Positions 1 to 64,000 of a DNA stretch of 64,000 bases are shown here, piece after piece. The DNA is from Saccharopolyspora gloriosae (GTDB lineage: Bacteria > Actinomycetota > Actinomycetes > Mycobacteriales > Pseudonocardiaceae). The stretch's first letter is position 1. Every line of letters starts with the position of its first letter. Made by a program: the position numbers and the translations under genes. A model generated the notes under the pieces. The model did not search any database, had not been told where the DNA came from, and was given only the letters and a program-made list of their open reading frames with translations. The stretch spans positions 4,403,501 to 4,467,500 of the forward strand of contig NZ_JACHIV010000001.1 of NCBI RefSeq assembly GCF_014203325.1, in the 5' to 3' direction.

Positions 1-408
1 CGGTTCCGGGAAGTGCTGCGCCCGGACGAGCTCCCCGCGAGCCCGCTCGACGCGGCACTGAGCCTGGTCGGCACCTACTTCGACGTCGTGGCCGACCTGC
101 CCGCGACGCACCGGGCGCGACTGGTGCTGTGGGCCGACGCGGTGGCCACCGACTCCCCCGACGCGCGTTCCGCGATGACCACGGCCGACCGCGTGTTCCG
201 CGAGGAGATCACGGCGGTGCTGGAACGCGGCAGGAGCACCGGCGAGGTCCCGGACTCGGTGCACCCCGACGGCCTCGCGACGGTGCTCATCGGGATGCTG
301 CGCGGCGTCGCCCTGGAATCGATGATCGACGACACCGTGGACCTCGGCGCGTGCCGCGCGGAGGTCGAACGGCTGCTCACCGCGCGGCTGGCGACCGATG
401 CGCCCTGA
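1..408 (+). CDS. TetR-family regulator, C-terminal part (partial)
   Basis: The frame is open from base 1, so the start and the N-terminal DNA-binding helix-turn-helix lie outside the window. The visible 135 residues are all-helical with an amphipathic pattern typical of TetR C-terminal ligand-binding and dimerisation domains, with helices around RARLVLWADAVA and GLATVLIGMLRGVALESMI. TetR proteins usually repress a neighbouring gene and release DNA on ligand binding. The next gene in the same direction, a metallo-hydrolase at 511, is a possible partner, but the gap is about 100 nt and no operator was recognised. The ligand cannot be inferred. Confidence 0.7.
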   Translation, partial: RFREVLRPDELPASPLDAALSLVGTYFDVVADLPATHRARLVLWADAVATDSPDARSAMTTADRVFREEITAVLERGRSTGEVPDSVHPDGLATVLIGMLRGVALESMIDDTVDLGACRAEVERLLTARLATDAP

Positions 409-510
409 GCGGAACGCCCTCCGCAACCCCGCCCGTCGACCTAGGGTTTCGTTGACAGCCACCGGAAAACGACCGCGCCGGAGCGCGGCCGAGCACGGGA
501 AGAGGCCCTC

Positions 511-1287
511 GTGAAGGTGCACCACCTCAACTGCGGCACCATGCGCTCGCTGGTCGCACCGCTGATCTGCCACGTGCTGCTGATCGAGACCGACGGCGGG
601 CTGGCGCTCGTCGACACCGGGTTCGGCTTGCGCGACATCGCCGCGCCGGCGCAGCGCCTCGGGATGATCCGCCACCTGAACCGACCGGTCCTGGACTCCG
701 AGGAAACAGCGGCCCACCAGGTCGAACGGCTCGGATTCCGCCGCGACGACGTCCGTCACATCGTGCTCACGCACTTCGACTCCGACCACATCGGCGGCCT
801 GTCCGACTTCCCGGACGCCCAGGTGCACCTCACCTCCGCCGAGGCGGCGGGGGCGCTGAGCCCGTCGTCCGGGCAGGAACGGTCCCGGTACCGGCCGGTG
901 CAGTGGGCGCACCACCCGAACCTCGTCGAGCACGGCGCCGACGGCGAAACGTGGCGAGGTTTCGCGGCGGCGGAGGAGCTCACCGGCATCGCCCCCGGCA
1001 TCGTGCTCATCCCGCTGCCCGGCCACACCCGAGGGCACGCGGCCGTCGCGGTGGACGCCGGCGAGCACTGGGTGCTGCACGCCGGTGACGCGTTCTTCCA
1101 CCGCAACACGCTCGACGGCGGCTCGGTGCCCGCGGCGCTGCGGGTGCAGGAGGCCGCCATCGCCCACGACCGGGCTCGGGTCCGCGACAACCACGCCCGC
1201 CTCGCGGAGCTGCACCAGCGGGGCGACCCGGACCTGGCGATCATCTGCGCCCACGACCCGGTGCTGTTCGAGCAGATGCGGGGCTGA
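511..1287 (+). CDS. MBL-fold metallo-hydrolase (lactonase-like)
   Basis: This 258-residue protein of the metallo-beta-lactamase superfamily is probably a cytoplasmic hydrolase. Metal ligands are visible: H88-x-D90-x-D92-H93 in [10 protein letters not shown] (the HxDxDH variant of the usual HxHxDH), H172 in LPGHTRGH, the bridging D193 in AGDAFF, and H248 in CAHDP. This arrangement is common in the AHL-lactonase/hydroxyacylglutathione-hydrolase-like branch, but the substrate is open. The start is GTG 511, with AAGAGG about 6 nt upstream. A TTGACA hexamer at 452-457 could be a -35 box, but no convincing -10 follows. The stop is 15 nt from the stop of the convergent ATPase gene. Confidence 0.8.
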
Positions 1288-1304
1288 CCTCCCGCCCGGA
1301 GGTC
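1286..1304. terminator. short hairpin between convergent genes
   Basis: A perfect 7-bp stem (GACCTCC at 1286-1292, GGAGGTC at 1298-1304) with a 5-nt loop overlaps the ends of both convergent genes. It is short and has no U-tract, so it is at best a weak bidirectional terminator. Confidence 0.35.
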
Positions 1305-2043
1305 ACCGGTCGACGATGTGGCACAGGTAGGCGTCCGGGTTGGCGAGGTAGCGGGCCCAGTGGTCGACCTGGTCCAGGTCCGACCACGTCGTGCGCCGCA
1401 GCCCGTGCTCACCCACTTCGAGGACGTCCGCGCCCGGCACTCCGGCGAGGATCGGTGAGTGGGTGGCGCAGATGACCTGCGCGCCGGATTCCCCGATCTC
1501 GTGCAGCAGCGCCACCAACCGCAGGCACGCGCTGAACGACAGGCCCGCTTCCGGCTCGTCGAGCACGTAGAAACCCCGCGCCCCCAGCATCTGGTGGAAG
1601 ACGGCGAGGAACCCTTCGCCGTGGCTCATCCGGACGGTGTCGGCGTCCCAGTAACCGGGGGCGCCCGCGAGGTTGCGGATCATCTCGAACGCGGTCTCCG
1701 CGCGCAGGAAGAAGCCCCGCTTCCCGGTTCGCGACCCGGCGCGCATCTTGGCTCCGGCGGAGGTCGTCTCCAGTTCGAGCACTTCGCCGAGCGGCGTCTT
1801 GGGCCGGCTGCTCGCGTACTTGCGGCCCGCCTTGCCGCCGTGGGAGTCGAGCCCGAAGCCTTCGGCGATGGCCTCGACCAGCGTCGACTTCCCCGACCCG
1901 TTCTCGCCGACCAGCATCGTCACCGGCTTGGTGAACGTGACCCCGTTCTCCGCGACGTCCCGCACGCAGGGAACGGAGAACGGCCACGACCGCCACGACT
2001 CGGGGTGGTGGGCCTCCCGGACCCGCGCCCGCCGAACGAACAC
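1303..2043 (-). CDS. AAA family ATPase (RecF/OLD-like, ABC-type nucleotide-binding)
   Basis: This 246-residue stand-alone ATPase has Walker A GENGSGKST (46-54), an ABC-type signature SHGEG (140-144), Walker B with catalytic glutamate YVLDEPE (159-165), and a switch histidine in ATHSPIL (H195). The short insert between the Walker motifs and the lack of a transporter partner suggest the SMC/RecF/OLD-like 'AAA_15/AAA_21' group rather than a transporter subunit. The start is GTG 2043 because GGGAGG sits 4-5 nt upstream; an in-frame GTG at 2067 lacks a ribosome site. No nuclease or other effector gene lies next to it, so the role is unknown. Confidence 0.75.
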   Translation of the reverse strand: MFVRRARVREAHHPESWRSWPFSVPCVRDVAENGVTFTKPVTMLVGENGSGKSTLVEAIAEGFGLDSHGGKAGRKYASSRPKTPLGEVLELETTSAGAKMRAGSRTGKRGFFLRAETAFEMIRNLAGAPGYWDADTVRMSHGEGFLAVFHQMLGARGFYVLDEPEAGLSFSACLRLVALLHEIGESGAQVICATHSPILAGVPGADVLEVGEHGLRRTTWSDLDQVDHWARYLANPDAYLCHIVDR

Positions 2044-2096
2044 CGCACCTCCCGAAGGTCGCCGCACACCTGTTCGATCCAGGATGCCACAGCGCG

Positions 2097-2933
2097 CTAG
2101 GACACCGGTTGGGTACCGAGGACCGCCAGCAGTTCGAGCCGGTCGGCGTCCTCCGTGCCGGGCTCAGCCGTGTAGATCATGATGCGCAGGTCGGCTCCCG
2201 CGACGCTGAGCACGTCGCAGTCCAGCGTGATCGGCCCGACGCGCGGGTGGTCGACGGTCTTGCGCGAGGCGTCGTGCTCGGCGACGGCACCGGAATCCCA
2301 GAGCTCGGCGAACCGGTCGCTGCGCCGGCGCAGCTCCCCGATCAGGGTGCGCAACCGCGGATCCGCCGGGTACCTGCCCGCCGTCGCGTGCAGGTCGGCG
2401 ACCAGCGCGGCCTCGAACTCGCGGCGACCCCGCGGGGTGTGGCGGACCCGGCCGCCGGGGCCGACCAGGTTGCGCCACACCGCGTTGCGCTCGTGGCCGC
2501 GCCACCCCGACGGATCGCCCATCAACGCCGCGTACAGCGGATTCGCCAGCAGCATCGTCCACGCGGCGTCGAACACCGCGACCGGCGTTCCCGCCAGCCT
2601 GTCGAGCATCCGCTGCACGTTCGGCGTGATCCGGGCGGGAACCACATCGCGTCCCGGCGGCGCGAGACCGGCGACGCGGAACAGGTGCTCGCGCTCGTGC
2701 CCGGACAGCCGCAGCGCCCGCCCCAGCGCCTCCACGACCTGCCCCGACGGGTTCCGCGCCCGCCCCTGTTCGAGGCGGGTCACGTAGTCCACCGAGATCC
2801 CGGCCAGCAACGCCAGCTCTTCGCGGCGCAGTCCCGCGGCCCGCCGCGGACCACCGGCGGGCAACCCCGCCGACTCCGGGCTCACCCGATCCCGCCAGCG
2901 CCGCACCGTTCGTCCGAAGTCCTCCGTCGCCAT
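2097..2933 (-). CDS. XRE-family regulator with MmyB-like ligand-binding domain
   Basis: The 278-residue protein begins with a helix-turn-helix (RREELALLAGISVDYVTRLEQGR, about residues 38-60). An MmyB-type ligand-binding domain follows, with the family pattern VFDAAWTMLLANPLYAALMGD and a WRNLV segment. MmyB-like regulators are frequent in actinomycetes and commonly sit divergent to a short-chain dehydrogenase they control; the SDR gene starts 101 nt away on the other strand. ATG 2933 is chosen because the helix-turn-helix domain starts there; upstream codons would run into the SDR start region. The domain is thought to bind a lipid-like ligand; which one is not visible. Confidence 0.82.
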   Translation of the reverse strand: MATEDFGRTVRRWRDRVSPESAGLPAGGPRRAAGLRREELALLAGISVDYVTRLEQGRARNPSGQVVEALGRALRLSGHEREHLFRVAGLAPPGRDVVPARITPNVQRMLDRLAGTPVAVFDAAWTMLLANPLYAALMGDPSGWRGHERNAVWRNLVGPGGRVRHTPRGRREFEAALVADLHATAGRYPADPRLRTLIGELRRRSDRFAELWDSGAVAEHDASRKTVDHPRVGPITLDCDVLSVAGADLRIMIYTAEPGTEDADRLELLAVLGTQPVS

Positions 2934-3034
2934 GCCCCCACTGTGCGCCGGTCCGCTGCCGACGACCTGGCACTGGTGGTCCCAGGAAGACCGGACTCCT
3001 GGCTGGCCCCGGTGGCCGGACCGAACCTGGGGGC
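2934..3034. promoter_or_regulatory. divergent promoter region, XRE regulator / SDR
   Basis: This 101-nt spacer separates the divergent starts at 2933 and 3035. It contains the imperfect inverted repeat GGTCCCAGGA/TCCTGGCTGG-like around 2978-3005 (shared core CCAGGA/TCCTGG), which is a candidate site for the XRE regulator. This is an inference from symmetry and position; no -10/-35 pair is clear. Confidence 0.35.
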
Positions 3035-3727
3035 ATGACGACGACACTCATCACCGGGGCGAACAAGGGCCTCGGTCACGAAACCGCACGCCGGCTCGTC
3101 GAAGCGGGCCACACCGTGTACGCGGCCGCGCGCGATCCGGAACGCGGGCGAGCGGCCGCCGAGCGGATCGGAGCACGACCCCTCGTGCTGGACGTCACCG
3201 ACGACGCGTCCGTCTCGGCCGCCGCGAAGACCGTCGAAGCCGACGGCGGACTCGACGTGCTCATCAACAACGCGGGCATCGAAGACGCCCCCACCCCCAC
3301 CGCCGAGGTCACGGCCGATCTGATGCGGCGGTTGTTCGAGACGAACGTGTTCGGCATCGTGCGCGTCAGCCACGCGTTCCTGCCGCTGCTGCACCGGTCC
3401 GCCGATCCGGTCGTGGTGAACGTGAGCAGCGGACTCGCCTCGAAAACCCTCGTCAGCGCTGCGGGCACGCCCATGCACGGCTATCCCGGACTCGCCTACC
3501 CCGCGTCGAAATCCGCGGTCAACATGATCACCGTGCAGTACGCCAAGGCGTTCCCGCACATGCGGGTCAACAGCGTCGAACCGGGCTTCACCGCGACCGA
3601 CCTGAACGACCACCGCGGGACCCAGAGCGTCCAGGAGGGCGCGGAGATCATCGTGCGGATGGCGCGCATCGGCCAGGACGGCCCCACCGGCGGCTACTTC
3701 GACGTGCACGGCTCGCTGCCCTGGTGA
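3035..3727 (+). CDS. SDR family oxidoreductase
   Basis: This 230-residue classical short-chain dehydrogenase has the cofactor motif TGANKGLG (7-14), NNAG (78-81), the serine in NVSSG (S131/S132), and the catalytic YxxxK with Y155 and K159 (YPASK). NADP preference is suggested by the basic residue in ARDPERGR after beta-2 (inference). It is divergent from the XRE/MmyB regulator, the usual arrangement for this pair, so expression probably answers to that regulator. GGGGGC precedes the ATG. The substrate is not predictable. A strong terminator follows at 3788. Confidence 0.85.
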   Translation: MTTTLITGANKGLGHETARRLVEAGHTVYAAARDPERGRAAAERIGARPLVLDVTDDASVSAAAKTVEADGGLDVLINNAGIEDAPTPTAEVTADLMRRLFETNVFGIVRVSHAFLPLLHRSADPVVVNVSSGLASKTLVSAAGTPMHGYPGLAYPASKSAVNMITVQYAKAFPHMRVNSVEPGFTATDLNDHRGTQSVQEGAEIIVRMARIGQDGPTGGYFDVHGSLPW

Positions 3728-3787
3728 CGTGAGCCGACGTCCGGGGCCGGCTGGACGTCTCGGGCTCCGATCCGTGCGGTCGCCCCG

Positions 3788-3825
3788 AACGCGGCCCACC
3801 CGGCGCGCACCGGGTGGGCCGCGTT
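3788..3825 (+). terminator. 16-bp perfect hairpin after the SDR gene
   Basis: AACGCGGCCCACCCGG (3788-3803) pairs perfectly with CCGGGTGGGCCGCGTT (3810-3825) around a 6-nt loop. It starts 60 nt after the SDR stop and has the stable GC stem common in actinobacterial intrinsic terminators, without a U-tract. Confidence 0.75.
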
Positions 3826-4198
3826 CCACCCCGCTGCCCGACCCGGCCGGTGGCGGACCGCGCTCGGCGCGAACGTGAGCAGCCGCCGCACGGAAGCGCC
3901 GCCGGACGAGTTCCGCGCGGACGTGACGCGGCCGTTCGCGCGGCTGGAGCCGACGCTCCTCAGTTGTCGCGACGCGGCGGCCCGGCGGCCCGAAAAGCGA
4001 GTAGCGCGCGACGCGAACAATTACTCATAATTGGGCCATGACCTGCTTGTACGAAGGTCATCGGCGCCTCGAAGAGCCTTCCTGGTCGTGTCCCGCTCCG
4101 TGTGGTCGATGTGCACCCGCCAGGCGCCGAGACCCGCCATCTCCCCGCTCGACTGCGGCGTCGCATCGGAATCCGCACTCGACCAAGGTGAAGCACCC
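3826..4198. other. gene-poor stretch with possible coding remnant
   Basis: No complete gene was found here. The plus frame ending at the TAA near 4027-4030 reads VSSRRTEAPPDEFRADV then TRPFARLEPTLLS and ends in DANNYS. It has G/C-biased third positions but no start or recognisable fold, so it may be a decayed gene tail or chance. The reductase leader with AAGGTG lies at the right end. Confidence 0.3.
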
Positions 4199-5107
4199 AT
4201 GCAGCACACGATCCTCGACCGCGTGGAACGGGTCGCCGACGACGTCGTCTCCCTCGTACTGCGCGGCGCGGACGGCCCGCTCGCCCCGTGGACGCCGGGC
4301 GCGCACGTCGACCTGCCGCTGCCGAACCGGCTGACCCGGCAGTACTCGCTGTGCGGCGACCCGGCCGATCGAGAGCGCTACCGCGTCGCGGTGCGGCTCG
4401 ACCGGCTCAGCCGGGGCGGTTCGGAGTACGTGCACCTGTTCCTGCGCGAAGGCCGGAAGCTCGACGTGTCGTTGCCGCGCAACAACTTCCCACTCGTCGA
4501 CGCCCCCGAGTACCTGTTCGTCGCGGGCGGGATCGGCATCACTCCGATACGCCCGATGCTGCGCGCCGCAGCCGGAGCGGGAGCGGTGTTCACGGCGGTG
4601 TACGCGGGAAGATCCGCCGCGAGCATGCCGTTCGCCGCCGAGCTCCGCTCGGAGCACGGCGACCGGGTCCGGCTGGTCGACACCGGGACGCAGACCAGGC
4701 CGGACTTCGCGGCACTCGCCGCCGGGCTGAGCCCGGACGCGCTGGTCTACTGCTGCGGACCGGCACCGATGCTCGACGCCGCGGCGACCGCGTTCCCCGC
4801 CGAACGCCTGCACGTCGAACGATTCCGCCCCGCTGCCAAGGAATTCACGCCGAACACGGCGTTCGAGGTGCACTGCGTCCGATCAGGACGAACGGTCCGG
4901 GTCCCACCGGAGGAGTCCATGCTGGACGCGCTCACCCACGCCGGGAGCCGGGTTCCCTCCGGCTGCCGCGAAGGGGTCTGCGGCAGCTGCGAGATCACCG
5001 TCCTGGCCGGAGAACCCGAGCACCGCGACGACATCGGCGCCCCGGCGGGCCGGGTGTACTCCTGCGTCTCCCGCGCCACCTCCCCCAGCCTCACCGTGGA
5101 CCTGTGA
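4199..5107 (+). CDS. PDR/VanB-family oxidoreductase (flavin reductase with C-terminal 2Fe-2S)
   Basis: The 302-residue protein has the phthalate-dioxygenase-reductase layout. First comes a flavin-binding barrel with RQYS (47-50), then an NAD-binding domain with GGIGITP (110-116) and CCGPAPML (185-192). The C-terminal plant-type 2Fe-2S ferredoxin carries C256, C261, C264 and C289. Such proteins pass electrons from NAD(P)H through flavin and the cluster to an oxygenase. No oxygenase gene is adjacent, so the partner lies elsewhere or is another redox enzyme. AAGGTG 9-14 nt upstream supports ATG 4199. The next gene, a second flavin reductase, starts 17 nt after this stop, so the two are probably co-transcribed. 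Confidence 0.88.
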   Translation: MQHTILDRVERVADDVVSLVLRGADGPLAPWTPGAHVDLPLPNRLTRQYSLCGDPADRERYRVAVRLDRLSRGGSEYVHLFLREGRKLDVSLPRNNFPLVDAPEYLFVAGGIGITPIRPMLRAAAGAGAVFTAVYAGRSAASMPFAAELRSEHGDRVRLVDTGTQTRPDFAALAAGLSPDALVYCCGPAPMLDAAATAFPAERLHVERFRPAAKEFTPNTAFEVHCVRSGRTVRVPPEESMLDALTHAGSRVPSGCREGVCGSCEITVLAGEPEHRDDIGAPAGRVYSCVSRATSPSLTVDL

Positions 5108-5124
5108 CCCGAGGACGAACGACG

Positions 5125-5928
5125 ATGCTCCCGAAACTGCGCGCGCCCGAGACCCGCCGGATGATCACCCTGGAGGTGCTCGCGAACACCCGCGCGACAC
5201 CGAACTTCACCACCGTCACCCTCGGCGGCCCCGACATCGCGCACCTGGAGAACGCGGGGCACGACCAGGCGGTCCGCCTGTTCTTCCCTCGCGACGGGCA
5301 GGACGGGCTCCGGATGCCGGCGTCCTCCGGCAACGCGTGGATGGCGGAACTGCTCCTGCTGCCGAAATCCCGCCGCCCGTGGGTGCGCAACTACACCGTC
5401 CGCCGGATCCGCCCGGAGCTCGGCGAGCTGGACGTCGAATTCGCGCTGCACGGCGACGCGCCGGCCTCCGACTGGGCCCGGCGGGCCCGCCCCGGAGATC
5501 CGGCGGGGATCTTCGACATGGGCATCACCTACCTGCCACCGGCCGACGCCGCCTGGCAACTGCTCGTCGGCGACGAGAGCGCGGTGCCCGCGATCCTGGC
5601 GATCCTGGAGCACGCCCCGGAATCACTGGTCGCGGACGTGTTCTTGGAAGTCCCGGAAAGCGGGGACGTCCGCCGCGACATCATCGCGCCGGAAGGCGTC
5701 CACGTGCGATGGCTCTCCCGCGACGGCAGCGGCGACCGCCCCGGAACGCTCGCGCTCGCGGCGGCGAAGCGGGCCCCGCTGCGACCGGGCCGCTCCTACA
5801 CCTGGACCGCGGGCGAGGCCAAGCTGCCCACCGGCCTGCGCCGCCACCTCGTGCAGGAGCACGGCGTGCCGAAGTCCGACATCGCGTTCTTCGGCTACTG
5901 GCGCCACGGCCGCTCCAGCCCCGGCTGA
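5125..5928 (+). CDS. siderophore-interacting protein (ferric-siderophore reductase)
   Basis: The 267-residue protein belongs to the SIP (ViuB/YqjH-like) family of FAD-dependent reductases that release iron from imported siderophores in the cytoplasm. Supporting motifs are RNYTVRRIRPELGELDVEF (FAD barrel, R-x-Y-T), GDESAVPAI (nucleotide-binding domain), WTAGEA, and the C-terminal DIAFFGYWRHGRSS, which is highly characteristic. The start is ATG 5125 with GAGGAC upstream. It lies 17 nt behind the 2Fe-2S reductase, so the operon may combine two electron-transfer proteins for iron release; the pairing is an inference. Confidence 0.9.
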   Translation: MLPKLRAPETRRMITLEVLANTRATPNFTTVTLGGPDIAHLENAGHDQAVRLFFPRDGQDGLRMPASSGNAWMAELLLLPKSRRPWVRNYTVRRIRPELGELDVEFALHGDAPASDWARRARPGDPAGIFDMGITYLPPADAAWQLLVGDESAVPAILAILEHAPESLVADVFLEVPESGDVRRDIIAPEGVHVRWLSRDGSGDRPGTLALAAAKRAPLRPGRSYTWTAGEAKLPTGLRRHLVQEHGVPKSDIAFFGYWRHGRSSPG

Positions 5929-6009
5929 CCCCGACACGTCGCACGCGGCCGGACCGCCTCTTCACCTCAACGCGCGAACCACGGCCCGCACCTGGACGCA
6001 CGAGCGGGA

Positions 6010-6051
6010 CCGGCCGAGCGGTGCGGGGGAGGGTGGGCACCGCTCGGCCGG
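6010..6051 (+). terminator. 15-bp hairpin downstream of the reductase operon
   Basis: CCGGCCGAGCGGTGC (6010-6024) pairs perfectly with GCACCGCTCGGCCGG (6037-6051) across a 12-nt purine-rich loop. It lies 82 nt after the SIP stop. Confidence 0.6.
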
Positions 6052-6140
6052 AACCGACGTCCGCCGGGGCATCCGGACGCCGGTCTGGGTGCCTCGCCGG
6101 GGCGCTCGCGGTCCGGGGTCACGAGCGCCTCCGGCGAGGC

Positions 6141-6177
6141 GCGGCTCACCGCTGGTCGGGGCACGGCGGTGAGCCGC
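6141..6177 (-). terminator. 11-bp hairpin downstream of the Cys-rich gene pair
   Basis: GCGGCTCACCG (6141-6151) pairs with CGGTGAGCCGC (6167-6177). It lies 22 nt beyond the stop of the minus-strand gene ending at 6199, where a terminator for that operon is expected. Confidence 0.55.
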
Positions 6178-6198
6178 GGTTCAGGGGACCTCCCGCCG

Positions 6199-6525
6199 TC
6201 ACGCAGCGTTCGAGGGGCACCGCTGCTCGCGCGATGCGCGAAACGAACGACGTTCGGCGAGGACGGCCAAGGCGGTGCGGAACACGGCGATGCGCACCGG
6301 CTCCGGATCCACCCCGCCGCCCACGACCACGGCGACGCACGAACCGCACACTTCCCGCCCGTCGCTCGGCAACGGCACGTCGAGAATCCGCCGCATCCGC
6401 CCACTGATCGGATGTCCGCACGCTCCGACGATCACCGACCCGGCCGCGTCCCGCGCGACCACGTGCCAAGTCCCGCACCATTCGGAGGTCATCCAGGCCC
6501 GGCGTTGAACCGAATCCGAACTCAT
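6199..6525 (-). CDS. small Cys-rich protein (putative zinc ribbon)
   Basis: This 108-residue protein of unknown function has C36-G-H38 (ACGHPI) and C60-x-x-C63 (VCGSC), spaced as expected for a zinc ribbon. The ribbon is preceded by WCGTWHVVARD and followed by a helix-forming tail. It is the second gene of a two-gene minus-strand operon: its ATG overlaps the TGA of the upstream gene as ATGA (6522-6525), implying translational coupling. Both genes point away from the XRE-TPR regulator. Small Cys-pair proteins of this kind are common lineage-specific genes in Pseudonocardiales (recollection, not a search). Nucleic-acid or protein binding is only a guess. Confidence 0.6.
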   Translation of the reverse strand: MSSDSVQRRAWMTSEWCGTWHVVARDAAGSVIVGACGHPISGRMRRILDVPLPSDGREVCGSCVAVVVGGGVDPEPVRIAVFRTALAVLAERRSFRASREQRCPSNAA

Positions 6526-6887
6526 GGACCAGGCTCCACGCGCGGCACCGAACCGACCCCGACCACGGCGGGACCTGCGGAGTTCTCCTCTCCCAGAGCC
6601 AAAATCCGCGAGCAGGCCATGCACGGCATGCCCGTTACGCCGTCGAGGACCTCGGCCTCATCGACCCCGAGCACCGCCTCGCACAGCGCGCGGTACTCCC
6701 CCAGAACCGGCCCGGTCGCCACGTGCACCACCCGCCGCGTCTCCCCCACGACTCCACCCCGAAACCGAACCCGCACCGGCCCGCTCACGGCTCGGTCACG
6801 CTGACCGAGGTGCGGAAGAAACCGACTACGTGGTTCGCTTCGCGGATCGGCTGCCGAACGGTCATCTCCCCTAGCCGACACCTTCAT
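6522..6887 (-). CDS. small Cys-containing hypothetical protein
   Basis: The predicted 121-residue protein has a polar, probably disordered N-terminus and then a compact region with H55, C69 (RALCEAV) and C89-x-x-C92 (MPCMACS), a possible metal-binding set. Two in-frame ATGs (6893, 6887) follow AAGGAGG; the second has the better 8-nt spacing and is chosen. Its start region overlaps antisense with the leader of the divergent XRE-TPR gene. ATGA coupling joins it to the downstream Cys-rich gene, and the two share a similar layout with a C-terminal C-x-x-C, so they may be diverged paralogues. Function is unknown. Confidence 0.58.
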   Translation of the reverse strand: MKVSARGDDRSAADPRSEPRSRFLPHLGQRDRAVSGPVRVRFRGGVVGETRRVVHVATGPVLGEYRALCEAVLGVDEAEVLDGVTGMPCMACSRILALGEENSAGPAVVGVGSVPRVEPGP

Positions 6888-7089
6888 GGACATGGCCTCC
6901 TTTTCGTACGAATCGGTTCCTCGCGTCCGCACGGTTCCGACTCGTCATGCCGGACCCTCGACGGCCGAAAAGCTCGCCGTGCCCACAGCATTCAGCGCGC
7001 TCGTCCTCCCCGGAACGGCCTGGAGACGTACCCGGCACGCACTTATGGCGTACGCGATCGCCGATGACTGGATTTCACGGGGAGTCATC

Positions 7090-8502
7090 GTGGACCATCA
7101 GACTGTGACCATTACTCGTTGGACCGGGCTCGAAGCGAAGTTGCTCCGCCAGTCCTTGCGGCTCACCGTCACCGACTTCGCCGCCCTGCTCGGGGTGAAC
7201 CCGAGAACAGTCAACAAATGGGAAGCACGCTGCACCCGGATCACCCCGCTTCCGGAGATGCAATCGGCGCTCGACACCGCTCTGCGCCACGCTGAGGCTG
7301 ATGTGGCCGACCGGTTCCGCGAACTTCGCGACCGAGAGGGCCCACATCAGGCACCCGAACCTGAGGCCGAACAGGTGCATCCACCGGAGGTCGAGCTTGC
7401 TCAACTCGGCGAGTTCATCGGCGAGGACATGGCTTCACGCCGAACATTCCTGAACCTGACGCTCTTGACCGGAGCAGCACTCGTGATCCCGGTTCGCCAA
7501 TGGGCGGCTTCCACCCCGCTCACTTCCTTGGCACCGGGAAAGGTTGGGGCCGAGGAGATCGATGGGTTGGAACGCGCCGTCGAGCTCTTTCGTCACTGGG
7601 ACGCGTCCGGCCACGGCGGTCTCCACCGAAAAGCCGTGGTGGGACAACTGCACGGCGTCATCGACGCGATTCAGCACCGGCGTCCGGCTTCCGAGCGTCG
7701 ACGTCTCTTCACCATCGCCGCCGAGCTCTCCCAGCTCGTCGGCTGGATGACCTACGACGCAAGCCTGCCCGCCAACGCACAGCGCTACTTCCTCTTCGCA
7801 CTTCGCGCGTGTGAGCAGGCCACCGACGTGGAGCTCGGGGCGAAGATCGTGGGTGACATGGCGCAACTGTCCAAGAGCCTCGGCAACTACGACGACAGCC
7901 TCGGCTTGGTGAGAACTGCGTTGGCAACCCTCCCCCGGACCGCCAACCCCCTCGTTCGGGCTGAACTGCTTGGGCACGAGGCGTGCACCTACGCCAGATT
8001 CGGTTCTGAGGACGCGACCAGCACTCGACGATCCGTCGATGCTGCGATGGATGCGTTCGACCAAGTGGCACAAGGCGACCACCGATCTTGGAATCGATAC
8101 ATGGATCGAGCCGAACTCGACAGTCTCGCCGCTTCCGCCTACATCCAGCTCGCGCTTGGAGAAGAGCGTTCCACGTCTTCTGCCACCGAGGCCGAGCACC
8201 ACGCGGTCAACGCCGCCCGCGCTCGTCCAGCGCACCGGGTGCGCAGCCGCCTGTTCGATGATGTGCGCTTAAGCAAAGTGCGCTTGGCCCAACGCGAGGT
8301 CGAGGAATCCACCGAGCTCGCCGATCGAGCCCTGACCCGAGCCATGGCGATCAGCTCCCCGCAAGCGATTCACCGCCTGCGAGTTCACAGCCAGACCCTC
8401 ACTGCCGGTTACGGTGATCTGGCCGTAGTGCGAGCGTTTTCGGCTCGCTTGAGCGAACACCTGCACCAGAGCGAACAGAAGGTGAGCGACGTCCATGCCT
8501 GA
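7090..8502 (+). CDS. XRE-family regulator with TPR-like C-terminal half
   Basis: In this 470-residue protein the N-terminal helix-turn-helix is clear (LRQSLRLTVTDFAALLGV then NPRTVNKWE, about residues 16-42). A linker follows, then at about residue 117 a twin-arginine-like hydrophobic stretch (SRRTFLNLTLLTGAALVIP), then about 300 residues of helical repeats with TPR-style spacing. This XRE-TPR design is frequent in actinomycetes as a peptide or small-molecule-responsive regulator. GTG 7090 has GGGGAG 5 nt upstream; starting at ATG 6886 would overlap the divergent gene and add a helix-poor tail. Codon use is noticeably less GC-biased than in neighbouring genes. It overlaps the acetyltransferase gene by 8 nt. 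Confidence 0.78.
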   Translation: MDHQTVTITRWTGLEAKLLRQSLRLTVTDFAALLGVNPRTVNKWEARCTRITPLPEMQSALDTALRHAEADVADRFRELRDREGPHQAPEPEAEQVHPPEVELAQLGEFIGEDMASRRTFLNLTLLTGAALVIPVRQWAASTPLTSLAPGKVGAEEIDGLERAVELFRHWDASGHGGLHRKAVVGQLHGVIDAIQHRRPASERRRLFTIAAELSQLVGWMTYDASLPANAQRYFLFALRACEQATDVELGAKIVGDMAQLSKSLGNYDDSLGLVRTALATLPRTANPLVRAELLGHEACTYARFGSEDATSTRRSVDAAMDAFDQVAQGDHRSWNRYMDRAELDSLAASAYIQLALGEERSTSSATEAEHHAVNAARARPAHRVRSRLFDDVRLSKVRLAQREVEESTELADRALTRAMAISSPQAIHRLRVHSQTLTAGYGDLAVVRAFSARLSEHLHQSEQKVSDVHA

Positions 8503-9052
8503 ACCCGCGATCACGATCCAGCACGTGCCGGCCGAGCAGGCGGGAGCTCTCGCCGGAGAGCTCGGCGAGGCTTATCGCGACGCTTTCTCCGAAGCTCCGT
8601 ACCACTACGGCGACGAGCACGTGGACTTGTTCCTGAAGCGGTTCGCCGTTCAGCACCTGCGCGCGGGCGCTTCGCTCGTCGTGGCCCGCGCCGGAACGGG
8701 CGAGATGGCCGGGTTCGGATTCGGCTTCACCATGCCGACCGGCGCTCCGTGGTGGAGCGACCTGACCGGTGAGCTGGACCCGTCGATCACTGATGAACCG
8801 GAGGGACGCACCTTCGCTCTGACCGAACTCCTCGTGCGGCGACCGTGGCGGGGTCGGCACACCGCCACCCGGCTCCACGACCAGCTTCTCAACGGTCGAC
8901 ACGAGCAACGCGCGACCCTGACCGTGCGGCCCGCCGCCACCGCGGCTCAGCACGCCTACGCCAGCTGGGGTTGGCGCAAGGTGGCTCAGAAGCACAACCC
9001 GCAGCCCGGCTCCCCTCTGGTCGACATCCTCCTCAAAGACCTCCGACCCTGA
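8495..9052 (+). CDS. GNAT family N-acetyltransferase
   Basis: This 185-residue GNAT-fold protein starts inside the 3' end of the XRE-TPR gene (8-nt overlap), so the two are translationally coupled. The acetyl-CoA-binding segment is FALTELLVRRPWRGRHTATRLHD (V-x-x-x-R-G-R/G pattern, about residues 108-130), followed by the AYASWGWRKVA beta-bulge region. The coupled arrangement suggests the acetyltransferase is the output or a partner of the regulator, possibly modifying a small molecule or protein amine. The substrate is not evident. The gene shares the relaxed codon bias of its neighbour, supporting a common origin. Confidence 0.75.
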   Translation: MPEPAITIQHVPAEQAGALAGELGEAYRDAFSEAPYHYGDEHVDLFLKRFAVQHLRAGASLVVARAGTGEMAGFGFGFTMPTGAPWWSDLTGELDPSITDEPEGRTFALTELLVRRPWRGRHTATRLHDQLLNGRHEQRATLTVRPAATAAQHAYASWGWRKVAQKHNPQPGSPLVDILLKDLRP

Positions 9053-9150
9053 GCACGCCTTCACACCCTCACGCTTTCGTGAACCAGCGCGGGAAACACC
9101 CACGGTGGGCCGACCCGTCCGACGATCGGCGGAGTGTCGGGGGTGCGGAT

Positions 9151-9163
9151 TACGCTGCGGCGC
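9151..9163 (+). promoter_or_regulatory. leaderless -10 box for the DinB gene
   Basis: TACGCT (9151-9156) lies exactly 7 nt before ATG 9164, the spacing expected when transcription starts at the start codon. No Shine-Dalgarno sequence is present. Confidence 0.5.
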
Positions 9164-9691
9164 ATGGACTTTCGGGGTGAGGTGCTGGATCAGCTCGACT
9201 TCTACTGGGGACAGTGGCGGCCGCGGCTGGACGGGCTCAGCGACGCGGAGTACTTCTGGGAACCCGTCGACGGGTGCTGGTCGGTGCGGGAGACCGAACG
9301 TGGCTGGGAGTTCGACTTCGCGTTCCCCGCTCCCGACCCGGCGCCGTTCACGACGATCGCCTGGCGGTTGTGCCACATCGCCGACCACGTCTTCGCGATG
9401 CGGGCCTCGAACCACTTCGGCGACGGCTCCTACCGGATCGACCACCACCACTACCCGGGCAGCGCCGACGAAGCGCTCGCGCACCTGGACCGGAACCACG
9501 AGCTGTGGCGCGACGGCATCGGGAACATGCCCGCGGACCGCTGGTCGCAGCCCGTCGGAGCAGCCGAAGGCCCTTATGCCGACCGGTCGTACCTGACGCT
9601 CGTGCTGCACCTGAACCGGGAGCTGTTCCACCACGGCGGTGAGATCGGCCTGCTGCGCGACCTGTACCGGTTCTCCCCGGCCACGGCGTGA
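9164..9691 (+). CDS. DinB-superfamily protein
   Basis: The 175-residue four-helix-bundle protein of the DinB/YfiT-like superfamily has the usual histidines for a metal site: LCHIADH in the middle and LHLNRELFHHGGEIGLLRDLY at the C-terminus. Actinobacterial members include thiol-dependent (mycothiol/bacillithiol-type) transferases and proteins of unknown activity. ATG 9164 is preferred over an upstream GTG because a -10-like TACGCT precedes it by 7 nt and DinB proteins usually start at this helix (DFRGEVLDQLDFYW). It stands alone, with an 81-nt gap to the next gene. Confidence 0.75.
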   Translation: MDFRGEVLDQLDFYWGQWRPRLDGLSDAEYFWEPVDGCWSVRETERGWEFDFAFPAPDPAPFTTIAWRLCHIADHVFAMRASNHFGDGSYRIDHHHYPGSADEALAHLDRNHELWRDGIGNMPADRWSQPVGAAEGPYADRSYLTLVLHLNRELFHHGGEIGLLRDLYRFSPATA

Positions 9692-9772
9692 TCTCCCGCG
9701 CACGGCGGTACTGCTCGCCCACGGCTCCGTGATCGAATGGGCTGCGTACAGTAACGCCGAGCCGGAGCGAGC

Positions 9773-10456
9773 ATGTCGACTGGACAGCAGAAGAAGCAAC
9801 GCACGCCGATGTGGATCACCGTCGTGGCCGCCCTGATCATCGGGGGCGGCTGGTTGGTGTTCGAATCCGGCCTGCTGGACCGGGTGCTCGCCACCGACTC
9901 CGCTCCCAGCACCGCGTCGGCGGGCGAGGCGTCCGAGCAGCTCGCGGGCCTCAAGGTCGAACCCGAGGGCTCGATGGACGGCTACTCGCGCGACAGCTTC
10001 GAGCACTGGATCCCCGCGCCGGACGCCGGGAAGAACTGCAACACCCGCGAAGCGGTGCTGCGCCGCGACGGGGAGAACGTGCAGGTGAACAACTCCTGCG
10101 AGTCGACATCGGGCAGCTGGGTCAGCACCTACAGCGGCGAGACCGTCGCCGACGACTCCGACGTCGACATCGACCACATGGTGCCGCTGGCCAACGCGTG
10201 GCGCAGCGGCGCCGACGAGTGGACCGACGAACGCCGCGAGCAGTTCGCCAACGACATGGACATCCCGCAGCTCGTCGCCGCCGACAAGCGCTCCAACCGG
10301 TCGAAGGGCGACAAGGACCCGTCGAAGTGGCGGCCCGTCGAGTCCGCGTGGTGCGAGTACTCCACGGACTGGGTCACCGTGAAGCACACCTACGGCCTGT
10401 CCATCACCACCGCCGAGAAGTCGGCGTTGCAGGAAATGCTCGCCACCTGCGGCTGA
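9773..10456 (+). CDS. membrane-anchored or secreted HNH-family endonuclease (GmrSD C-terminal-like)
   Basis: In this 227-residue protein a short basic N-terminus is followed by one hydrophobic segment (residues 13-31, MWITVVAALIIGGGW) and then an extracytoplasmic domain. The nuclease core reads DIDHMVPLANAWRSGA (D134-H135) and NRSKGDKDPSKW (from N175), the pattern of the secreted actinobacterial HNH/DUF1524 family. Four cysteines (89, 109, 193, 226) could form two disulfides, consistent with export. No signal-peptidase box is obvious, so it may stay anchored. GGAG 5 nt upstream supports the ATG. Nutrient DNA breakdown or competition are possible roles. Confidence 0.82.
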   Translation: MSTGQQKKQRTPMWITVVAALIIGGGWLVFESGLLDRVLATDSAPSTASAGEASEQLAGLKVEPEGSMDGYSRDSFEHWIPAPDAGKNCNTREAVLRRDGENVQVNNSCESTSGSWVSTYSGETVADDSDVDIDHMVPLANAWRSGADEWTDERREQFANDMDIPQLVAADKRSNRSKGDKDPSKWRPVESAWCEYSTDWVTVKHTYGLSITTAEKSALQEMLATCG

Positions 10457-10469
10457 GAGGGGCGCGAGG

Positions 10470-11360
10470 ATGCGCTTGGGGCTGGGACTTCCGCAGTTCG
10501 GGACGTTCGCCCACCCGGACCACGTGCGGACCGTCGCCGCGGAGGCCGAAGCCATGGGCTTCGACGGCCTCTGGGCCGGTGAACGGGTGCACGCCCCGTA
10601 CGAGCTGCTGACGCCCTACCCCGGTGGGGACGGGACGATGCCCGCGCAGATGCGGGCCGGGCTCGACCCGCTGCTGACGTTGAGCATCGCGGCCACCGCC
10701 ACCACGCTGCCCCGGTTGGGCACCAGCACGCTCAGCGCTCCGCTGCACTCGCCGATCCAGCTGGCGCGCGGCCTCACCGGACTCGACCTGCTCAGCTCCG
10801 GGCGGCTCATCGCCGGGCTGGGGCTGAGCTGGTCGCGCGACGAGTACAACGCCGCCGGGGTGCCGTGGACGGAACGCGGCGCGCGGCTCGACGAGACCCT
10901 CGACGTGCTCAACGCGGCCTGGGGCCCGGATCCGATCGAGCACCGCGGCCGGTTCTGGACGATCAGCGCGGGCGATTTCCAGCCGAAGCCGCAGGGCAAG
11001 ATCCCCGTCTACCTCGGCGGCGGCTCGGACGCGGCGCTGCGCCGCATCGCGCGCCGCGCCGACGGCTGGCTCGCGATCGCACTGCCGCTGGACGCCCTCG
11101 GCCGCATGCTCCGCGCGCTGCGCGAACACCCCCGCGACCCCGGGCTGCCCCCGGTCAGGACGGTCCTGCGCGTGAACCCCGAACTCGGCCCGCCAGGTTC
11201 CCGCCCCGTGCAGGGCCCCGTGGAACAGATCGTCGACTACCTCCACGCCGCAGCCGAACTGGGCGTCGAAGAGGCGTTCATCGACCTCCAGTTCACCTGC
11301 ACCACGGTCCCCGAACTCCTCGACAACGCAGCCCGCTTCCACAGCACCTTCACGACCTGA
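10470..11360 (+). CDS. LLM-class F420-dependent oxidoreductase
   Basis: The 296-residue luciferase-like TIM barrel has the N-terminal LGLGLPQFG, FDGLWAGERVHAP, SSGRLIAGLGLSWSRDEY and KIPVYLGGGSDAALRRIARRADGW signatures of the TIGR03619-type LLM group, typically F420-dependent in actinobacteria. The substrate is unknown; family members act on various small organic compounds. It lies 13 nt after the HNH gene with GAGGGGCGCGAGG before the ATG, so it may be co-transcribed although the functions look unrelated. Palindromic element copy 1 follows in the gap to the next gene. Confidence 0.85.
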   Translation: MRLGLGLPQFGTFAHPDHVRTVAAEAEAMGFDGLWAGERVHAPYELLTPYPGGDGTMPAQMRAGLDPLLTLSIAATATTLPRLGTSTLSAPLHSPIQLARGLTGLDLLSSGRLIAGLGLSWSRDEYNAAGVPWTERGARLDETLDVLNAAWGPDPIEHRGRFWTISAGDFQPKPQGKIPVYLGGGSDAALRRIARRADGWLAIALPLDALGRMLRALREHPRDPGLPPVRTVLRVNPELGPPGSRPVQGPVEQIVDYLHAAAELGVEEAFIDLQFTCTTVPELLDNAARFHSTFTT

Positions 11361-11410
11361 CCCCGCACCCGCAGCCACCGCACCGCACGCCACGAAGCCC
11401 CCTCCCGACG

Positions 11411-11611
11411 AAGCCATGCTTTGGGCTGCGAAGCAAGCCTGCCTTGCGGCGAAGCCGTGCCTGTATGTGCGAAGCACATAGCCCACGTCGAAAAGGTGAC
11501 CACCCGCGGGTTCTCAGCTGCTTCCTCGCGAGGACAGCTTTTTCCCTCGTGGCGGAGCCACTTGGGAAAAAGATCCCGCAGCGAGGAAGCAGCTGAGGTT
11601 CCGCCACCCGA
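11411..11611 (-). repeat. palindromic intergenic element, copy 1 (tail type 2, inverted)
   Basis: The core outer stem is perfect: CTCAGCTGCTTCCTCGC (11513-11529) with GCGAGGAAGCAGCTGAG (11581-11597). The inner hairpin is CTTTTTCCC (11538-11546) / GGGAAAAAG (11564-11572) enclosing GTGGC/GCCAC. The tail on the left carries the hairpin TATGTGC-gaa-GCACATA (11464-11480) and a segment like copy 6. Relative to the other copies the element is inverted. It fills most of the gap between the LLM and HAD genes. Confidence 0.85.
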
Positions 11612-11659
11612 CCCCACGCCCAAAACGACCGGGCGGACAAGAGAGGGGCTAGCGTGACA

Positions 11660-11679
11660 TACCGGCTAGTCGGTACGGT
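11660..11679 (+). promoter_or_regulatory. TetR-type operator overlapping the HAD-kinase-dehydrogenase promoter
   Basis: ACCGGC-TA-GTCGGT (11661-11674) is a palindrome with one mismatch and is nearly the same as the site at 29130-29143 (ACCGAC-CA-GTCGGT). The shared block continues as ACGG(T/A)CC. A -10-like TACGGT (11674-11679) overlaps its right arm and lies 7 nt before ATG 11687, so a bound repressor would block polymerase. The TetR at 26791-27390 is the likely binder (inference). Confidence 0.6.
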
Positions 11680-11686
11680 CCGATGC

Positions 11687-12358
11687 ATGGTGTCCAGCGA
11701 CCCCTCGATCAAAGCGGTGATCTTCGACTACGGCGGGGTGCTCACCACGCAGGGCCGGGTCGCGATCAACGCGTGGACCCGCGCCGAGCGCATCGACCCG
11801 GAGACGTTCTCCGCCGCGCTGAAGGAATGGCTGTCCCGCAAGGCCCCGGCGGGCACGCCGATCCACCGCCTGGAGACGGGCGAGATCTCCGGCGCCGAGT
11901 TCGACCGGCTGCTCGCGGCACGGCTGCGCACCGTCGACGGCGAACCGGTCGAGCCGGACGGCCTGATGGCGCGGATGTTCGCCCACATGCGGCCGGACGA
12001 CGCGATGCACCGGCTGGTCGCCGACCTGCGCGACGCGGGGCTGCGCACGGCGCTGCTGTCGAACAGCTGGGGCAACAACTACCCGTGGGAGACCTTGGAC
12101 GGGCTGTTCGAGCTGTCCGTCATCTCCAGCGAGGTGGGCTTGCGCAAACCGGACCCGCGGATCTACGAGCTCACCCTGGACCGGCTCGGCCTGCGCCCGC
12201 AGGAGGCCGTGTTCGTCGACGACGGCGCGCCGAACATCGAGGCCGCCGAGAAGCTGGGCCTGCGCGGTGTGCTGCACACCGACGCCGCCAAGACCCGCGC
12301 CGAACTCAGCGGACTGCTGCCACGGCTGGGACCCGACATCGCGGAGGAGACCGAATGA
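11687..12358 (+). CDS. HAD-family hydrolase, first gene of a split ACAD10-like operon
   Basis: The 223-residue HAD-fold protein has motif I FDYGGVLT (D14), motif II SNSWG, motif III GLRKPDPRIY (lysine) and motif IV VFVDDGAPNIEAA. It resembles the N-terminal HAD domains of soluble epoxide hydrolase and ACAD10. In motif I the second aspartate (general acid) is replaced by glycine, so ordinary phosphatase activity is doubtful. ATG 11687 is supported by a -10 box 7 nt upstream (leaderless). The stop overlaps the next start as ATGA, so it is coupled to the kinase-like gene. The order HAD, kinase-like, acyl-CoA dehydrogenase equals the domain order of human ACAD10. Confidence 0.82.
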   Translation: MVSSDPSIKAVIFDYGGVLTTQGRVAINAWTRAERIDPETFSAALKEWLSRKAPAGTPIHRLETGEISGAEFDRLLAARLRTVDGEPVEPDGLMARMFAHMRPDDAMHRLVADLRDAGLRTALLSNSWGNNYPWETLDGLFELSVISSEVGLRKPDPRIYELTLDRLGLRPQEAVFVDDGAPNIEAAEKLGLRGVLHTDAAKTRAELSGLLPRLGPDIAEETE

Positions 12359-13383
12359 GCGACGACCTGCCCGGACTCGACCTCACCCGGTTGCGCGAGC
12401 ACCTGGACGCCGAACTGCCCGGACTCATCTCCGGTCCGCTGACGGGGCAGCTCGTGCAGGGCGGGCGGTCGAACCTCACCTACATCGTCGGTGACGGCGC
12501 GCGGCAGTGGGTGGTGCGCCGGCCCCCGCTGGGCCACGTGCTGGCCACCGCGCACGACATGGGCCGCGAGCACCGGGTGATGTCGGCGCTGGCGGGCACC
12601 TCGGTGCCGGTGCCGCGCACGCACCTGATGTGCCAGGACGACGGTGTGCTGGGCGCCCCGTTCTACGTGATGGAGTACGTGCCGGGCACCGTGTACCGCT
12701 CCCCCGAGCTCACCGCGAGCCTCACCGTCGAGCAGCGCCGGGACCTGTCGCTGCGGCTGATCGACGTGCTCGCCGACCTGCACACGCTCGACCCGGAGCA
12801 GGTCGGGCTGGGTGACTTCGGCCGCCCGGACGGGTTCCTGGAACGGCAGGTGCGCCGCTGGAGCAAGCAGCTCGCCGCGTCCCGCAGCCGCGAGCTCGCC
12901 GACATCGACCGGCTCGCCGAACTGCTCGGTGCCCGAGTGCCGACGACGCGGCGCAGCGGCATCGTGCACGGCGACTACCGGCTGGACAACGTGCTGGTCG
13001 GCGAATCGCTGGAGATCAGCGCGGTGCTGGACTGGGAGATGGCCACCCTCGGCGATCCGCTCACCGACGTCGGGTTGCTGGCGGTGTACTGGGAAGGGCT
13101 CGACGGCATCGAGAACAACCCCATCGCCAAGGGCATCGGACCGGAGTACGAGTTCCCGCCGGTGCGCGAGCTGTGGCAGCGCTACGCCGAGCGCAGCGGC
13201 ATCGACCTGTCCGATGTGGAGTGGTACCGGGCGTTCGGCTTCTTCAAGCTCGCGGTCATCAGCGAAGGCATCCACTACCGCTACGCCCACGGCCAGACCG
13301 TCGGCGACGGCTTCGAGCACATCGGGGCGCTGGTCCCGCACCTGGTCTCCCAGGGCCTGTCCGCACTCGACGAGGAGGCATGA
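12355..13383 (+). CDS. phosphotransferase (APH/ACAD10-11 kinase-like)
   Basis: The 342-residue APH-fold kinase has nucleotide-loop residues around [11 protein letters not shown] (35-45), VVRRPP (53-58), the catalytic loop HGDYRLDN (205-212) and the metal site DWE (226-228). It matches the middle domain of ACAD10/11. Related enzymes phosphorylate the hydroxyl of 4-hydroxyacyl-CoAs so that the partner dehydrogenase can eliminate phosphate (known for LvaA in Pseudomonas levulinate catabolism and for ACAD10/11). ATGA overlap upstream and a 1-nt gap downstream to the dehydrogenase gene indicate a tight operon. A role in 4-hydroxy acid use is an inference from this context. Confidence 0.85.
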
Positions 13384-13384
13384 C

Positions 13385-14593
13385 ATGGAGTTCGGCTACG
13401 ACGCCCGCACCGAGGAGTTCCGCGGCAGGCTCGCGGAATTCATGGACGAGCACATCTACCCGGCGGAACCGGTGCTGCACGAGCAGCTCGACGCCGCCGC
13501 GGACCCGTGGGCGCACGCGCCGATCATCGAAGAGCTCAAGGCGAAGGCCAAGGACGCGGGCCTGTGGAACCTGTTCCTGCCCGGTGAGCACGGCGCGGGG
13601 CTGACGAACCTCCAGTACGCGCCGCTCGCGGAGATCATGGGACGCAGCCCGCACCTCGCGCCGGAGGTGTTCAACTGCTCCGCGCCGGACACCGGCAACA
13701 TGGAGGTGCTGACCGAGTTCGGCACCGCGCAGCAGCGGGAGCAGTGGCTGGATCCGCTGCTGGCCGGGGAGATCCGGTCCGCGTTCTGCATGACCGAACC
13801 CGAGGTCGCGTCCTCCGACGCCACCAACATCGGCACCCGCATCGAGCGCGACGGCGACTCCTACGTCATCAACGGCCGCAAGTGGTGGTCGTCCGGGGCG
13901 ATGAGCCCGCGCTGCAAGATCCTCATCGTGATGGGCAAGTCCGACCCGGACGCGCAGCGGCACCGCCAGCAGAGCCAGATCCTGGTTCCCGTCGACACGC
14001 CCGGTGTCCGGATCAAGCGCGGCATGCACGTGTTCGGCTACCACGACGGCGACCACGGCGGGCACGCCGAGATCGTGTTCGACAACGTGCGGGTCCCGGC
14101 CGAGAACATCATCTCCGGGGAAGGCGAAGGCTTCGCCATCGCGCAGGCCCGGCTCGGCCCGGGGCGCATCCACCACTGCATGCGCGCCATCGGCATGGCC
14201 GAACGCGCCTTGGAACTCATGTGCCGCCGCACCCTGCGGCGCACCGCCTTCGGCGGCCCCATCGCCGACCAGGGCGTGGTGCAGCAATGGATCGCCGACG
14301 CGCGCATCAGCATCGAGACGAACCGGCTGCTCACGTTGAAGACGGCGTGGCTGATGGACACCGTCGGCAACAAGGGCGCGCACACGGAGATCCAGTCGAT
14401 CAAGGTGTCGGTGCCGGAGATGGTGACCCGCATCGTGGACCGCGCCATCCAGGCGCACGGCGCGGCCGGCGTCAGCCAGGACACGCCGCTGGCCTCGCTG
14501 TACGCGCACGCCCGCACCCTGCACATCGTGGACGGACCCGACGAAGTGCACCGCAGATCACTAGCCCGCCGCGAACTCAAGCAGTACCGCTGA
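13385..14593 (+). CDS. acyl-CoA dehydrogenase (ACAD10/11-like)
   Basis: The 402-residue flavoprotein has N-terminal helices with [16 protein letters not shown], the FAD/substrate strand [48 protein letters not shown] and the C-terminal [28 protein letters not shown] and KWWSSGA are typical of the ACAD10/11 branch rather than classical medium-chain enzymes. With the kinase it would convert phosphorylated 4-hydroxyacyl-CoA to a form that enters beta-oxidation (inference). It starts 1 nt after the kinase stop. Palindromic element copy 2 follows, separating it from the SDR gene. Confidence 0.88.
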
Positions 14594-14615
14594 AGGATCT
14601 TCACCGTGACCTGCG

Positions 14616-14785
14616 TAGCGGGTCGTTCAGCGGAACCTCAGTCGTCTTCTCGCTGCGGGATCTTTTTCCCAAGTGGCTCCGCCACGAGGGAAAAAGCCGT
14701 CCTCGCGAGAAGACGACTGAGAACCCGCCGGTGGTCTTCTTGCTCTGGCTGGTCACTGCTCAGCGGCTTCGCCGCTGACAGGACG
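14616..14785 (+). repeat. palindromic intergenic element, copy 2 (tail type 1)
   Basis: The outer stem is perfect: CTCAGTCGTCTTCTCGC (14637-14653) with GCGAGAAGACGACTGAG (14705-14721). The inner hairpin runs from CTTTTTCCC (14662-14670) to GGGAAAAAG (14688-14696) around GTGGC-tcc-GCCAC. The tail hairpin is CAGCGGC-ttc-GCCGCTG (14761-14777). Stem sequence differs from copies 1 and 6 on both strands yet stays fully paired. Confidence 0.85.
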
Positions 14786-14861
14786 ACGGGCACTTTGCAA
14801 GACTCGTTAGTTGCGGGCTGCGCCCGCAGAGCTGGAAACTCGACGACGAAGTGAGGGACTC

Positions 14862-15614
14862 ATGCCGCAGAAGACCGCGATCGTCACCGGTGCCGCCCGT
14901 GGGATCGGCGCGGCCACCGCGAAACGGCTCGCCCAGGACGGGTTCGCCGTGGCGGTGATCGACCTCGACGAGCAGGCCTGTTCCGAGACGGTGTCGGCGA
15001 TCGAGTCCGCGGGCGGCAAGGCGCTGGCCGTGGGGGCCGATGTCAGCGACTCCGACCAGGTCACCGCCGCCGTCGAGCGGGTCGCCGCCGAACTCGGCGA
15101 CCCCGTGGCGCTGGTGAACAACGCGGGCGTGCTGCGGGACAACATGCTGTTCAAGATGTCCGACTCCGACTGGGACACCGTGATGTCGGTGCACCTGCGC
15201 GGGGCGTTCCTGATGAGCCGGGCCACCCAGAAGTACATGGTCGAGGCCAAGTGGGGCCGCATCGTGAACCTCTCCAGCACCTCGGCGCTCGGCAACCGCG
15301 GCCAGGCCAACTACTCCACGGCGAAAGCCGGGCTGCAGGGCCTGACGAAGACGCTGGCGATCGAGCTCGGCAAGTTCGGCGTCACCGCCAACGCCATCGC
15401 GCCCGGCTTCATCGCCACCGACATGACGAAGGCGACCGCCGAGCGCGTCGGCGCCTCCTTCGAGGACTTCTCGAAGGCCGCCGTCTCCACCATCCCGGTG
15501 GCCCGCGCCGGCGAACCCGACGACATCGCCAACGCCGCCTCGTTCTTCCTCGACGAGCGCTCCGGCTTCGTCTCCGGCCAGGTCCTCTACGTCGCAGGCG
15601 GCCCCCGGGACTGA
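14862..15614 (+). CDS. SDR oxidoreductase (FabG-like 3-oxoacyl reductase)
   Basis: This 250-residue classical SDR has TGAARGIG (9-16), NNAG (86-89), catalytic S139 in NLSSTS, and Y151/K155 in YSTAK. The C-terminus DERSGFVSGQVLYVAGG is FabG-like. Probably it interconverts 3-hydroxyacyl-CoA and 3-oxoacyl-CoA in the surrounding acyl-CoA pathway. ATG 14862 is chosen for GAGGG 4 nt upstream and because the Rossmann strand starts here. Element copies 2 and 3 flank it on both sides, so whether it shares a transcript with its neighbours is uncertain. Confidence 0.86.
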   Translation: MPQKTAIVTGAARGIGAATAKRLAQDGFAVAVIDLDEQACSETVSAIESAGGKALAVGADVSDSDQVTAAVERVAAELGDPVALVNNAGVLRDNMLFKMSDSDWDTVMSVHLRGAFLMSRATQKYMVEAKWGRIVNLSSTSALGNRGQANYSTAKAGLQGLTKTLAIELGKFGVTANAIAPGFIATDMTKATAERVGASFEDFSKAAVSTIPVARAGEPDDIANAASFFLDERSGFVSGQVLYVAGGPRD

Positions 15615-15645
15615 TGGCTCCTGTCGCCGGGTCTGGTCCGCGTAG

Positions 15646-15811
15646 GGGTCGGGTGGCGGAACCTCAGTCGGCTTCTCGCTGCGGGATCTTTTTCCCGAGT
15701 GGCTCCGCCACGAGGGAAAAAGCCGTCCTCGCGAGAAGACACCTGAGAACCCGCGGCGGTGCCGGTGGGCATGGTGGTCGCCGCTCAGCGGCTTCGCCGC
15801 TGACAAGACGA
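15646..15811 (+). repeat. palindromic intergenic element, copy 3 (tail type 1, imperfect stem)
   Basis: The left arm CTCAGTCGGCTTCTCGC (15663-15679) and right arm GCGAGAAGACACCTGAG (15731-15747) pair with several mismatches in the middle. The inner CTTTTTCCC/GGGAAAAAG hairpin with GTGGC/GCCAC is intact. The tail hairpin CAGCGGC-ttc-GCCGCTG lies at 15786-15802. It occupies most of the gap between the SDR and acyl-CoA dehydrogenase genes. Confidence 0.82.
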
Positions 15812-15892
15812 GGAGCAGGAACGGCGGACGCTTGGAGTCGTTTCCCTGGCAGGGCATGAGCAAATCCGGCTTGAGCACGAAGGAGTGCTGAG

Positions 15893-17071
15893 ATGACCGA
15901 TGCAGCCGAATTGCGTTCGGCGGTGCGGGAATTCCTCGCCGCGCACGATCCCGGGGGTGACCGGCTGGAGTTCCTGCGGGCCCGGTTCGACGCCGGGCTC
16001 GCCTGGGTGAACTACCCGGTCGGGCTCGGCGGCCGGGACGCGCCGCGCGAGTTGCAGACCGTCGTCGACGCGGAGTTCGCCGCCGCCGGAGCACCGGACA
16101 ACGCCCCGTCGCGCAACGGGATCGGGCTCGGCATGGCCGCGCCGACGATCCTGCGCTTCGGCACCGACGAACAGCGCGCCCGCTACCTACGCCCGCTGTG
16201 GACGGGCGAGGAGATCTGGTGCCAGCTGTTCAGCGAACCCGGCGCGGGTTCCGACCTGGCGGCGCTCGCGACCCGCGCGGTGCGCGACGGCGACGACTGG
16301 ATCGTCGAAGGCCAGAAGGTGTGGACCTCGTTCGCGCACAAGGCGAAGTGGGCGATCCTGGTGGCCCGCAGCGACCCGGACGCGCCGAAGCACAAGGGCC
16401 TGTCGTACTTCGTGTGCGACATGACCGATCCGAACGTGGAAGTGCGCCCGCTGCGCCAGATCACCGGTGAAGCCGAGTTCAACGAGGTGTTCCTCAACGG
16501 GGTGCGCATCCCCGATTCCCAGCGGCTCGGCGAGATCGGCCAGGGCTGGCAGGTCGCGATGGGCACCCTGATGAACGAGCGCGTCGCCATCGGCGGCGGC
16601 AACACCGGGCGCGAGTCCGGCATGATCGGCGTGGTCGCCCGGAAATGGCGCGACGACCCCGAGGTCCGGACCCCCGGTGCGCACGACCGGCTGCTGCGGC
16701 TGTGGGTCGAGGCGGAGGCGACCCGCCTCACCGGCCAGCGGCTGCGCCAGCAGCTCGCCGTCGGCACCCCCGGACCGGAAGGGTCCGCGGTGAAGCTGGC
16801 GTTCTCCCGGCTCAACCAGGAGATCTCCGGCTTCGAACTGGAACTGCTCGGCGAGCAGGGCCTCTCCTACGGGGACTGGACGCAGCGCCGGCCCGAGACC
16901 GTCGACTTCACCGGCCGCGACCCCGGTTACCGCTACCTGCGGGCGAAGGGCAACTCCATCGAGGGCGGTACCTCCGAGGTGCTGCGCAACGTGATCGCCG
17001 AGCGGGTGCTGGGGCTGCCGCCGGAAATCCGCACGGACAAGGACGTGCCGTGGAAGGAGCTGCCGCGATGA
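15893..17071 (+). CDS. acyl-CoA dehydrogenase, subunit of a probable heteromeric pair
   Basis: The 392-residue enzyme has WVNYPVGLGGRDAPRE, WCQLFSEPGAGSDLAALAT (FAD/substrate strand), GQKVWTSFAHKA and the C-terminal KGNSIEGGTSEVLRNVIAERVLGLP, which holds the adenine-contacting GGTSE motif. The following gene encodes a second, diverged acyl-CoA dehydrogenase starting at an ATGA overlap. Such coupled pairs in actinobacteria often form alpha2-beta2 enzymes (for example FadE26/27 or FadE28/29 in steroid side-chain oxidation), so a heterotetramer is likely. AAGGAG 7 nt upstream supports the start. The substrate is unknown. Confidence 0.87.
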   Translation: MTDAAELRSAVREFLAAHDPGGDRLEFLRARFDAGLAWVNYPVGLGGRDAPRELQTVVDAEFAAAGAPDNAPSRNGIGLGMAAPTILRFGTDEQRARYLRPLWTGEEIWCQLFSEPGAGSDLAALATRAVRDGDDWIVEGQKVWTSFAHKAKWAILVARSDPDAPKHKGLSYFVCDMTDPNVEVRPLRQITGEAEFNEVFLNGVRIPDSQRLGEIGQGWQVAMGTLMNERVAIGGGNTGRESGMIGVVARKWRDDPEVRTPGAHDRLLRLWVEAEATRLTGQRLRQQLAVGTPGPEGSAVKLAFSRLNQEISGFELELLGEQGLSYGDWTQRRPETVDFTGRDPGYRYLRAKGNSIEGGTSEVLRNVIAERVLGLPPEIRTDKDVPWKELPR

Positions 17072-18165
17072 GCACCGACCTGCTCTACACCGAAGTCGAG
17101 GAGGACTTGCGCGCCGCGGTGCGCCGCGTGCTGCGGGACCGCTGCGAGGTGAGCTCCGTGCTCGCCCGCTGCGAATCCGACGAGCCCTACGACCTGGCGC
17201 TGTGGCGGACGCTGGCCGGCGAACTGGGCGTGGCCGCGCTCGCGGTGCCCGAAGAACTCGGAGGCGGCGGGGCCGGAGTCCGCGAACTCGCCGTGGTCGC
17301 CGAAGAGCTCGGGCGGTCCGTGGCGCCCGTCCCGTTCCTCGGCACCGTGCTCGCCACCGCCGCGCTGACCGCGGCCGGCGCGGCCGAGCCGATCGCCGAG
17401 ATCGGCGCCGGAACGCTGGTGACGACCCTCGCCGTCGGGCTCGCCACCCGGCCGTCCGCGCGGATCGAACCCGCCGTGCGGGTCGACGGCGCGACGCTGA
17501 CCGGTACCGCGACCGCCGTCGTGGACCTGGAGGTCGCCGACCGGGTGCTGGTGCCCGCGACCGGACCGGACGGCACCGGGCTGTACCTGGTGGACACCGC
17601 CGTCACCGGGGTCTCCCGGACTCCGGTGACGCCGCTGGACCTCACGCGGCGGTTCGGCACGCTGGAACTGACCGGAGCGCAGGCCCGGCTGGTCGCGGCC
17701 GACGCGGAACCGGTGCTGCGGCGGGCGTTGCTCACCGCGGCCGGAGTGCTGGCCGCCGAACAGGTCGGCCTCGCCCAGCACAGCCTCGATTCCACTGTGG
17801 AATACGTGCGGACCCGCTACCAGTTCGGCCGCCAGATCGGCTCGTTCCAAGCGGTCAAGCACCGCCTGGCGGACCTGTGGTCCGGGGTGAGCACCGCCCG
17901 AGCCACCTCCCGCAACGCCGCCGACTCCCTGAGCGACGCCGACGCGGAGGCGGAGCTCGCCGTCGCCCTCGCCCAGGCCTACTGCTCCGACCTGGCGGTG
18001 CTGGCCGTGGAGGAATCCCTCCAGCTGCACGGCGGCATCGGCATGACGTGGGAACACCCCATCCACCTCTACCTGGGCCGGGCCAAGAGCGCCCAGCTCA
18101 CCTTCGGCACCGCCGAACACCACCGCGCCCGCATCGCCGAGCTCGTCGACCTGCCGTCGGCCTGA
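17068..18165 (+). CDS. acyl-CoA dehydrogenase, second subunit
   Basis: The 365-residue protein starts inside the stop of the preceding dehydrogenase gene (ATGA). It has VPEELGGGGAGVRELAVVAEELG, TRYQFGRQIGSFQAVKHRLADLW and the C-terminal ESLQLHGGIGMTWEHPIHLYLGRAK. The middle beta domain (ATAVVDLEVADRVLV) is degenerate compared with canonical enzymes, and the canonical TEP-x-x-GSD segment is absent. That fits the partner subunit in alpha2-beta2 dehydrogenases, where only one chain contributes a full FAD or catalytic site. It probably works only together with the 15893 gene product. Confidence 0.85.
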   Translation: MSTDLLYTEVEEDLRAAVRRVLRDRCEVSSVLARCESDEPYDLALWRTLAGELGVAALAVPEELGGGGAGVRELAVVAEELGRSVAPVPFLGTVLATAALTAAGAAEPIAEIGAGTLVTTLAVGLATRPSARIEPAVRVDGATLTGTATAVVDLEVADRVLVPATGPDGTGLYLVDTAVTGVSRTPVTPLDLTRRFGTLELTGAQARLVAADAEPVLRRALLTAAGVLAAEQVGLAQHSLDSTVEYVRTRYQFGRQIGSFQAVKHRLADLWSGVSTARATSRNAADSLSDADAEAELAVALAQAYCSDLAVLAVEESLQLHGGIGMTWEHPIHLYLGRAKSAQLTFGTAEHHRARIAELVDLPSA

Positions 18166-18199
18166 CCGCTCCGCACCCCTCGTCGCAACAGGAGAACGC

Positions 18200-18652
18200 A
18201 TGCGAGTCTTCACCAGCCCGACCGAAGTCCAGGAAGCGCTCGGAGCAGAGCTCGGGACCAGCGACTGGCTGACGATCACCCAGGAGCAGGTCGACGGGTT
18301 CGCCGACGCCACGCTGGACCACCAGTGGATCCACGTGGACGCCGAACGCGCCGCGCAGGGCCCGTTCGGCGGGACCATCGCGCACGGCTTCCTCACGCTG
18401 AGCCTGCTCTCGGCGCTCAACGCGCAGACCTACCGGTTCGAGAACGTCAAGATGGGCATCAACTACGGGCTGAACAAGGTGCGGTTCCCGAACCCGGTGC
18501 GGGTCGGGGCGCGGGTCCGCTCGCACACGCGGCTCGCCGAGATCACCGAGATCGACGGCGGCCTCCAGCTCACCGTCGAGTCCACTGTGGAGATCGAAGG
18601 TGCCGACAAACCCGCCTGCGTAGCCCAGGGACTCACCCGCGTGCTCTTCTGA
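18200..18652 (+). CDS. MaoC-family dehydratase (enoyl-CoA hydratase 2-like)
   Basis: The 150-residue single hot-dog protein carries FADATLDHQWIHVDAERA (about residues 35-52), containing the hydratase-2 Asp/His pair, then GPFGGTIAHGFLTLSLL. It would hydrate the double bond made by the preceding acyl-CoA dehydrogenases, giving an (R)-3-hydroxyacyl-CoA. AGGAG 6 nt upstream supports the ATG, and it lies 34 nt after the dehydrogenase pair, so it is probably the third gene of that operon. Element copy 4 lies just downstream, between this gene and the convergent lyase gene. Confidence 0.87.
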   Translation: MRVFTSPTEVQEALGAELGTSDWLTITQEQVDGFADATLDHQWIHVDAERAAQGPFGGTIAHGFLTLSLLSALNAQTYRFENVKMGINYGLNKVRFPNPVRVGARVRSHTRLAEITEIDGGLQLTVESTVEIEGADKPACVAQGLTRVLF

Positions 18653-18687
18653 TCACTTCGTTGTTGATCCCTCGATCTCGGCTTGCG

Positions 18688-18858
18688 CAGCGGGTCGCGT
18701 GGCGGAACCTCAGTGGCTTCCTCGCTGCGGATCTTTTCCCAAGTGGCTCCGCCACGAGGAAAAAAGCCGTCCTCGCGAGGAACCCACTGAGAACCCGCCG
18801 GTGGTCGGCCTGCTCAAGCCGGTCGCTGCTCAGCGGCTCCGCCGCTGACAAGACAACG
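18688..18858 (+). repeat. palindromic intergenic element, copy 4 (tail type 1)
   Basis: The outer arms CTCAGTGGCTTCCTCGC (18709-18725) and GCGAGGAACCCACTGAG (18775-18791) pair with one mismatch. The inner poly-T/poly-A hairpin with GTGGC/GCCAC is slightly shifted (four T, six A). The tail hairpin CAGCGGC-tcc-GCCGCTG lies at 18831-18847. It lies between two convergent genes, where a bidirectional terminator could act. Confidence 0.83.
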
Positions 18859-18940
18859 AGCCGACCTGGGTCGGCGAGGTCGAAGACAGGCTCTGATCAG
18901 CCACCCCGGTCGCTTCGCGCGGCGGTCCGGGGCAGGGTGA

Positions 18941-19849
18941 TCAGCCGGGGAACGTGCCCGCCTTGCCGAGCAGGGCGGGCACTTCCTTGCCCAGCTGCTC
19001 GCCGATCCACGTGCCCGTCTCGGCCAACGCGGGCCCGTCCAAGCCGGTGCGCACGCCCATTCCGGTGAGCAGGTATTCCAGGTCCTCGGTCGCGATGTTG
19101 CCGGTGGCGTTCGGTGCGAACGGGCAGCCGCCGATGCCGCCGACGCTCGCGTCCAGCGTCGCGGCGCCCTCCTGGAACGCGGCGACGGCGTTGGCGTAGC
19201 CGGTGTTGCGGGTGTTGTGGAAGTGGCAGCGCAGCGGGACGGCGGGTGCGGCCTCGCGAGTGCGCGCCAGCAGGTCCACCACCTGGGTGGGGACTCCGGC
19301 GCCGATGGTGTCGGCGAGCGCGATCTCGGCGGGCCCGGCGTCGGCGATGCGGCGCGCCAGCTCGGCGACGTGCGCGGCGGACACCGTTCCCTCGAAAGGA
19401 CAGCCGAAGGACGCCGCGATCGTCACCGTCGGCCGGACCCCCTCCCGGTGCGCCCGAGCCGCGAGCTCCGACCACAGCGCGAGGCCCTGCTCGGTGCTCA
19501 TGCCCTGGTTGCGCTCGCTGAAGGTGTCGGTGGCGACGACGACCACGTTCACCTCGTCCACGCCCGCCGCCAGCGCCCGGTCGAAACCGCGGCCGTTGAG
19601 CACCAGGCCGATGTAGCTCACGTCCTCGCGGCGCGGCACGGCCGCCATGACCTGCTCCGCGTCGGCCATCTGCGGCACCCGGCGCGGATGCGCGAAGGAC
19701 ACCGCTTCGACGCGCCGCACCCCGGCGGCGATGGCGCGCTCGATCAGCTCGACCTTCGTCGCGGCGGGCAGCAACGTCGCCTCGTTCTGCAGCCCGTCGC
19801 GCGGCCCCACCTCGACGACCTCGATCCGCCCCGGAACACCTGCCTGCAT
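18941..19849 (-). CDS. hydroxymethylglutaryl-CoA lyase-like enzyme
   Basis: The 302-residue TIM barrel of the HMG-CoA lyase/DRE-metallolyase family has the N-terminal VEVGPRDGLQNE (catalytic Arg-Asp), VEAVSFAHPRRVPQMAD, SFGCPFEGTV, HFHNTRNTGYANA (metal HxH) and the cysteine loop GGIGGCPFAPNATGN. Family enzymes cleave 3-hydroxy-3-methylglutaryl-CoA or related acyl-CoAs to acetyl-CoA and a ketone or ketoacid. AAGGGAGG 7 nt upstream selects ATG 19849 over ATG 19876. It is divergent from the GntR/CoA-transferase/symporter operon, suggesting shared regulation and a CoA-activate-then-cleave pathway. Confidence 0.86.
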   Translation of the reverse strand: MQAGVPGRIEVVEVGPRDGLQNEATLLPAATKVELIERAIAAGVRRVEAVSFAHPRRVPQMADAEQVMAAVPRREDVSYIGLVLNGRGFDRALAAGVDEVNVVVVATDTFSERNQGMSTEQGLALWSELAARAHREGVRPTVTIAASFGCPFEGTVSAAHVAELARRIADAGPAEIALADTIGAGVPTQVVDLLARTREAAPAVPLRCHFHNTRNTGYANAVAAFQEGAATLDASVGGIGGCPFAPNATGNIATEDLEYLLTGMGVRTGLDGPALAETGTWIGEQLGKEVPALLGKAGTFPG

Positions 19850-19888
19850 CCCCACGCCTCCCTTTCGCGCCGACATCGATCCGCTCCC

Positions 19889-19971
19889 GCGATCTCGCGA
19901 GAAATCAACCGCCCCAACCCACGAAACCCTTGGTCCCGAGGTTCCGCGCGGTCAATTTCTCGCGACATCGC
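19889..19971. repeat. spaced inverted repeat in the lyase/GntR intergenic region
   Basis: A 23-nt arm at 19889-19911 (core TCGCGAGAAAT) is matched in inverse orientation at 19949-19971 (core ATTTCTCGCGA), with 20 of 23 positions complementary, around a 37-nt spacer. Each arm also contains the small palindrome TCGCGA. It could be an operator pair, an attenuator-like hairpin, or a mobile-element footprint; nothing decides between these. Confidence 0.5.
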
Positions 19972-20033
19972 GCGAGTTGTCCACAGCCGGCGGATTCGTC
20001 CGCAGCCTGCGCGTGGCGACGGCCCGTCGTCGC

Positions 20034-20135
20034 ACTTTCGTACACAATCCTGATGCACGCATCGTGCACCTCCCTGCGTTCAGGCGTCCAGACCCTTGAT
20101 TCACCCAGGCTCGATGGCTACTTTGTGCACAATCC
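20034..20135 (+). promoter_or_regulatory. two GntR-type operator-like sites before the GntR gene
   Basis: ACTTTCGTACACAATCC (20034-20050) and ACTTTGTGCACAATCC (20120-20135) are near-identical direct repeats. The second contains the perfect palindrome TTGTGCACAA (20123-20132), which fits the TTGT-N2-ACAA shape of FCD-type GntR operators. The distal site sits 18 nt before the start of the GntR gene, so autoregulation and control of the downstream operon are likely (inference). Confidence 0.5.
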
Positions 20136-20152
20136 GAGCCAGGAGGTGGACG

Positions 20153-20848
20153 GTGTCACAGGCCGCGACGCGGGCTTACTCGGATCTGCGCCAGGAGATC
20201 CTCACCGGTGCGCGCCCCGCGGGCACCCGGCTGCGGGAAGAGGAGCTCGCCGAGACCTTCGGACTCAGCCGCACGCCCGTGCGGGAAGCGCTGCGCCGCT
20301 TGGAGTCCGACGGGCTGGTGCGCCTCGTCCCGCACCGCGGCGCCGAAGTGGTGCGGTTCGAGGACGAGGACGTGGACGAGCTGTTCGACCTGCGCTGCCT
20401 GCTCGAATCGCACGCCGCCCGCCGCGCCGCCGAGCGCGGCGACACCGACGTCGCCGCGCTGCGCGAGCTCTGCGAGCGGATGGAGCACCTGCTGCACGAC
20501 CTCGACGACTCCGGCTACGAGCAGATCACCCGGCTGAACATGGAGTTCCACCGCGCCGTGCACCGCGCGGGCGGGCGCCGCCTGCTGCCGGACCTGCTCT
20601 CCCGAGTCATCGACGTACCGCTGGTGCGCCGGACCTTCCACCAGTACACGGCCGCCCAGCTGGACCGCAGCTTCGCCCAGCACCGCGAGCTCGTCGACGC
20701 CATCGCGGCGGGCGACGGGGACTGGGCGCACGCGGTGATGCAGTCGCACCTGCGCGCGGCCCGCGCCTCGCTGGGCCGCACCCCGCCCGGCACCTCCGAC
20801 GCGGACTCCCCCGCACCCCGCACCCCCGGCGAAAGGCAGGGCCAGTGA
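20153..20848 (+). CDS. GntR-family regulator (FCD/FadR type)
   Basis: This 231-residue regulator has an N-terminal winged helix (AYSDLRQEILTGARPAGTRL then EEELAETFGLSRTPVREALR, residues about 9-50) and a C-terminal FCD helical domain. In the FCD domain D/H metal-ligand positions are visible in NMEFHRAVHRAGG and FAQHRELVDAI. GTG 20153 has AGGAGG 6 nt upstream. The stop overlaps the CoA-transferase start (GTGA), so the regulator is the first gene of a coupled operon with the transferase and probably the symporter. Two operator-like repeats precede it. The effector is probably the organic acid or acyl-CoA handled by the operon. Confidence 0.87.
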   Translation: MSQAATRAYSDLRQEILTGARPAGTRLREEELAETFGLSRTPVREALRRLESDGLVRLVPHRGAEVVRFEDEDVDELFDLRCLLESHAARRAAERGDTDVAALRELCERMEHLLHDLDDSGYEQITRLNMEFHRAVHRAGGRRLLPDLLSRVIDVPLVRRTFHQYTAAQLDRSFAQHRELVDAIAAGDGDWAHAVMQSHLRAARASLGRTPPGTSDADSPAPRTPGERQGQ

Positions 20849-22047
20849 CCACCTCTCCTCCCGGACCGTTGGCCGATCTGCGCGTCGTCGAGACGGGGTC
20901 GCTGATCGCCGGGCCGTTCTGCGGCCAGCTGCTCGCCGACTTCGGCGCCGAGGTCATCAAGGTCGAAGACCCCGCCCGCGGCGACCCGATGCGCGAATGG
21001 GGCGTGCACGCCGAAGGCACCTCGCTGTCGTGGCCGGTCATCGCGCGCGGCAAGAAGTCCGTGACCTGCGATCTTCGTTCCGCCGAGGGCCAGCGCATCC
21101 TGCGCGAGCTGGTGGCGCAGGCCGACGTGCTGGTGGAGAACTTCCGCCCCGGCACGCTGGAGCGCTGGGGACTGTCCCCGGAGGCGCTGCACGAGATCAA
21201 CCCCGGACTGGTGCTGGTGCGCGTCACCGGATACGGCCAGGACGGGCCGTACGCGGGACGCGCCGGGTTCGGCTCCATCGGCGAGGCCATGGGCGGCCTG
21301 CGCCACGTCACCGGTGAGCCGGACCGGCCGCCGAGCCGCACCGGGATCTCGCTCGGCGACTCGCTGGCGGGCACGTTCTCCGCGCTGGGCGCGATGATGG
21401 CGCTGCACGCGCGGCAGCGCACCGGGCGCGGGCAGGTCGTGGACACCGCGATCTACGAGGCGGTGCTGGCGTTCATGGAGTCGCTGCTGCCGGAGTGGCA
21501 GCTCGCCGGGCACCGCCGCGAACGCACCGGCGCGATCCTGCCGGGCATCGCCCCCAGCAACGCCTACCCGACCGCCGACGGCGCCGAAGTGATCATCGGC
21601 GCGAACCGGGACACCGTGTTCACCCGCCTGTGCGCGGCGATGGACCGCCCGGAGCTGGCCGCCGAGGACGAGCTGGGCACTCACGCCGCGCGCGGCGAGC
21701 GGCAGCGCGAGCTCGACGAGCTGATCTCCGCGTGGACCCGCACGATGCCGACGGACGAGCTGCTGGACCGGCTGCACGAGGCGGGTGTGCCCGCGGGCCG
21801 GGTCTACACGGCCGCCGACATGGCCGCGGACCCGCACTTCGCCGCGCGCAAGGCGATCGTGCGGCTGATGCACCCGGAGCTGGGCGACTTCCCGATGCAG
21901 AACGTGGTGCCGCGGCTGTCCGACACGCCCGGCGAGGTGCGCGGCCTGGGCCCGGAACTCGGGGAGCACAACGACGAGGTGTACGGCGCGCTGCTCGGCG
22001 CCGACGCCGGGCAGCTCGCGCGCTGGCGCGAGGCGAAGGTGATCTGA
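20845..22047 (+). CDS. CaiB/BaiF CoA-transferase (class III)
   Basis: The 400-residue family III CoA-transferase has DLRVVETGSLIAGPFCGQLLADFGAEVIKVE at the N-terminus, VENFRPGTLERWGL, GFGSIGEAMGGLRHVTGEPDRPPSRTGISLGD (region around the catalytic aspartate) and VVDTAIYEAVLAFME. These enzymes move CoA between carboxylates. Next to an HMG-CoA-lyase-like enzyme, GntR and a sodium symporter, the likely job is activation of an imported hydroxy-dicarboxylate such as 3-hydroxy-3-methylglutarate before cleavage (inference). The GTG start overlaps the GntR stop. Confidence 0.87.
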   Translation: MTTSPPGPLADLRVVETGSLIAGPFCGQLLADFGAEVIKVEDPARGDPMREWGVHAEGTSLSWPVIARGKKSVTCDLRSAEGQRILRELVAQADVLVENFRPGTLERWGLSPEALHEINPGLVLVRVTGYGQDGPYAGRAGFGSIGEAMGGLRHVTGEPDRPPSRTGISLGDSLAGTFSALGAMMALHARQRTGRGQVVDTAIYEAVLAFMESLLPEWQLAGHRRERTGAILPGIAPSNAYPTADGAEVIIGANRDTVFTRLCAAMDRPELAAEDELGTHAARGERQRELDELISAWTRTMPTDELLDRLHEAGVPAGRVYTAADMAADPHFAARKAIVRLMHPELGDFPMQNVVPRLSDTPGEVRGLGPELGEHNDEVYGALLGADAGQLARWREAKVI

Positions 22048-22090
22048 CCCGGCCGACCGGACCACCCCTCCGCGAACAGGAGAGACCACG

Positions 22091-22369
22091 ATGGATCAAC
22101 GACGATCCGCCGACCGTCCGCTGCGCGAACCGATCCGCCACCCCTGGTTGTGGGTGGGGCTCGCCCTGAGCGTGCTGGCCGGCATCCCGCTCTACCTGGC
22201 TCCCGGCCTGGTTCGGCCGCTCGTGTTCGGCATCCCCGCGTGGCTGGCCGTCTCGGTGCTCGCGACGCTGGCGTTCGCCGCGCTGACCAGCTGGATGTGC
22301 CTGCGCTGGTGGAACCTCGCGGAACCCGCGGAGGAAGCCGCCCGCGCCGAGGATCGGAGCGCGGCATGA
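22091..22369 (+). CDS. small two-TM membrane protein, symporter-associated subunit (DUF3311/DUF4212-like)
   Basis: The 92-residue protein has two hydrophobic helices (about 19-37 and 46-70) separated by APGLVRPLVFGIP, plus a charged C-terminus. Small proteins of this layout are encoded immediately before sodium:solute symporters and are regarded as their small subunit. The start has GGAGAG 6-8 nt upstream. The stop overlaps the symporter start (ATGA), which fixes the functional link. The exact family name is uncertain. Confidence 0.75.
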   Translation: MDQRRSADRPLREPIRHPWLWVGLALSVLAGIPLYLAPGLVRPLVFGIPAWLAVSVLATLAFAALTSWMCLRWWNLAEPAEEAARAEDRSAA

Positions 22370-23883
22370 CCGGACTCAGCTTCGCCGGGCTCAGCGGCAT
22401 CATCGTGCTCACCGCCTACGCGGTGATCATGCTGGTCATCGGCTTCTTCGCGGGCAAGGACGCGCAGGCGGGCAAGAGCGTGCGCGGCTACTACCTCGGT
22501 GGCGGCGGGCTCGGCTTCACCGCGCTGTTCTTCACGCTGTACGCGACGCAGTACAGCGGCAACTCCATCGTGGGCTACGCGCCGGAGGCCTACCGGTCCG
22601 GATTCCTGTGGTGGCAGTCGGTTCCGTTCATGATCGCGGTCATCGCCGGGTACCTGCTGTTCGCGCCCCGGCTCTACGTCATCGCCAAGCGCGAAGGCTT
22701 CGTCACGCCGACCGACTGGGTGCGCCACCGCTTCGGCTCGACGAAGCTCTCGGTGCTGGTGGCGCTGCTGATGCTGTGGGGCTTGGCGAACTACCTGCTG
22801 GAGCAGCTGGTCGCGATGGGCCAGGGCATCGCCGGGCTCACCGGGGAGACGGTGCCGTACCAGATCGGCGTGGTCGTGTTCGTGCTCGTCATGCTGATCT
22901 ACTCGTGGACCGGCGGGATGCGCGCGGTGGCGTTCACCGACGTCATGCAGGGCATCGCGCTGCTGATCGGGATCGCGGTGCTGCTCGGCGGCGCGCTGTA
23001 CCTGGTCGACGGCGACGTCGCCGGGGTCACCCGGCACCTGGTGGAGACCGCCCCGGAGAAGGCGGGCGTGCCCGCGCGCGAGGACTCGGTGAACTGGCTG
23101 TCGATGATCGTCATGATCGGACTGGGCGCCGCGGTGTACCCGCACGCCATCCAGCGGATCTACGCAGCGCGTTCCGAACGCACCCTCAAGCGCTCGCTGG
23201 CGATCATGGCGTGGATGCCGCTGGTGACCACCGGAGTCGTGTTCCTCGTCGGCATCATCGGCATCCAGCTGTTCCCCGGCCTGTCCGAGACGGGCTCCGA
23301 GCAGCTCGTCGGCATGATCGCCAACGAGGTCGCGGGCATCAACCTGTTCTTCTACATCACGATGATCCTGCTGTTCGGCGGCGTGATCGCGGCGATCGTG
23401 TCCACAGCGGACTCGGCGCTGCTGAGCTTCTCCGCGGTGATCTCGCGGGACGTCTACGGGCGATACCTGAACCCGCGCGCCTCCGAGTACAAGCAGGTGC
23501 TGGTCGGCAAGGTCGCCGGGATCGTCGCCATCGCGCTGCTGCTGGCGCTGGCCTGGAACCCGCCGAGCACGCTGTACAACATCTTCGTGCTCAAGTTCGA
23601 GCTGATCGTGCAGCTCGCGCCGGTGTTCATCCTCGGCCTGTACTGGCGGCGGATGGCGGCGGGGCCCGCGTTCTGGGGCATGCTCGCCGGTTCCGCGGTG
23701 GCGGGGCTGCTGACCGTGCTCGACCTGGGGCCGTTCTACGGCGTGCCCGGCGGGCTGCTCGGACTCGGCCTCAACGTGGCGATCTGCGCCGTCGGTTCGC
23801 TGCTGCGGCCCGCACCGGTGGAGGACCCCGTCCGGCACGGCCTCGACCTGCGCCCGGTCAGCGGCGGAGCCGCCGCGCAGTGA
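22366..23883 (+). CDS. sodium:solute symporter family protein
   Basis: This 505-residue membrane protein of the SSS family has about 13 hydrophobic segments. Recognisable features are the N-terminal YYLGGGGLGFTALFFTLYATQYSGNSIVGYAPEAY, GFVTPTDWVRHRFG, IYSWTGGMRAVAFTDVMQG and ADSALLSFSAVISRDVYGRYL. Transport of an organic acid is likely, because it sits in the GntR/CoA-transferase operon and starts inside the small subunit's stop codon. Compared with glucose or proline transporters it resembles the carboxylate branch (inference). A bidirectional hairpin follows at 23935. Confidence 0.88.
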   Translation: MTGLSFAGLSGIIVLTAYAVIMLVIGFFAGKDAQAGKSVRGYYLGGGGLGFTALFFTLYATQYSGNSIVGYAPEAYRSGFLWWQSVPFMIAVIAGYLLFAPRLYVIAKREGFVTPTDWVRHRFGSTKLSVLVALLMLWGLANYLLEQLVAMGQGIAGLTGETVPYQIGVVVFVLVMLIYSWTGGMRAVAFTDVMQGIALLIGIAVLLGGALYLVDGDVAGVTRHLVETAPEKAGVPAREDSVNWLSMIVMIGLGAAVYPHAIQRIYAARSERTLKRSLAIMAWMPLVTTGVVFLVGIIGIQLFPGLSETGSEQLVGMIANEVAGINLFFYITMILLFGGVIAAIVSTADSALLSFSAVISRDVYGRYLNPRASEYKQVLVGKVAGIVAIALLLALAWNPPSTLYNIFVLKFELIVQLAPVFILGLYWRRMAAGPAFWGMLAGSAVAGLLTVLDLGPFYGVPGGLLGLGLNVAICAVGSLLRPAPVEDPVRHGLDLRPVSGGAAAQ

Positions 23884-23934
23884 CCGGCGCCCTCCTTTCG
23901 AGGACGGCGATGTCGCCGCGCACGGCGAGCAGAA

Positions 23935-23962
23935 CTCGCCGCCCCGGGCCAGGGGCGGCGAG
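23935..23962. terminator. 11-bp hairpin between convergent transporter genes
   Basis: CTCGCCGCCCC (23935-23945) pairs perfectly with GGGGCGGCGAG (23952-23962) around a 6-nt loop. It lies between the stops of the symporter (+) and AbgT (-) genes and probably terminates both. Confidence 0.7.
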
Positions 23963-23992
23963 CTTCCGCCGAACGCCGACCTGGAAGAGCCC

Positions 23993-25576
23993 TCACAGCC
24001 TGATGCCCATGCCCGGCCCGAGCGGCCAGTCCGCGAAGTAGAACGCGGTGAGGATCAGGGCCCACAGCAACCAGAACGGCACGACGAACGGCGTCATCCG
24101 CGCCACCAGCGTGCCGAGCCCGGCGTTCGGCTCGTAGCGGCGCAGGTAGCCCAAGATGATGATCATGTACGGGTTCAGCGGAGTCATGATCTGCGTCGCC
24201 GAGTCGCCCACCCGGAACGCAGCCTGCGCGAAACCCGGCTCGAAGCCGAGCAGCGCGAACATCGGCACGAACACCGAGGCCATCAGCGTCCACAGGCTCG
24301 ACCCGGAGATGATGAACATGTTCAGCACCGAGGCCAGCACCATGAACCCGAGGAACGCCGGATAACCCGCCAGCCCCAGCGCGGTCAGCAGGTTCGCGCC
24401 GCCCACGGCCAGCGCCGCGCCCAGGTTCGTCCAGTTGAACAGCGCGATGAACTGGCCGAGCATGAACGCCAGCACCAGGAATCCCGTCAGGTCCCGCAAC
24501 GCCCCGGCCATCAGCTTCGGCACGTCCGCCGCACGCGCGACCGCCCCCACCGGCACGCCGAACGCGATGCCGGGCACGAGGAACGCCAGGAATATCAGCG
24601 TCGTCACGGAGTCCAGCAGCGGCGACTCCGGCAGGAACCCGCCGGCGTCGTTGCGCAATGGCGAACCGGGCCACAGCACCAGGACCAGCACCGCCGCGAG
24701 CAGGACGGCCGCCGCGATCCCGGCCCACCGCAGGCCGCGCCGTTCCGCGGTACTGAGGGCGACGGTGAGCCGCCCGCCCTCCGCACCGTCCTCCCGATCG
24801 TCCACATCGGACTCGGGGGCCGCCTCCTCGCGGGGAACACCACCGCGGACCATGCGCGGCTCGATGACCCGGTCGATCAAGAACCCCGCCAGCAGGGCCA
24901 GCAGCACCGAGGACACCACGTTGAAGTAGTAGTTCGACACCGGCGTCACCGTCGCCCCCGGATCCGGCAGGATCGAGGCGACCTCGTTGCTGATCCCGGA
25001 GAACAGCGCGTCGAGGCTCGTCACCACCGGCGCCGTCGAATACCCGGCGCCCGCCGCGGCGAAGCCGCCGAGCAGGCCCGCGACCGGATGCCTGCCCGCG
25101 GCCTTGAACACCATCGCCGCCAACGGCGGCAGGATGATCATCGCGGAGTCGGCCATCACGCTGGAGGAGATGCCGACGAACCCCACCGCGTAGGGCAGCA
25201 CCCAGCGCGGCGCACCGCCGAACGAAGCCCTGATCAACGCCGTGAGCAGCCCGGTCCGCTCCGCCAGCCCGACCCCGAGCATGATCGTGATGACGGTCTC
25301 CAGCGGCGGGAAGCCGATGAAGTTCGCGGGCATCTCGGTGAACAGGAACTCCAGCCCCGCACCGGACAACGCCGCCCGCACCGGGGTGTCCTGCTCCGCG
25401 CCGGGAATCCGCACCGACACCCCGAACGCGGCGACCACCGTGGACACCACGGCGACCAGCAGCAGCAACGAGCCGAACAGCAGGAACGGATCGGGCAGCT
25501 TGTTCCCCGCGCGCTCGACCAGGTTCAGCACCCGGTCCAACCTGCTCTGCTTCGCGGGTGCGGCGGTGTCGGCCAT
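23993..25576 (-). CDS. AbgT-family transporter
   Basis: The 527-residue inner-membrane protein has 10 or more transmembrane segments, with family motifs AGNKLPDPFLLFGSLLLLV at the N-terminus, MADSAMIILPPLAAMVF, GYSTAPVVTSLDALFSGIS, VSNYYFNVVSS and GDSATQIMTPLNPYMIIILGY. AbgT proteins import p-aminobenzoyl-glutamate or, in some bacteria, export sulfonamides. The region between about 240 and 260 is a charged loop (VPREEAAPESDVDDREDG). GCAGGAG 5 nt upstream selects ATG 25576. It lies downstream of the quinone-oxidoreductase gene on the same strand with a 172-nt gap. Confidence 0.88.
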   Translation of the reverse strand: MADTAAPAKQSRLDRVLNLVERAGNKLPDPFLLFGSLLLLVAVVSTVVAAFGVSVRIPGAEQDTPVRAALSGAGLEFLFTEMPANFIGFPPLETVITIMLGVGLAERTGLLTALIRASFGGAPRWVLPYAVGFVGISSSVMADSAMIILPPLAAMVFKAAGRHPVAGLLGGFAAAGAGYSTAPVVTSLDALFSGISNEVASILPDPGATVTPVSNYYFNVVSSVLLALLAGFLIDRVIEPRMVRGGVPREEAAPESDVDDREDGAEGGRLTVALSTAERRGLRWAGIAAAVLLAAVLVLVLWPGSPLRNDAGGFLPESPLLDSVTTLIFLAFLVPGIAFGVPVGAVARAADVPKLMAGALRDLTGFLVLAFMLGQFIALFNWTNLGAALAVGGANLLTALGLAGYPAFLGFMVLASVLNMFIISGSSLWTLMASVFVPMFALLGFEPGFAQAAFRVGDSATQIMTPLNPYMIIILGYLRRYEPNAGLGTLVARMTPFVVPFWLLWALILTAFYFADWPLGPGMGIRL

Positions 25577-25748
25577 GCGAACTCCTGCTGCCGGGGCGGC
25601 GGTCGTCGCGCCCGGCACCGCCGGGACGCTGGGAGGAACCTAGTCCTCCGACCGGCGGCGGTGAAGGTGCGATCCCGCCTTCCCGCGGGACGGGACGGGC
25701 GCGCGGGCGGCGCGAAAGCCTCCCGCACGCCCGATCAGCAGCGCCCGA

Positions 25749-26738
25749 TCACACCGAGCGGTCGTAGACGACGCGCCCGACCGTGCTGCCCTCGCCGACG
25801 CGGCGGACGCCGTCGGCGACCGCGTCCAGCGGGAGCCGCTCGCTGATCAGCGGGCGGATCAAGCCTTCGTCGGCGAGCCGGGCGAGCTCCCGATGCGTGT
25901 CCACCACCAGCTGCGGGTTGCGCTCGTTGTACAGGCCCCAGTGCAAGCCCACGATCGAGTAGTTCTTGATCAGCGCGTGGTTCAGGCCGGGCGTGGGGAT
26001 CGTGCCGCCCGCGAAGCCGATGATCAGGATGCGGCCCTCGAAGGCGATGCACTTCGTGGACCGCGCGTAGGTGTCGCCGCCCACCGGGTCGTAGACCACG
26101 TCGGCGCCCTTGCCACCGGTGAACTCCTTGACGATCGGCACGAAGTCCTCGCTCTGCCGGTCCACCACCAGGTCGGCGCCGAGTTCCTTGGCCACCTCGG
26201 CCTTCTTCGGCCCGCCGACGACGCCGATCACCTTCGCCCCGGCCGCCTTGCCCAGCTGCACCGCAGCGCTGCCGACACCGCCCGCCGCCGCGTGCACCAG
26301 CAGCGTTTCGCCTTCGCGCAGGCCCGCGCGCCGGTGGAGTCCGAAGTGGCCGGTCTGGTAACCGATGAACAGGGAAGCCGCCTCCGCGTCCGACAACGAC
26401 TCCGGTGCGGGGAAGGTGCGCGGCGCGTCCATCAGCGCCAGCTCCGCGAACCCGCCGGTGGGCAGCGCCGCCGAGCCGAGCACCCGATCGCCCGGCGCGA
26501 ACCCGGTCACGCCCTCGCCGACCTCCACGACCTCGCCGCACAGCTCCACGCCCGGCGTGAACGGCAGCGGCGGCTTGATCTGGTACTGGCCGCGGCACAA
26601 CAGGACGTCGGGGAAGTTCACCGGGGTCGCCAGCACCCGCACCACCAGCTGCCCCTCGCCCGGTCGCGGATCAGCCACCTCGTCGAGCCGCAGCACGTCC
26701 TGCGGTTCACCGTTCTCGCTGAGCTGCCACGCCTTCAC
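25749..26738 (-). CDS. NADPH:quinone oxidoreductase-like MDR protein
   Basis: The 329-residue zinc-free medium-chain dehydrogenase has MKAWQLSENGEPQDVLRLDEVADP, VNFPDVLLCRGQYQ, PFTPGVELCGEVVEVGEGV, the Rossmann motif LLVHAAAGGVGSAAVQLGK and the substrate-side VYDPVGGDTYARS. The structural zinc cysteines are absent, as in quinone reductases and 2-haloacrylate/enoyl reductases. The GTG start has GGAGG 6 nt upstream. It sits 52 nt after the TetR gene on the same strand, so both are probably on one transcript. Acting on an enoyl-CoA in this region is possible but not shown. Confidence 0.85.
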   Translation of the reverse strand: MKAWQLSENGEPQDVLRLDEVADPRPGEGQLVVRVLATPVNFPDVLLCRGQYQIKPPLPFTPGVELCGEVVEVGEGVTGFAPGDRVLGSAALPTGGFAELALMDAPRTFPAPESLSDAEAASLFIGYQTGHFGLHRRAGLREGETLLVHAAAGGVGSAAVQLGKAAGAKVIGVVGGPKKAEVAKELGADLVVDRQSEDFVPIVKEFTGGKGADVVYDPVGGDTYARSTKCIAFEGRILIIGFAGGTIPTPGLNHALIKNYSIVGLHWGLYNERNPQLVVDTHRELARLADEGLIRPLISERLPLDAVADGVRRVGEGSTVGRVVYDRSV

Positions 26739-26790
26739 ACGCCACCTCCGAAAGGGAGCTCCGCCGCTCCTCGTTACCGCCCGCGACCGG

Positions 26791-27390
26791 TCATGGCCGC
26801 AGGGATGTCAGCAGCAGATCCGCGAAGTGCTCGCCGATCTGCTCACCGGTCAGCTCGCCGTCGCGCCGGAACCAGGTGCCCAGGTGGTGCACCGAACCGA
26901 AGAAGAAGTCCACGACGAGCTCCGCCGGCTTGTCGGTGCGGAACACGCCCGCCGCCTGGCCTTCCTCGATCAGCGCCCGCACCCGCTCGTGGTAGCGGCG
27001 GCGCTGCGCCCGCACCTCGGTGCGCTTGTCCGGGTGCAGCAAGTGCATCGACCGGAAGAAGATCACCGTGTCGTCCAGGTTCGCCGCCGTCGTGGCCACC
27101 ACGTCCGAGGCGACCGCGTGCAACCGCTCCGCGACCGGAGCACCGCCGTCCGCGTCCCGCTCCATCCGAGCCGTCTGCACGCGCAGCAGCCGCGCGTAGA
27201 TCTCGTAGAGCAGGTCGTCCTTGGAGCCGAAGTAGTGGTACATCGCGCCCTTGGTGACCCCGGCGGCGTCCACGATCTGCTGCACCGAGGTCGTCTCGAA
27301 ACCGTGCTCGGCGAACAACCGCGTCGCCGCCGCCAGCAGTCGCTGCGGCACCGTTTCGGCGGTCTCCGGTGCCGTGCGGGCCTCCGCCAT
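26791..27390 (-). CDS. TetR-family regulator (acyl-CoA catabolism type)
   Basis: This 199-residue regulator has an N-terminal helix-turn-helix (TTSVQQIVDAAGVTKGAMYH then YFGSKDDLLYEIY, residues about 33-65) and a helical ligand domain with FFFGSVHHLGTWFRRDGELT. It resembles the KstR2/PaaR-like actinobacterial repressors of fatty-acid, steroid or aromatic acyl-CoA genes. The near-identical operators at 11661 and 29130, one before the HAD operon and one before the SDR pair, are its best candidate targets. AAGGGAAGG precedes the ATG. Palindromic element copy 5 lies between this gene and the SDR pair upstream. Confidence 0.85.
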   Translation of the reverse strand: MAEARTAPETAETVPQRLLAAATRLFAEHGFETTSVQQIVDAAGVTKGAMYHYFGSKDDLLYEIYARLLRVQTARMERDADGGAPVAERLHAVASDVVATTAANLDDTVIFFRSMHLLHPDKRTEVRAQRRRYHERVRALIEEGQAAGVFRTDKPAELVVDFFFGSVHHLGTWFRRDGELTGEQIGEHFADLLLTSLRP

Positions 27391-27423
27391 GTGCGCCTTC
27401 CCTTCGGGCTCTCCGCAATGACC

Positions 27424-27556
27424 TATCGGAACCTCAGTGGTCTCCTCGCTGCGGGATCATTTTCCCCCGTGGCCCGGCCACGGGGGACGACGCCGTCCTC
27501 GCGAGGCCCCGCCGGTGGTCATCGTGCTCTGGCCGGTCACCGCTCAGCGGACGGCG
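27424..27556 (+). repeat. palindromic intergenic element, copy 5 (decayed)
   Basis: The left arm CTCAGTGGTCTCCTCGC (27433-27449) is present but the matching right arm is lost after GTCCTCGCGAGG. The inner hairpin is rebuilt as CCCCCGTGGC-ccg-GCCACGGGGG (27464-27486), a perfect 10-bp stem unlike the poly-T/poly-A stem of other copies. The tail keeps GCTCAGCGG but not the full hairpin. Confidence 0.75.
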
Positions 27557-27592
27557 CAGCACCCGGCACCCCGTCCGGCAGGCGCACCGCGA

Positions 27593-28357
27593 TCACGCCA
27601 GCCCGCGTTGCAGCTTGCGCATGCCGCCGTGCCACTTGGCGGGATCCGTCGCGCGCAGCGCGTAGTACTGCGCCACCTCGGGGTGCGGGAGGATCAGGAA
27701 CCGGTCGTCCTGCAACGCCGCCAGCACCTCGTCGGCGACCTGCTCCGGTTCGATCGCGGCGTCGGCCAGAAGCTTCTTGCCCGTCTCACCGGTGCCGTCG
27801 AGCAGGTTGGTGCGCACGCCCTGCGGGCACAGCGCCTGCACGGTGATGCCGCGGTCGGCGTAGGTGATCGACATCCACTCCGCGAAGGCCAGCGCCGCGT
27901 GCTTGCTCACCGCGTACGGCGCCGAACCCAGCATGGTGAGCAGCCCGGCGGCCGAGACGGTCGCCAGGAACCGCCCTTCGCCGCGTTCCAGCCACTGCGG
28001 CAGCACCGCTCGTGCGGCCCGCACGTGGGCCATCACGTTGACCTCCAGCGACCGCGCCCACGCGGACTCCTCCGCTTCCGGGCCACCGGCGTCGGCGACA
28101 CCGGCGTTGGCGCAGAACAGGTCGATCCGCCCGTAGCGCTCCGTCGCGGCGCCGACCAGGTCGGCCACGCCCTGCTCGCTCGCGGCGTCGCCCGGCACGG
28201 CCAGCCCGCCGACCTCGGCGGCCACCGCCCGCGCCGCGTCTGCGTCGAGGTCGTTGACCACGACCGACGCGCCCTGCCCGGCGAACCGGCGGCTCAGCGC
28301 GGCGCCGATGCCGTTGCCGCCGCCGGTGACCACCACTACCGACTCCGCCAGCCGCAT
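27593..28357 (-). CDS. SDR family oxidoreductase
   Basis: This 254-residue classical SDR has TGGGNGIG near the N-terminus (11-18), NAGVAD, the serine in VSAAG and YAVSK (Tyr/Lys). The C-terminal region with ALQDDRFLILPHPEVAQYYALRATDPAKWHGGMRKLQ is typical of a group of SDRs found in CoA-ester catabolic clusters. GGAGG lies 4 nt before ATG 28357. The TGATG overlap with the upstream SDR stop shows translational coupling, so the two may act in sequence or together. The substrate is unknown. Confidence 0.84.
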   Translation of the reverse strand: MRLAESVVVVTGGGNGIGAALSRRFAGQGASVVVNDLDADAARAVAAEVGGLAVPGDAASEQGVADLVGAATERYGRIDLFCANAGVADAGGPEAEESAWARSLEVNVMAHVRAARAVLPQWLERGEGRFLATVSAAGLLTMLGSAPYAVSKHAALAFAEWMSITYADRGITVQALCPQGVRTNLLDGTGETGKKLLADAAIEPEQVADEVLAALQDDRFLILPHPEVAQYYALRATDPAKWHGGMRKLQRGLA

Positions 28358-29109
28358 CACACACCTCCGGTGAGCGTCAGGCCGCCGTCGAGAGTGAGGA
28401 TCTGCCCGGTCACCCAGGACGCCTCGTCGGAGAGCAGGTACGCCGCGGCGCCGCCGATGTCGTCCGGCACGCCGAGCCGCTTGAGCGGGTAGCTCGCCGA
28501 GACGCCGTCCTCGTCCTCGGCGTAGAGGGCGGTGGCGAACTTCGTCTTCACCACGGCCGGCGCCACCGCGTTGACCCGCACGTTCGGGGCCAGCTCCACA
28601 CCGAGCTGCTGGGTCAGCAGCGACAGCATCGCCTTCGTCCCGCCGTAGTAGCCGATGCCCGGCGAGGGCCGCTGCCCGGCCACGGAGGAGACGTTGAGGA
28701 TCGACCCGCCGTGCTCCTTCATCCACGCCCGGTACACCTGCTGGGTCCACGACAGCGCGGCGAGCACGTTGACCTCGAAGGTCTTGCGCGCCACCGCGTG
28801 GTCCACGTCGATGACCGGGCCGTAGGCGGGGTTGATGCCGGTGTTGTTGACCAGGATGTCGATCCGGCCGTGGTCGGTCAGCGCGCGGTCGACGACCTCG
28901 GCCTGGTGCTCGACGTTGTCGGCCTTGCCCGCGACGCCCTGCGCGTTGCCCTCGCCGAGCGTCGCCACCGCCTCCGCCAGGGGTTCCGGATTGCGGGCGG
29001 TGATGATCACCTTGGCGCCCTCGGAGACCAGCCGTTCGGCGATGCCGAGGCCGATGCCGCGGCTGGCACCGGTCACGATCGCCACCCGGCCGTCGAAACG
29101 CTTGCTCAT
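28357..29109 (-). CDS. SDR family oxidoreductase (FabG-like)
   Basis: This 250-residue classical SDR has TGASRGIG (13-20), NNTG (in place of NNAG), the serine in NVSSVAG, YYGGTKAM (Tyr/Lys) and the C-terminal DEASWVTGQILTLDGGLTLTGG. It is probably a 3-hydroxyacyl-CoA/3-oxoacyl reductase. ATG 29109 is chosen because GGGAG lies 6 nt upstream and because the operator at 29130-29143 would otherwise lie inside the gene. It is the first gene of the minus-strand group SDR-SDR-(repeat)-TetR-MDR, controlled by the TetR-type operator 20 nt upstream. Confidence 0.86.
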   Translation of the reverse strand: MSKRFDGRVAIVTGASRGIGLGIAERLVSEGAKVIITARNPEPLAEAVATLGEGNAQGVAGKADNVEHQAEVVDRALTDHGRIDILVNNTGINPAYGPVIDVDHAVARKTFEVNVLAALSWTQQVYRAWMKEHGGSILNVSSVAGQRPSPGIGYYGGTKAMLSLLTQQLGVELAPNVRVNAVAPAVVKTKFATALYAEDEDGVSASYPLKRLGVPDDIGGAAAYLLSDEASWVTGQILTLDGGLTLTGGV

Positions 29110-29128
29110 GCGATGCTCCCACTCGAAA

Positions 29129-29150
29129 GACCGACCAGTCGGTACGGACC
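29129..29150 (-). promoter_or_regulatory. TetR-type operator before the SDR pair
   Basis: ACCGAC-CA-GTCGGT (29130-29143) is a perfect 6+6 palindrome and is followed by ACGGACC, giving near identity to the site at 11661 before the HAD operon. It lies 20 nt upstream of ATG 29109, overlapping the expected promoter. The local TetR (26791-27390) is the likely binder. Confidence 0.6.
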
Positions 29151-29534
29151 AGTCAACGGGCTGCCCCAGGGTCGCGTCAAGCCTCGGAACCACCTCGCCG
29201 GCCCCACGACGGGCTCACCCGGCACGGCCCGTCCGATCGACGAGCCACCCCACCGGACCACCCATCAGGCCCTTGACCTCACGTCGTGCAGCTGTCCCGG
29301 CACCGGGCTCCGCGACACCCGAAAATTGCCCCACCACGGGCTCGCCAGCAAAAACGGAGATCGTTTACTCCGCTGGGAGGCGATTTTCAACGCAACCGGA
29401 CCCATCGCCCGAAAGATTAGGCCGGGTCCTCCGTCAGTCGGACGGACGCGGCACGCTGTGCGATGCGATTGCTACATCCAGTGATTCACCATTGCGGAGC
29501 GCACGATCGCGCACACGTTTGGCCCAGAACGCGC
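29151..29534. other. intergenic region between the SDR pair and the toxin-antitoxin genes
   Basis: No gene is supported here. The left part is the SDR upstream region. The middle (about 29340-29420) is locally AT-richer than its surroundings. The right end leads into the antitoxin promoter. No clear inverted repeat for autoregulation was recognised. Confidence 0.4.
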
Positions 29535-29546
29535 TACGCTGGGGAC
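29535..29546 (+). promoter_or_regulatory. leaderless -10 box for the antitoxin gene
   Basis: TACGCT (29535-29540) lies 6 nt before ATG 29547, the spacing expected for transcription starting at the start codon. The GGGGAC between them could alternatively act as a weak ribosome site. Confidence 0.45.
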
Positions 29547-30131
29547 ATGACAGTCGCGCTGGAGACCATCCTGGCCCGAGCAGGATTGCGGGTCACCGCC
29601 AACGAATTCCTCTCGCTCGTCGAGGACGCGGCGAAGAGGCTCATCACGCCGCAGGTCGACCCGGCAGCGCACTTCACCCACTCCGAACGCGAAGCCCTCG
29701 GCGAAGCCGGGCTGGACCTCGCGCCGCTCGCCGCGAACGAGACCGATCCGCGCGCCCGGACCGTAGCCGAGCAGGCGGTGCTGCGCGACACCGCGCTGTC
29801 GGTCAACCAGGCCGCGGAACGCATCGGCGTCGACTCCAGCCGCATCCGGCACCGCATCGGCGACGGGCGGCTCATCGGATGGAAGGACCGCGGCGGCTGG
29901 CGGCTGCCCGCCTGGCAGTTCAGCGACAACGACGTGCTGCCCGGCTTGGAAACGGTGCTCACCGGCATGCCGCAGGACCAGCCCGCGCTGGTGCTCGCGA
30001 AGTTCATGACGACGGCTCAGGACGACCTGGAACTCGGCGACCGGCCGGTCAGCCCGCGGGAATGGCTGCTCGCGGGCGGCAGCGCGCGACGCGTCGCCGA
30101 CCTCGCCTCCGCGATCGGCACCCCGGCCTGA
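29547..30131 (+). CDS. Xre/MbcA/ParS-type antitoxin
   Basis: The 194-residue protein has a central helix-turn-helix (ALSVNQAAERIGVDSSRIRH, about residues 88-107) followed by GRLIGWKDRGGWRLPAWQF. Its C-terminal domain, ETVLTGMPQDQPALVLAKFM to SPREWLLAGGSARRVADLAS, matches the toxin-binding antitoxin domain of the Xre/MbcA/ParS group. Its product would bind the RES toxin encoded 34 nt downstream and repress the pair's promoter. An N-terminal 70-residue helical extension is present. ATG 29547 follows a -10 box by 6 nt. Confidence 0.8.
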   Translation: MTVALETILARAGLRVTANEFLSLVEDAAKRLITPQVDPAAHFTHSEREALGEAGLDLAPLAANETDPRARTVAEQAVLRDTALSVNQAAERIGVDSSRIRHRIGDGRLIGWKDRGGWRLPAWQFSDNDVLPGLETVLTGMPQDQPALVLAKFMTTAQDDLELGDRPVSPREWLLAGGSARRVADLASAIGTPA

Positions 30132-30165
30132 TCCGTCCCGGACCGCGAACCCACCAGGACATCCG

Positions 30166-30822
30166 TTGGCAAGACTCCCCCAGCCGCCGGCCCCGGCGGT
30201 ACTGCAAGCCATGCTGCGACGTACCGAGGACGTGATCGCGGTACCCGCGGGGACCCGGCTCGCCCGCGTGTTCACCTCCGGCGGCAACCACCCGCAGCAG
30301 TGGGACAGCTTCCGCTACGCCGGGCCGCTGCCGCACGCGCGCTTCGACCCGCACCTGCCCAACACCCAGGGCGGTCCGACGGTCACCCGCGAGCACGGGG
30401 TGCTGTACTTCTCGCTGTCCGTGCGCACCTGCGTCGCCGAGGTCTTCCAGGCGACGTCCACCGTGGACCGCCGCACCCGCAAGCCGCACCTGGTGCTGTT
30501 CCGCCCTCGCCGGACGCTGCGGCTGCTGGACCTGGCCGGGTTGTGGGCGACCCGCGCGGGCGCCTCGCAGGCGATCAGCAACGGGCCGAAGGAGCGAACC
30601 CAGGCCTGGGCGCGCAGCATCCGCGCGGCCTACCCGGAGCTCGACGGGCTCTGGTACCGGTCGGCGATGGACGGGGGCAACCCGTCGCTGTGCCTGTGGG
30701 ACCCGCCGTCGGCGACGGCCCTGCCGGACGCCCCCGACGTGCTGCTGCCGCTGGACCATCCCGGGCTCGACGTGCCGCTGGGCCGCGTGTGCAAGGAGCT
30801 CAACTACACGCTGCTCGACTGA
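30166..30822 (+). CDS. RES-domain toxin (NAD+-degrading type)
   Basis: The 218-residue RES-fold protein has RVFTSGGNHPQQWDSFRYAGPLPHARFD at the start, YFSLSVRTCVAEVFQ (conserved Ser and Glu) in the middle and GLWYRSAMDGGNPSLCLWD towards the end. This is the R-E-S pattern of toxins such as MbcT that consume NAD+. It lies 34 nt downstream of its Xre-type antitoxin gene. The start appears to be a TTG (30166) with AGGAC upstream; ATG 30211 is the alternative. Full-length motifs suggest an intact toxin. A strong terminator follows. Confidence 0.82.
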   Translation: MARLPQPPAPAVLQAMLRRTEDVIAVPAGTRLARVFTSGGNHPQQWDSFRYAGPLPHARFDPHLPNTQGGPTVTREHGVLYFSLSVRTCVAEVFQATSTVDRRTRKPHLVLFRPRRTLRLLDLAGLWATRAGASQAISNGPKERTQAWARSIRAAYPELDGLWYRSAMDGGNPSLCLWDPPSATALPDAPDVLLPLDHPGLDVPLGRVCKELNYTLLD

Positions 30823-30953
30823 CCGCGGCACCCCCGCCGGAAGTCGGCCTCGGCGTTGGCAATTTCGCGAGGAATCGGCGGAGGTTCGCACCAACGCGGC
30901 CGGATTCAAGTCCGCCGGGTGACGTCGTCAGTCGCGGCGTTCGACCCGGCCGT

Positions 30954-31001
30954 GAACAGAAACGCGCGGCACCCCACAACGGGGTGCCGCGCGTTCTGTT
31001 C
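30954..31001. terminator. 21-bp hairpin between RES toxin and terC
   Basis: The stem core AACGCGCGGCACCCC (30961-30975) pairs perfectly with GGGGTGCCGCGCGTT (30981-30995). GAACAG and CTGTTC extend it on both sides with one bulged A. It is very stable and lies between convergent genes, ending in TTCTGTT on the plus strand. Confidence 0.85.
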
Positions 31002-31007
31002 GTCAGG

Positions 31008-32033
31008 TCAGGACTTCTCGGGCGCCGGCTGAGCCGCCTCGTCCTTGCGCGACTTCGCCAGGCTCGCGATCGTCGTGATCGCCAGCACGCCGATGATCAC
31101 GCCGAGGGACATCCAGTTGTTGATCTCCAGCCACTCGGGCACCGCGTGGTACTCGTGCAGCGCGTGGATCACCAGCTTGATGCCGATGAACCCGAGGATG
31201 ATCGACAGCCCCACGTTCAGGTAGACCAGCTTGTCGACCAGCCCGCCGAGCAGGAAGTACAGCTGCCGCAGCCCCATCAGGGCGAAGGCGTTCGCCGCGA
31301 AGACCAGGAACGGGTCCTGGGTGATGCCGAAGATCGCCGGGATGGAGTCGACGGCGAACAGCAGGTCCGCGCTGCCGATGGCGACGATCACCACGAACAT
31401 CGGGGTGAGCCAGCGCTTGCCGTCGATCTTCACGATCGACTTGGTCTCGTGGTACTCCTCGGTCACCGGGAACACCTTGCGGACCCAGCGGACGACGACG
31501 TTCTCCTTGTACTCCTCGTCCTCGTCCTTGTTCCGGATCATGCCGATCGCGGTCCAGATCAGGAACGCGCCGAACACGAAGAACACCCACACGAAGCGCT
31601 CGATCAGCGCCGCACCCACCGCGATGAACGCACCGCGCATCACCAGGGCCAGCAGGATGCCGATCAGCAGCACGCGGTGCTGGTGGATCGTCGGGACCGC
31701 GAAGCTGGACATGATCACCATGAAGATGAACAGGTTGTCCACGCTCAGGGAGTACTCGGTGATGTAACCGGTGAAGTACTCGATCGCGAAGTGCTGATCA
31801 CCGAAGATCCACACTCCGATGCCGAACGCGATGGCGCACGCGATGTAGAAGATCACCCAGCGAGCGGCCTCGCCGGTGGTCACCTCATGCGGCTTGCGGT
31901 CCACGATCACGAGGTCGATCAGCAGCAGCAGGGCGAGTCCGCCCAGCGTCGCCGCCCAGATCCACCACGGAACGTGCAGCGTGTCGACCGCTGCTGCTTG
32001 AGCCTGCTGGGCCGCCATCATCCTGGCACCCAT
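31008..32033 (-). CDS. TerC family integral membrane protein (manganese exporter type)
   Basis: The 341-residue protein has nine or so transmembrane helices with TerC signatures: LSVDNLFIFMVIMSSF, HQHRVLLIGILLALVMRGAFI, VVIVAIGSADLLFAVDSIPAIFGITQDPFLVFAANAFALMGLRQLYF. The two acidic D-N/D-S motifs in helices are the presumed metal site. TerC proteins are linked to Mn2+ export and metal loading of secreted proteins, which agrees with the manganese riboswitch in the leader. GGAGG 6 nt upstream supports ATG 32033. The gene is monocistronic and bounded by a strong terminator. Confidence 0.9.
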   Translation of the reverse strand: MGARMMAAQQAQAAAVDTLHVPWWIWAATLGGLALLLLIDLVIVDRKPHEVTTGEAARWVIFYIACAIAFGIGVWIFGDQHFAIEYFTGYITEYSLSVDNLFIFMVIMSSFAVPTIHQHRVLLIGILLALVMRGAFIAVGAALIERFVWVFFVFGAFLIWTAIGMIRNKDEDEEYKENVVVRWVRKVFPVTEEYHETKSIVKIDGKRWLTPMFVVIVAIGSADLLFAVDSIPAIFGITQDPFLVFAANAFALMGLRQLYFLLGGLVDKLVYLNVGLSIILGFIGIKLVIHALHEYHAVPEWLEINNWMSLGVIIGVLAITTIASLAKSRKDEAAQPAPEKS

Positions 32034-32038
32034 CGATC

Positions 32039-32073
32039 ACCTCCGGTTCAGGGCATGCGCCGGGACCGGAGGT
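32039..32073 (-). promoter_or_regulatory. SD-sequestering hairpin of the terC riboswitch
   Basis: Read on the minus strand, ACCTCCGGT (32073-32065) is perfectly complementary to ACCGGAGGT (32047-32039), which contains the terC ribosome site. The CCTCC within the first arm is also the 3' strand of the aptamer P1 stem. Pairing is therefore exclusive: with Mn2+ the aptamer holds CCTCC and the ribosome site is free; without it the site is hidden. The complementarity is seen directly; the switching logic is inferred. Confidence 0.65.
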
Positions 32074-32180
32074 CTCTTCCACCGGCGTACCGGTCGACGG
32101 CACCGGGTCCCGCCAGCAGCCTAGAGGCAGCCGACGAGGCCGTGATGACGATGCCGCCGCGAAGGAATACTCCCCTCCAC
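32066..32180 (-). ncRNA. yybP-ykoY manganese riboswitch aptamer upstream of terC
   Basis: On the minus strand the leader begins with GGAGG (32178-32174) overlapping the hallmark GGGGAGTA (32175-32168). It continues through ATCGTCATCACGGCC and closes with GAAGAGACCTCC. GGAGG and CCTCC (32072-32068) form stem P1. The GGGGAGTA loop sequence and the location before a terC gene are both characteristic of this Mn2+-sensing class. Confidence 0.82.
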
Positions 32181-32574
32181 AACGTTGCCAAGATTGTCAC
32201 TTATGCACTGCTTCGAACACCAGCCCGGGTTGATCGACCCGAATGCGCACGGAAGACTACGGCGAGCTACTTGAAGCCACAATGCCCTGGTCAAAGCATC
32301 ACCCGTTACGGGGTACCGGTGCCGCCGTGTGACCAATCCCATCGATCGCACCACACTCACTCGAACGAATGGGCGATCGCGCCCGTCCAGCGTGCGGTTA
32401 TGATCGCCGCGCCCGCACTCGGGGATGCGGCCGTGCACCGAACGACTCGACGATCGCGAGGGTGACGCCGCAGGAGGCGACCGGATTTCTGTTCGGTTGC
32501 TGCTTCATAGCGTCTTCGCCCTGGCCCGCCTCAGGATGAATCCGTTGCCGCCTCTTTCCCCTACTGTCGGCCCC
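32181..32574. other. intergenic region upstream of terC and of the hydrolase-ABC fusion
   Basis: No gene is supported. On the minus strand TTGACC (32294-32289) and GTAGCT (32270-32265), 18 nt apart, form a possible terC promoter about 85 nt upstream of the riboswitch. On the plus strand TACTGT (32562-32567) lies 7 nt before GTG 32575. Confidence 0.35.
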
Positions 32575-35340
32575 GTGCCCCAGCTCCTCCGCCACGGCAG
32601 GCGTTTCCTGCTGCTCATCGTGATCACCGTGCTCCTGGTCACGGGTGTGGCGGCGCTCTGGTCCGGTGAGCGCGAGCAGCCGGCACCACCGGCGCCGCGC
32701 GAAGCCCTCATCGACGTCCAGGACGGCCCCGACGGGCTGGAGCGCATCCAGATCGACGCCACCCTCTACGCGCCCGCCACCACCCCGGCACCGGCGGTGG
32801 TGATCGCGCACGGCATGGGCGGCGACAAGACCGACGCGGACGGGCAGGCGCGGGACCTCGCACGGCGCGGCTTCGCGGTGCTGACGTACTCGGCGCGCGG
32901 ATTCGGCGGGAGCACCGGCCGGATCGCGCTGAACTCCCCGGACTACGAGGTCTCCGACGCCCGCCAGCTCGTGGACTGGCTCGCGCGGCAACCGGAGGTG
33001 CAGCGCGACCGCGACGGCGACCCGCGCGTCGGCGTGACCGGCAGCTCCTACGGCGGCGCGCTGAGCCTGCTGCTGGCGGGAAGCGACGCGCGGGTGGACG
33101 CGATCGCGCCGGTGATGACCTACAACGACCTCGGGCAAGCGCTGCTGCCGAACGCGGCGGGCACCGCGCCGCCGTCCGCCGACACCCCCGCGCACGGCGC
33201 GTTCGGGCCCGACGGCGTGTTCCGGCGCGCCTGGGCCGGGCTGCTGTTCGCCACCGGCGGACCCACCGCGGGCGGCGCCGGAGCCCCGGTGCGAACCGGC
33301 GAGCGGACCGCCACGCCGCCACCCGCCACCTGCGGGAACTTCACCGCCGAGGTGTGCGCCGCCTACAGCGAACTCGCCCGCACGGGTCGCGCGTCGGAGA
33401 AGACCCGCAAGCTGCTGGCATCGGTCTCCCCCAGTTCGAACAACGGCAACATCCGAATCCCGACGCTGCTGGTGCAGGGCACGCAGGACACGCTGTTCGG
33501 CTTGGACCAGGCCGACGCCAACGCCCGCCAGATCGCCGCCGCGGGCGGCGACGTCAGCATGCTGTGGTTCGCCGGCGGCCACGACGGCTCCGCGCCCCAG
33601 GCCCGCGTCCAGGCGCGCATCGCCGACTGGTTCTCCTCCCACCTGCGCGGCGCGGGCGCACCGGGCAACCGCTTCGAGTACGACATCGCCGGAGCCGCGC
33701 GCCGCGACGGCGACGTGCCGGTGCGCACCATGGCCTCCCCCGACTACCCGGGCGTGCGTTCGGATCGCACGCCGCGGTTCTCGCTGGACCTCACCGGCCC
33801 CGCGACCGAGGTGGTCAACCCGCCGGGCGGCTCCCCCGCCGCGCTGAGCTCGCTGCCCGGCTCCCCGGGCCGGAGGGATCGGTCCGAACCGCGGGACCTG
33901 CCGGGGCAGGTCGCGAACTTCCGCACCGAACCGGTGTCCTCGCGGCTGCTGATCTCCGGCGTGCCGCAGACGCGGTTGTCGGTGGCCGCGGTCCCCGGCC
34001 AGCCCACCACCGGCGACGCGGTGCTGTTCGCCAAGCTCTACGACGTCGACCGCGAGGGCCGCAAGGAACTGGTGGGAGACGGCGTCGCCCCGATGCACGT
34101 CACCGGGCTCCGGCCCGGCGGCAGGCCCGTGGAAGTGAACGTGGCGCTGCCGGGCGTGGTGCACTCGCTGGAGACCGGGCACCGCCTGGAGCTCGCGGTG
34201 ACCACCACCGATCAGGCCTACGCGGTGCCGGTCGAATCGGCCGTGCACCGGGTGGACGTGACCGGGGACCGGGCGTTGTCGGTGCCGTCGGTGAAGGCCA
34301 CCGGCATCACCGGCGGCACGTTCCCGACCGCGCCCGTCGCGGGCATCGCCGGAATCCTCGCGCTGCTCGGGCTGACCTGGCTGCTCTCGCGGCTGCGCCG
34401 CCGCTACGCCCGGCCCGAGGAACCGGAGGCGAACGGCTCCCCGCTGGAGATCACCGACCTCACCAAGACCTACCCGCACAAGGTGACCGCCGTCGACGGC
34501 GTGTCGATGCGCGTGGAACGCGGGCAGATCGTCGGACTGCTCGGACCGAACGGCGCCGGCAAGACGACGACGCTGCGCCTGCTGCTGGGACTGCTGCACC
34601 CCACCGCGGGGCAGATCCGCGTCTTCGGGCACCAGGTCGAACCGGGCGCGCCGGTGCTCTCCCGGATCGGTTCGCTCGTCGAATCACCCGGATTCCCGCC
34701 GCACCTGACCGGGCTGGACAGCCTCAAGCACTACTGGGCGGCCACCGGGCGGCCGATGCTGCAGGCGCGGTTCGACGAGGTCGTGCACATCGCCGGCCTC
34801 GGCGAGCACGCCCACCGCCGCACCGCCACGTTCAGCCAAGGCACCCAGCAACGGCTGGCGATCGCGCAGGCCATGCTGGGGCTGCCCGACCTGCTGGTGC
34901 TCGACGAACCGACGAACCGGCTGGACCCGCCGCAGATCCACCAGATGCGCGAGATCCTGCGCCGCTACGCGGCGACCGGGCGGTGCGTGCTGCTGTCGAG
35001 CCACCTGCTGTCCGAAGTGGAGCAGACCTGCACGCACGTGATCGTGATGCACCGCGGCAAGGTCATCACGACCGGCAGCGTGGAGGAGATCGTGTCCGTC
35101 GACGGCCAGGCGACGTTCCGCGTCGACGACCCGGAGCAGGCCGCCACCGCGCTGCGCTCGCTCGAAGGACTGGGCGCGGTGCAGGTCGACGGTGACCTGG
35201 TGCACGCGGACCTCGCCGGGCACAGCCGGTCGATCGCGGTGAACGCGCTGGTCGCCTCCGGTGTGGCGGTCAGCCAGGTCGGGCCGCGCCGCAGGCTCGA
35301 AGACGCCTTCCTGAACCTGGTCGGAGAGGAGCAGCGCTGA
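32575..35340 (+). CDS. S15/X-Pro-peptidase-like hydrolase fused to an ABC ATPase
   Basis: The protein is about 921 residues. A transmembrane anchor (about 9-26) is followed by an alpha/beta-hydrolase domain with IAHGMGG, nucleophile elbow GSSYGG (Ser about 157), Asp in GTQDTLFG and His in GGHDGS. A PepX C-terminal-like beta domain and a second membrane helix (about 588-607) follow. A complete ABC ATPase comes last, with Walker A GPNGAGKTTT (about 655), signature FSQGTQQRL and Walker B LLVLDEPTNRLD. The hydrolase would face outside and the ATPase inside. The next gene (TGATG overlap) encodes the permease. GTG 32575 has a -10 box 7 nt upstream; ATG 32536 is the alternative. Confidence 0.82.
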   Translation: MPQLLRHGRRFLLLIVITVLLVTGVAALWSGEREQPAPPAPREALIDVQDGPDGLERIQIDATLYAPATTPAPAVVIAHGMGGDKTDADGQARDLARRGFAVLTYSARGFGGSTGRIALNSPDYEVSDARQLVDWLARQPEVQRDRDGDPRVGVTGSSYGGALSLLLAGSDARVDAIAPVMTYNDLGQALLPNAAGTAPPSADTPAHGAFGPDGVFRRAWAGLLFATGGPTAGGAGAPVRTGERTATPPPATCGNFTAEVCAAYSELARTGRASEKTRKLLASVSPSSNNGNIRIPTLLVQGTQDTLFGLDQADANARQIAAAGGDVSMLWFAGGHDGSAPQARVQARIADWFSSHLRGAGAPGNRFEYDIAGAARRDGDVPVRTMASPDYPGVRSDRTPRFSLDLTGPATEVVNPPGGSPAALSSLPGSPGRRDRSEPRDLPGQVANFRTEPVSSRLLISGVPQTRLSVAAVPGQPTTGDAVLFAKLYDVDREGRKELVGDGVAPMHVTGLRPGGRPVEVNVALPGVVHSLETGHRLELAVTTTDQAYAVPVESAVHRVDVTGDRALSVPSVKATGITGGTFPTAPVAGIAGILALLGLTWLLSRLRRRYARPEEPEANGSPLEITDLTKTYPHKVTAVDGVSMRVERGQIVGLLGPNGAGKTTTLRLLLGLLHPTAGQIRVFGHQVEPGAPVLSRIGSLVESPGFPPHLTGLDSLKHYWAATGRPMLQARFDEVVHIAGLGEHAHRRTATFSQGTQQRLAIAQAMLGLPDLLVLDEPTNRLDPPQIHQMREILRRYAATGRCVLLSSHLLSEVEQTCTHVIVMHRGKVITTGSVEEIVSVDGQATFRVDDPEQAATALRSLEGLGAVQVDGDLVHADLAGHSRSIAVNALVASGVAVSQVGPRRRLEDAFLNLVGEEQR

Positions 35341-36743
35341 TGGCGGAACGGTCGAACGGCGAATCCGCCGAAGCCCCCGTCCCGGACCCGTGGACCGCGG
35401 CCCCGGAGCACGGCGAGCAGTCGGGACGCGAGACGCAGCCGTTGTCGACGGAATCCGAACGGCACCGGGCGGCGATCGCCCGCGCGCTGGAATCAGGCGG
35501 GTTCCCCGACCTGGACCCGGCGCAGCGGCGACCGCCACCGGTGTGGGGCGCCGACGCGATGCTCGCCGACGACCCGGAACCCGAGGACGAACAGCCGCGC
35601 GAGGACGTGCTCGACGCGGATCGGGCCGACCTACCTGAGCCGGAACCGGCCGACTGGACCTCGCCGACGTGGCAATGCGACGGAACGGAGGCGGCGACCT
35701 CCCCCACCACGACGCGGCCCGCGGCCACCGACGACGTGATCCCCACGAACCGCTCGACCGGCGTCGCCGCCGAACACCCCCGCTTCACCGACACCTCCAC
35801 AGGACGATCCGGAATCGTCGAAACCGGCCAGGTCTCGGTCGCCGAACCCGCGGCGGAAACAGCGGCGGCCCTGCCCGTCAGCGCGCAAGACCCCACCCAG
35901 GCCGACGGCAGCGTGCAGGGCTACCAAGCGGGCCGGACGCTGCCCGTGCGGGTCGAACTCGCCCGCCAACTGGGGCGCAGGCGCACCCGGCTCGCGCTCG
36001 GATTCCTGATGCTGCTGCCGCTGCTGCTGCTCGCCGCGTTCGAGATCGGCGACGACGGATCCACCCCGCGGACCGGAGACCTCGCCGGGATGGCGACCTC
36101 CAGCGGGTTGAACTTCGCCGCGTTCGCCGTGTCGTCCTCGGCCGGATTCCTGCTCGTCCTGGTCGTCGCGTTGTTCTTCGGCGACACCGTGGCCAGCGAA
36201 GCCTCCTGGTCCAGCCTGCGCTACCTGCTCGCGGCGCCCGTGCCGCGCGGCCGGTTGCTGCGGCAGAAAGCGATCGTGGCCGCGCTGCTGTCGCTGCTCG
36301 GGACGGTGCTGCTGCCGACCGTGGCGCTCGCCGTCGGGCTGTTCTGGTACGGGCCCGGCGAACTGGCCACGCCGAACGGCAGCGTGCTCTCGTTCGCCGC
36401 GGGCGCCGTGCACCTGGCGCTGGCGGTGGCGTACCTCGCGGTGCAGCTGAGCTGGGTCGCCGGACTCGCCCTCTGGCTGGGCGTCAGCACGGACGCGCCG
36501 CTGGGCGCGGTGGGCGGCGCGCTGCTGGTCTCGATCCTCTCGCAGATCCTCGACCAGATCTCCGCGCTCGGATCGCTGCGAGCGTTCCTCCCGACGCACT
36601 ACGCGAGCGCCTGGTCCGACCTGCTCGCCGAAGAAGTCGACTGGACCGGCATGGCCAACGGGACTTGCTCAGCGCTGATCTACGCGACGGTGTTCATCAC
36701 GCTCGCCCACTGGCGCTTCCACGGCAAGGACATTACGAGTTGA
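35340..36743 (+). CDS. ABC-2 type permease with long disordered N-terminal tail
   Basis: In this 467-residue protein the first 200 or so residues are acidic, Pro/Thr-rich and probably unstructured. Then come six hydrophobic helices, starting at RRRTRLALGFLMLLPLLLLAAFEI and including FGDTVASEASWSSLRYLLAAPVPRGRLLRQK, the typical ABC-2 coupling segment. It overlaps the hydrolase-ABC fusion stop by one base, so it is that ATPase's membrane partner. The cytoplasmic tail is unusual in length for a permease and may be a regulatory or docking region. The transported substrate is unknown. Element copy 6 follows. Confidence 0.82.
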   Translation: MAERSNGESAEAPVPDPWTAAPEHGEQSGRETQPLSTESERHRAAIARALESGGFPDLDPAQRRPPPVWGADAMLADDPEPEDEQPREDVLDADRADLPEPEPADWTSPTWQCDGTEAATSPTTTRPAATDDVIPTNRSTGVAAEHPRFTDTSTGRSGIVETGQVSVAEPAAETAAALPVSAQDPTQADGSVQGYQAGRTLPVRVELARQLGRRRTRLALGFLMLLPLLLLAAFEIGDDGSTPRTGDLAGMATSSGLNFAAFAVSSSAGFLLVLVVALFFGDTVASEASWSSLRYLLAAPVPRGRLLRQKAIVAALLSLLGTVLLPTVALAVGLFWYGPGELATPNGSVLSFAAGAVHLALAVAYLAVQLSWVAGLALWLGVSTDAPLGAVGGALLVSILSQILDQISALGSLRAFLPTHYASAWSDLLAEEVDWTGMANGTCSALIYATVFITLAHWRFHGKDITS

Positions 36744-36773
36744 TCGGGGTTCTGGGGTCGTTTTGCTCGGGTG

Positions 36774-36992
36774 GTCGGGTGGCGGAACCTCAGTGGCTTC
36801 CTCGCTGCGGGATCTTTTTCCCAAGTGGCTCCGCCACGAGGGAAAAAGCTGTCCTCGCGAGGAAGCCACTGAGAACCCGCGGGTTGTCACCTTTGTGACG
36901 TGGGCTATGCGCTGACGCGCATACAAGCACGGCCTTCGGCCGCAAGGCAGGCTTGCTTCGACCGCCCAAGGCACGGCTTCGCCGCTGGGCGC
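36774..36992 (+). repeat. palindromic intergenic element, copy 6 (tail type 2)
   Basis: The outer stem is perfect: CTCAGTGGCTTCCTCGC (36789-36805) with GCGAGGAAGCCACTGAG (36857-36873). The inner poly-T/poly-A hairpin surrounds GTGGC/GCCAC. The tail contains TATGCGC-tgac-GCGCATA (36906-36923) and CGGCC-ttc-GGCCG, and matches the tail of copy 1 in inverse orientation. It fills the gap between the permease and LysR genes. Confidence 0.85.
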
Positions 36993-37166
36993 GGTTTTCG
37001 GCTGCGGGCGAGCGTGGTTCGTCTTGTCTTGGCGGGGCTCCGCCGAAGGGTCTGGCCTGCTCGGGATCGGCAGGGAGCTTTGGTGCGCAGGCCGTTGGGG
37101 GCCTTCGGTGGAGCTTGGGTGGTGGGTTTGGCCGGTGGGGCTGTTCGGGGTAATAGGCTGCGGCTT
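36993..37166 (+). other. LysR upstream region with leaderless promoter
   Basis: No gene is supported between the repeat and the LysR start. TAGGCT (37154-37159) lies 7 nt before ATG 37167, a leaderless -10 arrangement without a ribosome site. The rest shows nothing recognisable. Confidence 0.4.
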
Positions 37167-38060
37167 ATGGAGGTGTTCCATCTGCGGTACTTCGCCGCCG
37201 TCGCCGAGAACCTGAGCTTCTCCAAGGCTGCGCGCCAGCTGCACATGGCGGTGTCGCCGCTGAGCAGGCGGGTGCGCGACCTGGAACGCGAGCTCGGAGT
37301 GCGGTTGTTCGACCGCGACTCGCACAGCGTGAACCTCACCCCGGCCGGCTCCGCGCTGCTGCCGCTGGCCACCGACGTGCTGAACCGCTTCGACGACCTC
37401 CCCGGCAGGCTGCGCCAGCAGGTGGACACCCGGCAGCGCGTGGTCCACGTGGGCGTGCCGCCGGGGTTGCACCCGACGGTGCGGGAACGGCTGCGGGAGT
37501 TCGACCGCACCGCGGGCTGCGAGGTGCGGCGCTGGCCCGGCGGCAGCCAGGACCTGCTCGACCAGGTGCGTCGCCGCGAACTGGAACTCGCGCTGGTGCA
37601 CCTGCCCGCGCACGCCGAAGGCGTGGAATCCAGCGAGGTGCTGCGGGAACCGCTGGGCGCGGTGTTGCCCGCCGCCGAGTTCGCCGACCGGGAATCGGTG
37701 TCGCTGTCCGAGCTGACCGGGCACGTCTACGCCCGGCCGGGCTCCGGCCTGTCGCCGACCTACTTCGACCAGCTGGAGGTCCGGCTGGCCGCCGCGGGCG
37801 TGCACCGGCGCACGACGCTGAGCACGCGGGACTACTCGGGCATCGGCGAATTCGTCGCCAACGGCGGCGCGTTCGGCATCTCGATGCTGGATCCGCGCAA
37901 CCAGATGGGCCGCCCGTCGGAGCACGACCGGGTCGTGCTGCTGCCGTTCGCCGACTTCGACCCGGTGCTCGTGACCGGCCTGATCTGGCGCACCGACCGG
38001 GCGGAGCCGGGCGCGGACCTCGCCGACTTGATCTCCGAAGCGCGCCACGCGCTGTCCTGA
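37167..38060 (+). CDS. LysR-family transcriptional regulator
   Basis: The 297-residue regulator has an N-terminal winged helix (LRYFAAVAENLSFSKAARQLH then MAVSPLSRRVRDLERELG, residues 6-45) and a two-lobed effector domain (VHVGVPPGLHPTVRERL onward). It is transcribed in the same direction as the CoA-transferase/decarboxylase-like/dehydrogenase genes starting 141 nt downstream and is their likely activator. The palindrome at 38076-38096 in the gap is a candidate site. The start follows a -10 box by 7 nt. The effector is presumably a pathway intermediate. Confidence 0.87.
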   Translation: MEVFHLRYFAAVAENLSFSKAARQLHMAVSPLSRRVRDLERELGVRLFDRDSHSVNLTPAGSALLPLATDVLNRFDDLPGRLRQQVDTRQRVVHVGVPPGLHPTVRERLREFDRTAGCEVRRWPGGSQDLLDQVRRRELELALVHLPAHAEGVESSEVLREPLGAVLPAAEFADRESVSLSELTGHVYARPGSGLSPTYFDQLEVRLAAAGVHRRTTLSTRDYSGIGEFVANGGAFGISMLDPRNQMGRPSEHDRVVLLPFADFDPVLVTGLIWRTDRAEPGADLADLISEARHALS

Positions 38061-38075
38061 CCTGCGATGACGACC

Positions 38076-38096
38076 GCGTGACCGCTGCGGTCACGC
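38076..38096. promoter_or_regulatory. 9-bp palindrome between LysR and CoA-transferase genes
   Basis: GCGTGACCG (38076-38084) and CGGTCACGC (38088-38096) are perfect inverse copies around CTG. It lies 16 nt after the LysR stop and about 105 nt before the transferase start. It could be a LysR operator or a terminator; TGACC-N5-GGTCA symmetry is compatible with an operator. Confidence 0.4.
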
Positions 38097-38201
38097 CCAT
38101 GTTCGCCGATCGGGCGCACCGATCGATTGCCGCCGCCGGAAACCCCCTCGTAACGTCGTTAGCGAAGCAAAAGGATTCGCGCGAGGAGGAACTCCGCAGC
38201 C

Positions 38202-39398
38202 ATGACAGCTCCCGCAGGCCCTGCCCCCGGCACCCCCGACGCAGGCCGGACGGGCCCCTTGGCGGGCGTCCGCGTCATCGACATGGCCACCGTCGTGATG
38301 GGGCCCTACGCGGCCCAGATCCTCGGTGACCTCGGCGCGGACGTGATCAAGATCGAGTCGCCGAAGGACACCGTCCGCAACGGCACGCTGCACCGCACCC
38401 CCGGCATGACGCCGTTGAACCTCAACGTCAACCGCAACAAGCGCAGCGTGGCGCTGAACCTCAAGGACGAAGCCGACCACGCGAAGGCGCTGCAGCTCAT
38501 CGGCGGCGCCGACATCCTGATCACGAACATGCGCATCGGCGCCCTGCGCCGGCTCGGCATGGACCACCAGAGCCTCGCCGAGACCTTCCCGCACCTGATC
38601 TACGCGCACGCGCAGGGCTTCCGGCCGGATTCCGACCGGGCGGACCTCGCCGCCTACGACGAGACGGTGCAGGCCGCCTCGGGACTGCTCGACCTGGCCG
38701 ATCGCGCCGGGGACATCGGCGCGCCCGTGGTGCTGCCGAGCATCTTCGCGGACAAGGTCGCCGCGCTGACCATCGCCTACACCGCGCTCGCCGCGCTGCA
38801 CCACCAGCGCGCCACCGGTCAGGGCCAGCTGGTGGAGGTGCCGATGGCCGACACCATGCTCGCGTTCAACCTGGTCGAACACCTCCAAGGCGCCGCGTTC
38901 GAGCCGCCGATGGGCCCGACCGGCTTCGCCCCGTCGCTCACGAAGGGACACCGGGCCCGCCCGACCAAGGACGGCCTCGCGATGATCATCCCGTACAGCC
39001 CGCAGAACTGCCGCGACCTGTTCCACGCCGCCGGCCGTCCCGAGCTGGCGGAGGACCCGCGGGTCAACGGCGAGATCCTGGACGCCCTCCGCGACGGCGA
39101 GGCGATCGCCGAGATGATCGAGTCGGTCACGCCGAACCTGACCACCGCCGAGTGGATCGACGTGTGCACCAAGCACAGCATCCCCGTCGGCCCGGTGCTG
39201 AAGCTCGACGAGGCCGCCGACGACGACTACGTCCGCGAAGGCCACCTGCTCGACCTCACCGAGCACCCCACCGAGGGCGCCTACCGGATGGTCGGGGTGC
39301 CGGTGAACTTCTCCGCCACCCCCGCCTCGATCCGCGGCCACGCCCCGCTGCCCGGCCAGCACACCGACGAGGTGCTCCGCGAACTCGGCGTCGCCTGA
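38202..39398 (+). CDS. CaiB/BaiF CoA-transferase (class III)
   Basis: The 398-residue family III CoA-transferase has GVRVIDMATVVMGPYAAQILGDLGADVIKIES, NRNKRSVALNLKDEAD, ITNMRIGALRRLGM, YAHAQGFRPDSDRADLAAYDETVQAASGL (region of the catalytic aspartate) and VEVPMADTMLAFNLVEHLQG. It would activate a carboxylic acid as its CoA ester at the start of the local pathway. GAGGAGG about 12 nt upstream supports the ATG. The downstream decarboxylase-like, hydroxyacyl dehydrogenase and acyl-CoA dehydrogenase genes are closely spaced (56, 14 and 43 nt), forming one operon. Confidence 0.87.
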   Translation: MTAPAGPAPGTPDAGRTGPLAGVRVIDMATVVMGPYAAQILGDLGADVIKIESPKDTVRNGTLHRTPGMTPLNLNVNRNKRSVALNLKDEADHAKALQLIGGADILITNMRIGALRRLGMDHQSLAETFPHLIYAHAQGFRPDSDRADLAAYDETVQAASGLLDLADRAGDIGAPVVLPSIFADKVAALTIAYTALAALHHQRATGQGQLVEVPMADTMLAFNLVEHLQGAAFEPPMGPTGFAPSLTKGHRARPTKDGLAMIIPYSPQNCRDLFHAAGRPELAEDPRVNGEILDALRDGEAIAEMIESVTPNLTTAEWIDVCTKHSIPVGPVLKLDEAADDDYVREGHLLDLTEHPTEGAYRMVGVPVNFSATPASIRGHAPLPGQHTDEVLRELGVA

Positions 39399-39454
39399 GC
39401 GCTTTCCCGCCGCTCACCGCGAAATCCGCATCCAGAACATCGAGGAGACGTGTC

Positions 39455-40192
39455 GTGAATCGCGAACAGATCCTGCGCAGCCCCACCACCCCGCTCACCG
39501 CGCCCGCGTTCGCCGCGGCGGTGCCCCGGTTCACCGACCGCGAGTACCTCAACATCGTGTACCGGACCGACCCGGAGGCGTTGCGGGCGGTCGTGCCGGA
39601 GCCGCTGGAGGTCGACGAGCCGCTGGTGCGGTTCGAGATCATGAAGATGGGCGAGGTGACCTCGTTCGGCCCGTACGTGGAGGCGGGCCAGGCGATCCCG
39701 GTGCGGCTCGGCGCGGAACGCGGCGAGTACCTGCACGCCATGTACCTGGACAACTTCCCCGCCACCGCGGCCGGCCGGGAGGCGAGCGCCTACCCGAAGG
39801 TGCTGGGCTCGCCCGCGCTGTTCGCCGACCACGGTGCGCTGGTCGGCACCCTCGACTACGGCTCGCAGCGGGTGGCGACCGCGACGATGGGCTACAAGCA
39901 CCACCCGCTGGACCCGGCCGAGGCGCGGGCGGAGATCACCGTTCCCTCGTTCATGCTCAAGATCGTCCCTGGGTATCGCGGGGTCCCCCGGGTGTGCGAG
40001 CTGGTGCGGGCGCAGATCACCGACATCGCGGTGAAGGAGGCCCACACCGGCCCGGCGCGGCTCCAGCTGTTCGAGCACGTGCTGGCGCCGCTGGCCGACC
40101 TCCCGGTGCGCGAGGTCGTCTCCGCCAGCCACATCGTCACCGACCTCACGCTGGGCGCGGCGACCCCGGTTCACGACTACCTCGCCGAATGA
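39455..40192 (+). CDS. acetoacetate decarboxylase-family protein
   Basis: The 245-residue protein has the family layout including YLNIVYRTDPEALRAVVPEPLEV, GEYLHAMYLDN and AYPKVLGSP, in which K115 matches the Schiff-base lysine of acetoacetate decarboxylase. The family includes true beta-ketoacid decarboxylases as well as aldolase/hydratase-like members, so the exact reaction is open. The GTG start has GAGGAG 7 nt upstream. Its place between a CoA-transferase and a hydroxyacyl dehydrogenase suggests handling of a 3-oxo acid formed from the pathway substrate (inference). Confidence 0.85.
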   Translation: MNREQILRSPTTPLTAPAFAAAVPRFTDREYLNIVYRTDPEALRAVVPEPLEVDEPLVRFEIMKMGEVTSFGPYVEAGQAIPVRLGAERGEYLHAMYLDNFPATAAGREASAYPKVLGSPALFADHGALVGTLDYGSQRVATATMGYKHHPLDPAEARAEITVPSFMLKIVPGYRGVPRVCELVRAQITDIAVKEAHTGPARLQLFEHVLAPLADLPVREVVSASHIVTDLTLGAATPVHDYLAE

Positions 40193-40206
40193 AGGAGACA
40201 TCCCCG

Positions 40207-41184
40207 ATGACGTACGACGATCCGCGGTGGGCGACGGTGGCGGTGGTCGGCGCGGGCACCATCGGCCTGTCCTGGGCGGCGCTGTTCGCGGCCCACGGCC
40301 TGCGGGTGCGGCTGACCGACCCGCGCGACGACCTCGCGCAGGTGCTCACCGAAGCGATTCCAGCTCTGTCGGCCGGAATTCCCGGCACCGCGCCCGCCGA
40401 CCTGCTGAGCCGGATCGAGGTCGCCCCCTCCCTGCCCGAGGCCGTCCGCGACGTCGACCTCGTGCAGGAGAACGGCCCGGAACGGCTCGGGTTCAAGCAG
40501 GAGCTGTTCGCGGAGATCGCCGCGCACGCACCGCGGGAGGCGGTGCTGGCCTCGTCGAGCTCCGGCATCGTGGCCTCCGACATCGCCGAGGACCTGCCCG
40601 ACGAGGTCGCGGCCCGGATGCTGATCGCGCACCCGTTCAACCCGCCGCACGTGGTGCCGCTGGTCGAGGTCGTTCCCGGCGCGCGCACCGCCGAGCCGGT
40701 CGTGACCGGCGCGCTGGAGTTCTACCAGGAGATCGGCAAGACCCCCGTGCGACTGCGCAAGGAAGTGGACGGCTTCGTCGCGAACCGCCTGCAGAGCGCC
40801 ATCATGCGGGAGGCCATCAGCCTCGTGCTCGACGGCGTGGTCAGCGCGTCCGAACTGGACACCGTGATGAAGGCGTCGCTCGGTGGCCGCTACGCCACCA
40901 TCGGCCCGTTCGAGAGCTTCCACCTCGGCGGCGGGCCCGGCGGCATCCGGCACATGATGCGCCACCTCGGCGTCGGCATGGCCGAACGCTGGAAGGAACT
41001 CGGCGACCCCGCGCTCACCCCCGCCGCGATCGACGAGCTCACGACGCAGACCGAGTCCGCCTACGGCTCCGGCGCGGACGCCTACGTCGAGCGCACGCGG
41101 TCCCGCGACCGCAGGCACAACGCCCTCCGCGCGGCCCTGGACTCCGAGGACGACTCGCCCCACGGCCGCCACCACCGGAACTGA
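40207..41184 (+). CDS. 3-hydroxyacyl-CoA dehydrogenase / L-gulonate or carnitine 3-dehydrogenase-like
   Basis: The 325-residue NAD-dependent enzyme has Rossmann motif VAVVGAGTIGLSWAALFAAHG (11-31), an acidic residue after beta-2 (TDPRDD, NAD preference), SSSSGI (117-121) and the catalytic HPFNPP (H142). SSSSG with this length is typical of the lambda-crystallin/L-gulonate 3-dehydrogenase and carnitine dehydrogenase branch rather than fatty-acid FadB. It would oxidise a 3-hydroxy acid to the 3-oxo form that the adjacent decarboxylase-family enzyme could process. GAAGGAG 9 nt before the ATG overlaps the previous stop. Confidence 0.84.
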   Translation: MTYDDPRWATVAVVGAGTIGLSWAALFAAHGLRVRLTDPRDDLAQVLTEAIPALSAGIPGTAPADLLSRIEVAPSLPEAVRDVDLVQENGPERLGFKQELFAEIAAHAPREAVLASSSSGIVASDIAEDLPDEVAARMLIAHPFNPPHVVPLVEVVPGARTAEPVVTGALEFYQEIGKTPVRLRKEVDGFVANRLQSAIMREAISLVLDGVVSASELDTVMKASLGGRYATIGPFESFHLGGGPGGIRHMMRHLGVGMAERWKELGDPALTPAAIDELTTQTESAYGSGADAYVERTRSRDRRHNALRAALDSEDDSPHGRHHRN

Positions 41185-41227
41185 CCGGCCGGGAATTCCC
41201 GGCCACCACGCAGAAAGCGAGGCCACC

Positions 41228-42412
41228 ATGGCCAAGAAGGTCAACACCGACCCGGACTTCTTCGGCTACGCCGGACTGCTCAGCGACTCCGAGCGCGCGG
41301 AGCTCGCCGACATCCGCGACTACCTGCAGCGCGAGATCGCCCCGCTGGCGAATCCGGCCTGGGACAAGGCGGAATTCCCGTTCGAGGCGATCGAGAAGTT
41401 CGCGAAGCTGCGGCTGGCCGGCTACCAGTACCCCGAGTACGGCGACGGCGTGCAGCGCAGCGAGCTGTTCGCCGGGTTCCTGAGCATCGAGCTCAACCGC
41501 ATCGACCCGTCGCTGGCGGTGTTCTCCGGTGTCCACACCGGACTCGCGATGGGCAGCATCCTCGGCGGCGGCGATCAGGAGCAGCGGGACCGCTGGCTGC
41601 CGGACATGGTCGCCATGAACAAGATCGGCGCGTTCGCGCTCACCGAACCCGAGGGCGGTTCCGACGTGGCGGGCGGCATGCGCACCACCGCGCGCCGCGA
41701 AGGCGACGAGTGGGTGCTCAACGGGGCCAAGCGCTGGATCGGCAACGGGACCTTCGCCGACCTGATCGTCGTGTGGGCCCGCGACGAGGCCGACGACCAG
41801 GTGAAGGGATTCGTGGTCGGCAAGGACACGCCCGGCGTCACCGCCACCAAGATCGAAGGCAAGATCGCGCTGCGCAGCGTGCAGAACGCCGACATCGTCT
41901 TCGACCAGGCGCGGATCCCGGAATCCGACCGGCTGCAGAACATCAACAGCTTCCGCGACACCGCGAAGGTCCTCGCCCGCACCCGCGGCGGCGTGGCCTG
42001 GCAGGCGCTGGGCGTGGCGATGCGCGCCTACGAGCTCGCCCGCGAGTACGCGGTGAACCGCGAGCAGTTCGGCAAGCCCATCGGCGGGTTCCAGATGATC
42101 CAGGACCTGCTGGTGAAGATGCTCGGCAACATCACCGCCATGTTCGGGATGGTGGTGCGCCTCAACCAGCTCACCGCCGCGGGCGAGGCCGGCGCCGACC
42201 AGGCCGCGCTCGCCAAGGCCTTCACCACCACCCGCATGCGCGAGGTCGTCGCGTGGGCGCGGGAGCTGTTCGGCGGCAACGGGATCGTACTCGACTACGA
42301 CGTGGCGAAGTTCTTCGCCGACGCCGAAGCCGTCTACTCCTTCGAGGGCAGCCGCGAGATGAACACCCTCATCGTCGGCAAGTCGATCACGGGACTGAGC
42401 GCCTTCGCGTGA
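41228..42412 (+). CDS. acyl-CoA dehydrogenase (glutaryl-CoA dehydrogenase-like)
   Basis: This 394-residue flavoenzyme has FALTEPEGGSDVAGGMRTTARR, LNGAKRWIGNGTFADLIVVWAR, VARTRGGVAWQALGVAMRAYELAREY-type helices, REQFGKPIGGFQMIQDLL and the C-terminal YSFEGSREMNTLIVGKSITG. The K-R-W-I-G-N-G-T segment and the FEGS motif place it near glutaryl-CoA dehydrogenase and related enzymes. It is the last gene of the LysR-linked operon, starting 43 nt after the dehydrogenase gene with GCGAGG upstream. A perfect hairpin at 42436 terminates it. Confidence 0.86.
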   Translation: MAKKVNTDPDFFGYAGLLSDSERAELADIRDYLQREIAPLANPAWDKAEFPFEAIEKFAKLRLAGYQYPEYGDGVQRSELFAGFLSIELNRIDPSLAVFSGVHTGLAMGSILGGGDQEQRDRWLPDMVAMNKIGAFALTEPEGGSDVAGGMRTTARREGDEWVLNGAKRWIGNGTFADLIVVWARDEADDQVKGFVVGKDTPGVTATKIEGKIALRSVQNADIVFDQARIPESDRLQNINSFRDTAKVLARTRGGVAWQALGVAMRAYELAREYAVNREQFGKPIGGFQMIQDLLVKMLGNITAMFGMVVRLNQLTAAGEAGADQAALAKAFTTTRMREVVAWARELFGGNGIVLDYDVAKFFADAEAVYSFEGSREMNTLIVGKSITGLSAFA

Positions 42413-42435
42413 GCTTTCGCCTGAGAGCAACGCGG

Positions 42436-42465
42436 AAAGCGGGCGCGGGACACCGCGCCCGCTTT
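42436..42465. terminator. 13-bp hairpin between convergent genes
   Basis: AAAGCGGGCGCGG (42436-42448) pairs perfectly with CCGCGCCCGCTTT (42453-42465) around GACA. It ends the acyl-CoA dehydrogenase operon (+) and the small secreted-protein gene (-), and has a T/A run at each end of the stem. Confidence 0.85.
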
Positions 42466-42475
42466 CAGCCGATCG

Positions 42476-42925
42476 TCAGCCCTTGGCCGAAATGCGACCC
42501 GAGAACGAGCTGCAACTCAGCGCCGTGCTGCCCTCGTAATTGCAGGCGCGGTAGTTGATCCACCCGGATTCCGGAATCGACAGGTTCCAATCCAGGCACT
42601 TGCCGTTCCCGACGTTCGCGTGCTTCGTCTTCAACCCGGACTTGTCGCTGCGGTAGTAGCGCGCGACCGGGTGATGCCCGTCCGCCGCCCGATCGCAGAT
42701 GTAGAGGTGCTCGCCGGTCGGGTTGAAGCAGACCAGCGCACCGCCCGAAGCCACCGGGTAGTAGCAGGTGGCCTGCGCAGAAGCGCCGTCCTCCGACTGC
42801 ACCTCCACGGTGGCCGTCGGCGCGTTCAGCGGCATTCCATCCGAATTCGTGCTCGCTTGAGCCACGCCTCCGGTCCCCATTGCCAACGCGAGCGCACCGA
42901 GCCACACCATCATTCGCCGTTTCAT
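42476..42925 (-). CDS. small secreted Cys-rich protein
   Basis: The 149-residue protein has a clear Sec signal peptide: basic MKRRMM, a hydrophobic core WLGALALAMGTGGV and a likely cleavage after AQA at about residue 24. The mature part has six cysteines (ATCYYPV, ALVCFNP, YICDRA, GKCLDW, RACNYE, LSCSSF), enough for three disulfides, and aromatic-rich strands with a lectin- or toxin-like look. No family was recognised. GGGGG precedes the ATG by 6 nt. Two AATTCCGAA direct repeats lie about 100 nt upstream. Confidence 0.72.
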   Translation of the reverse strand: MKRRMMVWLGALALAMGTGGVAQASTNSDGMPLNAPTATVEVQSEDGASAQATCYYPVASGGALVCFNPTGEHLYICDRAADGHHPVARYYRSDKSGLKTKHANVGNGKCLDWNLSIPESGWINYRACNYEGSTALSCSSFSGRISAKG

Positions 42926-43280
42926 CCGAAACCCCCATGTTTCGAACCGAGGACCGGACTCGTCGCCGATCCTGGAATCGTCCCTCGATCAGGACGGACC
43001 AGACATTACCCAGCGGTTCCGGGGGAAATTCCGAACAATTCCGAAGATACCCGGATCGCCGCAGCAGGATCCCACCTGCGGCGCAATTCCGGGAACACCG
43101 CCGCACCTCTGCTCACCCAGTGCCATCGGCGCCGAGCACCGGCGCCGCCGTCAGAGTGATCTCCCGGCGCCGTCCCGATCACCTGCTAACGCCGTCGGCC
43201 GCCCGAACGACAACACTCGCGCCCACCGGCGGCTCCTCCGCCGTTCGGTGCGATTTTCCCGCTGCGCACGCGGAACCTCG
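42926..43280. other. intergenic region upstream of the secreted-protein gene
   Basis: No gene is supported. AATTCCGAA occurs twice with a 10-bp period (43027-43035, 43037-43045), a pattern typical of response-regulator binding. On the minus strand GGAACC (43020-43015) followed about 18 nt later by CGTC resembles an ECF sigma promoter. Small GC hairpins near 43130-43150 and 43225-43250 may terminate the operon ending at 43281. Confidence 0.4.
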
Positions 43281-44777
43281 TCAGGACGTGTACTTGTGCA
43301 CCGGCCTCGATTCGAGCCCGACCTGGTGAATGATGTGTATCGTCCTGCCGACCGGGTCTCCCGTGTCGGCGTCGAAGTGGAACCGGTCACCCGCGCCGTC
43401 GATGTCGTTGCGCTCGCTGGTCAAGCTCACCAACGCCGTCCTGACCTCGGCCGGGCCGATCTCGGTCTCGTTGAGCAGGGCCTTCTGCGCCGCGTCGACA
43501 ACGGCGGTCATCGCGTCGAACTCCATGATCGCCCAGCCGTTGGCGAGATCGCGCGAGCCGATCCTCTCCAGCTGCCGGAAACCGTCGAAGTTGACCTTGT
43601 AATCCTCGGCGTACTCGTTGAACCTCGCGTCGCCCAAGGCCTTCGGGTCGGCCAACGCCGCGTACACCACCTCCACGTGCCCCGGCAGCTCCGTCTCGTT
43701 CAGCTTCGCCGCGTCGGACCCCGTCACCACGGTGATCGTCTTCCCGCAGTGTTCGACGCGGAGCTTCTCGACGAACGCGTCCAGCAGCGAGGCACGTCCC
43801 GCGTAGAGCACCGTGTCCGGAGTGCCCGGACTGCACAGCTCGGCCACGATCTCGTTGAACTGGTTGGTCGTGCCGTTGATGCCCGGCGTGCCGTCGAAGG
43901 ACCGCTGCACCCCTGCCGCGAGCTCAGCGGAGAACACCTCGGCGAAGTCGTCCCGCAACCCGGTGGTGTAGAAGTCGTTGAAATTCTGATCCCGCACCAG
44001 CATGTACTCGCGCGGCCGCTTGACCAGGAACTCGTGCAGCGCCAAGGCTTCGGTGCGGTTGCTGGGGCTCACCCGGTACAACCCCCTGATCGGCCCGTCC
44101 TCGGGCCGCACCGCCCCGGTCATGTTGAGGCCGTCCGCGGTGAGCACCGCGCCGACCATCGGGATCTGGTGGTCCGCCAGCCGATGCGCGGCGCTGATCG
44201 TCTCCCCGACGCTGACGCCCATTCCCGTCACGGCGACCAGCGGCCGCTCGTCGTCGGTCATGCCGATCAACTCGTCCACCACCTCCTCCCAGTCCTGCTC
44301 GTCGCTGCCCTCGTCGGCCACCACGAGCCGGAACAACGGGTAGGCGCCCTCGACGGAGTTGGCCTGCCGCTGCGCCAGATACGCGCCGATGATCTTCGAA
44401 CGGGCCTGGTCGAGGGACACGCTGCCCCGATCACCACCCGGCTCGGGAACCGGGGTGAGCACCGCGACCGTGACGACCTTCCTGTCCAGGCCCGCGATCC
44501 GGTCGTTCTCCCGCTCGATCTTCTCCTCGACGTCGCGCAGCCCGTGGTGCAGGCTCGCCGAGCCGTCGCTGACACCGACGCACTCGTCGTCGACCCCGCG
44601 CCACATGCCCGCGGAGCAACCGCTCAGCCACCACGCGGCCCCGACCCACGCCCCGGTCAGCAGCAGCACGACGACGACCAGCGCACCGGCGTTGCGCAGC
44701 ACCCGCAGCCGCCTGTCCCGCGCGGCCCGCTTGGCGTACTGCGGCGGGTGGAAATCGAACCTCGTCGGTGTGTTCAC
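43281..44777 (-). CDS. membrane-anchored periplasmic-binding-fold protein
   Basis: This 498-residue protein begins with a basic cytoplasmic segment (about 30 residues with RAARDRRLRVLR), then one transmembrane helix (AGALVVVVLLLTGAWVGAAWWL, about 31-52), then GCSAGMWRGVDDECVGVSDGS and a large extracytoplasmic domain. VVTVAVLTPVPE, VTGMGVSVGETISAAHRLADHQIPMVGAVL and DFYTTGLRDDF follow the type I periplasmic binding fold of branched-chain amino-acid receptors. It has an N-in/C-out anchor instead of a lipobox, and no ABC permease is nearby, so it looks like a sensor rather than a transporter part. GTG 44777 has GGAGGAGG upstream; the gene starts 18 nt after the ATPase stop. Confidence 0.75.
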   Translation of the reverse strand: MNTPTRFDFHPPQYAKRAARDRRLRVLRNAGALVVVVLLLTGAWVGAAWWLSGCSAGMWRGVDDECVGVSDGSASLHHGLRDVEEKIERENDRIAGLDRKVVTVAVLTPVPEPGGDRGSVSLDQARSKIIGAYLAQRQANSVEGAYPLFRLVVADEGSDEQDWEEVVDELIGMTDDERPLVAVTGMGVSVGETISAAHRLADHQIPMVGAVLTADGLNMTGAVRPEDGPIRGLYRVSPSNRTEALALHEFLVKRPREYMLVRDQNFNDFYTTGLRDDFAEVFSAELAAGVQRSFDGTPGINGTTNQFNEIVAELCSPGTPDTVLYAGRASLLDAFVEKLRVEHCGKTITVVTGSDAAKLNETELPGHVEVVYAALADPKALGDARFNEYAEDYKVNFDGFRQLERIGSRDLANGWAIMEFDAMTAVVDAAQKALLNETEIGPAEVRTALVSLTSERNDIDGAGDRFHFDADTGDPVGRTIHIIHQVGLESRPVHKYTS

Positions 44778-44795
44778 TGCCCCTCCTCCGAGCAC

Positions 44796-46772
44796 CTACC
44801 GGTACTTGTCCGCTTCCGCGCGCAGCACGGCGAGCCCGTCACCGGCGTACGGTGCGATGTCGTCGAGATCAGCGGCGATCTCACCGTCCAGGTCGCGGTG
44901 CCGGGCGTCGCGGAACGGATCGGCGACCGTCCACAGCGCGACGACCAGCCGAGCCAGCGGCGCCACCGGCAGGTCGCGCGGCGGCGCCCAGCGCGTCAGC
45001 TCGCGCACCCGCTCGACCGGGGCGAGCGCGTGGCCACCGGCGTCCGGTGCCGCGCAGACCTCCCGCAGCAGCACCAGCCAGGCGCGGGCGGGAACCTCGT
45101 CGAGCAGGTCCGCGAGCTTCCTGGTGACGAACTCGACCTCGCCGAGCGCCAGCGCGTGGTGCAGCTCCCCCGCCCGGTCCTGGTCCTGCTCGCACCGGCG
45201 CCGCAACCATCCGTGCACCGAGGCCCAATCGGCGCGGTCGTGCTCGGTCCGGGCGGCGAGCCGCCGCAGCAGCAGCCTGCGCAGCACCGGGATCATGGTG
45301 CGCGCGCCCGCGTCGTCGACGCGGCTCCACACCGTCCCGTCGAAGACGGCGGAGTTGCGATCGCCCGTGCCCAGCAGCAGCGGGCGGTAGCGGGCCAGCC
45401 GCAGCGCCTGGTCGATGTTGCGGGCCGCCGAGCAGGTCACCAGGTCCTCCACCACGTTCGGCGCGACGTCGACCAGGAACGTGGCCACCATGCCGTCCGC
45501 CACCCGGAGCACGCCGTCGCCCGGCACGGCCGCGTCGAGCACGGCGTCGAGGCTCACCGGGTCCAGCCGGTGCTCGGCTATCGCGTCCAGCAACATCCGG
45601 GTCGCGCCCGGGTGACCGTGGGCGAACCCGTGCACCATCGCGCTGATGCGGCGGTTGTCGCTCAACCGCGGCCCGAGCGCCGAAACGAGGGTGTCGACCG
45701 CTTCCGGACTCAGATCGTCGAGCCGCACCAGGTACGGACCGGCGCGGTGGCGGCCGGAACCGCGCTGGGCGTAGTCCTCGTAGCCCGCGTTCTCGATCGC
45801 CACGGGGTCCTCGCCTGCGGCCGACAGCCGCCGCACCAGCGCGCTCCTGCTGCTGGTCGCGACCACGGTCAGCGGATCCGGATCGTCGACGGCCAGCTGA
45901 CCCCGCTGCCGGTGCGCGACCTCCAGCCCGGAGACCAGTTCGAGCCCCGCGTCGACGTCGTCGAGCAGCACCGCGCAGTTGAGGGTGCGCCGATCGGCCT
46001 GCCTGCCGCGCCGGAAGCCGTCGCGCAGGTCCGCCAGGAACGCCGCCCACAGCACCTCGCCGACTTCCTGGCTCCCGTCGGGCGACCGCGCCTTGTGGTT
46101 GAGCTCCACCAGCACGTCGATCGGGTCGCGGGCGAGCCCCTTGTCCTGGTGCCCGAACCACTTCCGGGCGTCCCCGCGATCCCGCCGACCGCGCAGCACC
46201 GCGTTGATCCCGCCGACGACCAAGCCGGGCAGGTGCTGGCCCAAGGTGACGACTCCCGGCACGTTGCTCAAGGCGGGCACCGTGGCGAGCACTCCGGCCG
46301 CGAGCGTGGCGAGGAACTGCGGCGGGTCGCTGATCTTCAGGTAGGCGGCCAGCTCGTCCTCGACCTGCCTGCGGGCGAGTGTCCAGCGGGCGACGTTCAG
46401 CGTCGCGCCGAGGGCCAGCTGGCCGGTGATGAGCCGCGGGAACTCCAGCGTCCCGTAGCCCGGGCACGGCCTGCTGAGCTGGAAGGCCAGCGCCGCCAAC
46501 ACCTCCTGCGGCGAACTCGGGCCGAGCCGCGCGCAGTCCAGCCGGGCGAACGGCACGTTCTGCTCCAGACCGGCGGCGAGCTCGTCGAGCAGCGCGGTCT
46601 TCCCGCTGCCGGGTGGACCGGTGAACGTGAGCATCGGAACCGGCCTGCTCACCGGAACTCCGTCGTGCTCCGGGCGCCGCATGAATTCCCGGACCAGCAG
46701 CAGCTCCCGGCTCCGGCCGAAGAGAACCGGCTCCGGATCCGACGATGCCTGAGCATTCCGCACCACTGCCAT
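44796..46772 (-). CDS. STAND/AAA-like ATPase paired with a membrane sensor
   Basis: The 658-residue protein has an N-terminal LFGRSRELLLVREFM lead-in typical of STAND/Orc-type ATPases, Walker A FTGPPGSGKTALLDEL, Walker B CAVLLDDVDAG, and sensor-1-like VVATSSRSALVRRL. About 300 residues of helical C-terminal region follow (ARNIDQALRLARYRPLLLG, RRLLLRRLAARTEHDRADW). No nuclease, TIR, protease or kinase effector domain is recognised. It is first in a two-gene operon with a membrane-anchored binding-fold protein, suggesting a transmembrane ligand sensor that drives an ATPase switch (inference). ATG 46772 is chosen; GTG 46766 has better spacing to GGGGG and TTG 46817 is a longer option. Confidence 0.72.
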   Translation of the reverse strand: MAVVRNAQASSDPEPVLFGRSRELLLVREFMRRPEHDGVPVSRPVPMLTFTGPPGSGKTALLDELAAGLEQNVPFARLDCARLGPSSPQEVLAALAFQLSRPCPGYGTLEFPRLITGQLALGATLNVARWTLARRQVEDELAAYLKISDPPQFLATLAAGVLATVPALSNVPGVVTLGQHLPGLVVGGINAVLRGRRDRGDARKWFGHQDKGLARDPIDVLVELNHKARSPDGSQEVGEVLWAAFLADLRDGFRRGRQADRRTLNCAVLLDDVDAGLELVSGLEVAHRQRGQLAVDDPDPLTVVATSSRSALVRRLSAAGEDPVAIENAGYEDYAQRGSGRHRAGPYLVRLDDLSPEAVDTLVSALGPRLSDNRRISAMVHGFAHGHPGATRMLLDAIAEHRLDPVSLDAVLDAAVPGDGVLRVADGMVATFLVDVAPNVVEDLVTCSAARNIDQALRLARYRPLLLGTGDRNSAVFDGTVWSRVDDAGARTMIPVLRRLLLRRLAARTEHDRADWASVHGWLRRRCEQDQDRAGELHHALALGEVEFVTRKLADLLDEVPARAWLVLLREVCAAPDAGGHALAPVERVRELTRWAPPRDLPVAPLARLVVALWTVADPFRDARHRDLDGEIAADLDDIAPYAGDGLAVLRAEADKYR

Positions 46773-47129
46773 CCCCCGATCAGCGATGGAGAACTCCGCT
46801 CGGCTCGGTGACCCCAACCGTTCCGATGGAGCGAGAATGGGAAGAGCATGACCGACCGATCGCCGCGGTCGACATCGCTTCCCGGGAAAGGAGGTACCGC
46901 CGAAACGACGACCTCGATCAGACCGGACGACCGAATCCTACGGGAAAAAGCGCCGCACGAACCCGCAGCAGCGCACGATTCGGATTCCGCGCACGCGTCC
47001 GCGCCGCCGATCCGCGAACAAGATCGGAACAATGTCCGGCTCGAAATCCCCGTTCTGGCAACGGCGGTTTCCGATGCGTTCTTTCCCGCCGTTCGGCGCC
47101 CGCGATTCAGAACGGCGCGAGAGGACCGT
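46773..47129. other. intergenic region upstream of the STAND operon
   Basis: No gene is supported. It must hold the promoter of the STAND operon, but no convincing -10/-35 pair was identified. The sequence is somewhat less GC-rich than its neighbours. Confidence 0.35.
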
Positions 47130-47687
47130 TCAGCTCCGCACGTCGTAGCGCAGGTGCACGGTGCCGTCCTCGAACCGGTGCTGCGCCCGCAGGTCCAGGC
47201 CCGCCCCGAATCCGGCCGGGAACGCCCGCAGACCGCCGCCGACCAGCACGGGCTTGACGAACAACTGGCACTCGTCGACCAGCCCGTCCCGGAACGCCGC
47301 AGCCGCCAGCCCCGGCCCGCCGATCGCGAGATCCGCCGCGGAAGTCGCCTTCAACCGCCGGACCTCCGCCGGGTCGAACTCGCGCTCCAGCCGAGTCCGG
47401 GCATCGGACACCGAATCCAGCGTTCCGGAGAACACCACCTTGTCGGCCGCGCGCCAGATCCCCGCGAAATCACGCATCTCCCGCGGCTGGTCCGCCAACG
47501 ACAACGTGTCCCACACGATCATCTCCGCGTAGGTCCGGCGCCCCAGCAGGTAGGTCCCGATCTCGCGCTCCAGGTCGTTCAGGAACGCGTGCACCGGCTC
47601 GCTCGGCGCGGCCCAGTCGTAACCGCCGTGCTCGTCCGCGACGCAGCCGTCCAGCGACATGAGGGCCGAGTAGATCAACTTACCCAT
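47130..47687 (-). CDS. dihydrofolate reductase family protein (RibD C-terminal-like)
   Basis: The 185-residue protein has MGKLIYSALMSLDGCVADEHGGYDWA, IGTYLLGRRTYAEMIVWD, KVVFSGTLD, LAIGGPGLAAAAFRDGLVDECQLFVKPVLVGGGLRAF, the pattern of the RibD_C/DHFR-like family widespread in actinobacteria. These are NADPH-binding reductases of mostly unknown substrate, not the housekeeping DHFR. GGGAGG 5 nt upstream selects ATG 47687. It is divergent from the PPOX-family gene; the 306-nt spacer contains an operator-like palindrome. Confidence 0.84.
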   Translation of the reverse strand: MGKLIYSALMSLDGCVADEHGGYDWAAPSEPVHAFLNDLEREIGTYLLGRRTYAEMIVWDTLSLADQPREMRDFAGIWRAADKVVFSGTLDSVSDARTRLEREFDPAEVRRLKATSAADLAIGGPGLAAAAFRDGLVDECQLFVKPVLVGGGLRAFPAGFGAGLDLRAQHRFEDGTVHLRYDVRS

Positions 47688-47945
47688 GCGGGCCTCCCCG
47701 TTCCTGCCGACCGCACCCGGGATCGGGACGGACGTCCGATACCGGGCCGTCTTCCCGGAGTGACGAGGCTCGTGCTCCGACGAGCACCTGCCCCGCGGAT
47801 TCCGCGGCCCGCCCGACGAGCCGGGCCGCGTCACCTCGGAGACGGACCCTGCCATTTTCCTGACGGCCCGATGCCCCGCGGCCACCGGGCGCGGAGCACC
47901 ATCCGCGCGATTCCGCCTCCGGCGGGAATATCGGCTCGGGAAAAC

Positions 47946-47974
47946 GGTTGGACAGTGTCACCTGTCATCCAACC
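47946..47974 (+). promoter_or_regulatory. inverted repeat before the PPOX-family gene
   Basis: GGTTGGACAG (47946-47955) and CTGTC-AT-CCAACC (47962-47974) are inverse copies with a 2-nt bulge. TTGGAC within the left arm could serve as a -35 box, so a bound regulator would block the promoter of the gene starting 20 nt downstream. The rest of the 306-nt divergent spacer (47688-47993) shows nothing clear. Confidence 0.4.
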
Positions 47975-47993
47975 AGAATCCCCTGGAGCGCGG

Positions 47994-48459
47994 ATGCCCG
48001 CGGAGACACCGGAGAACGTGCACCGTCCGAAGAAGCTGAGCGAGCAGGAACGCGAGCAGTTCCTCGCACAACCCCACGTCGGCGTGCTGAGCGTCGTCAG
48101 CGACGACGACCGCCCGCCCTCGACGCTGCCCACTTGGTACGCCTACCGCCCGGGCGGGAACATCGCCGTCGCCCTCCGCCGGGGCAAGCGGAAATCACGG
48201 CTCATCGCACGAGCGGGCGTGCTCTCCTTCTCCGTCCAGCAGCCGGTGCTGCCGTACAAGTACGTCACCGTCGAGGGGACGGTCGTCAAGCAGCAACGGC
48301 CGTCCAGGGAGGAACTCGTCCGCATCGGCAGCCGCTACCTCCCGGCGGACGCGATCGATGCCTGGGCGGACTGGGAACTCTCCGGCGGCAATCCCGCGGG
48401 CGAACCCGAGTACGTAGAGATCCGGCCGGACCGGTGGCTGACCGCCGACTTCTCCCCCG

Positions 48460-48467
<8 letters not shown>
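47994..48467 (+). CDS. pyridoxamine 5'-phosphate oxidase-family protein (possibly F420-dependent)
   Basis: This 157-residue split-barrel protein has [56 protein letters not shown] and [13 protein letters not shown], matching the PPOX/FDOR superfamily. In actinobacteria such proteins bind FMN, F420 or haem and act on diverse substrates; the basic RGKRKSRLI strand is consistent with phosphate or F420-tail binding (inference). GGAG 6 nt upstream supports ATG 47994. Its last 8 nt overlap the end of the convergent uvrB gene. Confidence 0.8.
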
Positions 48468-50616
<2,149 letters not shown>

Positions 50617-50770
50617 GTCCCCGAGGGTACGAGCCTCCACCGACAACGTGCCCCGGCCCGGCGCAGGACGGACTCGACGCGGCCGTCCGGACACGCTGCG
50701 TGTCCACGACGGGTCCATTGCGGACCGATCGGGCCCTCATCGGCCCTGCCGTTCACGACCCCCTCCGACC

Positions 50771-50782
50771 TACAGTGGCGTC
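50771..50782 (+). promoter_or_regulatory. leaderless -10 box for the DUF402 gene
   Basis: TACAGT (50771-50776) lies 6 nt before GTG 50783. No ribosome site is present between them. Confidence 0.45.
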
Positions 50783-51379
50783 GTGACCACGCAACGCGAG
50801 ATCGCCGAGCGCCTCGGACTGCCCGTGCACCCGCCCAAGGTCGAGATCTTCGACCTGGACGCGAAGACCAACACCGATCCCAAGGGCATCGTGCGACAGG
50901 TCGGCGAATACCGGCTGGAACCGTTCGGGCTCTACCTGCGCCGCGCGATGCCGGGGCATCCGAAACTGCGGTCCCTGGAATCGTGGCTGCTGCCCGATCA
51001 CGATCTGCGCATCACGCGCTGGAAGCTGCACCCCGGCCATTCCGACGACTGGGACTTCTACGTCGACATCGCGCGGATCGACCCCGGCCCCGCCCGGTGG
51101 CGGTCGGTCGATCACTACCTGGACGTCCTGGTCACCGACGGCGTGCGCACCGAGCTGCTCGACGTCGACGAGTTCACGCAGGCCGTGCAGGCGGAACTGC
51201 TCGACGAGGAGACGGCGGAACGCGCGATGCGGTCGGCCTGCACCGCGCTGGACGGGCTCGCCAGGAACGGCTACCGGCTCGACGGCTGGCTGCGCGAACT
51301 GGGCATCGAACTGTCCTGGCCCGGACAATCCGCTCACGATCCCGCAGGACGATCTTCCCTTGTACCGCCGAAGCGGTGA
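50783..51379 (+). CDS. DUF402 domain protein
   Basis: The 198-residue protein of the DUF402 family (nucleoside tri/diphosphatase-like beta-barrel) has WLLPDHDLRITRW, DWDFYVDIARID and the acidic cluster HYLDVLVTDGVRTELLDVDEFTQAV, with D/E residues expected to hold metal. The C-terminus is a helical hairpin ending in ELGIELSW. DUF402 members hydrolyse phosphoanhydride bonds in nucleotides in some bacteria; activity here is not shown. It lies between uvrB (divergent) and a shorter paralogue 106 nt downstream. Confidence 0.82.
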   Translation: MTTQREIAERLGLPVHPPKVEIFDLDAKTNTDPKGIVRQVGEYRLEPFGLYLRRAMPGHPKLRSLESWLLPDHDLRITRWKLHPGHSDDWDFYVDIARIDPGPARWRSVDHYLDVLVTDGVRTELLDVDEFTQAVQAELLDEETAERAMRSACTALDGLARNGYRLDGWLRELGIELSWPGQSAHDPAGRSSLVPPKR

Positions 51380-51485
51380 TGCCTCGGGCACCGCTCGAAT
51401 CGATATCCGGACAGCACGGGAAAGTTACGTTAAAAAACGGTACTGACGATCACTTGCCCCCGAAACAGCGCTACGGTCTGGAGTC

Positions 51486-51992
51486 GTGGGCACCGTTATC
51501 ACACCTCAGCTGGTGGACACCGTCGACTTGTTCGCTGCGCAGCGTTCGCATTCTTCCGGTGCGGTAGTGCCCTTGGACCGCTGCCAGGTGGAACGCTGGG
51601 GCCTGTCCATCGAATGCTCCACGCCGGAGGACCCCACCCACGAAGGCGAGGTCACCTGGCTGATGCCGGACCTCGGGCTGCGGCTCACCCGGCGCAGGTC
51701 CCGCCGCAGGCACTCCCGGCGGGAACCCAGCAGCCTCACCGTGGTGCACATCGAACGCGACACCCGATCGTGGACCACCACCGACCTGCTGCTCGGATTG
51801 CAGGTGCCCGATCACGGCTCCGCCCGGATCGTGCAGGCCGAGGAGTTCGCCACCGCCATCTCCGCCGGCATCATCCGGCTCAGCGAAGCCGACTACGCGC
51901 TGCGGACCGTGCACCGCACCTTCGAAGAGCTCTCCCAGCACCGCGACATCAACCAGTGGCTCGCCTACCGCGGCATCTTCGAACTCTGGTGA
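51486..51992 (+). CDS. diverged DUF402 paralogue
   Basis: The 168-residue protein aligns with the C-terminal half of the preceding gene product: EEFATAISAGIIRLSEADYALRTVHRTFEELSQHRDINQWLAYRGIFEL against DEFTQAVQAELLDEETAERAMRS and onward. The central acidic metal site (LDVLVTDG in the neighbour) is replaced by LLLGLQVPDHG, so catalysis is probably lost. GTG 51486 follows TACGGT (51472-51477) by 8 nt. A role as a regulatory partner of the active copy is possible; it may also be decaying. Confidence 0.7.
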   Translation: MGTVITPQLVDTVDLFAAQRSHSSGAVVPLDRCQVERWGLSIECSTPEDPTHEGEVTWLMPDLGLRLTRRRSRRRHSRREPSSLTVVHIERDTRSWTTTDLLLGLQVPDHGSARIVQAEEFATAISAGIIRLSEADYALRTVHRTFEELSQHRDINQWLAYRGIFELW

Positions 51993-52058
51993 ACCGCGGC
52001 GCCCCGCGGACCGGACGCCTCTAGCACCGGACCGCGGGCGACCTCCTGAATCGCGCGC

Positions 52059-53261
52059 TCAGGCCTGCTCGGGCGCCCACCCCGTGCGGTCGGCCCACTC
52101 CCGCGCCCGCGGCAGCGCCGCGAGGAACCAGGGCTCCTTCGCCTCCGCGTACCGCTCGTGGTCGGGATCGGAGCCGTAGCGCTGCGCCAGCTCCCGCTTC
52201 ACCGCGGCGTACTCGGCACGGGCGTCCGCATCGGCGCGCAACCAGTCGCGGAACAGCAGCGCCACCCGCCACCCCGGCGAGTCCAGCACCCGCACGTGCA
52301 GGTTCACGTAACGACCGGGATCCGCCGCGGTGTGGAAGCGCTTGAGCCACCCCGCCGGGTCGGGATCGATGACGTCGTGCACGTTGTCGTGCTGAATCCC
52401 GTGGTACGCCGGGAAACCGGCCTCACCCAAAGCGGCGGCCACCGCGTCCCCGTCGTCCATCGACCGCACCGCGAGCTGCAGGTCGATGACGTCCTTCGCG
52501 GGCAGCCCCGGCACCGAGGTCGAACCGACGTGGTCGACTCGAAGCCCCTTCTCCCCCGCCGCCGCCAGCACCCTGGCGCTCAGCCGCCGCGCCGTTCGCG
52601 GCCACCCCGGATCCGGTTCGACGATCCGCGGCGCGTGCTTCGGCGCCCGTCGTCCCGCCCGCACGTTCACCTCGAACGGGACCAGCCGCTGCGACCACAA
52701 CCGGTCCACCTCGGCGATCAGGTCCTCGACCGCGCCGGTGTTGTCCAGCCACACGTCCGCCGCCTCGCGGCGCTGCTCGTCGGTGGCCTGCGACCGGATC
52801 CGCGCCCGCGCGTCCTCGGCGTCCAGGCCGCGGCCGGTGAGCCGCCGGACCCGCTCGTCCTCCGGCGCGTCCACGATGAGCACCAGGTGGTAGTTCGGCG
52901 CGTAGTCGTTCTCCACCAGCAGCGGGACGTCGTGCACCACGATCGCGTCCGCCGGGGCCTGCGCCATGCGCTGCGCGGTCAACGCGCCGATCTTCGGATG
53001 CGTGATCGCGTTCAGGTCGGCCCGCGCCCGGTCGTCGCCGAACACGGTGCGCGCCATCGCCGGGCGGTCCAGCGCGCCCTCGGCGGTGAGGATCTCCGGA
53101 CCGAACCGCTCTGCGAGCTCGGCCAACCCGGCGCTGCCCGGCTGCACGACCTCGCGGGCCAGGACGTCCGCGTCGATGAGCACCGCGCCCAGCTCCGCCA
53201 GGCGCGCGGCCACCGTCGACTTGCCCGATCCGATCCCACCGCTGAGCCCCACGCGCAACAT
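52059..53261 (-). CDS. coaE: dephospho-CoA kinase fused to GrpB/UPF0157 domain
   Basis: In this 400-residue protein the N-terminal 200 residues are dephospho-CoA kinase: P-loop GLSGGIGSGKST (5-16), DADVLAREVVQPG, VHDVPLLVE, and the lid RLTGRGLDAEDARARI. They catalyse the last step of CoA synthesis. The C-terminal 190 residues are a GrpB-like nucleotidyltransferase-fold domain (RVDHVGSTSVPGLPAKDVIDLQLAV). The fusion is known in mycobacteria and relatives; the second domain's role is unclear. A -10-like CAAGAT (53273-53268) lies 6 nt before ATG 53261. It is downstream of rpsA on the same strand, separated by a terminator. Confidence 0.93.
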   Translation of the reverse strand: MLRVGLSGGIGSGKSTVAARLAELGAVLIDADVLAREVVQPGSAGLAELAERFGPEILTAEGALDRPAMARTVFGDDRARADLNAITHPKIGALTAQRMAQAPADAIVVHDVPLLVENDYAPNYHLVLIVDAPEDERVRRLTGRGLDAEDARARIRSQATDEQRREAADVWLDNTGAVEDLIAEVDRLWSQRLVPFEVNVRAGRRAPKHAPRIVEPDPGWPRTARRLSARVLAAAGEKGLRVDHVGSTSVPGLPAKDVIDLQLAVRSMDDGDAVAAALGEAGFPAYHGIQHDNVHDVIDPDPAGWLKRFHTAADPGRYVNLHVRVLDSPGWRVALLFRDWLRADADARAEYAAVKRELAQRYGSDPDHERYAEAKEPWFLAALPRAREWADRTGWAPEQA

Positions 53262-53291
53262 GCGGCCATCTTGCCAGGCCTGGAACGCACG

Positions 53292-53325
53292 ACGGCCCCG
53301 CACCTGCGAACAGGTGCGGGGCCGT
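53292..53325 (-). terminator. 15-bp hairpin after rpsA
   Basis: ACGGCCCCGCACCTG (53292-53306) pairs perfectly with CAGGTGCGGGGCCGT (53311-53325) around a CGAA tetraloop. It lies 47 nt beyond the rpsA stop, before the coaE promoter. Confidence 0.82.
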
Positions 53326-53371
53326 GCGCGGCTATCCGTGCCGGATCAGACCGGGACGGTCAGCCCTGCGT

Positions 53372-54880
53372 TCACGCTCCGCCGGAGAGCTTCTCCCGCA
53401 GCGCGGCCAGCTGTGCGTCGCTGGCCAGCGAGCCCGCGTCCTCCTGCTGCTCGGACGAACCGGAGGAGGAGTAGTTCCCGCCTCCACCGCCCTGGGACTC
53501 GGAGGTGGCACCGGCGGCACCCGCGGCAGCGGCTTCGGCGTCGGCCTCGGCGGCCTTCGCGACCTGCTTCATGTGCTGCTCGTAGCGGGACAGCGCGTCG
53601 GCGTACTGGCGCTCCCACTCCTCGCGCTGGGTGTCGTAGCCTTCCTGCCACTCCTGGGTCTCCGGGTCGAAGCCCTCGGGGTAGATGTAGTCGCCGTTGT
53701 TGTCGTACTCGGCGGCCATACCGTACTGAGTGGGGTCGAACTCGGAGTCCGGCGTGAAGCCCTCGTTGGCCTGCTTCAGCGACAGCGAGATCCGGCGACG
53801 CTCGAGGTCGATGTCGATGACCTTGATCATCACGTCGTCGCCGACCTGAACGACCTGCTCCGGGATCTCCACGTGGCGCTCGGCCAGCTCGGAGATGTGC
53901 ACCAGGCCCTCGATGCCCTCGTCGACGCGGACGAACGCACCGAACGGCACCAGCTTGGTGACCTTGCCCGGCACGATCTGGCCGATCGCGTGGGTGCGGG
54001 CGAACTGACGCCACGGGTCTTCCTGCGTCGCCTTCAGCGACAGCGAGACGCGCTCGCGGTCCATCTCGACGTTGAGGACCTCGACCGTGACCTCCTGGCC
54101 GACCTCGACGACCTCGCTCGGGTGGTCGATGTGCTTCCAGGACAGCTCGGAGACGTGCACCAGGCCGTCGACACCACCGAGGTCCACGAACGCACCGAAG
54201 TTGACGATCGAGGACACGACACCCTTGCGGACCTGGCCGTTCTGCAGCTGGTTGAGGAACTCGCTGCGGACCTCGGACTGGGTCTGCTCCAGCCAGGCGC
54301 GACGGGACAGCACCACGTTGTTGCGGTTCTTGTCCAGCTCGATGATCTTCGCTTCGAGCTCGCGGCCGACGTAAGGCTGCAGGTCGCGGACACGGCGCAT
54401 CTCGACCAGCGACGCGGGCAGGAAGCCGCGCAGGCCGATGTCGAGGATGAGGCCGCCCTTGACGACCTCGATGACGGTGCCCTTGACGGGCTCGTCCTTG
54501 TCCTTGAGCTCCTCGATGGTGCCCCAGGCGCGCTCGTACTGGGCGCGCTTCTTGGACAGGATCAGCCGGCCTTCCTTGTCCTCCTTCTGGAGGACGAGGG
54601 CCTCGACGAAGTCGCCGACGGTGACGACCTCAGCCGGGTCGACATCGTGCTTGATGGACAGCTCCCGGGACGGGATGACGCCCTCGGTCTTGTAACCGAT
54701 GTCAAGCAGCACCTCGTCACGATCGACCTTGACGATGGTGCCCTCAACGATGTCGCCGTCGTTGAAGTACTTGATGGTTAGGTCGACGGCGGCGAGGAAG
54801 TCCTCCTCCGTCCCGACGTCGTTGACCGCGACCTGCGGCTTGGTGGCGGTGGTCGGAACGGTGGTGGTGTCGGTGGACAT
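53372..54880 (-). CDS. rpsA: 30S ribosomal protein S1
   Basis: The 502-residue protein has four S1 RNA-binding repeats: GDIVEGTIVKVDRDEVLLDIGYKTEGVIP, VKGTVIEVVKGGLILDIGLRGFLPASLV, RKGVVSSIVNFGAFVDLGGVDGLVHVSELSW and VPGKVTKLVPFGAFVRVDEGIEGLVHISELAE. A C-terminal acidic and Gly/Ala/Ser-rich tail follows (GGGGGNYSSSGSSEQQ). Four repeats with a long tail is the actinobacterial form. S1 delivers structured mRNAs to the ribosome; many leaderless genes in this window would depend less on it. ATG 54880 has GGAG 11 nt upstream. Confidence 0.96.
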   Translation of the reverse strand: MSTDTTTVPTTATKPQVAVNDVGTEEDFLAAVDLTIKYFNDGDIVEGTIVKVDRDEVLLDIGYKTEGVIPSRELSIKHDVDPAEVVTVGDFVEALVLQKEDKEGRLILSKKRAQYERAWGTIEELKDKDEPVKGTVIEVVKGGLILDIGLRGFLPASLVEMRRVRDLQPYVGRELEAKIIELDKNRNNVVLSRRAWLEQTQSEVRSEFLNQLQNGQVRKGVVSSIVNFGAFVDLGGVDGLVHVSELSWKHIDHPSEVVEVGQEVTVEVLNVEMDRERVSLSLKATQEDPWRQFARTHAIGQIVPGKVTKLVPFGAFVRVDEGIEGLVHISELAERHVEIPEQVVQVGDDVMIKVIDIDLERRRISLSLKQANEGFTPDSEFDPTQYGMAAEYDNNGDYIYPEGFDPETQEWQEGYDTQREEWERQYADALSRYEQHMKQVAKAAEADAEAAAAGAAGATSESQGGGGGNYSSSGSSEQQEDAGSLASDAQLAALREKLSGGA

Positions 54881-55405
54881 CAGGTGGGTTGCTCCGGTAC
54901 GGATAGTTTGTCGGTTGCCTACGGTTCTCCCCCGCCTCGGCCGGCGTCGGACGGCCGGACCGAAGGCCCGGCGCGCATCCGCGCACGACCCGCTGGGGGT
55001 TGCACCTTGGATCTTAGCCTCCGGGACCGACACCTCTGCGAGCGGAACCCGGCATAACAGGTCCGGACCAGCGACGTACGACTCCCGGTTCCCGGTCCGA
55101 CGGTCTCCCGTCGGCGATCCCCGGCCGGCGCGGCCGCTCCGCGTCTACCGACCCGGCGAAGCCGCACCACTGTCGAACGCTGGACCCCCCATCGCTAATC
55201 CCGATCGGGGCACGGCAACCGGTCGGGCGGCTCGGCTCCGGCGTCGGCGGTCGGCACAGCCGACCGGCGGAGCCGGTCCCGGGCGTCTTTCCCCAGCCAG
55301 AATGCACGGACACGTTAAGACCCACGGCGCGGGCGGTATCGTACGCGTTCGCGCGATCGCGGAGCAAACCACTTACCGGCGCAACACCGAACCACAGGAC
55401 TTCTC
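54881..55405. promoter_or_regulatory. divergent upstream region of rpsA and methyltransferase
   Basis: No gene is supported. On the minus strand TAAGAT (55016-55011) is a good -10 for rpsA, giving a leader of about 120 nt that could carry autoregulation. On the plus strand TATCGT (55337-55342) may serve the methyltransferase. A bulged hairpin (GGCTCCG 55234-55240 with CGGAGCC 55268-55274, and CGGTCGGC with GCCGACCG inside) lies between them. Confidence 0.45.
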
Positions 55406-56302
55406 ATGTCGCACGACCACTCGGCGCCCACCGAAATTTCACCCGATTCGGCGACAGGAGACGAGCTGGACGGCGGTTCCGCGCACGTGTCCGCGGAGCG
55501 CGCGCTAGGCACGACGGGTGTGAGCAAGCGCACTGCGGGCGCCGTGGAATCCCGGCAGGCGAGCCGGTTGTGGTGGGACGCCGACGCCGACGACTACCAG
55601 GCCGAGCACGGCGACTTCCTGGGCGTCAGCGACTTCGTCTGGTGCCCGGAGCGGGTCCGCGAGGCCGACGTCCGGCTGCTCGGCGACGTGGCGGGCAAGC
55701 GGGTGCTGGAGGTCGGGTCCGGTTCGGCATCGTGCTCGCGGTGGCTGGCCGCGCAGGGCGCGGAGCCGGTGGCCCTGGACATCTCCGCCGGGATGCTGCG
55801 CCACGCCGCCGAAGGCGCGGCGGCGAGCGGCATCGAGGTGCCGCTGGTTCAGGCCAGCGCGGACACCCTGCCGTTCGCGGCGAACAGCTTCGACCTGGCC
55901 TGCTCGGCGTTCGGCGGGGTGCCGTTCGTGGCCGACTCCGGCGCCGTCTTCCAGGAGGTCGCGCGCGTGCTGCGGCCGGGCGGGCGCTGGGTGTTCGCGG
56001 TGACTCACCCGATGCGGTGGATCTTCCCGGACGACCCCGGACCGGGCGGGCTCACGGTCGCGCAGTCGTACTTCGACCGGTCGCCGTACGTGGAGATCAA
56101 CGCGTTCGGCGAGGCGACCTACGTGGAGCACCACCGGACGCTGGGTGACTACGTCCGCCAGCTCACGGCGGCGGGAATGCGGCTGGTGGACCTGATCGAG
56201 CCGGAGTGGCCCGAAGGCGCCGACCACACCTGGGGCCAGTGGAGCCGGCTGCGCGGCGGGCTGTTCCCCGGTACGTCGATCTTCTGCTGCACGCTGGACT
56301 GA
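55406..56302 (+). CDS. class I SAM-dependent methyltransferase
   Basis: The 298-residue protein has motif I KRVLEVGSGSASCSRWLA (about residues 97-114), the acidic loop VALDISAGML, and motif II/III VQASADTLPFAANSFDLACSAFGGVPF plus VARVLRPGGRWVFAVTHPMRW. The N-terminal 40 residues look disordered, and GTG 55520 is a shorter alternative. AGGAC 5 nt before ATG 55406 supports the long form. Orthologues sit beside rpsA/polA in many actinobacteria (recollection). The methyl acceptor is unknown. Confidence 0.82.
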   Translation: MSHDHSAPTEISPDSATGDELDGGSAHVSAERALGTTGVSKRTAGAVESRQASRLWWDADADDYQAEHGDFLGVSDFVWCPERVREADVRLLGDVAGKRVLEVGSGSASCSRWLAAQGAEPVALDISAGMLRHAAEGAAASGIEVPLVQASADTLPFAANSFDLACSAFGGVPFVADSGAVFQEVARVLRPGGRWVFAVTHPMRWIFPDDPGPGGLTVAQSYFDRSPYVEINAFGEATYVEHHRTLGDYVRQLTAAGMRLVDLIEPEWPEGADHTWGQWSRLRGGLFPGTSIFCCTLD

Positions 56303-56407
56303 TCTCCCCGGCTCCAGCGCCGCCGCCCGGCCGAATCCGACGCGGAGATCACCTCGTTGCTGCCAGAATCCGGGGCGCCGGGTGGCGCGGAGAGGGGTTC
56401 AGCGGAC

Positions 56408-57358
56408 ATGGGTGACGCGCAGGAACTGATGGACCGGCAGTGCGCGCGGTTCGCCGAACTGGACCCGGACCTGCCGGATCGCTACCTGCTGCCGAAGGGC
56501 GATCCGCTGATGGCCCGCCTCCCCGGCGGCGGGGCCGCCGCCGGGCTGGTGGTGCACAACCGCGTTCCGCGCGGCTCCACCCAGAGCCTGTGGCAGGCCA
56601 CCGACACCTTCGAGCTGTTCCCGCTGCTCGGCGACCGGCCGCAGGAGGGCATGGACGCGCTGCTGGGCGAGTGGCGGCGCCTGCTCGCGGAGCAAGGGGC
56701 GTCCGCGACGGATTCGTCGTGCGTGGTGACCTGGCCGAGCCGGGACGCGCGAGCGACGCGGGCGCTGCTGGACCACGGTTTCGTCCCCCTGTCGTGCCTG
56801 GCGATCCGCCCGCCCGGGCCGCCTCCCGACGAAGATACGAAACTGTCTGGTACCGTAAAAGTGCGCCGCGCCGAACCGGCCGATCTGGACTCCGTGGTCG
56901 AGCTCGCACTCGCCGAGCACGCCTACGCCGCCCTGGTCGGCGCATCGGTGCACCGCCCTGGGGCAGCCGAGCTCAAACGCACCGCCGCACGGCTCCGGCT
57001 CGCCGCGGGCAGCGGCACCGGAGGTGATCCGGTGTGGCTGGCCGAGCAGGACGGCACACCGATCGCGCTCGCCGAATGCGGCTGGGTCGACCCGGACCGC
57101 CAAGCAGGCGGCCACCGGCTCCGATCCGGGCGGTGGGCTTACGTGAACTGCGTGTCGGTGCACGAGCAGGCCCGCGGCGGCGGCGTCGGACGGCAGCTGA
57201 TGTCCACCGCGCACGACGAGTTCGCCCGTGCCGGCGTCGTCGGCAGCTTCCTGTACTACAACCCGCCCAACCCGCTGTCGTCGGTGTTCTGGCCCCGCCA
57301 GGGCTACCGGCCGCTGTGGACGATGTGGGAGGTGCGCCCGGCAACGGCGCTGCGCTGA
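56408..57358 (+). CDS. GNAT family N-acetyltransferase (two-part)
   Basis: The 316-residue protein has a C-terminal GNAT domain with VKVRRAEPADLDSVVELALAEHAYAALV at its start and the acetyl-CoA site YVNCVSVHEQARGGGVGRQLMSTAHDEF (about 255-282), then GSFLYYNPPNPLSSVFWPRQGYRPLW. The N-terminal half (FELFPLLGDRPQEGMDALLGEWRRLL, TWPSRDARATRALLDHGFVPLSCL) looks like a second, degenerate GNAT fold. ATG 56408 is preceded by GAGAGGGG. It is followed after 29 nt by the ABC-like gene; a functional link is not evident. Confidence 0.8.
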   Translation: MGDAQELMDRQCARFAELDPDLPDRYLLPKGDPLMARLPGGGAAAGLVVHNRVPRGSTQSLWQATDTFELFPLLGDRPQEGMDALLGEWRRLLAEQGASATDSSCVVTWPSRDARATRALLDHGFVPLSCLAIRPPGPPPDEDTKLSGTVKVRRAEPADLDSVVELALAEHAYAALVGASVHRPGAAELKRTAARLRLAAGSGTGGDPVWLAEQDGTPIALAECGWVDPDRQAGGHRLRSGRWAYVNCVSVHEQARGGGVGRQLMSTAHDEFARAGVVGSFLYYNPPNPLSSVFWPRQGYRPLWTMWEVRPATALR

Positions 57359-57387
57359 TCTCCCACGTGAAGGAGTCGAGACGACGC

Positions 57388-58026
57388 GTGGAGATCGTCG
57401 CTGACGCAGTCGAGGTCAACGGAGCGCACAGCACCCTGCTCGCCCCCACCTCGCTGCACGTGAGCAGCGGAGACCTGCTGGTGGTGACCGGAGAACCGAA
57501 CTCCGGGCACACCGCGCTGGCCCTCGCCCTGTCCGGCCGGCTCAAGCCCGGCGGCGGCCGCGTCCTGATCGACGGGGCCGACGACCCGAAGGCGCTGCGG
57601 CGCCGGGTCGCGATCGTCGACGGCCCCGACATCACCGAACCCGAACCGAGCGTGCCGGTGCGCACGATGGTCGCCGAGGCCCTGAGCATCGCCGGACGCC
57701 GCTCCGGACGCTCCGCCGTGCGCGCCTGGCTCACCGACCACGACCTCGCCGAGCACGCCGCGACCCGCGTGGAGAACCTCCCCGCTGCGGAGCGGACCCG
57801 GCTGCTGGTCGACCTGGCGTGCGCGACGAGGACGACCGAAGCGCTGGTGCTCGACACCCCCGACCGGCACGGCGGCGACCCGCACGTCTGGTACCGGCTG
57901 GCCCGCCGGGAATGCCGCAGGGAGCGCGCGGTGATCGTGCTGTGCTCCCCGCATAGCGCCGACCGGCTCGCCGTCCCCCATGCCCGAGTGGGCGCGGGCA
58001 GCCGCGCCGAAGAAGGTGCCCGATGA
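57388..58026 (+). CDS. degenerate ABC ATPase-like protein paired with YhgE/Pip protein
   Basis: This 212-residue ABC-fold protein has altered nucleotide-binding motifs: Walker A reads GEPNSGHTA with histidine in place of the essential lysine, the signature is LPAAER instead of LSGGQ, and Walker B is ALVLDTPD without the catalytic glutamate. The overall strand order (VEVNGAHSTLLAPTSL, SGRLKPGGGRVLIDG) is still ABC-like. It is coupled to the YhgE/Pip gene by ATGA. It may bind nucleotide weakly or act as a structural partner. AAGGAG lies 12 nt before GTG 57388; GTG 57367 is an alternative. Confidence 0.72.
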   Translation: MEIVADAVEVNGAHSTLLAPTSLHVSSGDLLVVTGEPNSGHTALALALSGRLKPGGGRVLIDGADDPKALRRRVAIVDGPDITEPEPSVPVRTMVAEALSIAGRRSGRSAVRAWLTDHDLAEHAATRVENLPAAERTRLLVDLACATRTTEALVLDTPDRHGGDPHVWYRLARRECRRERAVIVLCSPHSADRLAVPHARVGAGSRAEEGAR

Positions 58027-60089
58027 CCACGTTCCGCCTGGCCCTGACCGAACTGCGCAGGCTGACCTCCGGCAAGCTCCCCCGGCTCGCCCTGGTGGCG
58101 ATCACCCTCGTGCCGCTGCTCTACGGCGCGATGTACCTCTACGCCAACTGGGACCCGTACAACCGGCTCGGCTCGGTGCCCGCCGCCGTCGTGGTCGACG
58201 ACGAAGGAGCGACCCGCGACGACGGCAGCAGGCTCGACGCCGGGGACAAGGTCTACGACGAGCTGGAGGACTCCGGTTCGTTCGACTGGGAGCGCACCGG
58301 CGCCCAGGACGCCGAGCAGGGCGTCGCCCAGGGCAAGTACACGTTCGCGCTGGTCGTGCCGAAGGACTTCTCGGCCGCGCTGATGTCGCCGGGCGACTTC
58401 GAACCCAGGCAGGCGCAGCTGCGGCTGGTCACCAACGACACGAACAACTACTTGATCTCCACCATCGCCGACAAGGTCGCGGGCGAGGTCCGCAAGGCCG
58501 TCGCCGCCGACGCCGGCACCGAAGCCGCCGACCAGTTGCTGATGGGCTTCGGCACGGTGCACGAGAAGACGATCCAGGCCGCCGACGGAGCGGGCGAGCT
58601 CGCCGACGGCGCGGGCAGGCTGCGGGACGGCATCAGCACCGCCGAGGACGGCACCGGGCAGCTCTCCTCGGGCGCCCACCAGCTGCTCGACGGGCAGCAG
58701 GCGCTGCTGGACGGCTCCGGCAGGCTCGTGGACGGCACGGGGCGGCTCAGCTCCGGCGCCGAGCAGCTCAGCGGCGGCCTGCAGCAGCTGCAGGAACGCA
58801 CCGCACCGTTGCCGGAGCAGTCGGCGAAGCTCGCGGACGGGGCCGAGCAGGTCGCGCAGGGCAACGAGAAGCTCGCCGACACCGCGGGCAGGCTCGGCGA
58901 CGTCTCCCAGGGGGTCGTCGACGACCTGGAGCAGACCAAGACCCGCATCGCCGACCGGCTGCGCGCCACCGGGGCCGACGAGGCGACGGTGCAGAAGGTG
59001 CTCGACGGGCTGGACGAGCTCAACCAGCCCCTCACCGACGCCAACGACAAGGTGCAGGGCCAGATCGGTCAGGTCGACGCGCTCGCGGACGGAGCCCGCC
59101 AGGTCGCCGACGGCAACCGCAAGCTCGCCGACTCGACACCCGCGCTGACCAGCGCCATCGGCCAGCTCAACGACGGCGCCGAGACGCTCGCCAACGGTGC
59201 CGGTGAACTGGACTCCGGCGCCCGGCAGCTGCACCAGGGTGAGCAGCAGGCCGTCACCGGCACCACGAAGCTCGTCGACGGCGCCGATCGGCTCGCCGAC
59301 GGATCGCACCGGCTCGCGGACGGTTCGGGCCAGCTCGTCGACGGGTCGCACACCTTGGCCGACGAGCTCGGCAAGGGCGCCCAGGACATCCCGAACCTCG
59401 ACGACGCCACCCGGGAGAACACCGCCCGGACCATCGGCGACCCGGTCGCCGTGAACAACGACGCGCAGGTCAAGGCCGCCACCTACGGCGCGGGCCTGGC
59501 CCCGTTCTTCATGGGCCTGGCGCTGTGGATCGGCGGGTTCGTGCTGTTCCTGATCATGCGTCCGCTGTCGCAGCGAGCTTTGGCCTCGGGCGTGGCGGCC
59601 TGGAAGGTGGCGCTCGGCGGCTGGCTCCCGGCCGCGCTGGTGGGCATCGCGCAGGCGGTGCTGCTGTTCCTCGTGGTCGTGTTCGGCGTGGGCGTGCACC
59701 CGGCGCACCCGTGGCTGACGCTCGGGTTCCTGGTGCTCACCTCGTTCGCGTTCACGTCCGTGGTGCACGCGCTGAACGCGGCGTTCGGGCCGAAGGGCAA
59801 GTTCATCGCGCTGATCGTGCTGGTGCTGCAGCTGGTCACCGCGGGCGGCACGTTCCCGTGGCAGACCATTCCGGCACCGCTGCACCCGCTGCACCAGGTG
59901 CTGCCGCTGAGCTACGTCGTGACCGCGCTGCGGCACCTGCTCTACGGCGGGCCCGGTCTGGAGGCGGCGGGCACCTCCGCGCTGGTGCTGCTCGCCTACC
60001 TGGTGGCCGGTCTGATGCTGAGCACCATCGCCGCGTGGCGGCAGCGGGTGTGGACCCCGGGCAGGCTCAAGCCGGAACTGGCGTTGTGA
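58023..60089 (+). CDS. YhgE/Pip-family membrane protein
   Basis: The 688-residue protein has one N-terminal transmembrane helix (about 21-40) and a long extracytoplasmic region rich in repeated G/A-x-x-L-x-x-G units (for example GAGELADGAGRLRDGI, GAEQLSGGLQQL, GADRLADGSHRLADGSGQLVDG). That region is expected to form an extended coiled-coil stalk. Five or so helices follow at the C-terminus (from AGLAPFFMGLALWIGGFVLFLIM). YhgE/Pip proteins include the Lactococcus phage-infection protein and ESX/type VII-linked exporters. The coupled degenerate ABC protein suggests an ABC-2-like transporter. A strong terminator follows. Confidence 0.88.
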   Translation: MTTFRLALTELRRLTSGKLPRLALVAITLVPLLYGAMYLYANWDPYNRLGSVPAAVVVDDEGATRDDGSRLDAGDKVYDELEDSGSFDWERTGAQDAEQGVAQGKYTFALVVPKDFSAALMSPGDFEPRQAQLRLVTNDTNNYLISTIADKVAGEVRKAVAADAGTEAADQLLMGFGTVHEKTIQAADGAGELADGAGRLRDGISTAEDGTGQLSSGAHQLLDGQQALLDGSGRLVDGTGRLSSGAEQLSGGLQQLQERTAPLPEQSAKLADGAEQVAQGNEKLADTAGRLGDVSQGVVDDLEQTKTRIADRLRATGADEATVQKVLDGLDELNQPLTDANDKVQGQIGQVDALADGARQVADGNRKLADSTPALTSAIGQLNDGAETLANGAGELDSGARQLHQGEQQAVTGTTKLVDGADRLADGSHRLADGSGQLVDGSHTLADELGKGAQDIPNLDDATRENTARTIGDPVAVNNDAQVKAATYGAGLAPFFMGLALWIGGFVLFLIMRPLSQRALASGVAAWKVALGGWLPAALVGIAQAVLLFLVVVFGVGVHPAHPWLTLGFLVLTSFAFTSVVHALNAAFGPKGKFIALIVLVLQLVTAGGTFPWQTIPAPLHPLHQVLPLSYVVTALRHLLYGGPGLEAAGTSALVLLAYLVAGLMLSTIAAWRQRVWTPGRLKPELAL

Positions 60090-60108
60090 CCTGGGGATGA
60101 GGCGAATC

Positions 60109-60139
60109 GGGGCCGTCGAGCGCGCTGCTCGACGGCCCC
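60109..60139. terminator. 13-bp hairpin between convergent genes
   Basis: GGGGCCGTCGAGC (60109-60121) pairs perfectly with GCTCGACGGCCCC (60127-60139) around a 5-nt loop and is followed by CGTTCTCGTTCC on the plus strand. It ends both the YhgE gene (+) and the VOC gene (-). Confidence 0.85.
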
Positions 60140-60186
60140 GTTCTCGTTCCGTCCACGCCGCGGGAGCTTCGGTCCCGCCTGGCGGA

Positions 60187-60600
60187 TCACTCCGCGCTGG
60201 TGGTGGCCTCGGCCTCTTCGTCGTATCGAGCGACCTCGATCAGGTTGCCGTCGGGGTCGCGCAGGTACAGCGAGGTGATCGGGCCGAAGGTGCCGGTGCG
60301 GCCCACCGGGCCTTCCTCGATGCGGACGTCGTTGGACCGCAGGTGCTCCTGCACCTCGCTGATGGGCTGTTCGGTGACGAAGCACAGGTTGGCCGAGCCC
60401 GGCACCGGGTGCGTCGCGGTGGGCTCCACGAGCTCGCTCGCGGCGTGCAGCTTGATGGTCTGCTGCCCGAAGCTCACGGCCCGGCGGTCACCGGGGAAGG
60501 TCACCGTGCGCATCCCGAGGATGCGCTCGTAGAACTCAGCCGCCCGATCGACATCGGCCACGGTGAGCACCAAGTGGTCCACTCTGTCGATGTTGATCAT
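60187..60600 (-). CDS. VOC-family (glyoxalase/dioxygenase fold) protein
   Basis: This 137-residue protein has two beta-alpha-beta-beta-beta modules: INIDRVDHLVLTVADVDRAAEFYERILGM and NLCFVTEQPISEVQEHL with the C-terminal ITSLYLRDPDGNLIEVARY. H9 (DHLVLTV) and E128 or so (LIEVARY) are at the usual metal-ligand positions. The family includes glyoxalase I, fosfomycin-resistance and ring-cleavage enzymes; the substrate is unclear. GGAGGAGG 3-4 nt upstream selects ATG 60600. A plausible promoter lies at 60687-60716. Confidence 0.84.
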   Translation of the reverse strand: MINIDRVDHLVLTVADVDRAAEFYERILGMRTVTFPGDRRAVSFGQQTIKLHAASELVEPTATHPVPGSANLCFVTEQPISEVQEHLRSNDVRIEEGPVGRTGTFGPITSLYLRDPDGNLIEVARYDEEAEATTSAE

Positions 60601-60686
60601 TTTCCTCCTCCGGGAGCTCCGTCCCGGGTCCGCCGTGCGCGCCGCGCGCCGGCTCGTCGGCATCCGCTGTTCCGCGAAGTAGGCAG

Positions 60687-60716
60687 GCTATCCCGGCTAT
60701 CACCCGAAAGGTCCAA
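60687..60716 (-). promoter_or_regulatory. putative promoter of the VOC gene
   Basis: On the minus strand TTGGAC (60716-60711) and GATAGC (60692-60687) are separated by 18 nt, close to housekeeping sigma spacing. The start would fall about 80 nt upstream of ATG 60600. Confidence 0.4.
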
Positions 60717-60908
60717 CTGGGGCCCGACTCGTTCACGTTCCGGTCATCTCAGTGGTTGAGACAGCCGCGCCGCCGCGAAATGATCTCATCGTGATCAAGC
60801 CGCAATCTCCGCAGCTCGGAGACCACGCACTCGGCATATGCCGACACCCGGCGACCGCGCGGTCACCCCGCCGCACGCGATCCTCCGCACACACAGCGTG
60901 CGGTCCCT
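60717..60908. other. intergenic region between VOC and polA
   Basis: No gene is supported. GGCGACCGC/GCGGTCACC (60850-60867) is a small inverted repeat with one mismatch that may help end polA transcription. GAGACAGCC-type sequences near 60755 show no further structure. Confidence 0.3.
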
Positions 60909-63599
60909 TCAGTGTGCGGCGGAGTCCCAGGAACGGCCCGCGCCCACCGAGACCTCCAGCGGCACGTCCAGCGGGTACGCCGAGCCCATCTGCTCCCGCA
61001 CGATCCGCTCGACCTCGGCACGCTCCCCGTCGACCAGCTCGATGATCAGTTCGTCGTGCACCTGCAGCAGGATCCGAGACCGCAGCCCCGCCTCCCGCAG
61101 CGCCTGGTGCGCGCCGAGCATCGCGACCTTGATGATGTCGGCCGCGCTGCCCTGGATCGGCGCGTTGAGCGCCATCCGCTCCGCCATCTCGCGGCGCTGC
61201 CGGTTGTCGCTGAGCAGGTCGGGCAGGTAGCGGCGGCGACCGAGGATCGTCGAGGTGTAGCCGTCCTCGCGCGCCTTCGACACGACCTCGTGCAGGTAGT
61301 CCCGCACCCGGCCGAAGCGGGCGAAGTAGGCGTCCATCTGCGCCTTGGCGTCCTCGGCGGAGATCCGCAGCTGCTGGGCCAGGCCGAACGCGGAGAGCCC
61401 GTAGGCCAGGCCGTAGGACATGGCCTTCACCCGGCGCCGCAGCTCCTGGTCCACCTGGTCGATCGGCACGCCGAACGCCTGGGACGCCACGAAGTTGTGC
61501 AGGTCCTCCCCGGAGCGGAACGCCTCGATCAAGCCCTCGTCGCCGGACAGGTGGGCCATGATCCGCATCTCGATCTGGCTGTAGTCGGCGGTCAGCAGCT
61601 CGGAGTAGCCGGAGCCGACGACGAACACCTCCCGGATCCGGCGGCCTTCCTCGGTCCGGATCGGGATGTTCTGCAGGTTCGGGTCGGTCGAGGACAACCG
61701 GCCGGTGGCCGCGATGGTCTGGTTCAGCGTGGTGTGGATCCGCCCGTCGTCGGCGACGGACTTCACGAGCCCTTCGACGGTCGTCTTGAGCCGGGTCGCG
61801 TCGCGGTGCTCCAGCAGGTGCTGCAGGAAGGGGTGCTCGGTCTTCTCGTACAGCCCCTGCAGCGCGTCCGCGTCGGTGGTGTAGCCGGTCTTGGTGCGCT
61901 TCGTCTTCGGCATGCCCAGTTCCTCGAACAGCACCACCTGGAGCTGCTTCGGCGAACCGAGGTTGATCTCCTTGCCGATGACCGCGTAGGCGTCCTGCGC
62001 GGCCTGCTTGACGCGGCCCGCGAAGTGCGCGCCGAGCTCGTCGAGCAGGTCGGAGTCCACGGCGATGCCCGCGGCCTCCAGCTCGTCGATCACCGCGAGC
62101 AGCGGCAGTTCGAGGTCGGTGAGCAGGCCGCGGCTGTCGATGCGGTCCAGTTCCGCGTCGAGCGCGTCGGCGAGCTCGCCCACCGCTCGGGCCTTGACGA
62201 GTTCCGCATTGGCGGCGTCGGCCTTGTCCTGCTCCTCGTCGGCGAGCAGGGACAGCTGCCCGTCACCGCTGTCCTGCTCGGCGCGCAGCTCCCGCTGCAG
62301 GTAGCGCACCACCAGGTCGGGCAGGTCGAACGAGCGCTGCCCCGGCCGCACCAGGTAGGCGGCGAGCGCGGTGTCGCTGGTCAGCCCCGCCAGCGCCCAG
62401 CCGCGACCGCGCAGGGCGTGCAGCGGGCCCTTGACGTCGTGCGCGGCCTTCGGCAGCGCCGGGTCCGCCAGCCACTCCCCCAGCGCCTTGTCGTCTTCGG
62501 GGGTCAGCTCGGTCGCGTCGGCGTAGGTGCCCGCGCCGTCCGCGTTCACCAGGGCGATCCCCTGCAGATCACCCGCACCGGTCGTCCAGGTCCCGCTGAA
62601 CGCCAACCCGATCCGCCGCCCGTCCCGGGCGTGCCGGTCCAGCCAGCCCGCGAGCTCACCCGGCGCGACCGCGCCACCGGTGACCTCGAAGCCCTCTTCC
62701 ACTTCGGGTTCCGCCGCGGACAGCGTCGAGAACAGCCGTTCCCGCAGCACCCGGAACTCCAGGTCGTCGAACAGCTTGTGCACCGCGTCCCGGTCCCACT
62801 GGGCCATCGCCAGGTCGTCCGGGGTGACCCCCAGCGGCACGTCGTGCTCGAGCTGGGTGAGCTCGCGGTTGAGCTGCACCGAGGCCAGGTTCGCCCGCAG
62901 CGCCTCACCGGCCTTGCCCTTGACCTCGTCGGCGCGGTCGATGAGCCCCGCCAGCGAGCCGAACTGCTGGATCCACTTGGTGACGGTCTTCTCCCCGACA
63001 CCGGGGATCTTCGGCAGGTTGTCCGACGGGTCGCCGCGCAGCGCCGCGAAGTCCGGGTACTGCTCGGGCGAGAGGCCGTACTTGTCCTCGACCGCCTGCG
63101 GCGTGAACCGGGTGAGCTCGGAGACGCCCTTCGTCGGGTACAGCACGGTGACCTTGTCGGTGACCAGCTGCAACGCGTCCCGGTCCCCGGTACAGATCGC
63201 CACGGAGAAGCCTTCACCGGTGGCCTGCGTGGTGAGCGTCGCGATGACGTCGTCGGCCTCGTAGTTGTCCTTGCTCAGCACCGGCACCGACAGCGCCCCG
63301 AGCACGTCCTGGATCAAGCTCACCTGGCCCTTGAACTCGTCCGGGCTGGCGCTGCGGTTGGCCTTGTACTCGGTGAACTTCTCGCTGCGGAACGTCTTGC
63401 GGGACACGTCGAACGCGACCGCGAAATGGGTGGGCTGCTCATCGCGCAGCAGGTTGATCAGCATCGAGGTGAAGCCGTAGACCGCGTTGGTGTGCTGGCC
63501 CGTGCCGGTTTGGAAGTTCTCCTTCGGCAGGGCGTAGAACGCTCGATAGGCCATGGAATGGCCGTCGATCAACAGCAGACGTCGGTCTTCGGAAGCCAT
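60909..63599 (-). CDS. polA: DNA polymerase I
   Basis: The 896-residue family A polymerase has an N-terminal 5'-nuclease (LLLIDGHSMAYRAFYALP, RGDPSDNLPKIPGVGEKTV). The middle exonuclease-like domain lacks the proofreading acidic residues (LAFSGTWTTGAG where D-x-E is expected). The polymerase domain follows with GRLSSTDPNLQNIPIRTEEGRRIR, motif A LLTADYSQIEMRI, the O-helix region RRRVKAMSYGLAYGLSAFGL, and motif C LLQVHDELIIE. It fills gaps in repair and Okazaki processing. Loss of proofreading is usual in actinobacteria. ATG 63599 is annotated; GTG 63602 lies 8 nt after TAGACT (63616-63611) and could be a leaderless start. Confidence 0.96.
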   Translation of the reverse strand: MASEDRRLLLIDGHSMAYRAFYALPKENFQTGTGQHTNAVYGFTSMLINLLRDEQPTHFAVAFDVSRKTFRSEKFTEYKANRSASPDEFKGQVSLIQDVLGALSVPVLSKDNYEADDVIATLTTQATGEGFSVAICTGDRDALQLVTDKVTVLYPTKGVSELTRFTPQAVEDKYGLSPEQYPDFAALRGDPSDNLPKIPGVGEKTVTKWIQQFGSLAGLIDRADEVKGKAGEALRANLASVQLNRELTQLEHDVPLGVTPDDLAMAQWDRDAVHKLFDDLEFRVLRERLFSTLSAAEPEVEEGFEVTGGAVAPGELAGWLDRHARDGRRIGLAFSGTWTTGAGDLQGIALVNADGAGTYADATELTPEDDKALGEWLADPALPKAAHDVKGPLHALRGRGWALAGLTSDTALAAYLVRPGQRSFDLPDLVVRYLQRELRAEQDSGDGQLSLLADEEQDKADAANAELVKARAVGELADALDAELDRIDSRGLLTDLELPLLAVIDELEAAGIAVDSDLLDELGAHFAGRVKQAAQDAYAVIGKEINLGSPKQLQVVLFEELGMPKTKRTKTGYTTDADALQGLYEKTEHPFLQHLLEHRDATRLKTTVEGLVKSVADDGRIHTTLNQTIAATGRLSSTDPNLQNIPIRTEEGRRIREVFVVGSGYSELLTADYSQIEMRIMAHLSGDEGLIEAFRSGEDLHNFVASQAFGVPIDQVDQELRRRVKAMSYGLAYGLSAFGLAQQLRISAEDAKAQMDAYFARFGRVRDYLHEVVSKAREDGYTSTILGRRRYLPDLLSDNRQRREMAERMALNAPIQGSAADIIKVAMLGAHQALREAGLRSRILLQVHDELIIELVDGERAEVERIVREQMGSAYPLDVPLEVSVGAGRSWDSAAH

Positions 63600-63665
63600 C
63601 ACGTCGCGGGAGTCTAGGCTGACCCACCGACAGCGCGTGCGGCGAGGCACGAGGAGGGGTGGACC

Positions 63666-64000
63666 GTGACGGCGACCGAGAACGAGCAGCCCGTGAACGA
63701 TGCGATGGCCAAGGTCCTGAACCCGGATCCGGACCAGTTGCAGTACCGGATGGGCATCGAATACGTCGAATGGTCACCCGAACGTGTGGTCGCGACGATG
63801 CCGGTCGAGGGCAACAAGCAGCCCTACGGACTGCTGCACGGGGGCGCGAACGCGGTGCTGGCCGAATCGGTCGGCTCGATCGCCTCGGCGCTGCACGCGG
63901 GAGAGGGCCGGATCGCGGTGGGGCTGGAACTGTCCTGCACGCATCACCGCTCGGCCACGGAAGGCGTCGTCACCGGTGTCGCGCTGCCCCTGCACCGGGG
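63666..64000 (+). CDS. PaaI-family hot-dog thioesterase (partial, 3' end outside)
   Basis: The visible 111 residues, running past the window end, start at GTG 63666 with GAGGAGG 8 nt upstream. The hot-dog signature YGLLHGGANAVLAESVGSIAS contains the H-G-G and the acidic catalytic position of the 4HBT/PaaI family, and RIAVGLELSCTHHRSATEG continues the beta sheet. Such enzymes hydrolyse aryl- or acyl-CoA thioesters in the cytoplasm. It is divergent from polA, an arrangement common in actinobacteria (recollection); the two starts are 66 nt apart and share a promoter region. Confidence 0.85.
   Translation, partial: MTATENEQPVNDAMAKVLNPDPDQLQYRMGIEYVEWSPERVVATMPVEGNKQPYGLLHGGANAVLAESVGSIASALHAGEGRIAVGLELSCTHHRSATEGVVTGVALPLHR

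Follow-up and report, generated by a model that had tools for sequence, protein, structure and literature searches.

The window analysed here, a 64,000-nucleotide stretch covering positions 4403501-4467500 of the 6.83-Mb single-contig genome of Saccharopolyspora gloriosae (labelled G000), contains six nested palindromes whose stems differ in sequence from copy to copy. The initial annotation, which placed them between positions 11411 and 36992, read the differences as paired changes that preserve the fold, and left it open whether selection or copying had preserved it; the locus thus poses the question of how both arms of a stem come to change together, and of what such elements are. Profile hits are found at all six places. 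The coordinates first assigned locate the elements correctly but mix core and tails, which are separated below (window positions).

11506..11604, minus strand: copy 1 core, with GCGG foot, AAC/AAC loop and a perfect 17-bp outer stem, CTCAGCTGCTTCCTCGC
within 11506..11604, minus strand: copy 1 interior, an inner poly-T/poly-A stem with a GTGGC/GCCAC apex
11411..11505, minus strand: copy 1 tail, type B, short hairpins in series
14630..14728, plus strand: copy 2 core, perfect outer stem CTCAGTCGTCTTCTCGC
14759..14778, plus strand: copy 2 tail hairpin, type A, CTCAGCGGCTTCGCCGCTGA
15656..15754, plus strand: copy 3 core, outer stem with three mismatches (left arm CTCAGTCGGCTTCTCGC, right arm GCGAGAAGACACCTGAG)
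15784..15803, plus strand: copy 3 tail hairpin, type A
18702..18798, plus strand: copy 4 core, one outer-stem mismatch, in a gap between convergent genes
18829..18848, plus strand: copy 4 tail hairpin, type A
27427..27506, plus strand: copy 5, degenerate, the right arm of the outer stem missing and only profile positions 2-81 present
36782..36880, plus strand: copy 6 core, perfect outer stem CTCAGTGGCTTCCTCGC
36881..36992, plus strand: copy 6 tail, type B, a hairpin array

Independent simple gene calls agree that all six copies are intergenic and that none lies in a divergent gap. The cores of copies 2 and 6 start 36 nt past the stop of called gene 13385-14593 and 38 nt past that of called gene 35340-36743, respectively; copies 1 and 5 lie antisense in tandem gaps, copy 1 relative to both neighbouring genes. 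The perfect match of right to left arm holds for copies 1, 2 and 6, whose stems had been quoted, but not for copy 4 (one mismatch), copy 3 (three) or copy 5 (arm lost). Small hairpins in arrays form the tails of copies 1 and 6, whereas copies 2-4 have tails of another kind. Folding of copies 2 and 6 gives z values of -7.0 and -6.9, and none of 200 shuffles folds as well.

The core is a nested hairpin of 99 nt, consisting of a 4-bp foot, an AAC/AAC internal loop, the 17-bp outer stem, a TGCGGGATC/GTCCTCG motif and inner stems. In an alignment restricted to full-length profile hits (A1; 68 sequences, 60 distinct) the GCGG/CCGC foot and AAC/AAC loop show zero variation, the constancy of the foot (68/68) being partly by construction because the profile was seeded with such ends and full-length hits were aligned. 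Variability in the outer stem sits in its middle pairs; TGCGGGATC and the opposing GTCCTCG are almost invariant; and the inner stems differ strongly between subfamilies, with pairing mostly kept. Read on the sense strand, the inner motif has two conserved G.T pairs. Outside the core, the copies listed carry a leader and one of two main tails, type A being the CTCAGCGGCTTCGCCGCTGA hairpin and type B a series of short hairpins.

Intact members of one class measure about 240 bp and combine 16-bp terminal inverted repeats with the 99-nt nested hairpin and a side hairpin. Nineteen units bounded by CCTGTCTTTGATCTTG-like ends measure 63-394 bp; 11 contain the core, eight of them 237-246 bp long, and there are core-less derivatives, of which five of eight are 112-127 bp. 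The CCTGTCTTTGATCTTG end, allowing one mismatch at most, has 40 matches in G000, and the reversed pattern none. Judged by eye, the ends in two other genomes, G001 and G002, are of another sequence than those of G000 and again complementary: terminal repeats vary among subfamilies while retaining self-complementarity. Inspection of the flanks of the 19 bounded units, also by eye, revealed no consistent target duplication.

The family had been counted as six copies, an undercount, since G000 holds 400 first-look candidates, 40 of which were scored, and 24 profile hits in one 400-kb stretch. In the five further genomes of the same genus (G001-G005; Saccharopolyspora in the broad sense), first-look candidates, of which at most 40 were scored per genome, number 368 (G003), 290 (G005), 151 (G004), 68 (G001) and 64 (G002). 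Profile searches of 400-kb stretches around rpoB gave 24 copies each in G000 and G003 and 10 in G004 (23, 21 and 10 scoring above 30), which extrapolates roughly to 400, 400 and 160 copies per genome. In a family-level sample, matches occurred in 43 of 200 genomes and 13 of 46 genera, a count that takes in the window's genome and five others of its genus. When named genomes were scanned with a pattern, at least 120 stretches matched, and the 80 among the matches listed all come from Saccharopolyspora or Halopolyspora. A covariance-model search, of the kind proposed in the initial annotation, found matches in two of 394 genomes of the class, one of them the window's own; with 10 of the thousands of candidates per genome scored, this is weak ground for inferring absence.

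A match to a described family was one of two outcomes named at the outset as telling against the annotation. Rfam 15 gave no match at gathering score across the whole window, and a lax threshold applied to 14500-15900 produced seven weak matches far under gathering scores; blastn against plasmid and phage records found no match, and paper searches found nothing on this family. Term look-ups in the available text of two REP surveys (PMC3733652, PMC12306157) did not meet Saccharopolyspora, and four actinobacterial names are absent from the available text of an HUH survey (PMC6006769). Within these Rfam, plasmid, phage and paper searches the family is undescribed, as the annotation had supposed; its form is not without precedent, being REP/BIME- and MITE-like in kind.

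Placement relative to genes was examined for 64 copies, those of the stretches together with those of the window. Tandem gaps contain 36, convergent gaps 27 and divergent gaps one, for total gap lengths of 152, 30 and 70 kb, and overlap with a called gene never exceeds 20 nt. Copies in tandem gaps are sense in 23 cases and antisense in 13. One of the 13 is a copy with an inverted interior, which is sense by its ends. Distances to stop codons could be taken for 59 of the 64, five being dropped for a score of 40 or less or an uncalled neighbour. In 46 of the 59 a gene ends towards the 5' end of the copy, and the core starts 19-49 nt past the stop in 45 of these, including all 26 convergent copies, and 641 nt past it in the other. 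Among the remaining 13, 12 have their 5' end towards a gene start and their 3' end towards a stop, and one is divergent. Set against uniform placement, with minimal leader and tail lengths assumed, the mean share of the spacer on the left is 0.11 rather than the expected 0.5.

A similar disposition is seen at other loci, in sets of 119, 43 and 37 copies, the first selected via a left-arm pattern: 91, 29 and 32 face a stop, 79, 27 and 28 of these at 15-60 nt; 12, 1 and 2 have the 5' end towards a start and the 3' end towards a stop; divergent copies number 5, 2 and 0; and the remainder are without a called neighbour. In three other genera, six copies, each from a different genome, lie 38-56 nt past a stop. 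Targeting to a replication strand was considered and rejected, convergent gaps of three genomes carrying 15 and 10 copies per strand (p 0.42).

Such placement recalls the REP/BIME elements and REPINs, whose many intergenic palindromic copies likewise lie after genes and near stop codons, according to the available text of the RepRanger paper (PMC12306157). Three 50-kb stretches of E. coli K-12 contain eight REP clusters, seven of them 7-64 nt from the facing stop and one at 426, so that stop-proximal placement is common to REPs and this family; and with 24 extragenic palindromes per 400 kb in G000 the copy density is of REP type. The anatomy differs. REP units are described, in the part of PMC3733652 available, as 20-40 bp long with a GTAG/CGTC tag at one end, whereas this family has a 99-nt nested core within a TIR-bounded unit of about 240 bp, and a GCGG/CCGC foot in place of the end tag, a GTAG tag being present only in some leaders and distant from the core foot. 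It also comprises 33 perfect outer-stem types. REPs are reported to affect translation when less than 16 nt from the stop (PMC12306157, available text), and most cores of this family start beyond that range: all 46 do so in the stop-distance set, and in the first other-loci set four of 91 lie nearer, at 5, 7, 11 and 11 nt.

A position directly past stop codons, often between convergent genes, is also where a family of intrinsic transcription terminators would be found. The inner stem, though, reads TTTTTCCC...GGGAAAAA on both strands, with a T run 5' of the hairpin and none after it, making the element unlike an intrinsic terminator. In the window copies this order is seen whichever strand is read, and the terminator reading was rejected on the position of the T run; no T run follows the type A tail hairpins; and in at least two filled sites, inspected by eye, native hairpin terminators are still present downstream. 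We regard a terminator family as very improbable.

That the copies are numerous, palindromic and close to stop codons, like the REPs of E. coli, could likewise point to REP elements mobilised by a RAYT (Y1 HUH) transposase, whose gene in REP/RAYT systems is usually flanked by REP copies. The RAYT domain PF01797, however, has no match in G000, G003, G004 or G005, the four species richest in candidates, in which respect the family departs from REP/RAYT systems; its three matches, confined to G001 and G002 (two of the six genomes of the genus), lie in 3.3-kb loci without any of four element motifs. RAYT mobilisation was rejected on these grounds, and we give it scarcely any credence.

Could the elements instead be plain selfish MITEs, bounded by terminal inverted repeats, moved in trans and without host function, whose position merely marks where insertion is harmless? 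They resemble bacterial MITEs, including BOX and RUP, in being short and non-coding, with terminal inverted repeats and internal-deletion derivatives (available text of PMC2229807 and PMC3049150). The terminal repeats themselves, the core-less derivatives, the range from 64 to 400 first-look candidates between related species, the avoidance of divergent gaps and the three orthologous gaps filled in opposite orientation (below) all speak for this reading. Against it, the ends lead to no autonomous partner: among the 40 CCTGTCTTTGATCTTG matches of G000, the one end type searched, no inward-facing pair is 1-4 kb apart, and of one pair 4.5 kb apart the right end is part of a 238-bp unit. The flanks of the 19 bounded units, read by eye, show no consistent target duplication, and the family differs from MITEs in the variation of its terminal repeats among subfamilies; its sense preference and narrow distance from the stop are unexpected from harmless insertion alone. 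A purely selfish origin is a possibility we take seriously but consider doubtful.

Turnover between genomes was scored per orthologous gene end, with some sites entering twice. Of the 28 ends with a copy in G000, 18 have one in G003 as well, compared with 32 of 274 overall; the corresponding figures are 3/27 and 11/276 for G000 with G004, and 10/37 and 13/297 for G003 with G004. At three convergent sites orthologous copies are in opposite orientation, which suggests that the same gaps have been occupied repeatedly. Exact empty sites were sought between G000, G003 and G004; in those listed of the 45 comparisons, the flanks are too diverged for junctions to be read. G001 and G002 are closer, and 26 copies could be paired via their flanks, copies without a counterpart among the loci compared (e.g. 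L258, L274, L275) falling outside this set. G002 lacks one copy that G001 has, through either insertion or deletion; one is interrupted in G001; and at L302 the core hairpin is absent in G001 with leader and tail kept, in a region that is more diverged (94-97% identity). Present mobility of the family is barely supported.

The other outcome named at the outset as adverse, stem positions that do not covary, was looked for in the 60 distinct copies, which do covary. In the drawn structure 95.9% of 2371 cells are paired and 17 of 40 pairs vary on both sides; cells with changes on both sides number 217 compared with 65.6 in shuffles, none of 500 of which reaches the observed value, and 16-38 in slid structures. 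The RNAalifold consensus agrees, both sides having changed in 15 of its 32 pairs. The fold-preserving paired changes claimed for six copies are thus a property of the family. Preservation is incomplete: of 250 full-length copies, 231 have both arm anchors, and the outer stem is perfect in 127 of these and imperfect in 104. Distinct arm pairs number 114, of which 33 are perfect, 46 have one mismatch, 16 two and 19 more; 30 of the 33 perfect types are one base pair away from another perfect type.

Covariation of this strength, together with conserved loop and bulge motifs, is what would be expected of a functional 3'-UTR RNA in whose stems selection fixes compensatory substitutions of the ordinary kind. 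The excess of sense over antisense copies in tandem gaps (23 to 13, the skew being greater at other loci) fits such an RNA, as does the sharing of place and fold by the six copies of three other genera; the two conserved G.T pairs of the inner motif on the sense strand also point towards selection on RNA. The outer stem points in the opposite direction. Its cells comprise 973 Watson-Crick pairs, 20 A.C and only six G.T, so that wobble intermediates are rare, and single mismatches are frequent (46 of the 114 distinct arm pairs). Among arm pairs with a single mismatch, read on the sense strand, A.C exceeds G.T by 27 to 6, or by 17 to 5 when one recurrent position is removed, counts that treat related arm pairs as independent; counting each position and type once gives 10 to 6. 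The rarity of wobble pairs and the excess of A.C argue against plain selection on RNA; the A.C excess is contrary to selection on the sense RNA, and copying offers no explanation for it either.

Since related copies inflate covariation counts, recent change was examined in the G001/G002 pair, where flanks differ at 342 of 62175 positions (0.55%) and cores at 25 of 2630. Fourteen of the 26 shared cores are identical and 12 differ, paired changes occurring in five of the 26. At L232, L241, L246 and L248 the same apical pair has switched, G-C in one genome facing T-A in the other. Both forms are frequent: of 21 copies in G001, 14 have G-C and 6 T-A, and of 22 in G002, 17 and 5, so exchange between copies could explain these four. 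Two paired changes lie outside the apical pair, one in the inner stem of L262 and one in the outer stem of L248. In G002, CTGTCCTCGTGAG, the derived right arm of L248, occurs only there and in one copy without the partner change in its left arm, which could therefore have been donor of one arm at most; the derived right arm of L262, TCTGAACTGTCC, occurs only at L262. These donor checks used exact 13- and 12-base patterns, which miss donors with other neighbouring bases. From the core rate we estimate that about 0.03 independent complementary double changes would be expected in 26 copies. Unpaired stem changes are present too (e.g. L242, L248, L267).

Two paired changes with no two-arm donor found, arising within 0.55% flank divergence, weigh against compensatory substitution as the whole account, and favour copying, whether by template switching from arm to arm or by exchange between copies, over selection alone. 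They are few, and other explanations are possible: the donor may be lost or mismatching, one arm alone may have been donated (at L248), or two mutations may have combined with selection. Other signs of copying come from the arms themselves. In six arm pairs each arm is found elsewhere in a perfect stem, the two types differing at two or more positions, which suggests exchange between copies. In one of 236 frames (seven unclassed) the interior is inverted between the stems, and this frame, along with the changes at L248 and L262, suggests copying from arm to arm. Template switching has been proposed as a maker of paired stem changes by Monttinen and Loytynoja (2022; available text of PMC8794818), and their template-switch hairpins resemble these stems in having simultaneous paired changes, one arm being copied from the other; their cases are rRNA and microRNA genes, whereas the present system is a repeat that one genome holds in hundreds of copies, among which donors were sought. 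Loop inversion is described in the same text as a footprint of the process. The simplest such footprint here would be an inversion of the apex, and there is none, as against 127 apices in the usual orientation, which counts against template switching. On the choice between selection and copying, then, the donor-less changes, the arms of mixed haplotype and the inverted interior tip the balance towards copying, with selection a possible contributor. A functional RNA shaped by compensatory selection alone is in our judgement unlikely, though by no means negligible.

As read from the sequence, the family is marked by a nested hairpin, terminal repeats, post-stop placement, a sense preference and rarity in divergent gaps. 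The reading we favour, with moderate confidence, is that it is a high-copy, non-autonomous palindromic repeat of Pseudonocardiaceae, REP/BIME-like, present as a 3'-UTR hairpin and acquiring its paired changes mainly by copying. Copies would be transcribed as part of the 3' UTR, where, to judge from their position and sense orientation, the hairpin may mark or protect the mRNA 3' end or separate neighbouring transcripts, and insertions at other places would be purged by selection. Paired stem changes would arise mainly from DNA copying, through template switching between arms and exchange between copies, and selection against broken stems is probably weak. At odds with this reading are the 104 of 231 outer stems that are imperfect and the 13 of 36 tandem copies that are antisense.

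A more specific proposal, which we advance tentatively and think more apt to fail than to hold, is that the stem covariation comes chiefly from template switching between DNA arms and not from selection on RNA, while a trans-acting system or filter sets the sense, post-stop placement. If true, the family would be a natural experiment within single genomes, offering replicates by the hundred with wobble intermediates rare, and strong covariation could arise without RNA function. Covariation is commonly read as strong evidence of a functional RNA. With hundreds of copies, dozens of perfect stem types and near-identical genomes, it can be measured directly how often paired changes occur, which copies donate them and how they differ between strands, and such measurement would allow selection and template copying to be separated. 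The family is further a case of REP-like post-stop placement in actinobacteria, with no RAYT found in the four most copy-rich species, and lets the origin of paired stem changes be tested in a natural setting.

Within the genus, genes for the RAYT-type (Y1 HUH) transposase domain Y1_Tnp (PF01797) turned up only in G001 and G002, a closely related pair of genomes representing the two species with the fewest first-look family candidates:

G002:C1:2447842, Y1_Tnp gene
G002:C1:4665956, Y1_Tnp gene
G001:C30:59796, Y1_Tnp gene

A search for element motifs near these Y1_Tnp genes of G001 and G002 found none. The same two genomes carry a subtype of the element, at loci L252 and L254 and their orthologs, in which a CCCCTTGCCGGTGTGACCG-like sequence replaces the GGGATC motif; pairing of the stems is kept despite the replacement.

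At three convergent sites (G000/G003, G003/G004; G000 being the genome of the window), orthologous gaps hold oppositely oriented copies, each adjoining the other gene's stop.

In type B tails, small hairpin units of the pattern CACGGC-TTCG-GCCGC form arrays that vary between copies, and lone units are also present at a distance from cores. Further type B copies lie outside the window; those within it are:

36881-36992, type B tail
11411-11505, type B tail

The window also contains a 58-nt repeat (17571-17628 and 22986-23043; 78% identity) lying within two called genes, which are perhaps paralogues.

Comparison of G001 with G002 revealed altered copies. The copy at L300:2107 (G001) is broken at GGTAGC relative to L239 (G002); the interrupting sequence resembles the terminus of a putative insertion sequence, IS481-like by eye, and the locus stops shortly past the interruption point. 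L302:2100-2160 (G001) lacks the core hairpin present at L234 (G002) and keeps leader and tail; the core was apparently lost by deletion between GCGG repeats. Short core-less derivatives occur at several loci (L305, L306, L310-L314, G000 24857-24972 and G000 125273-125389), and in most of them the fusion point is CTCAGCGGCT, common to the outer stem and the tail hairpin.
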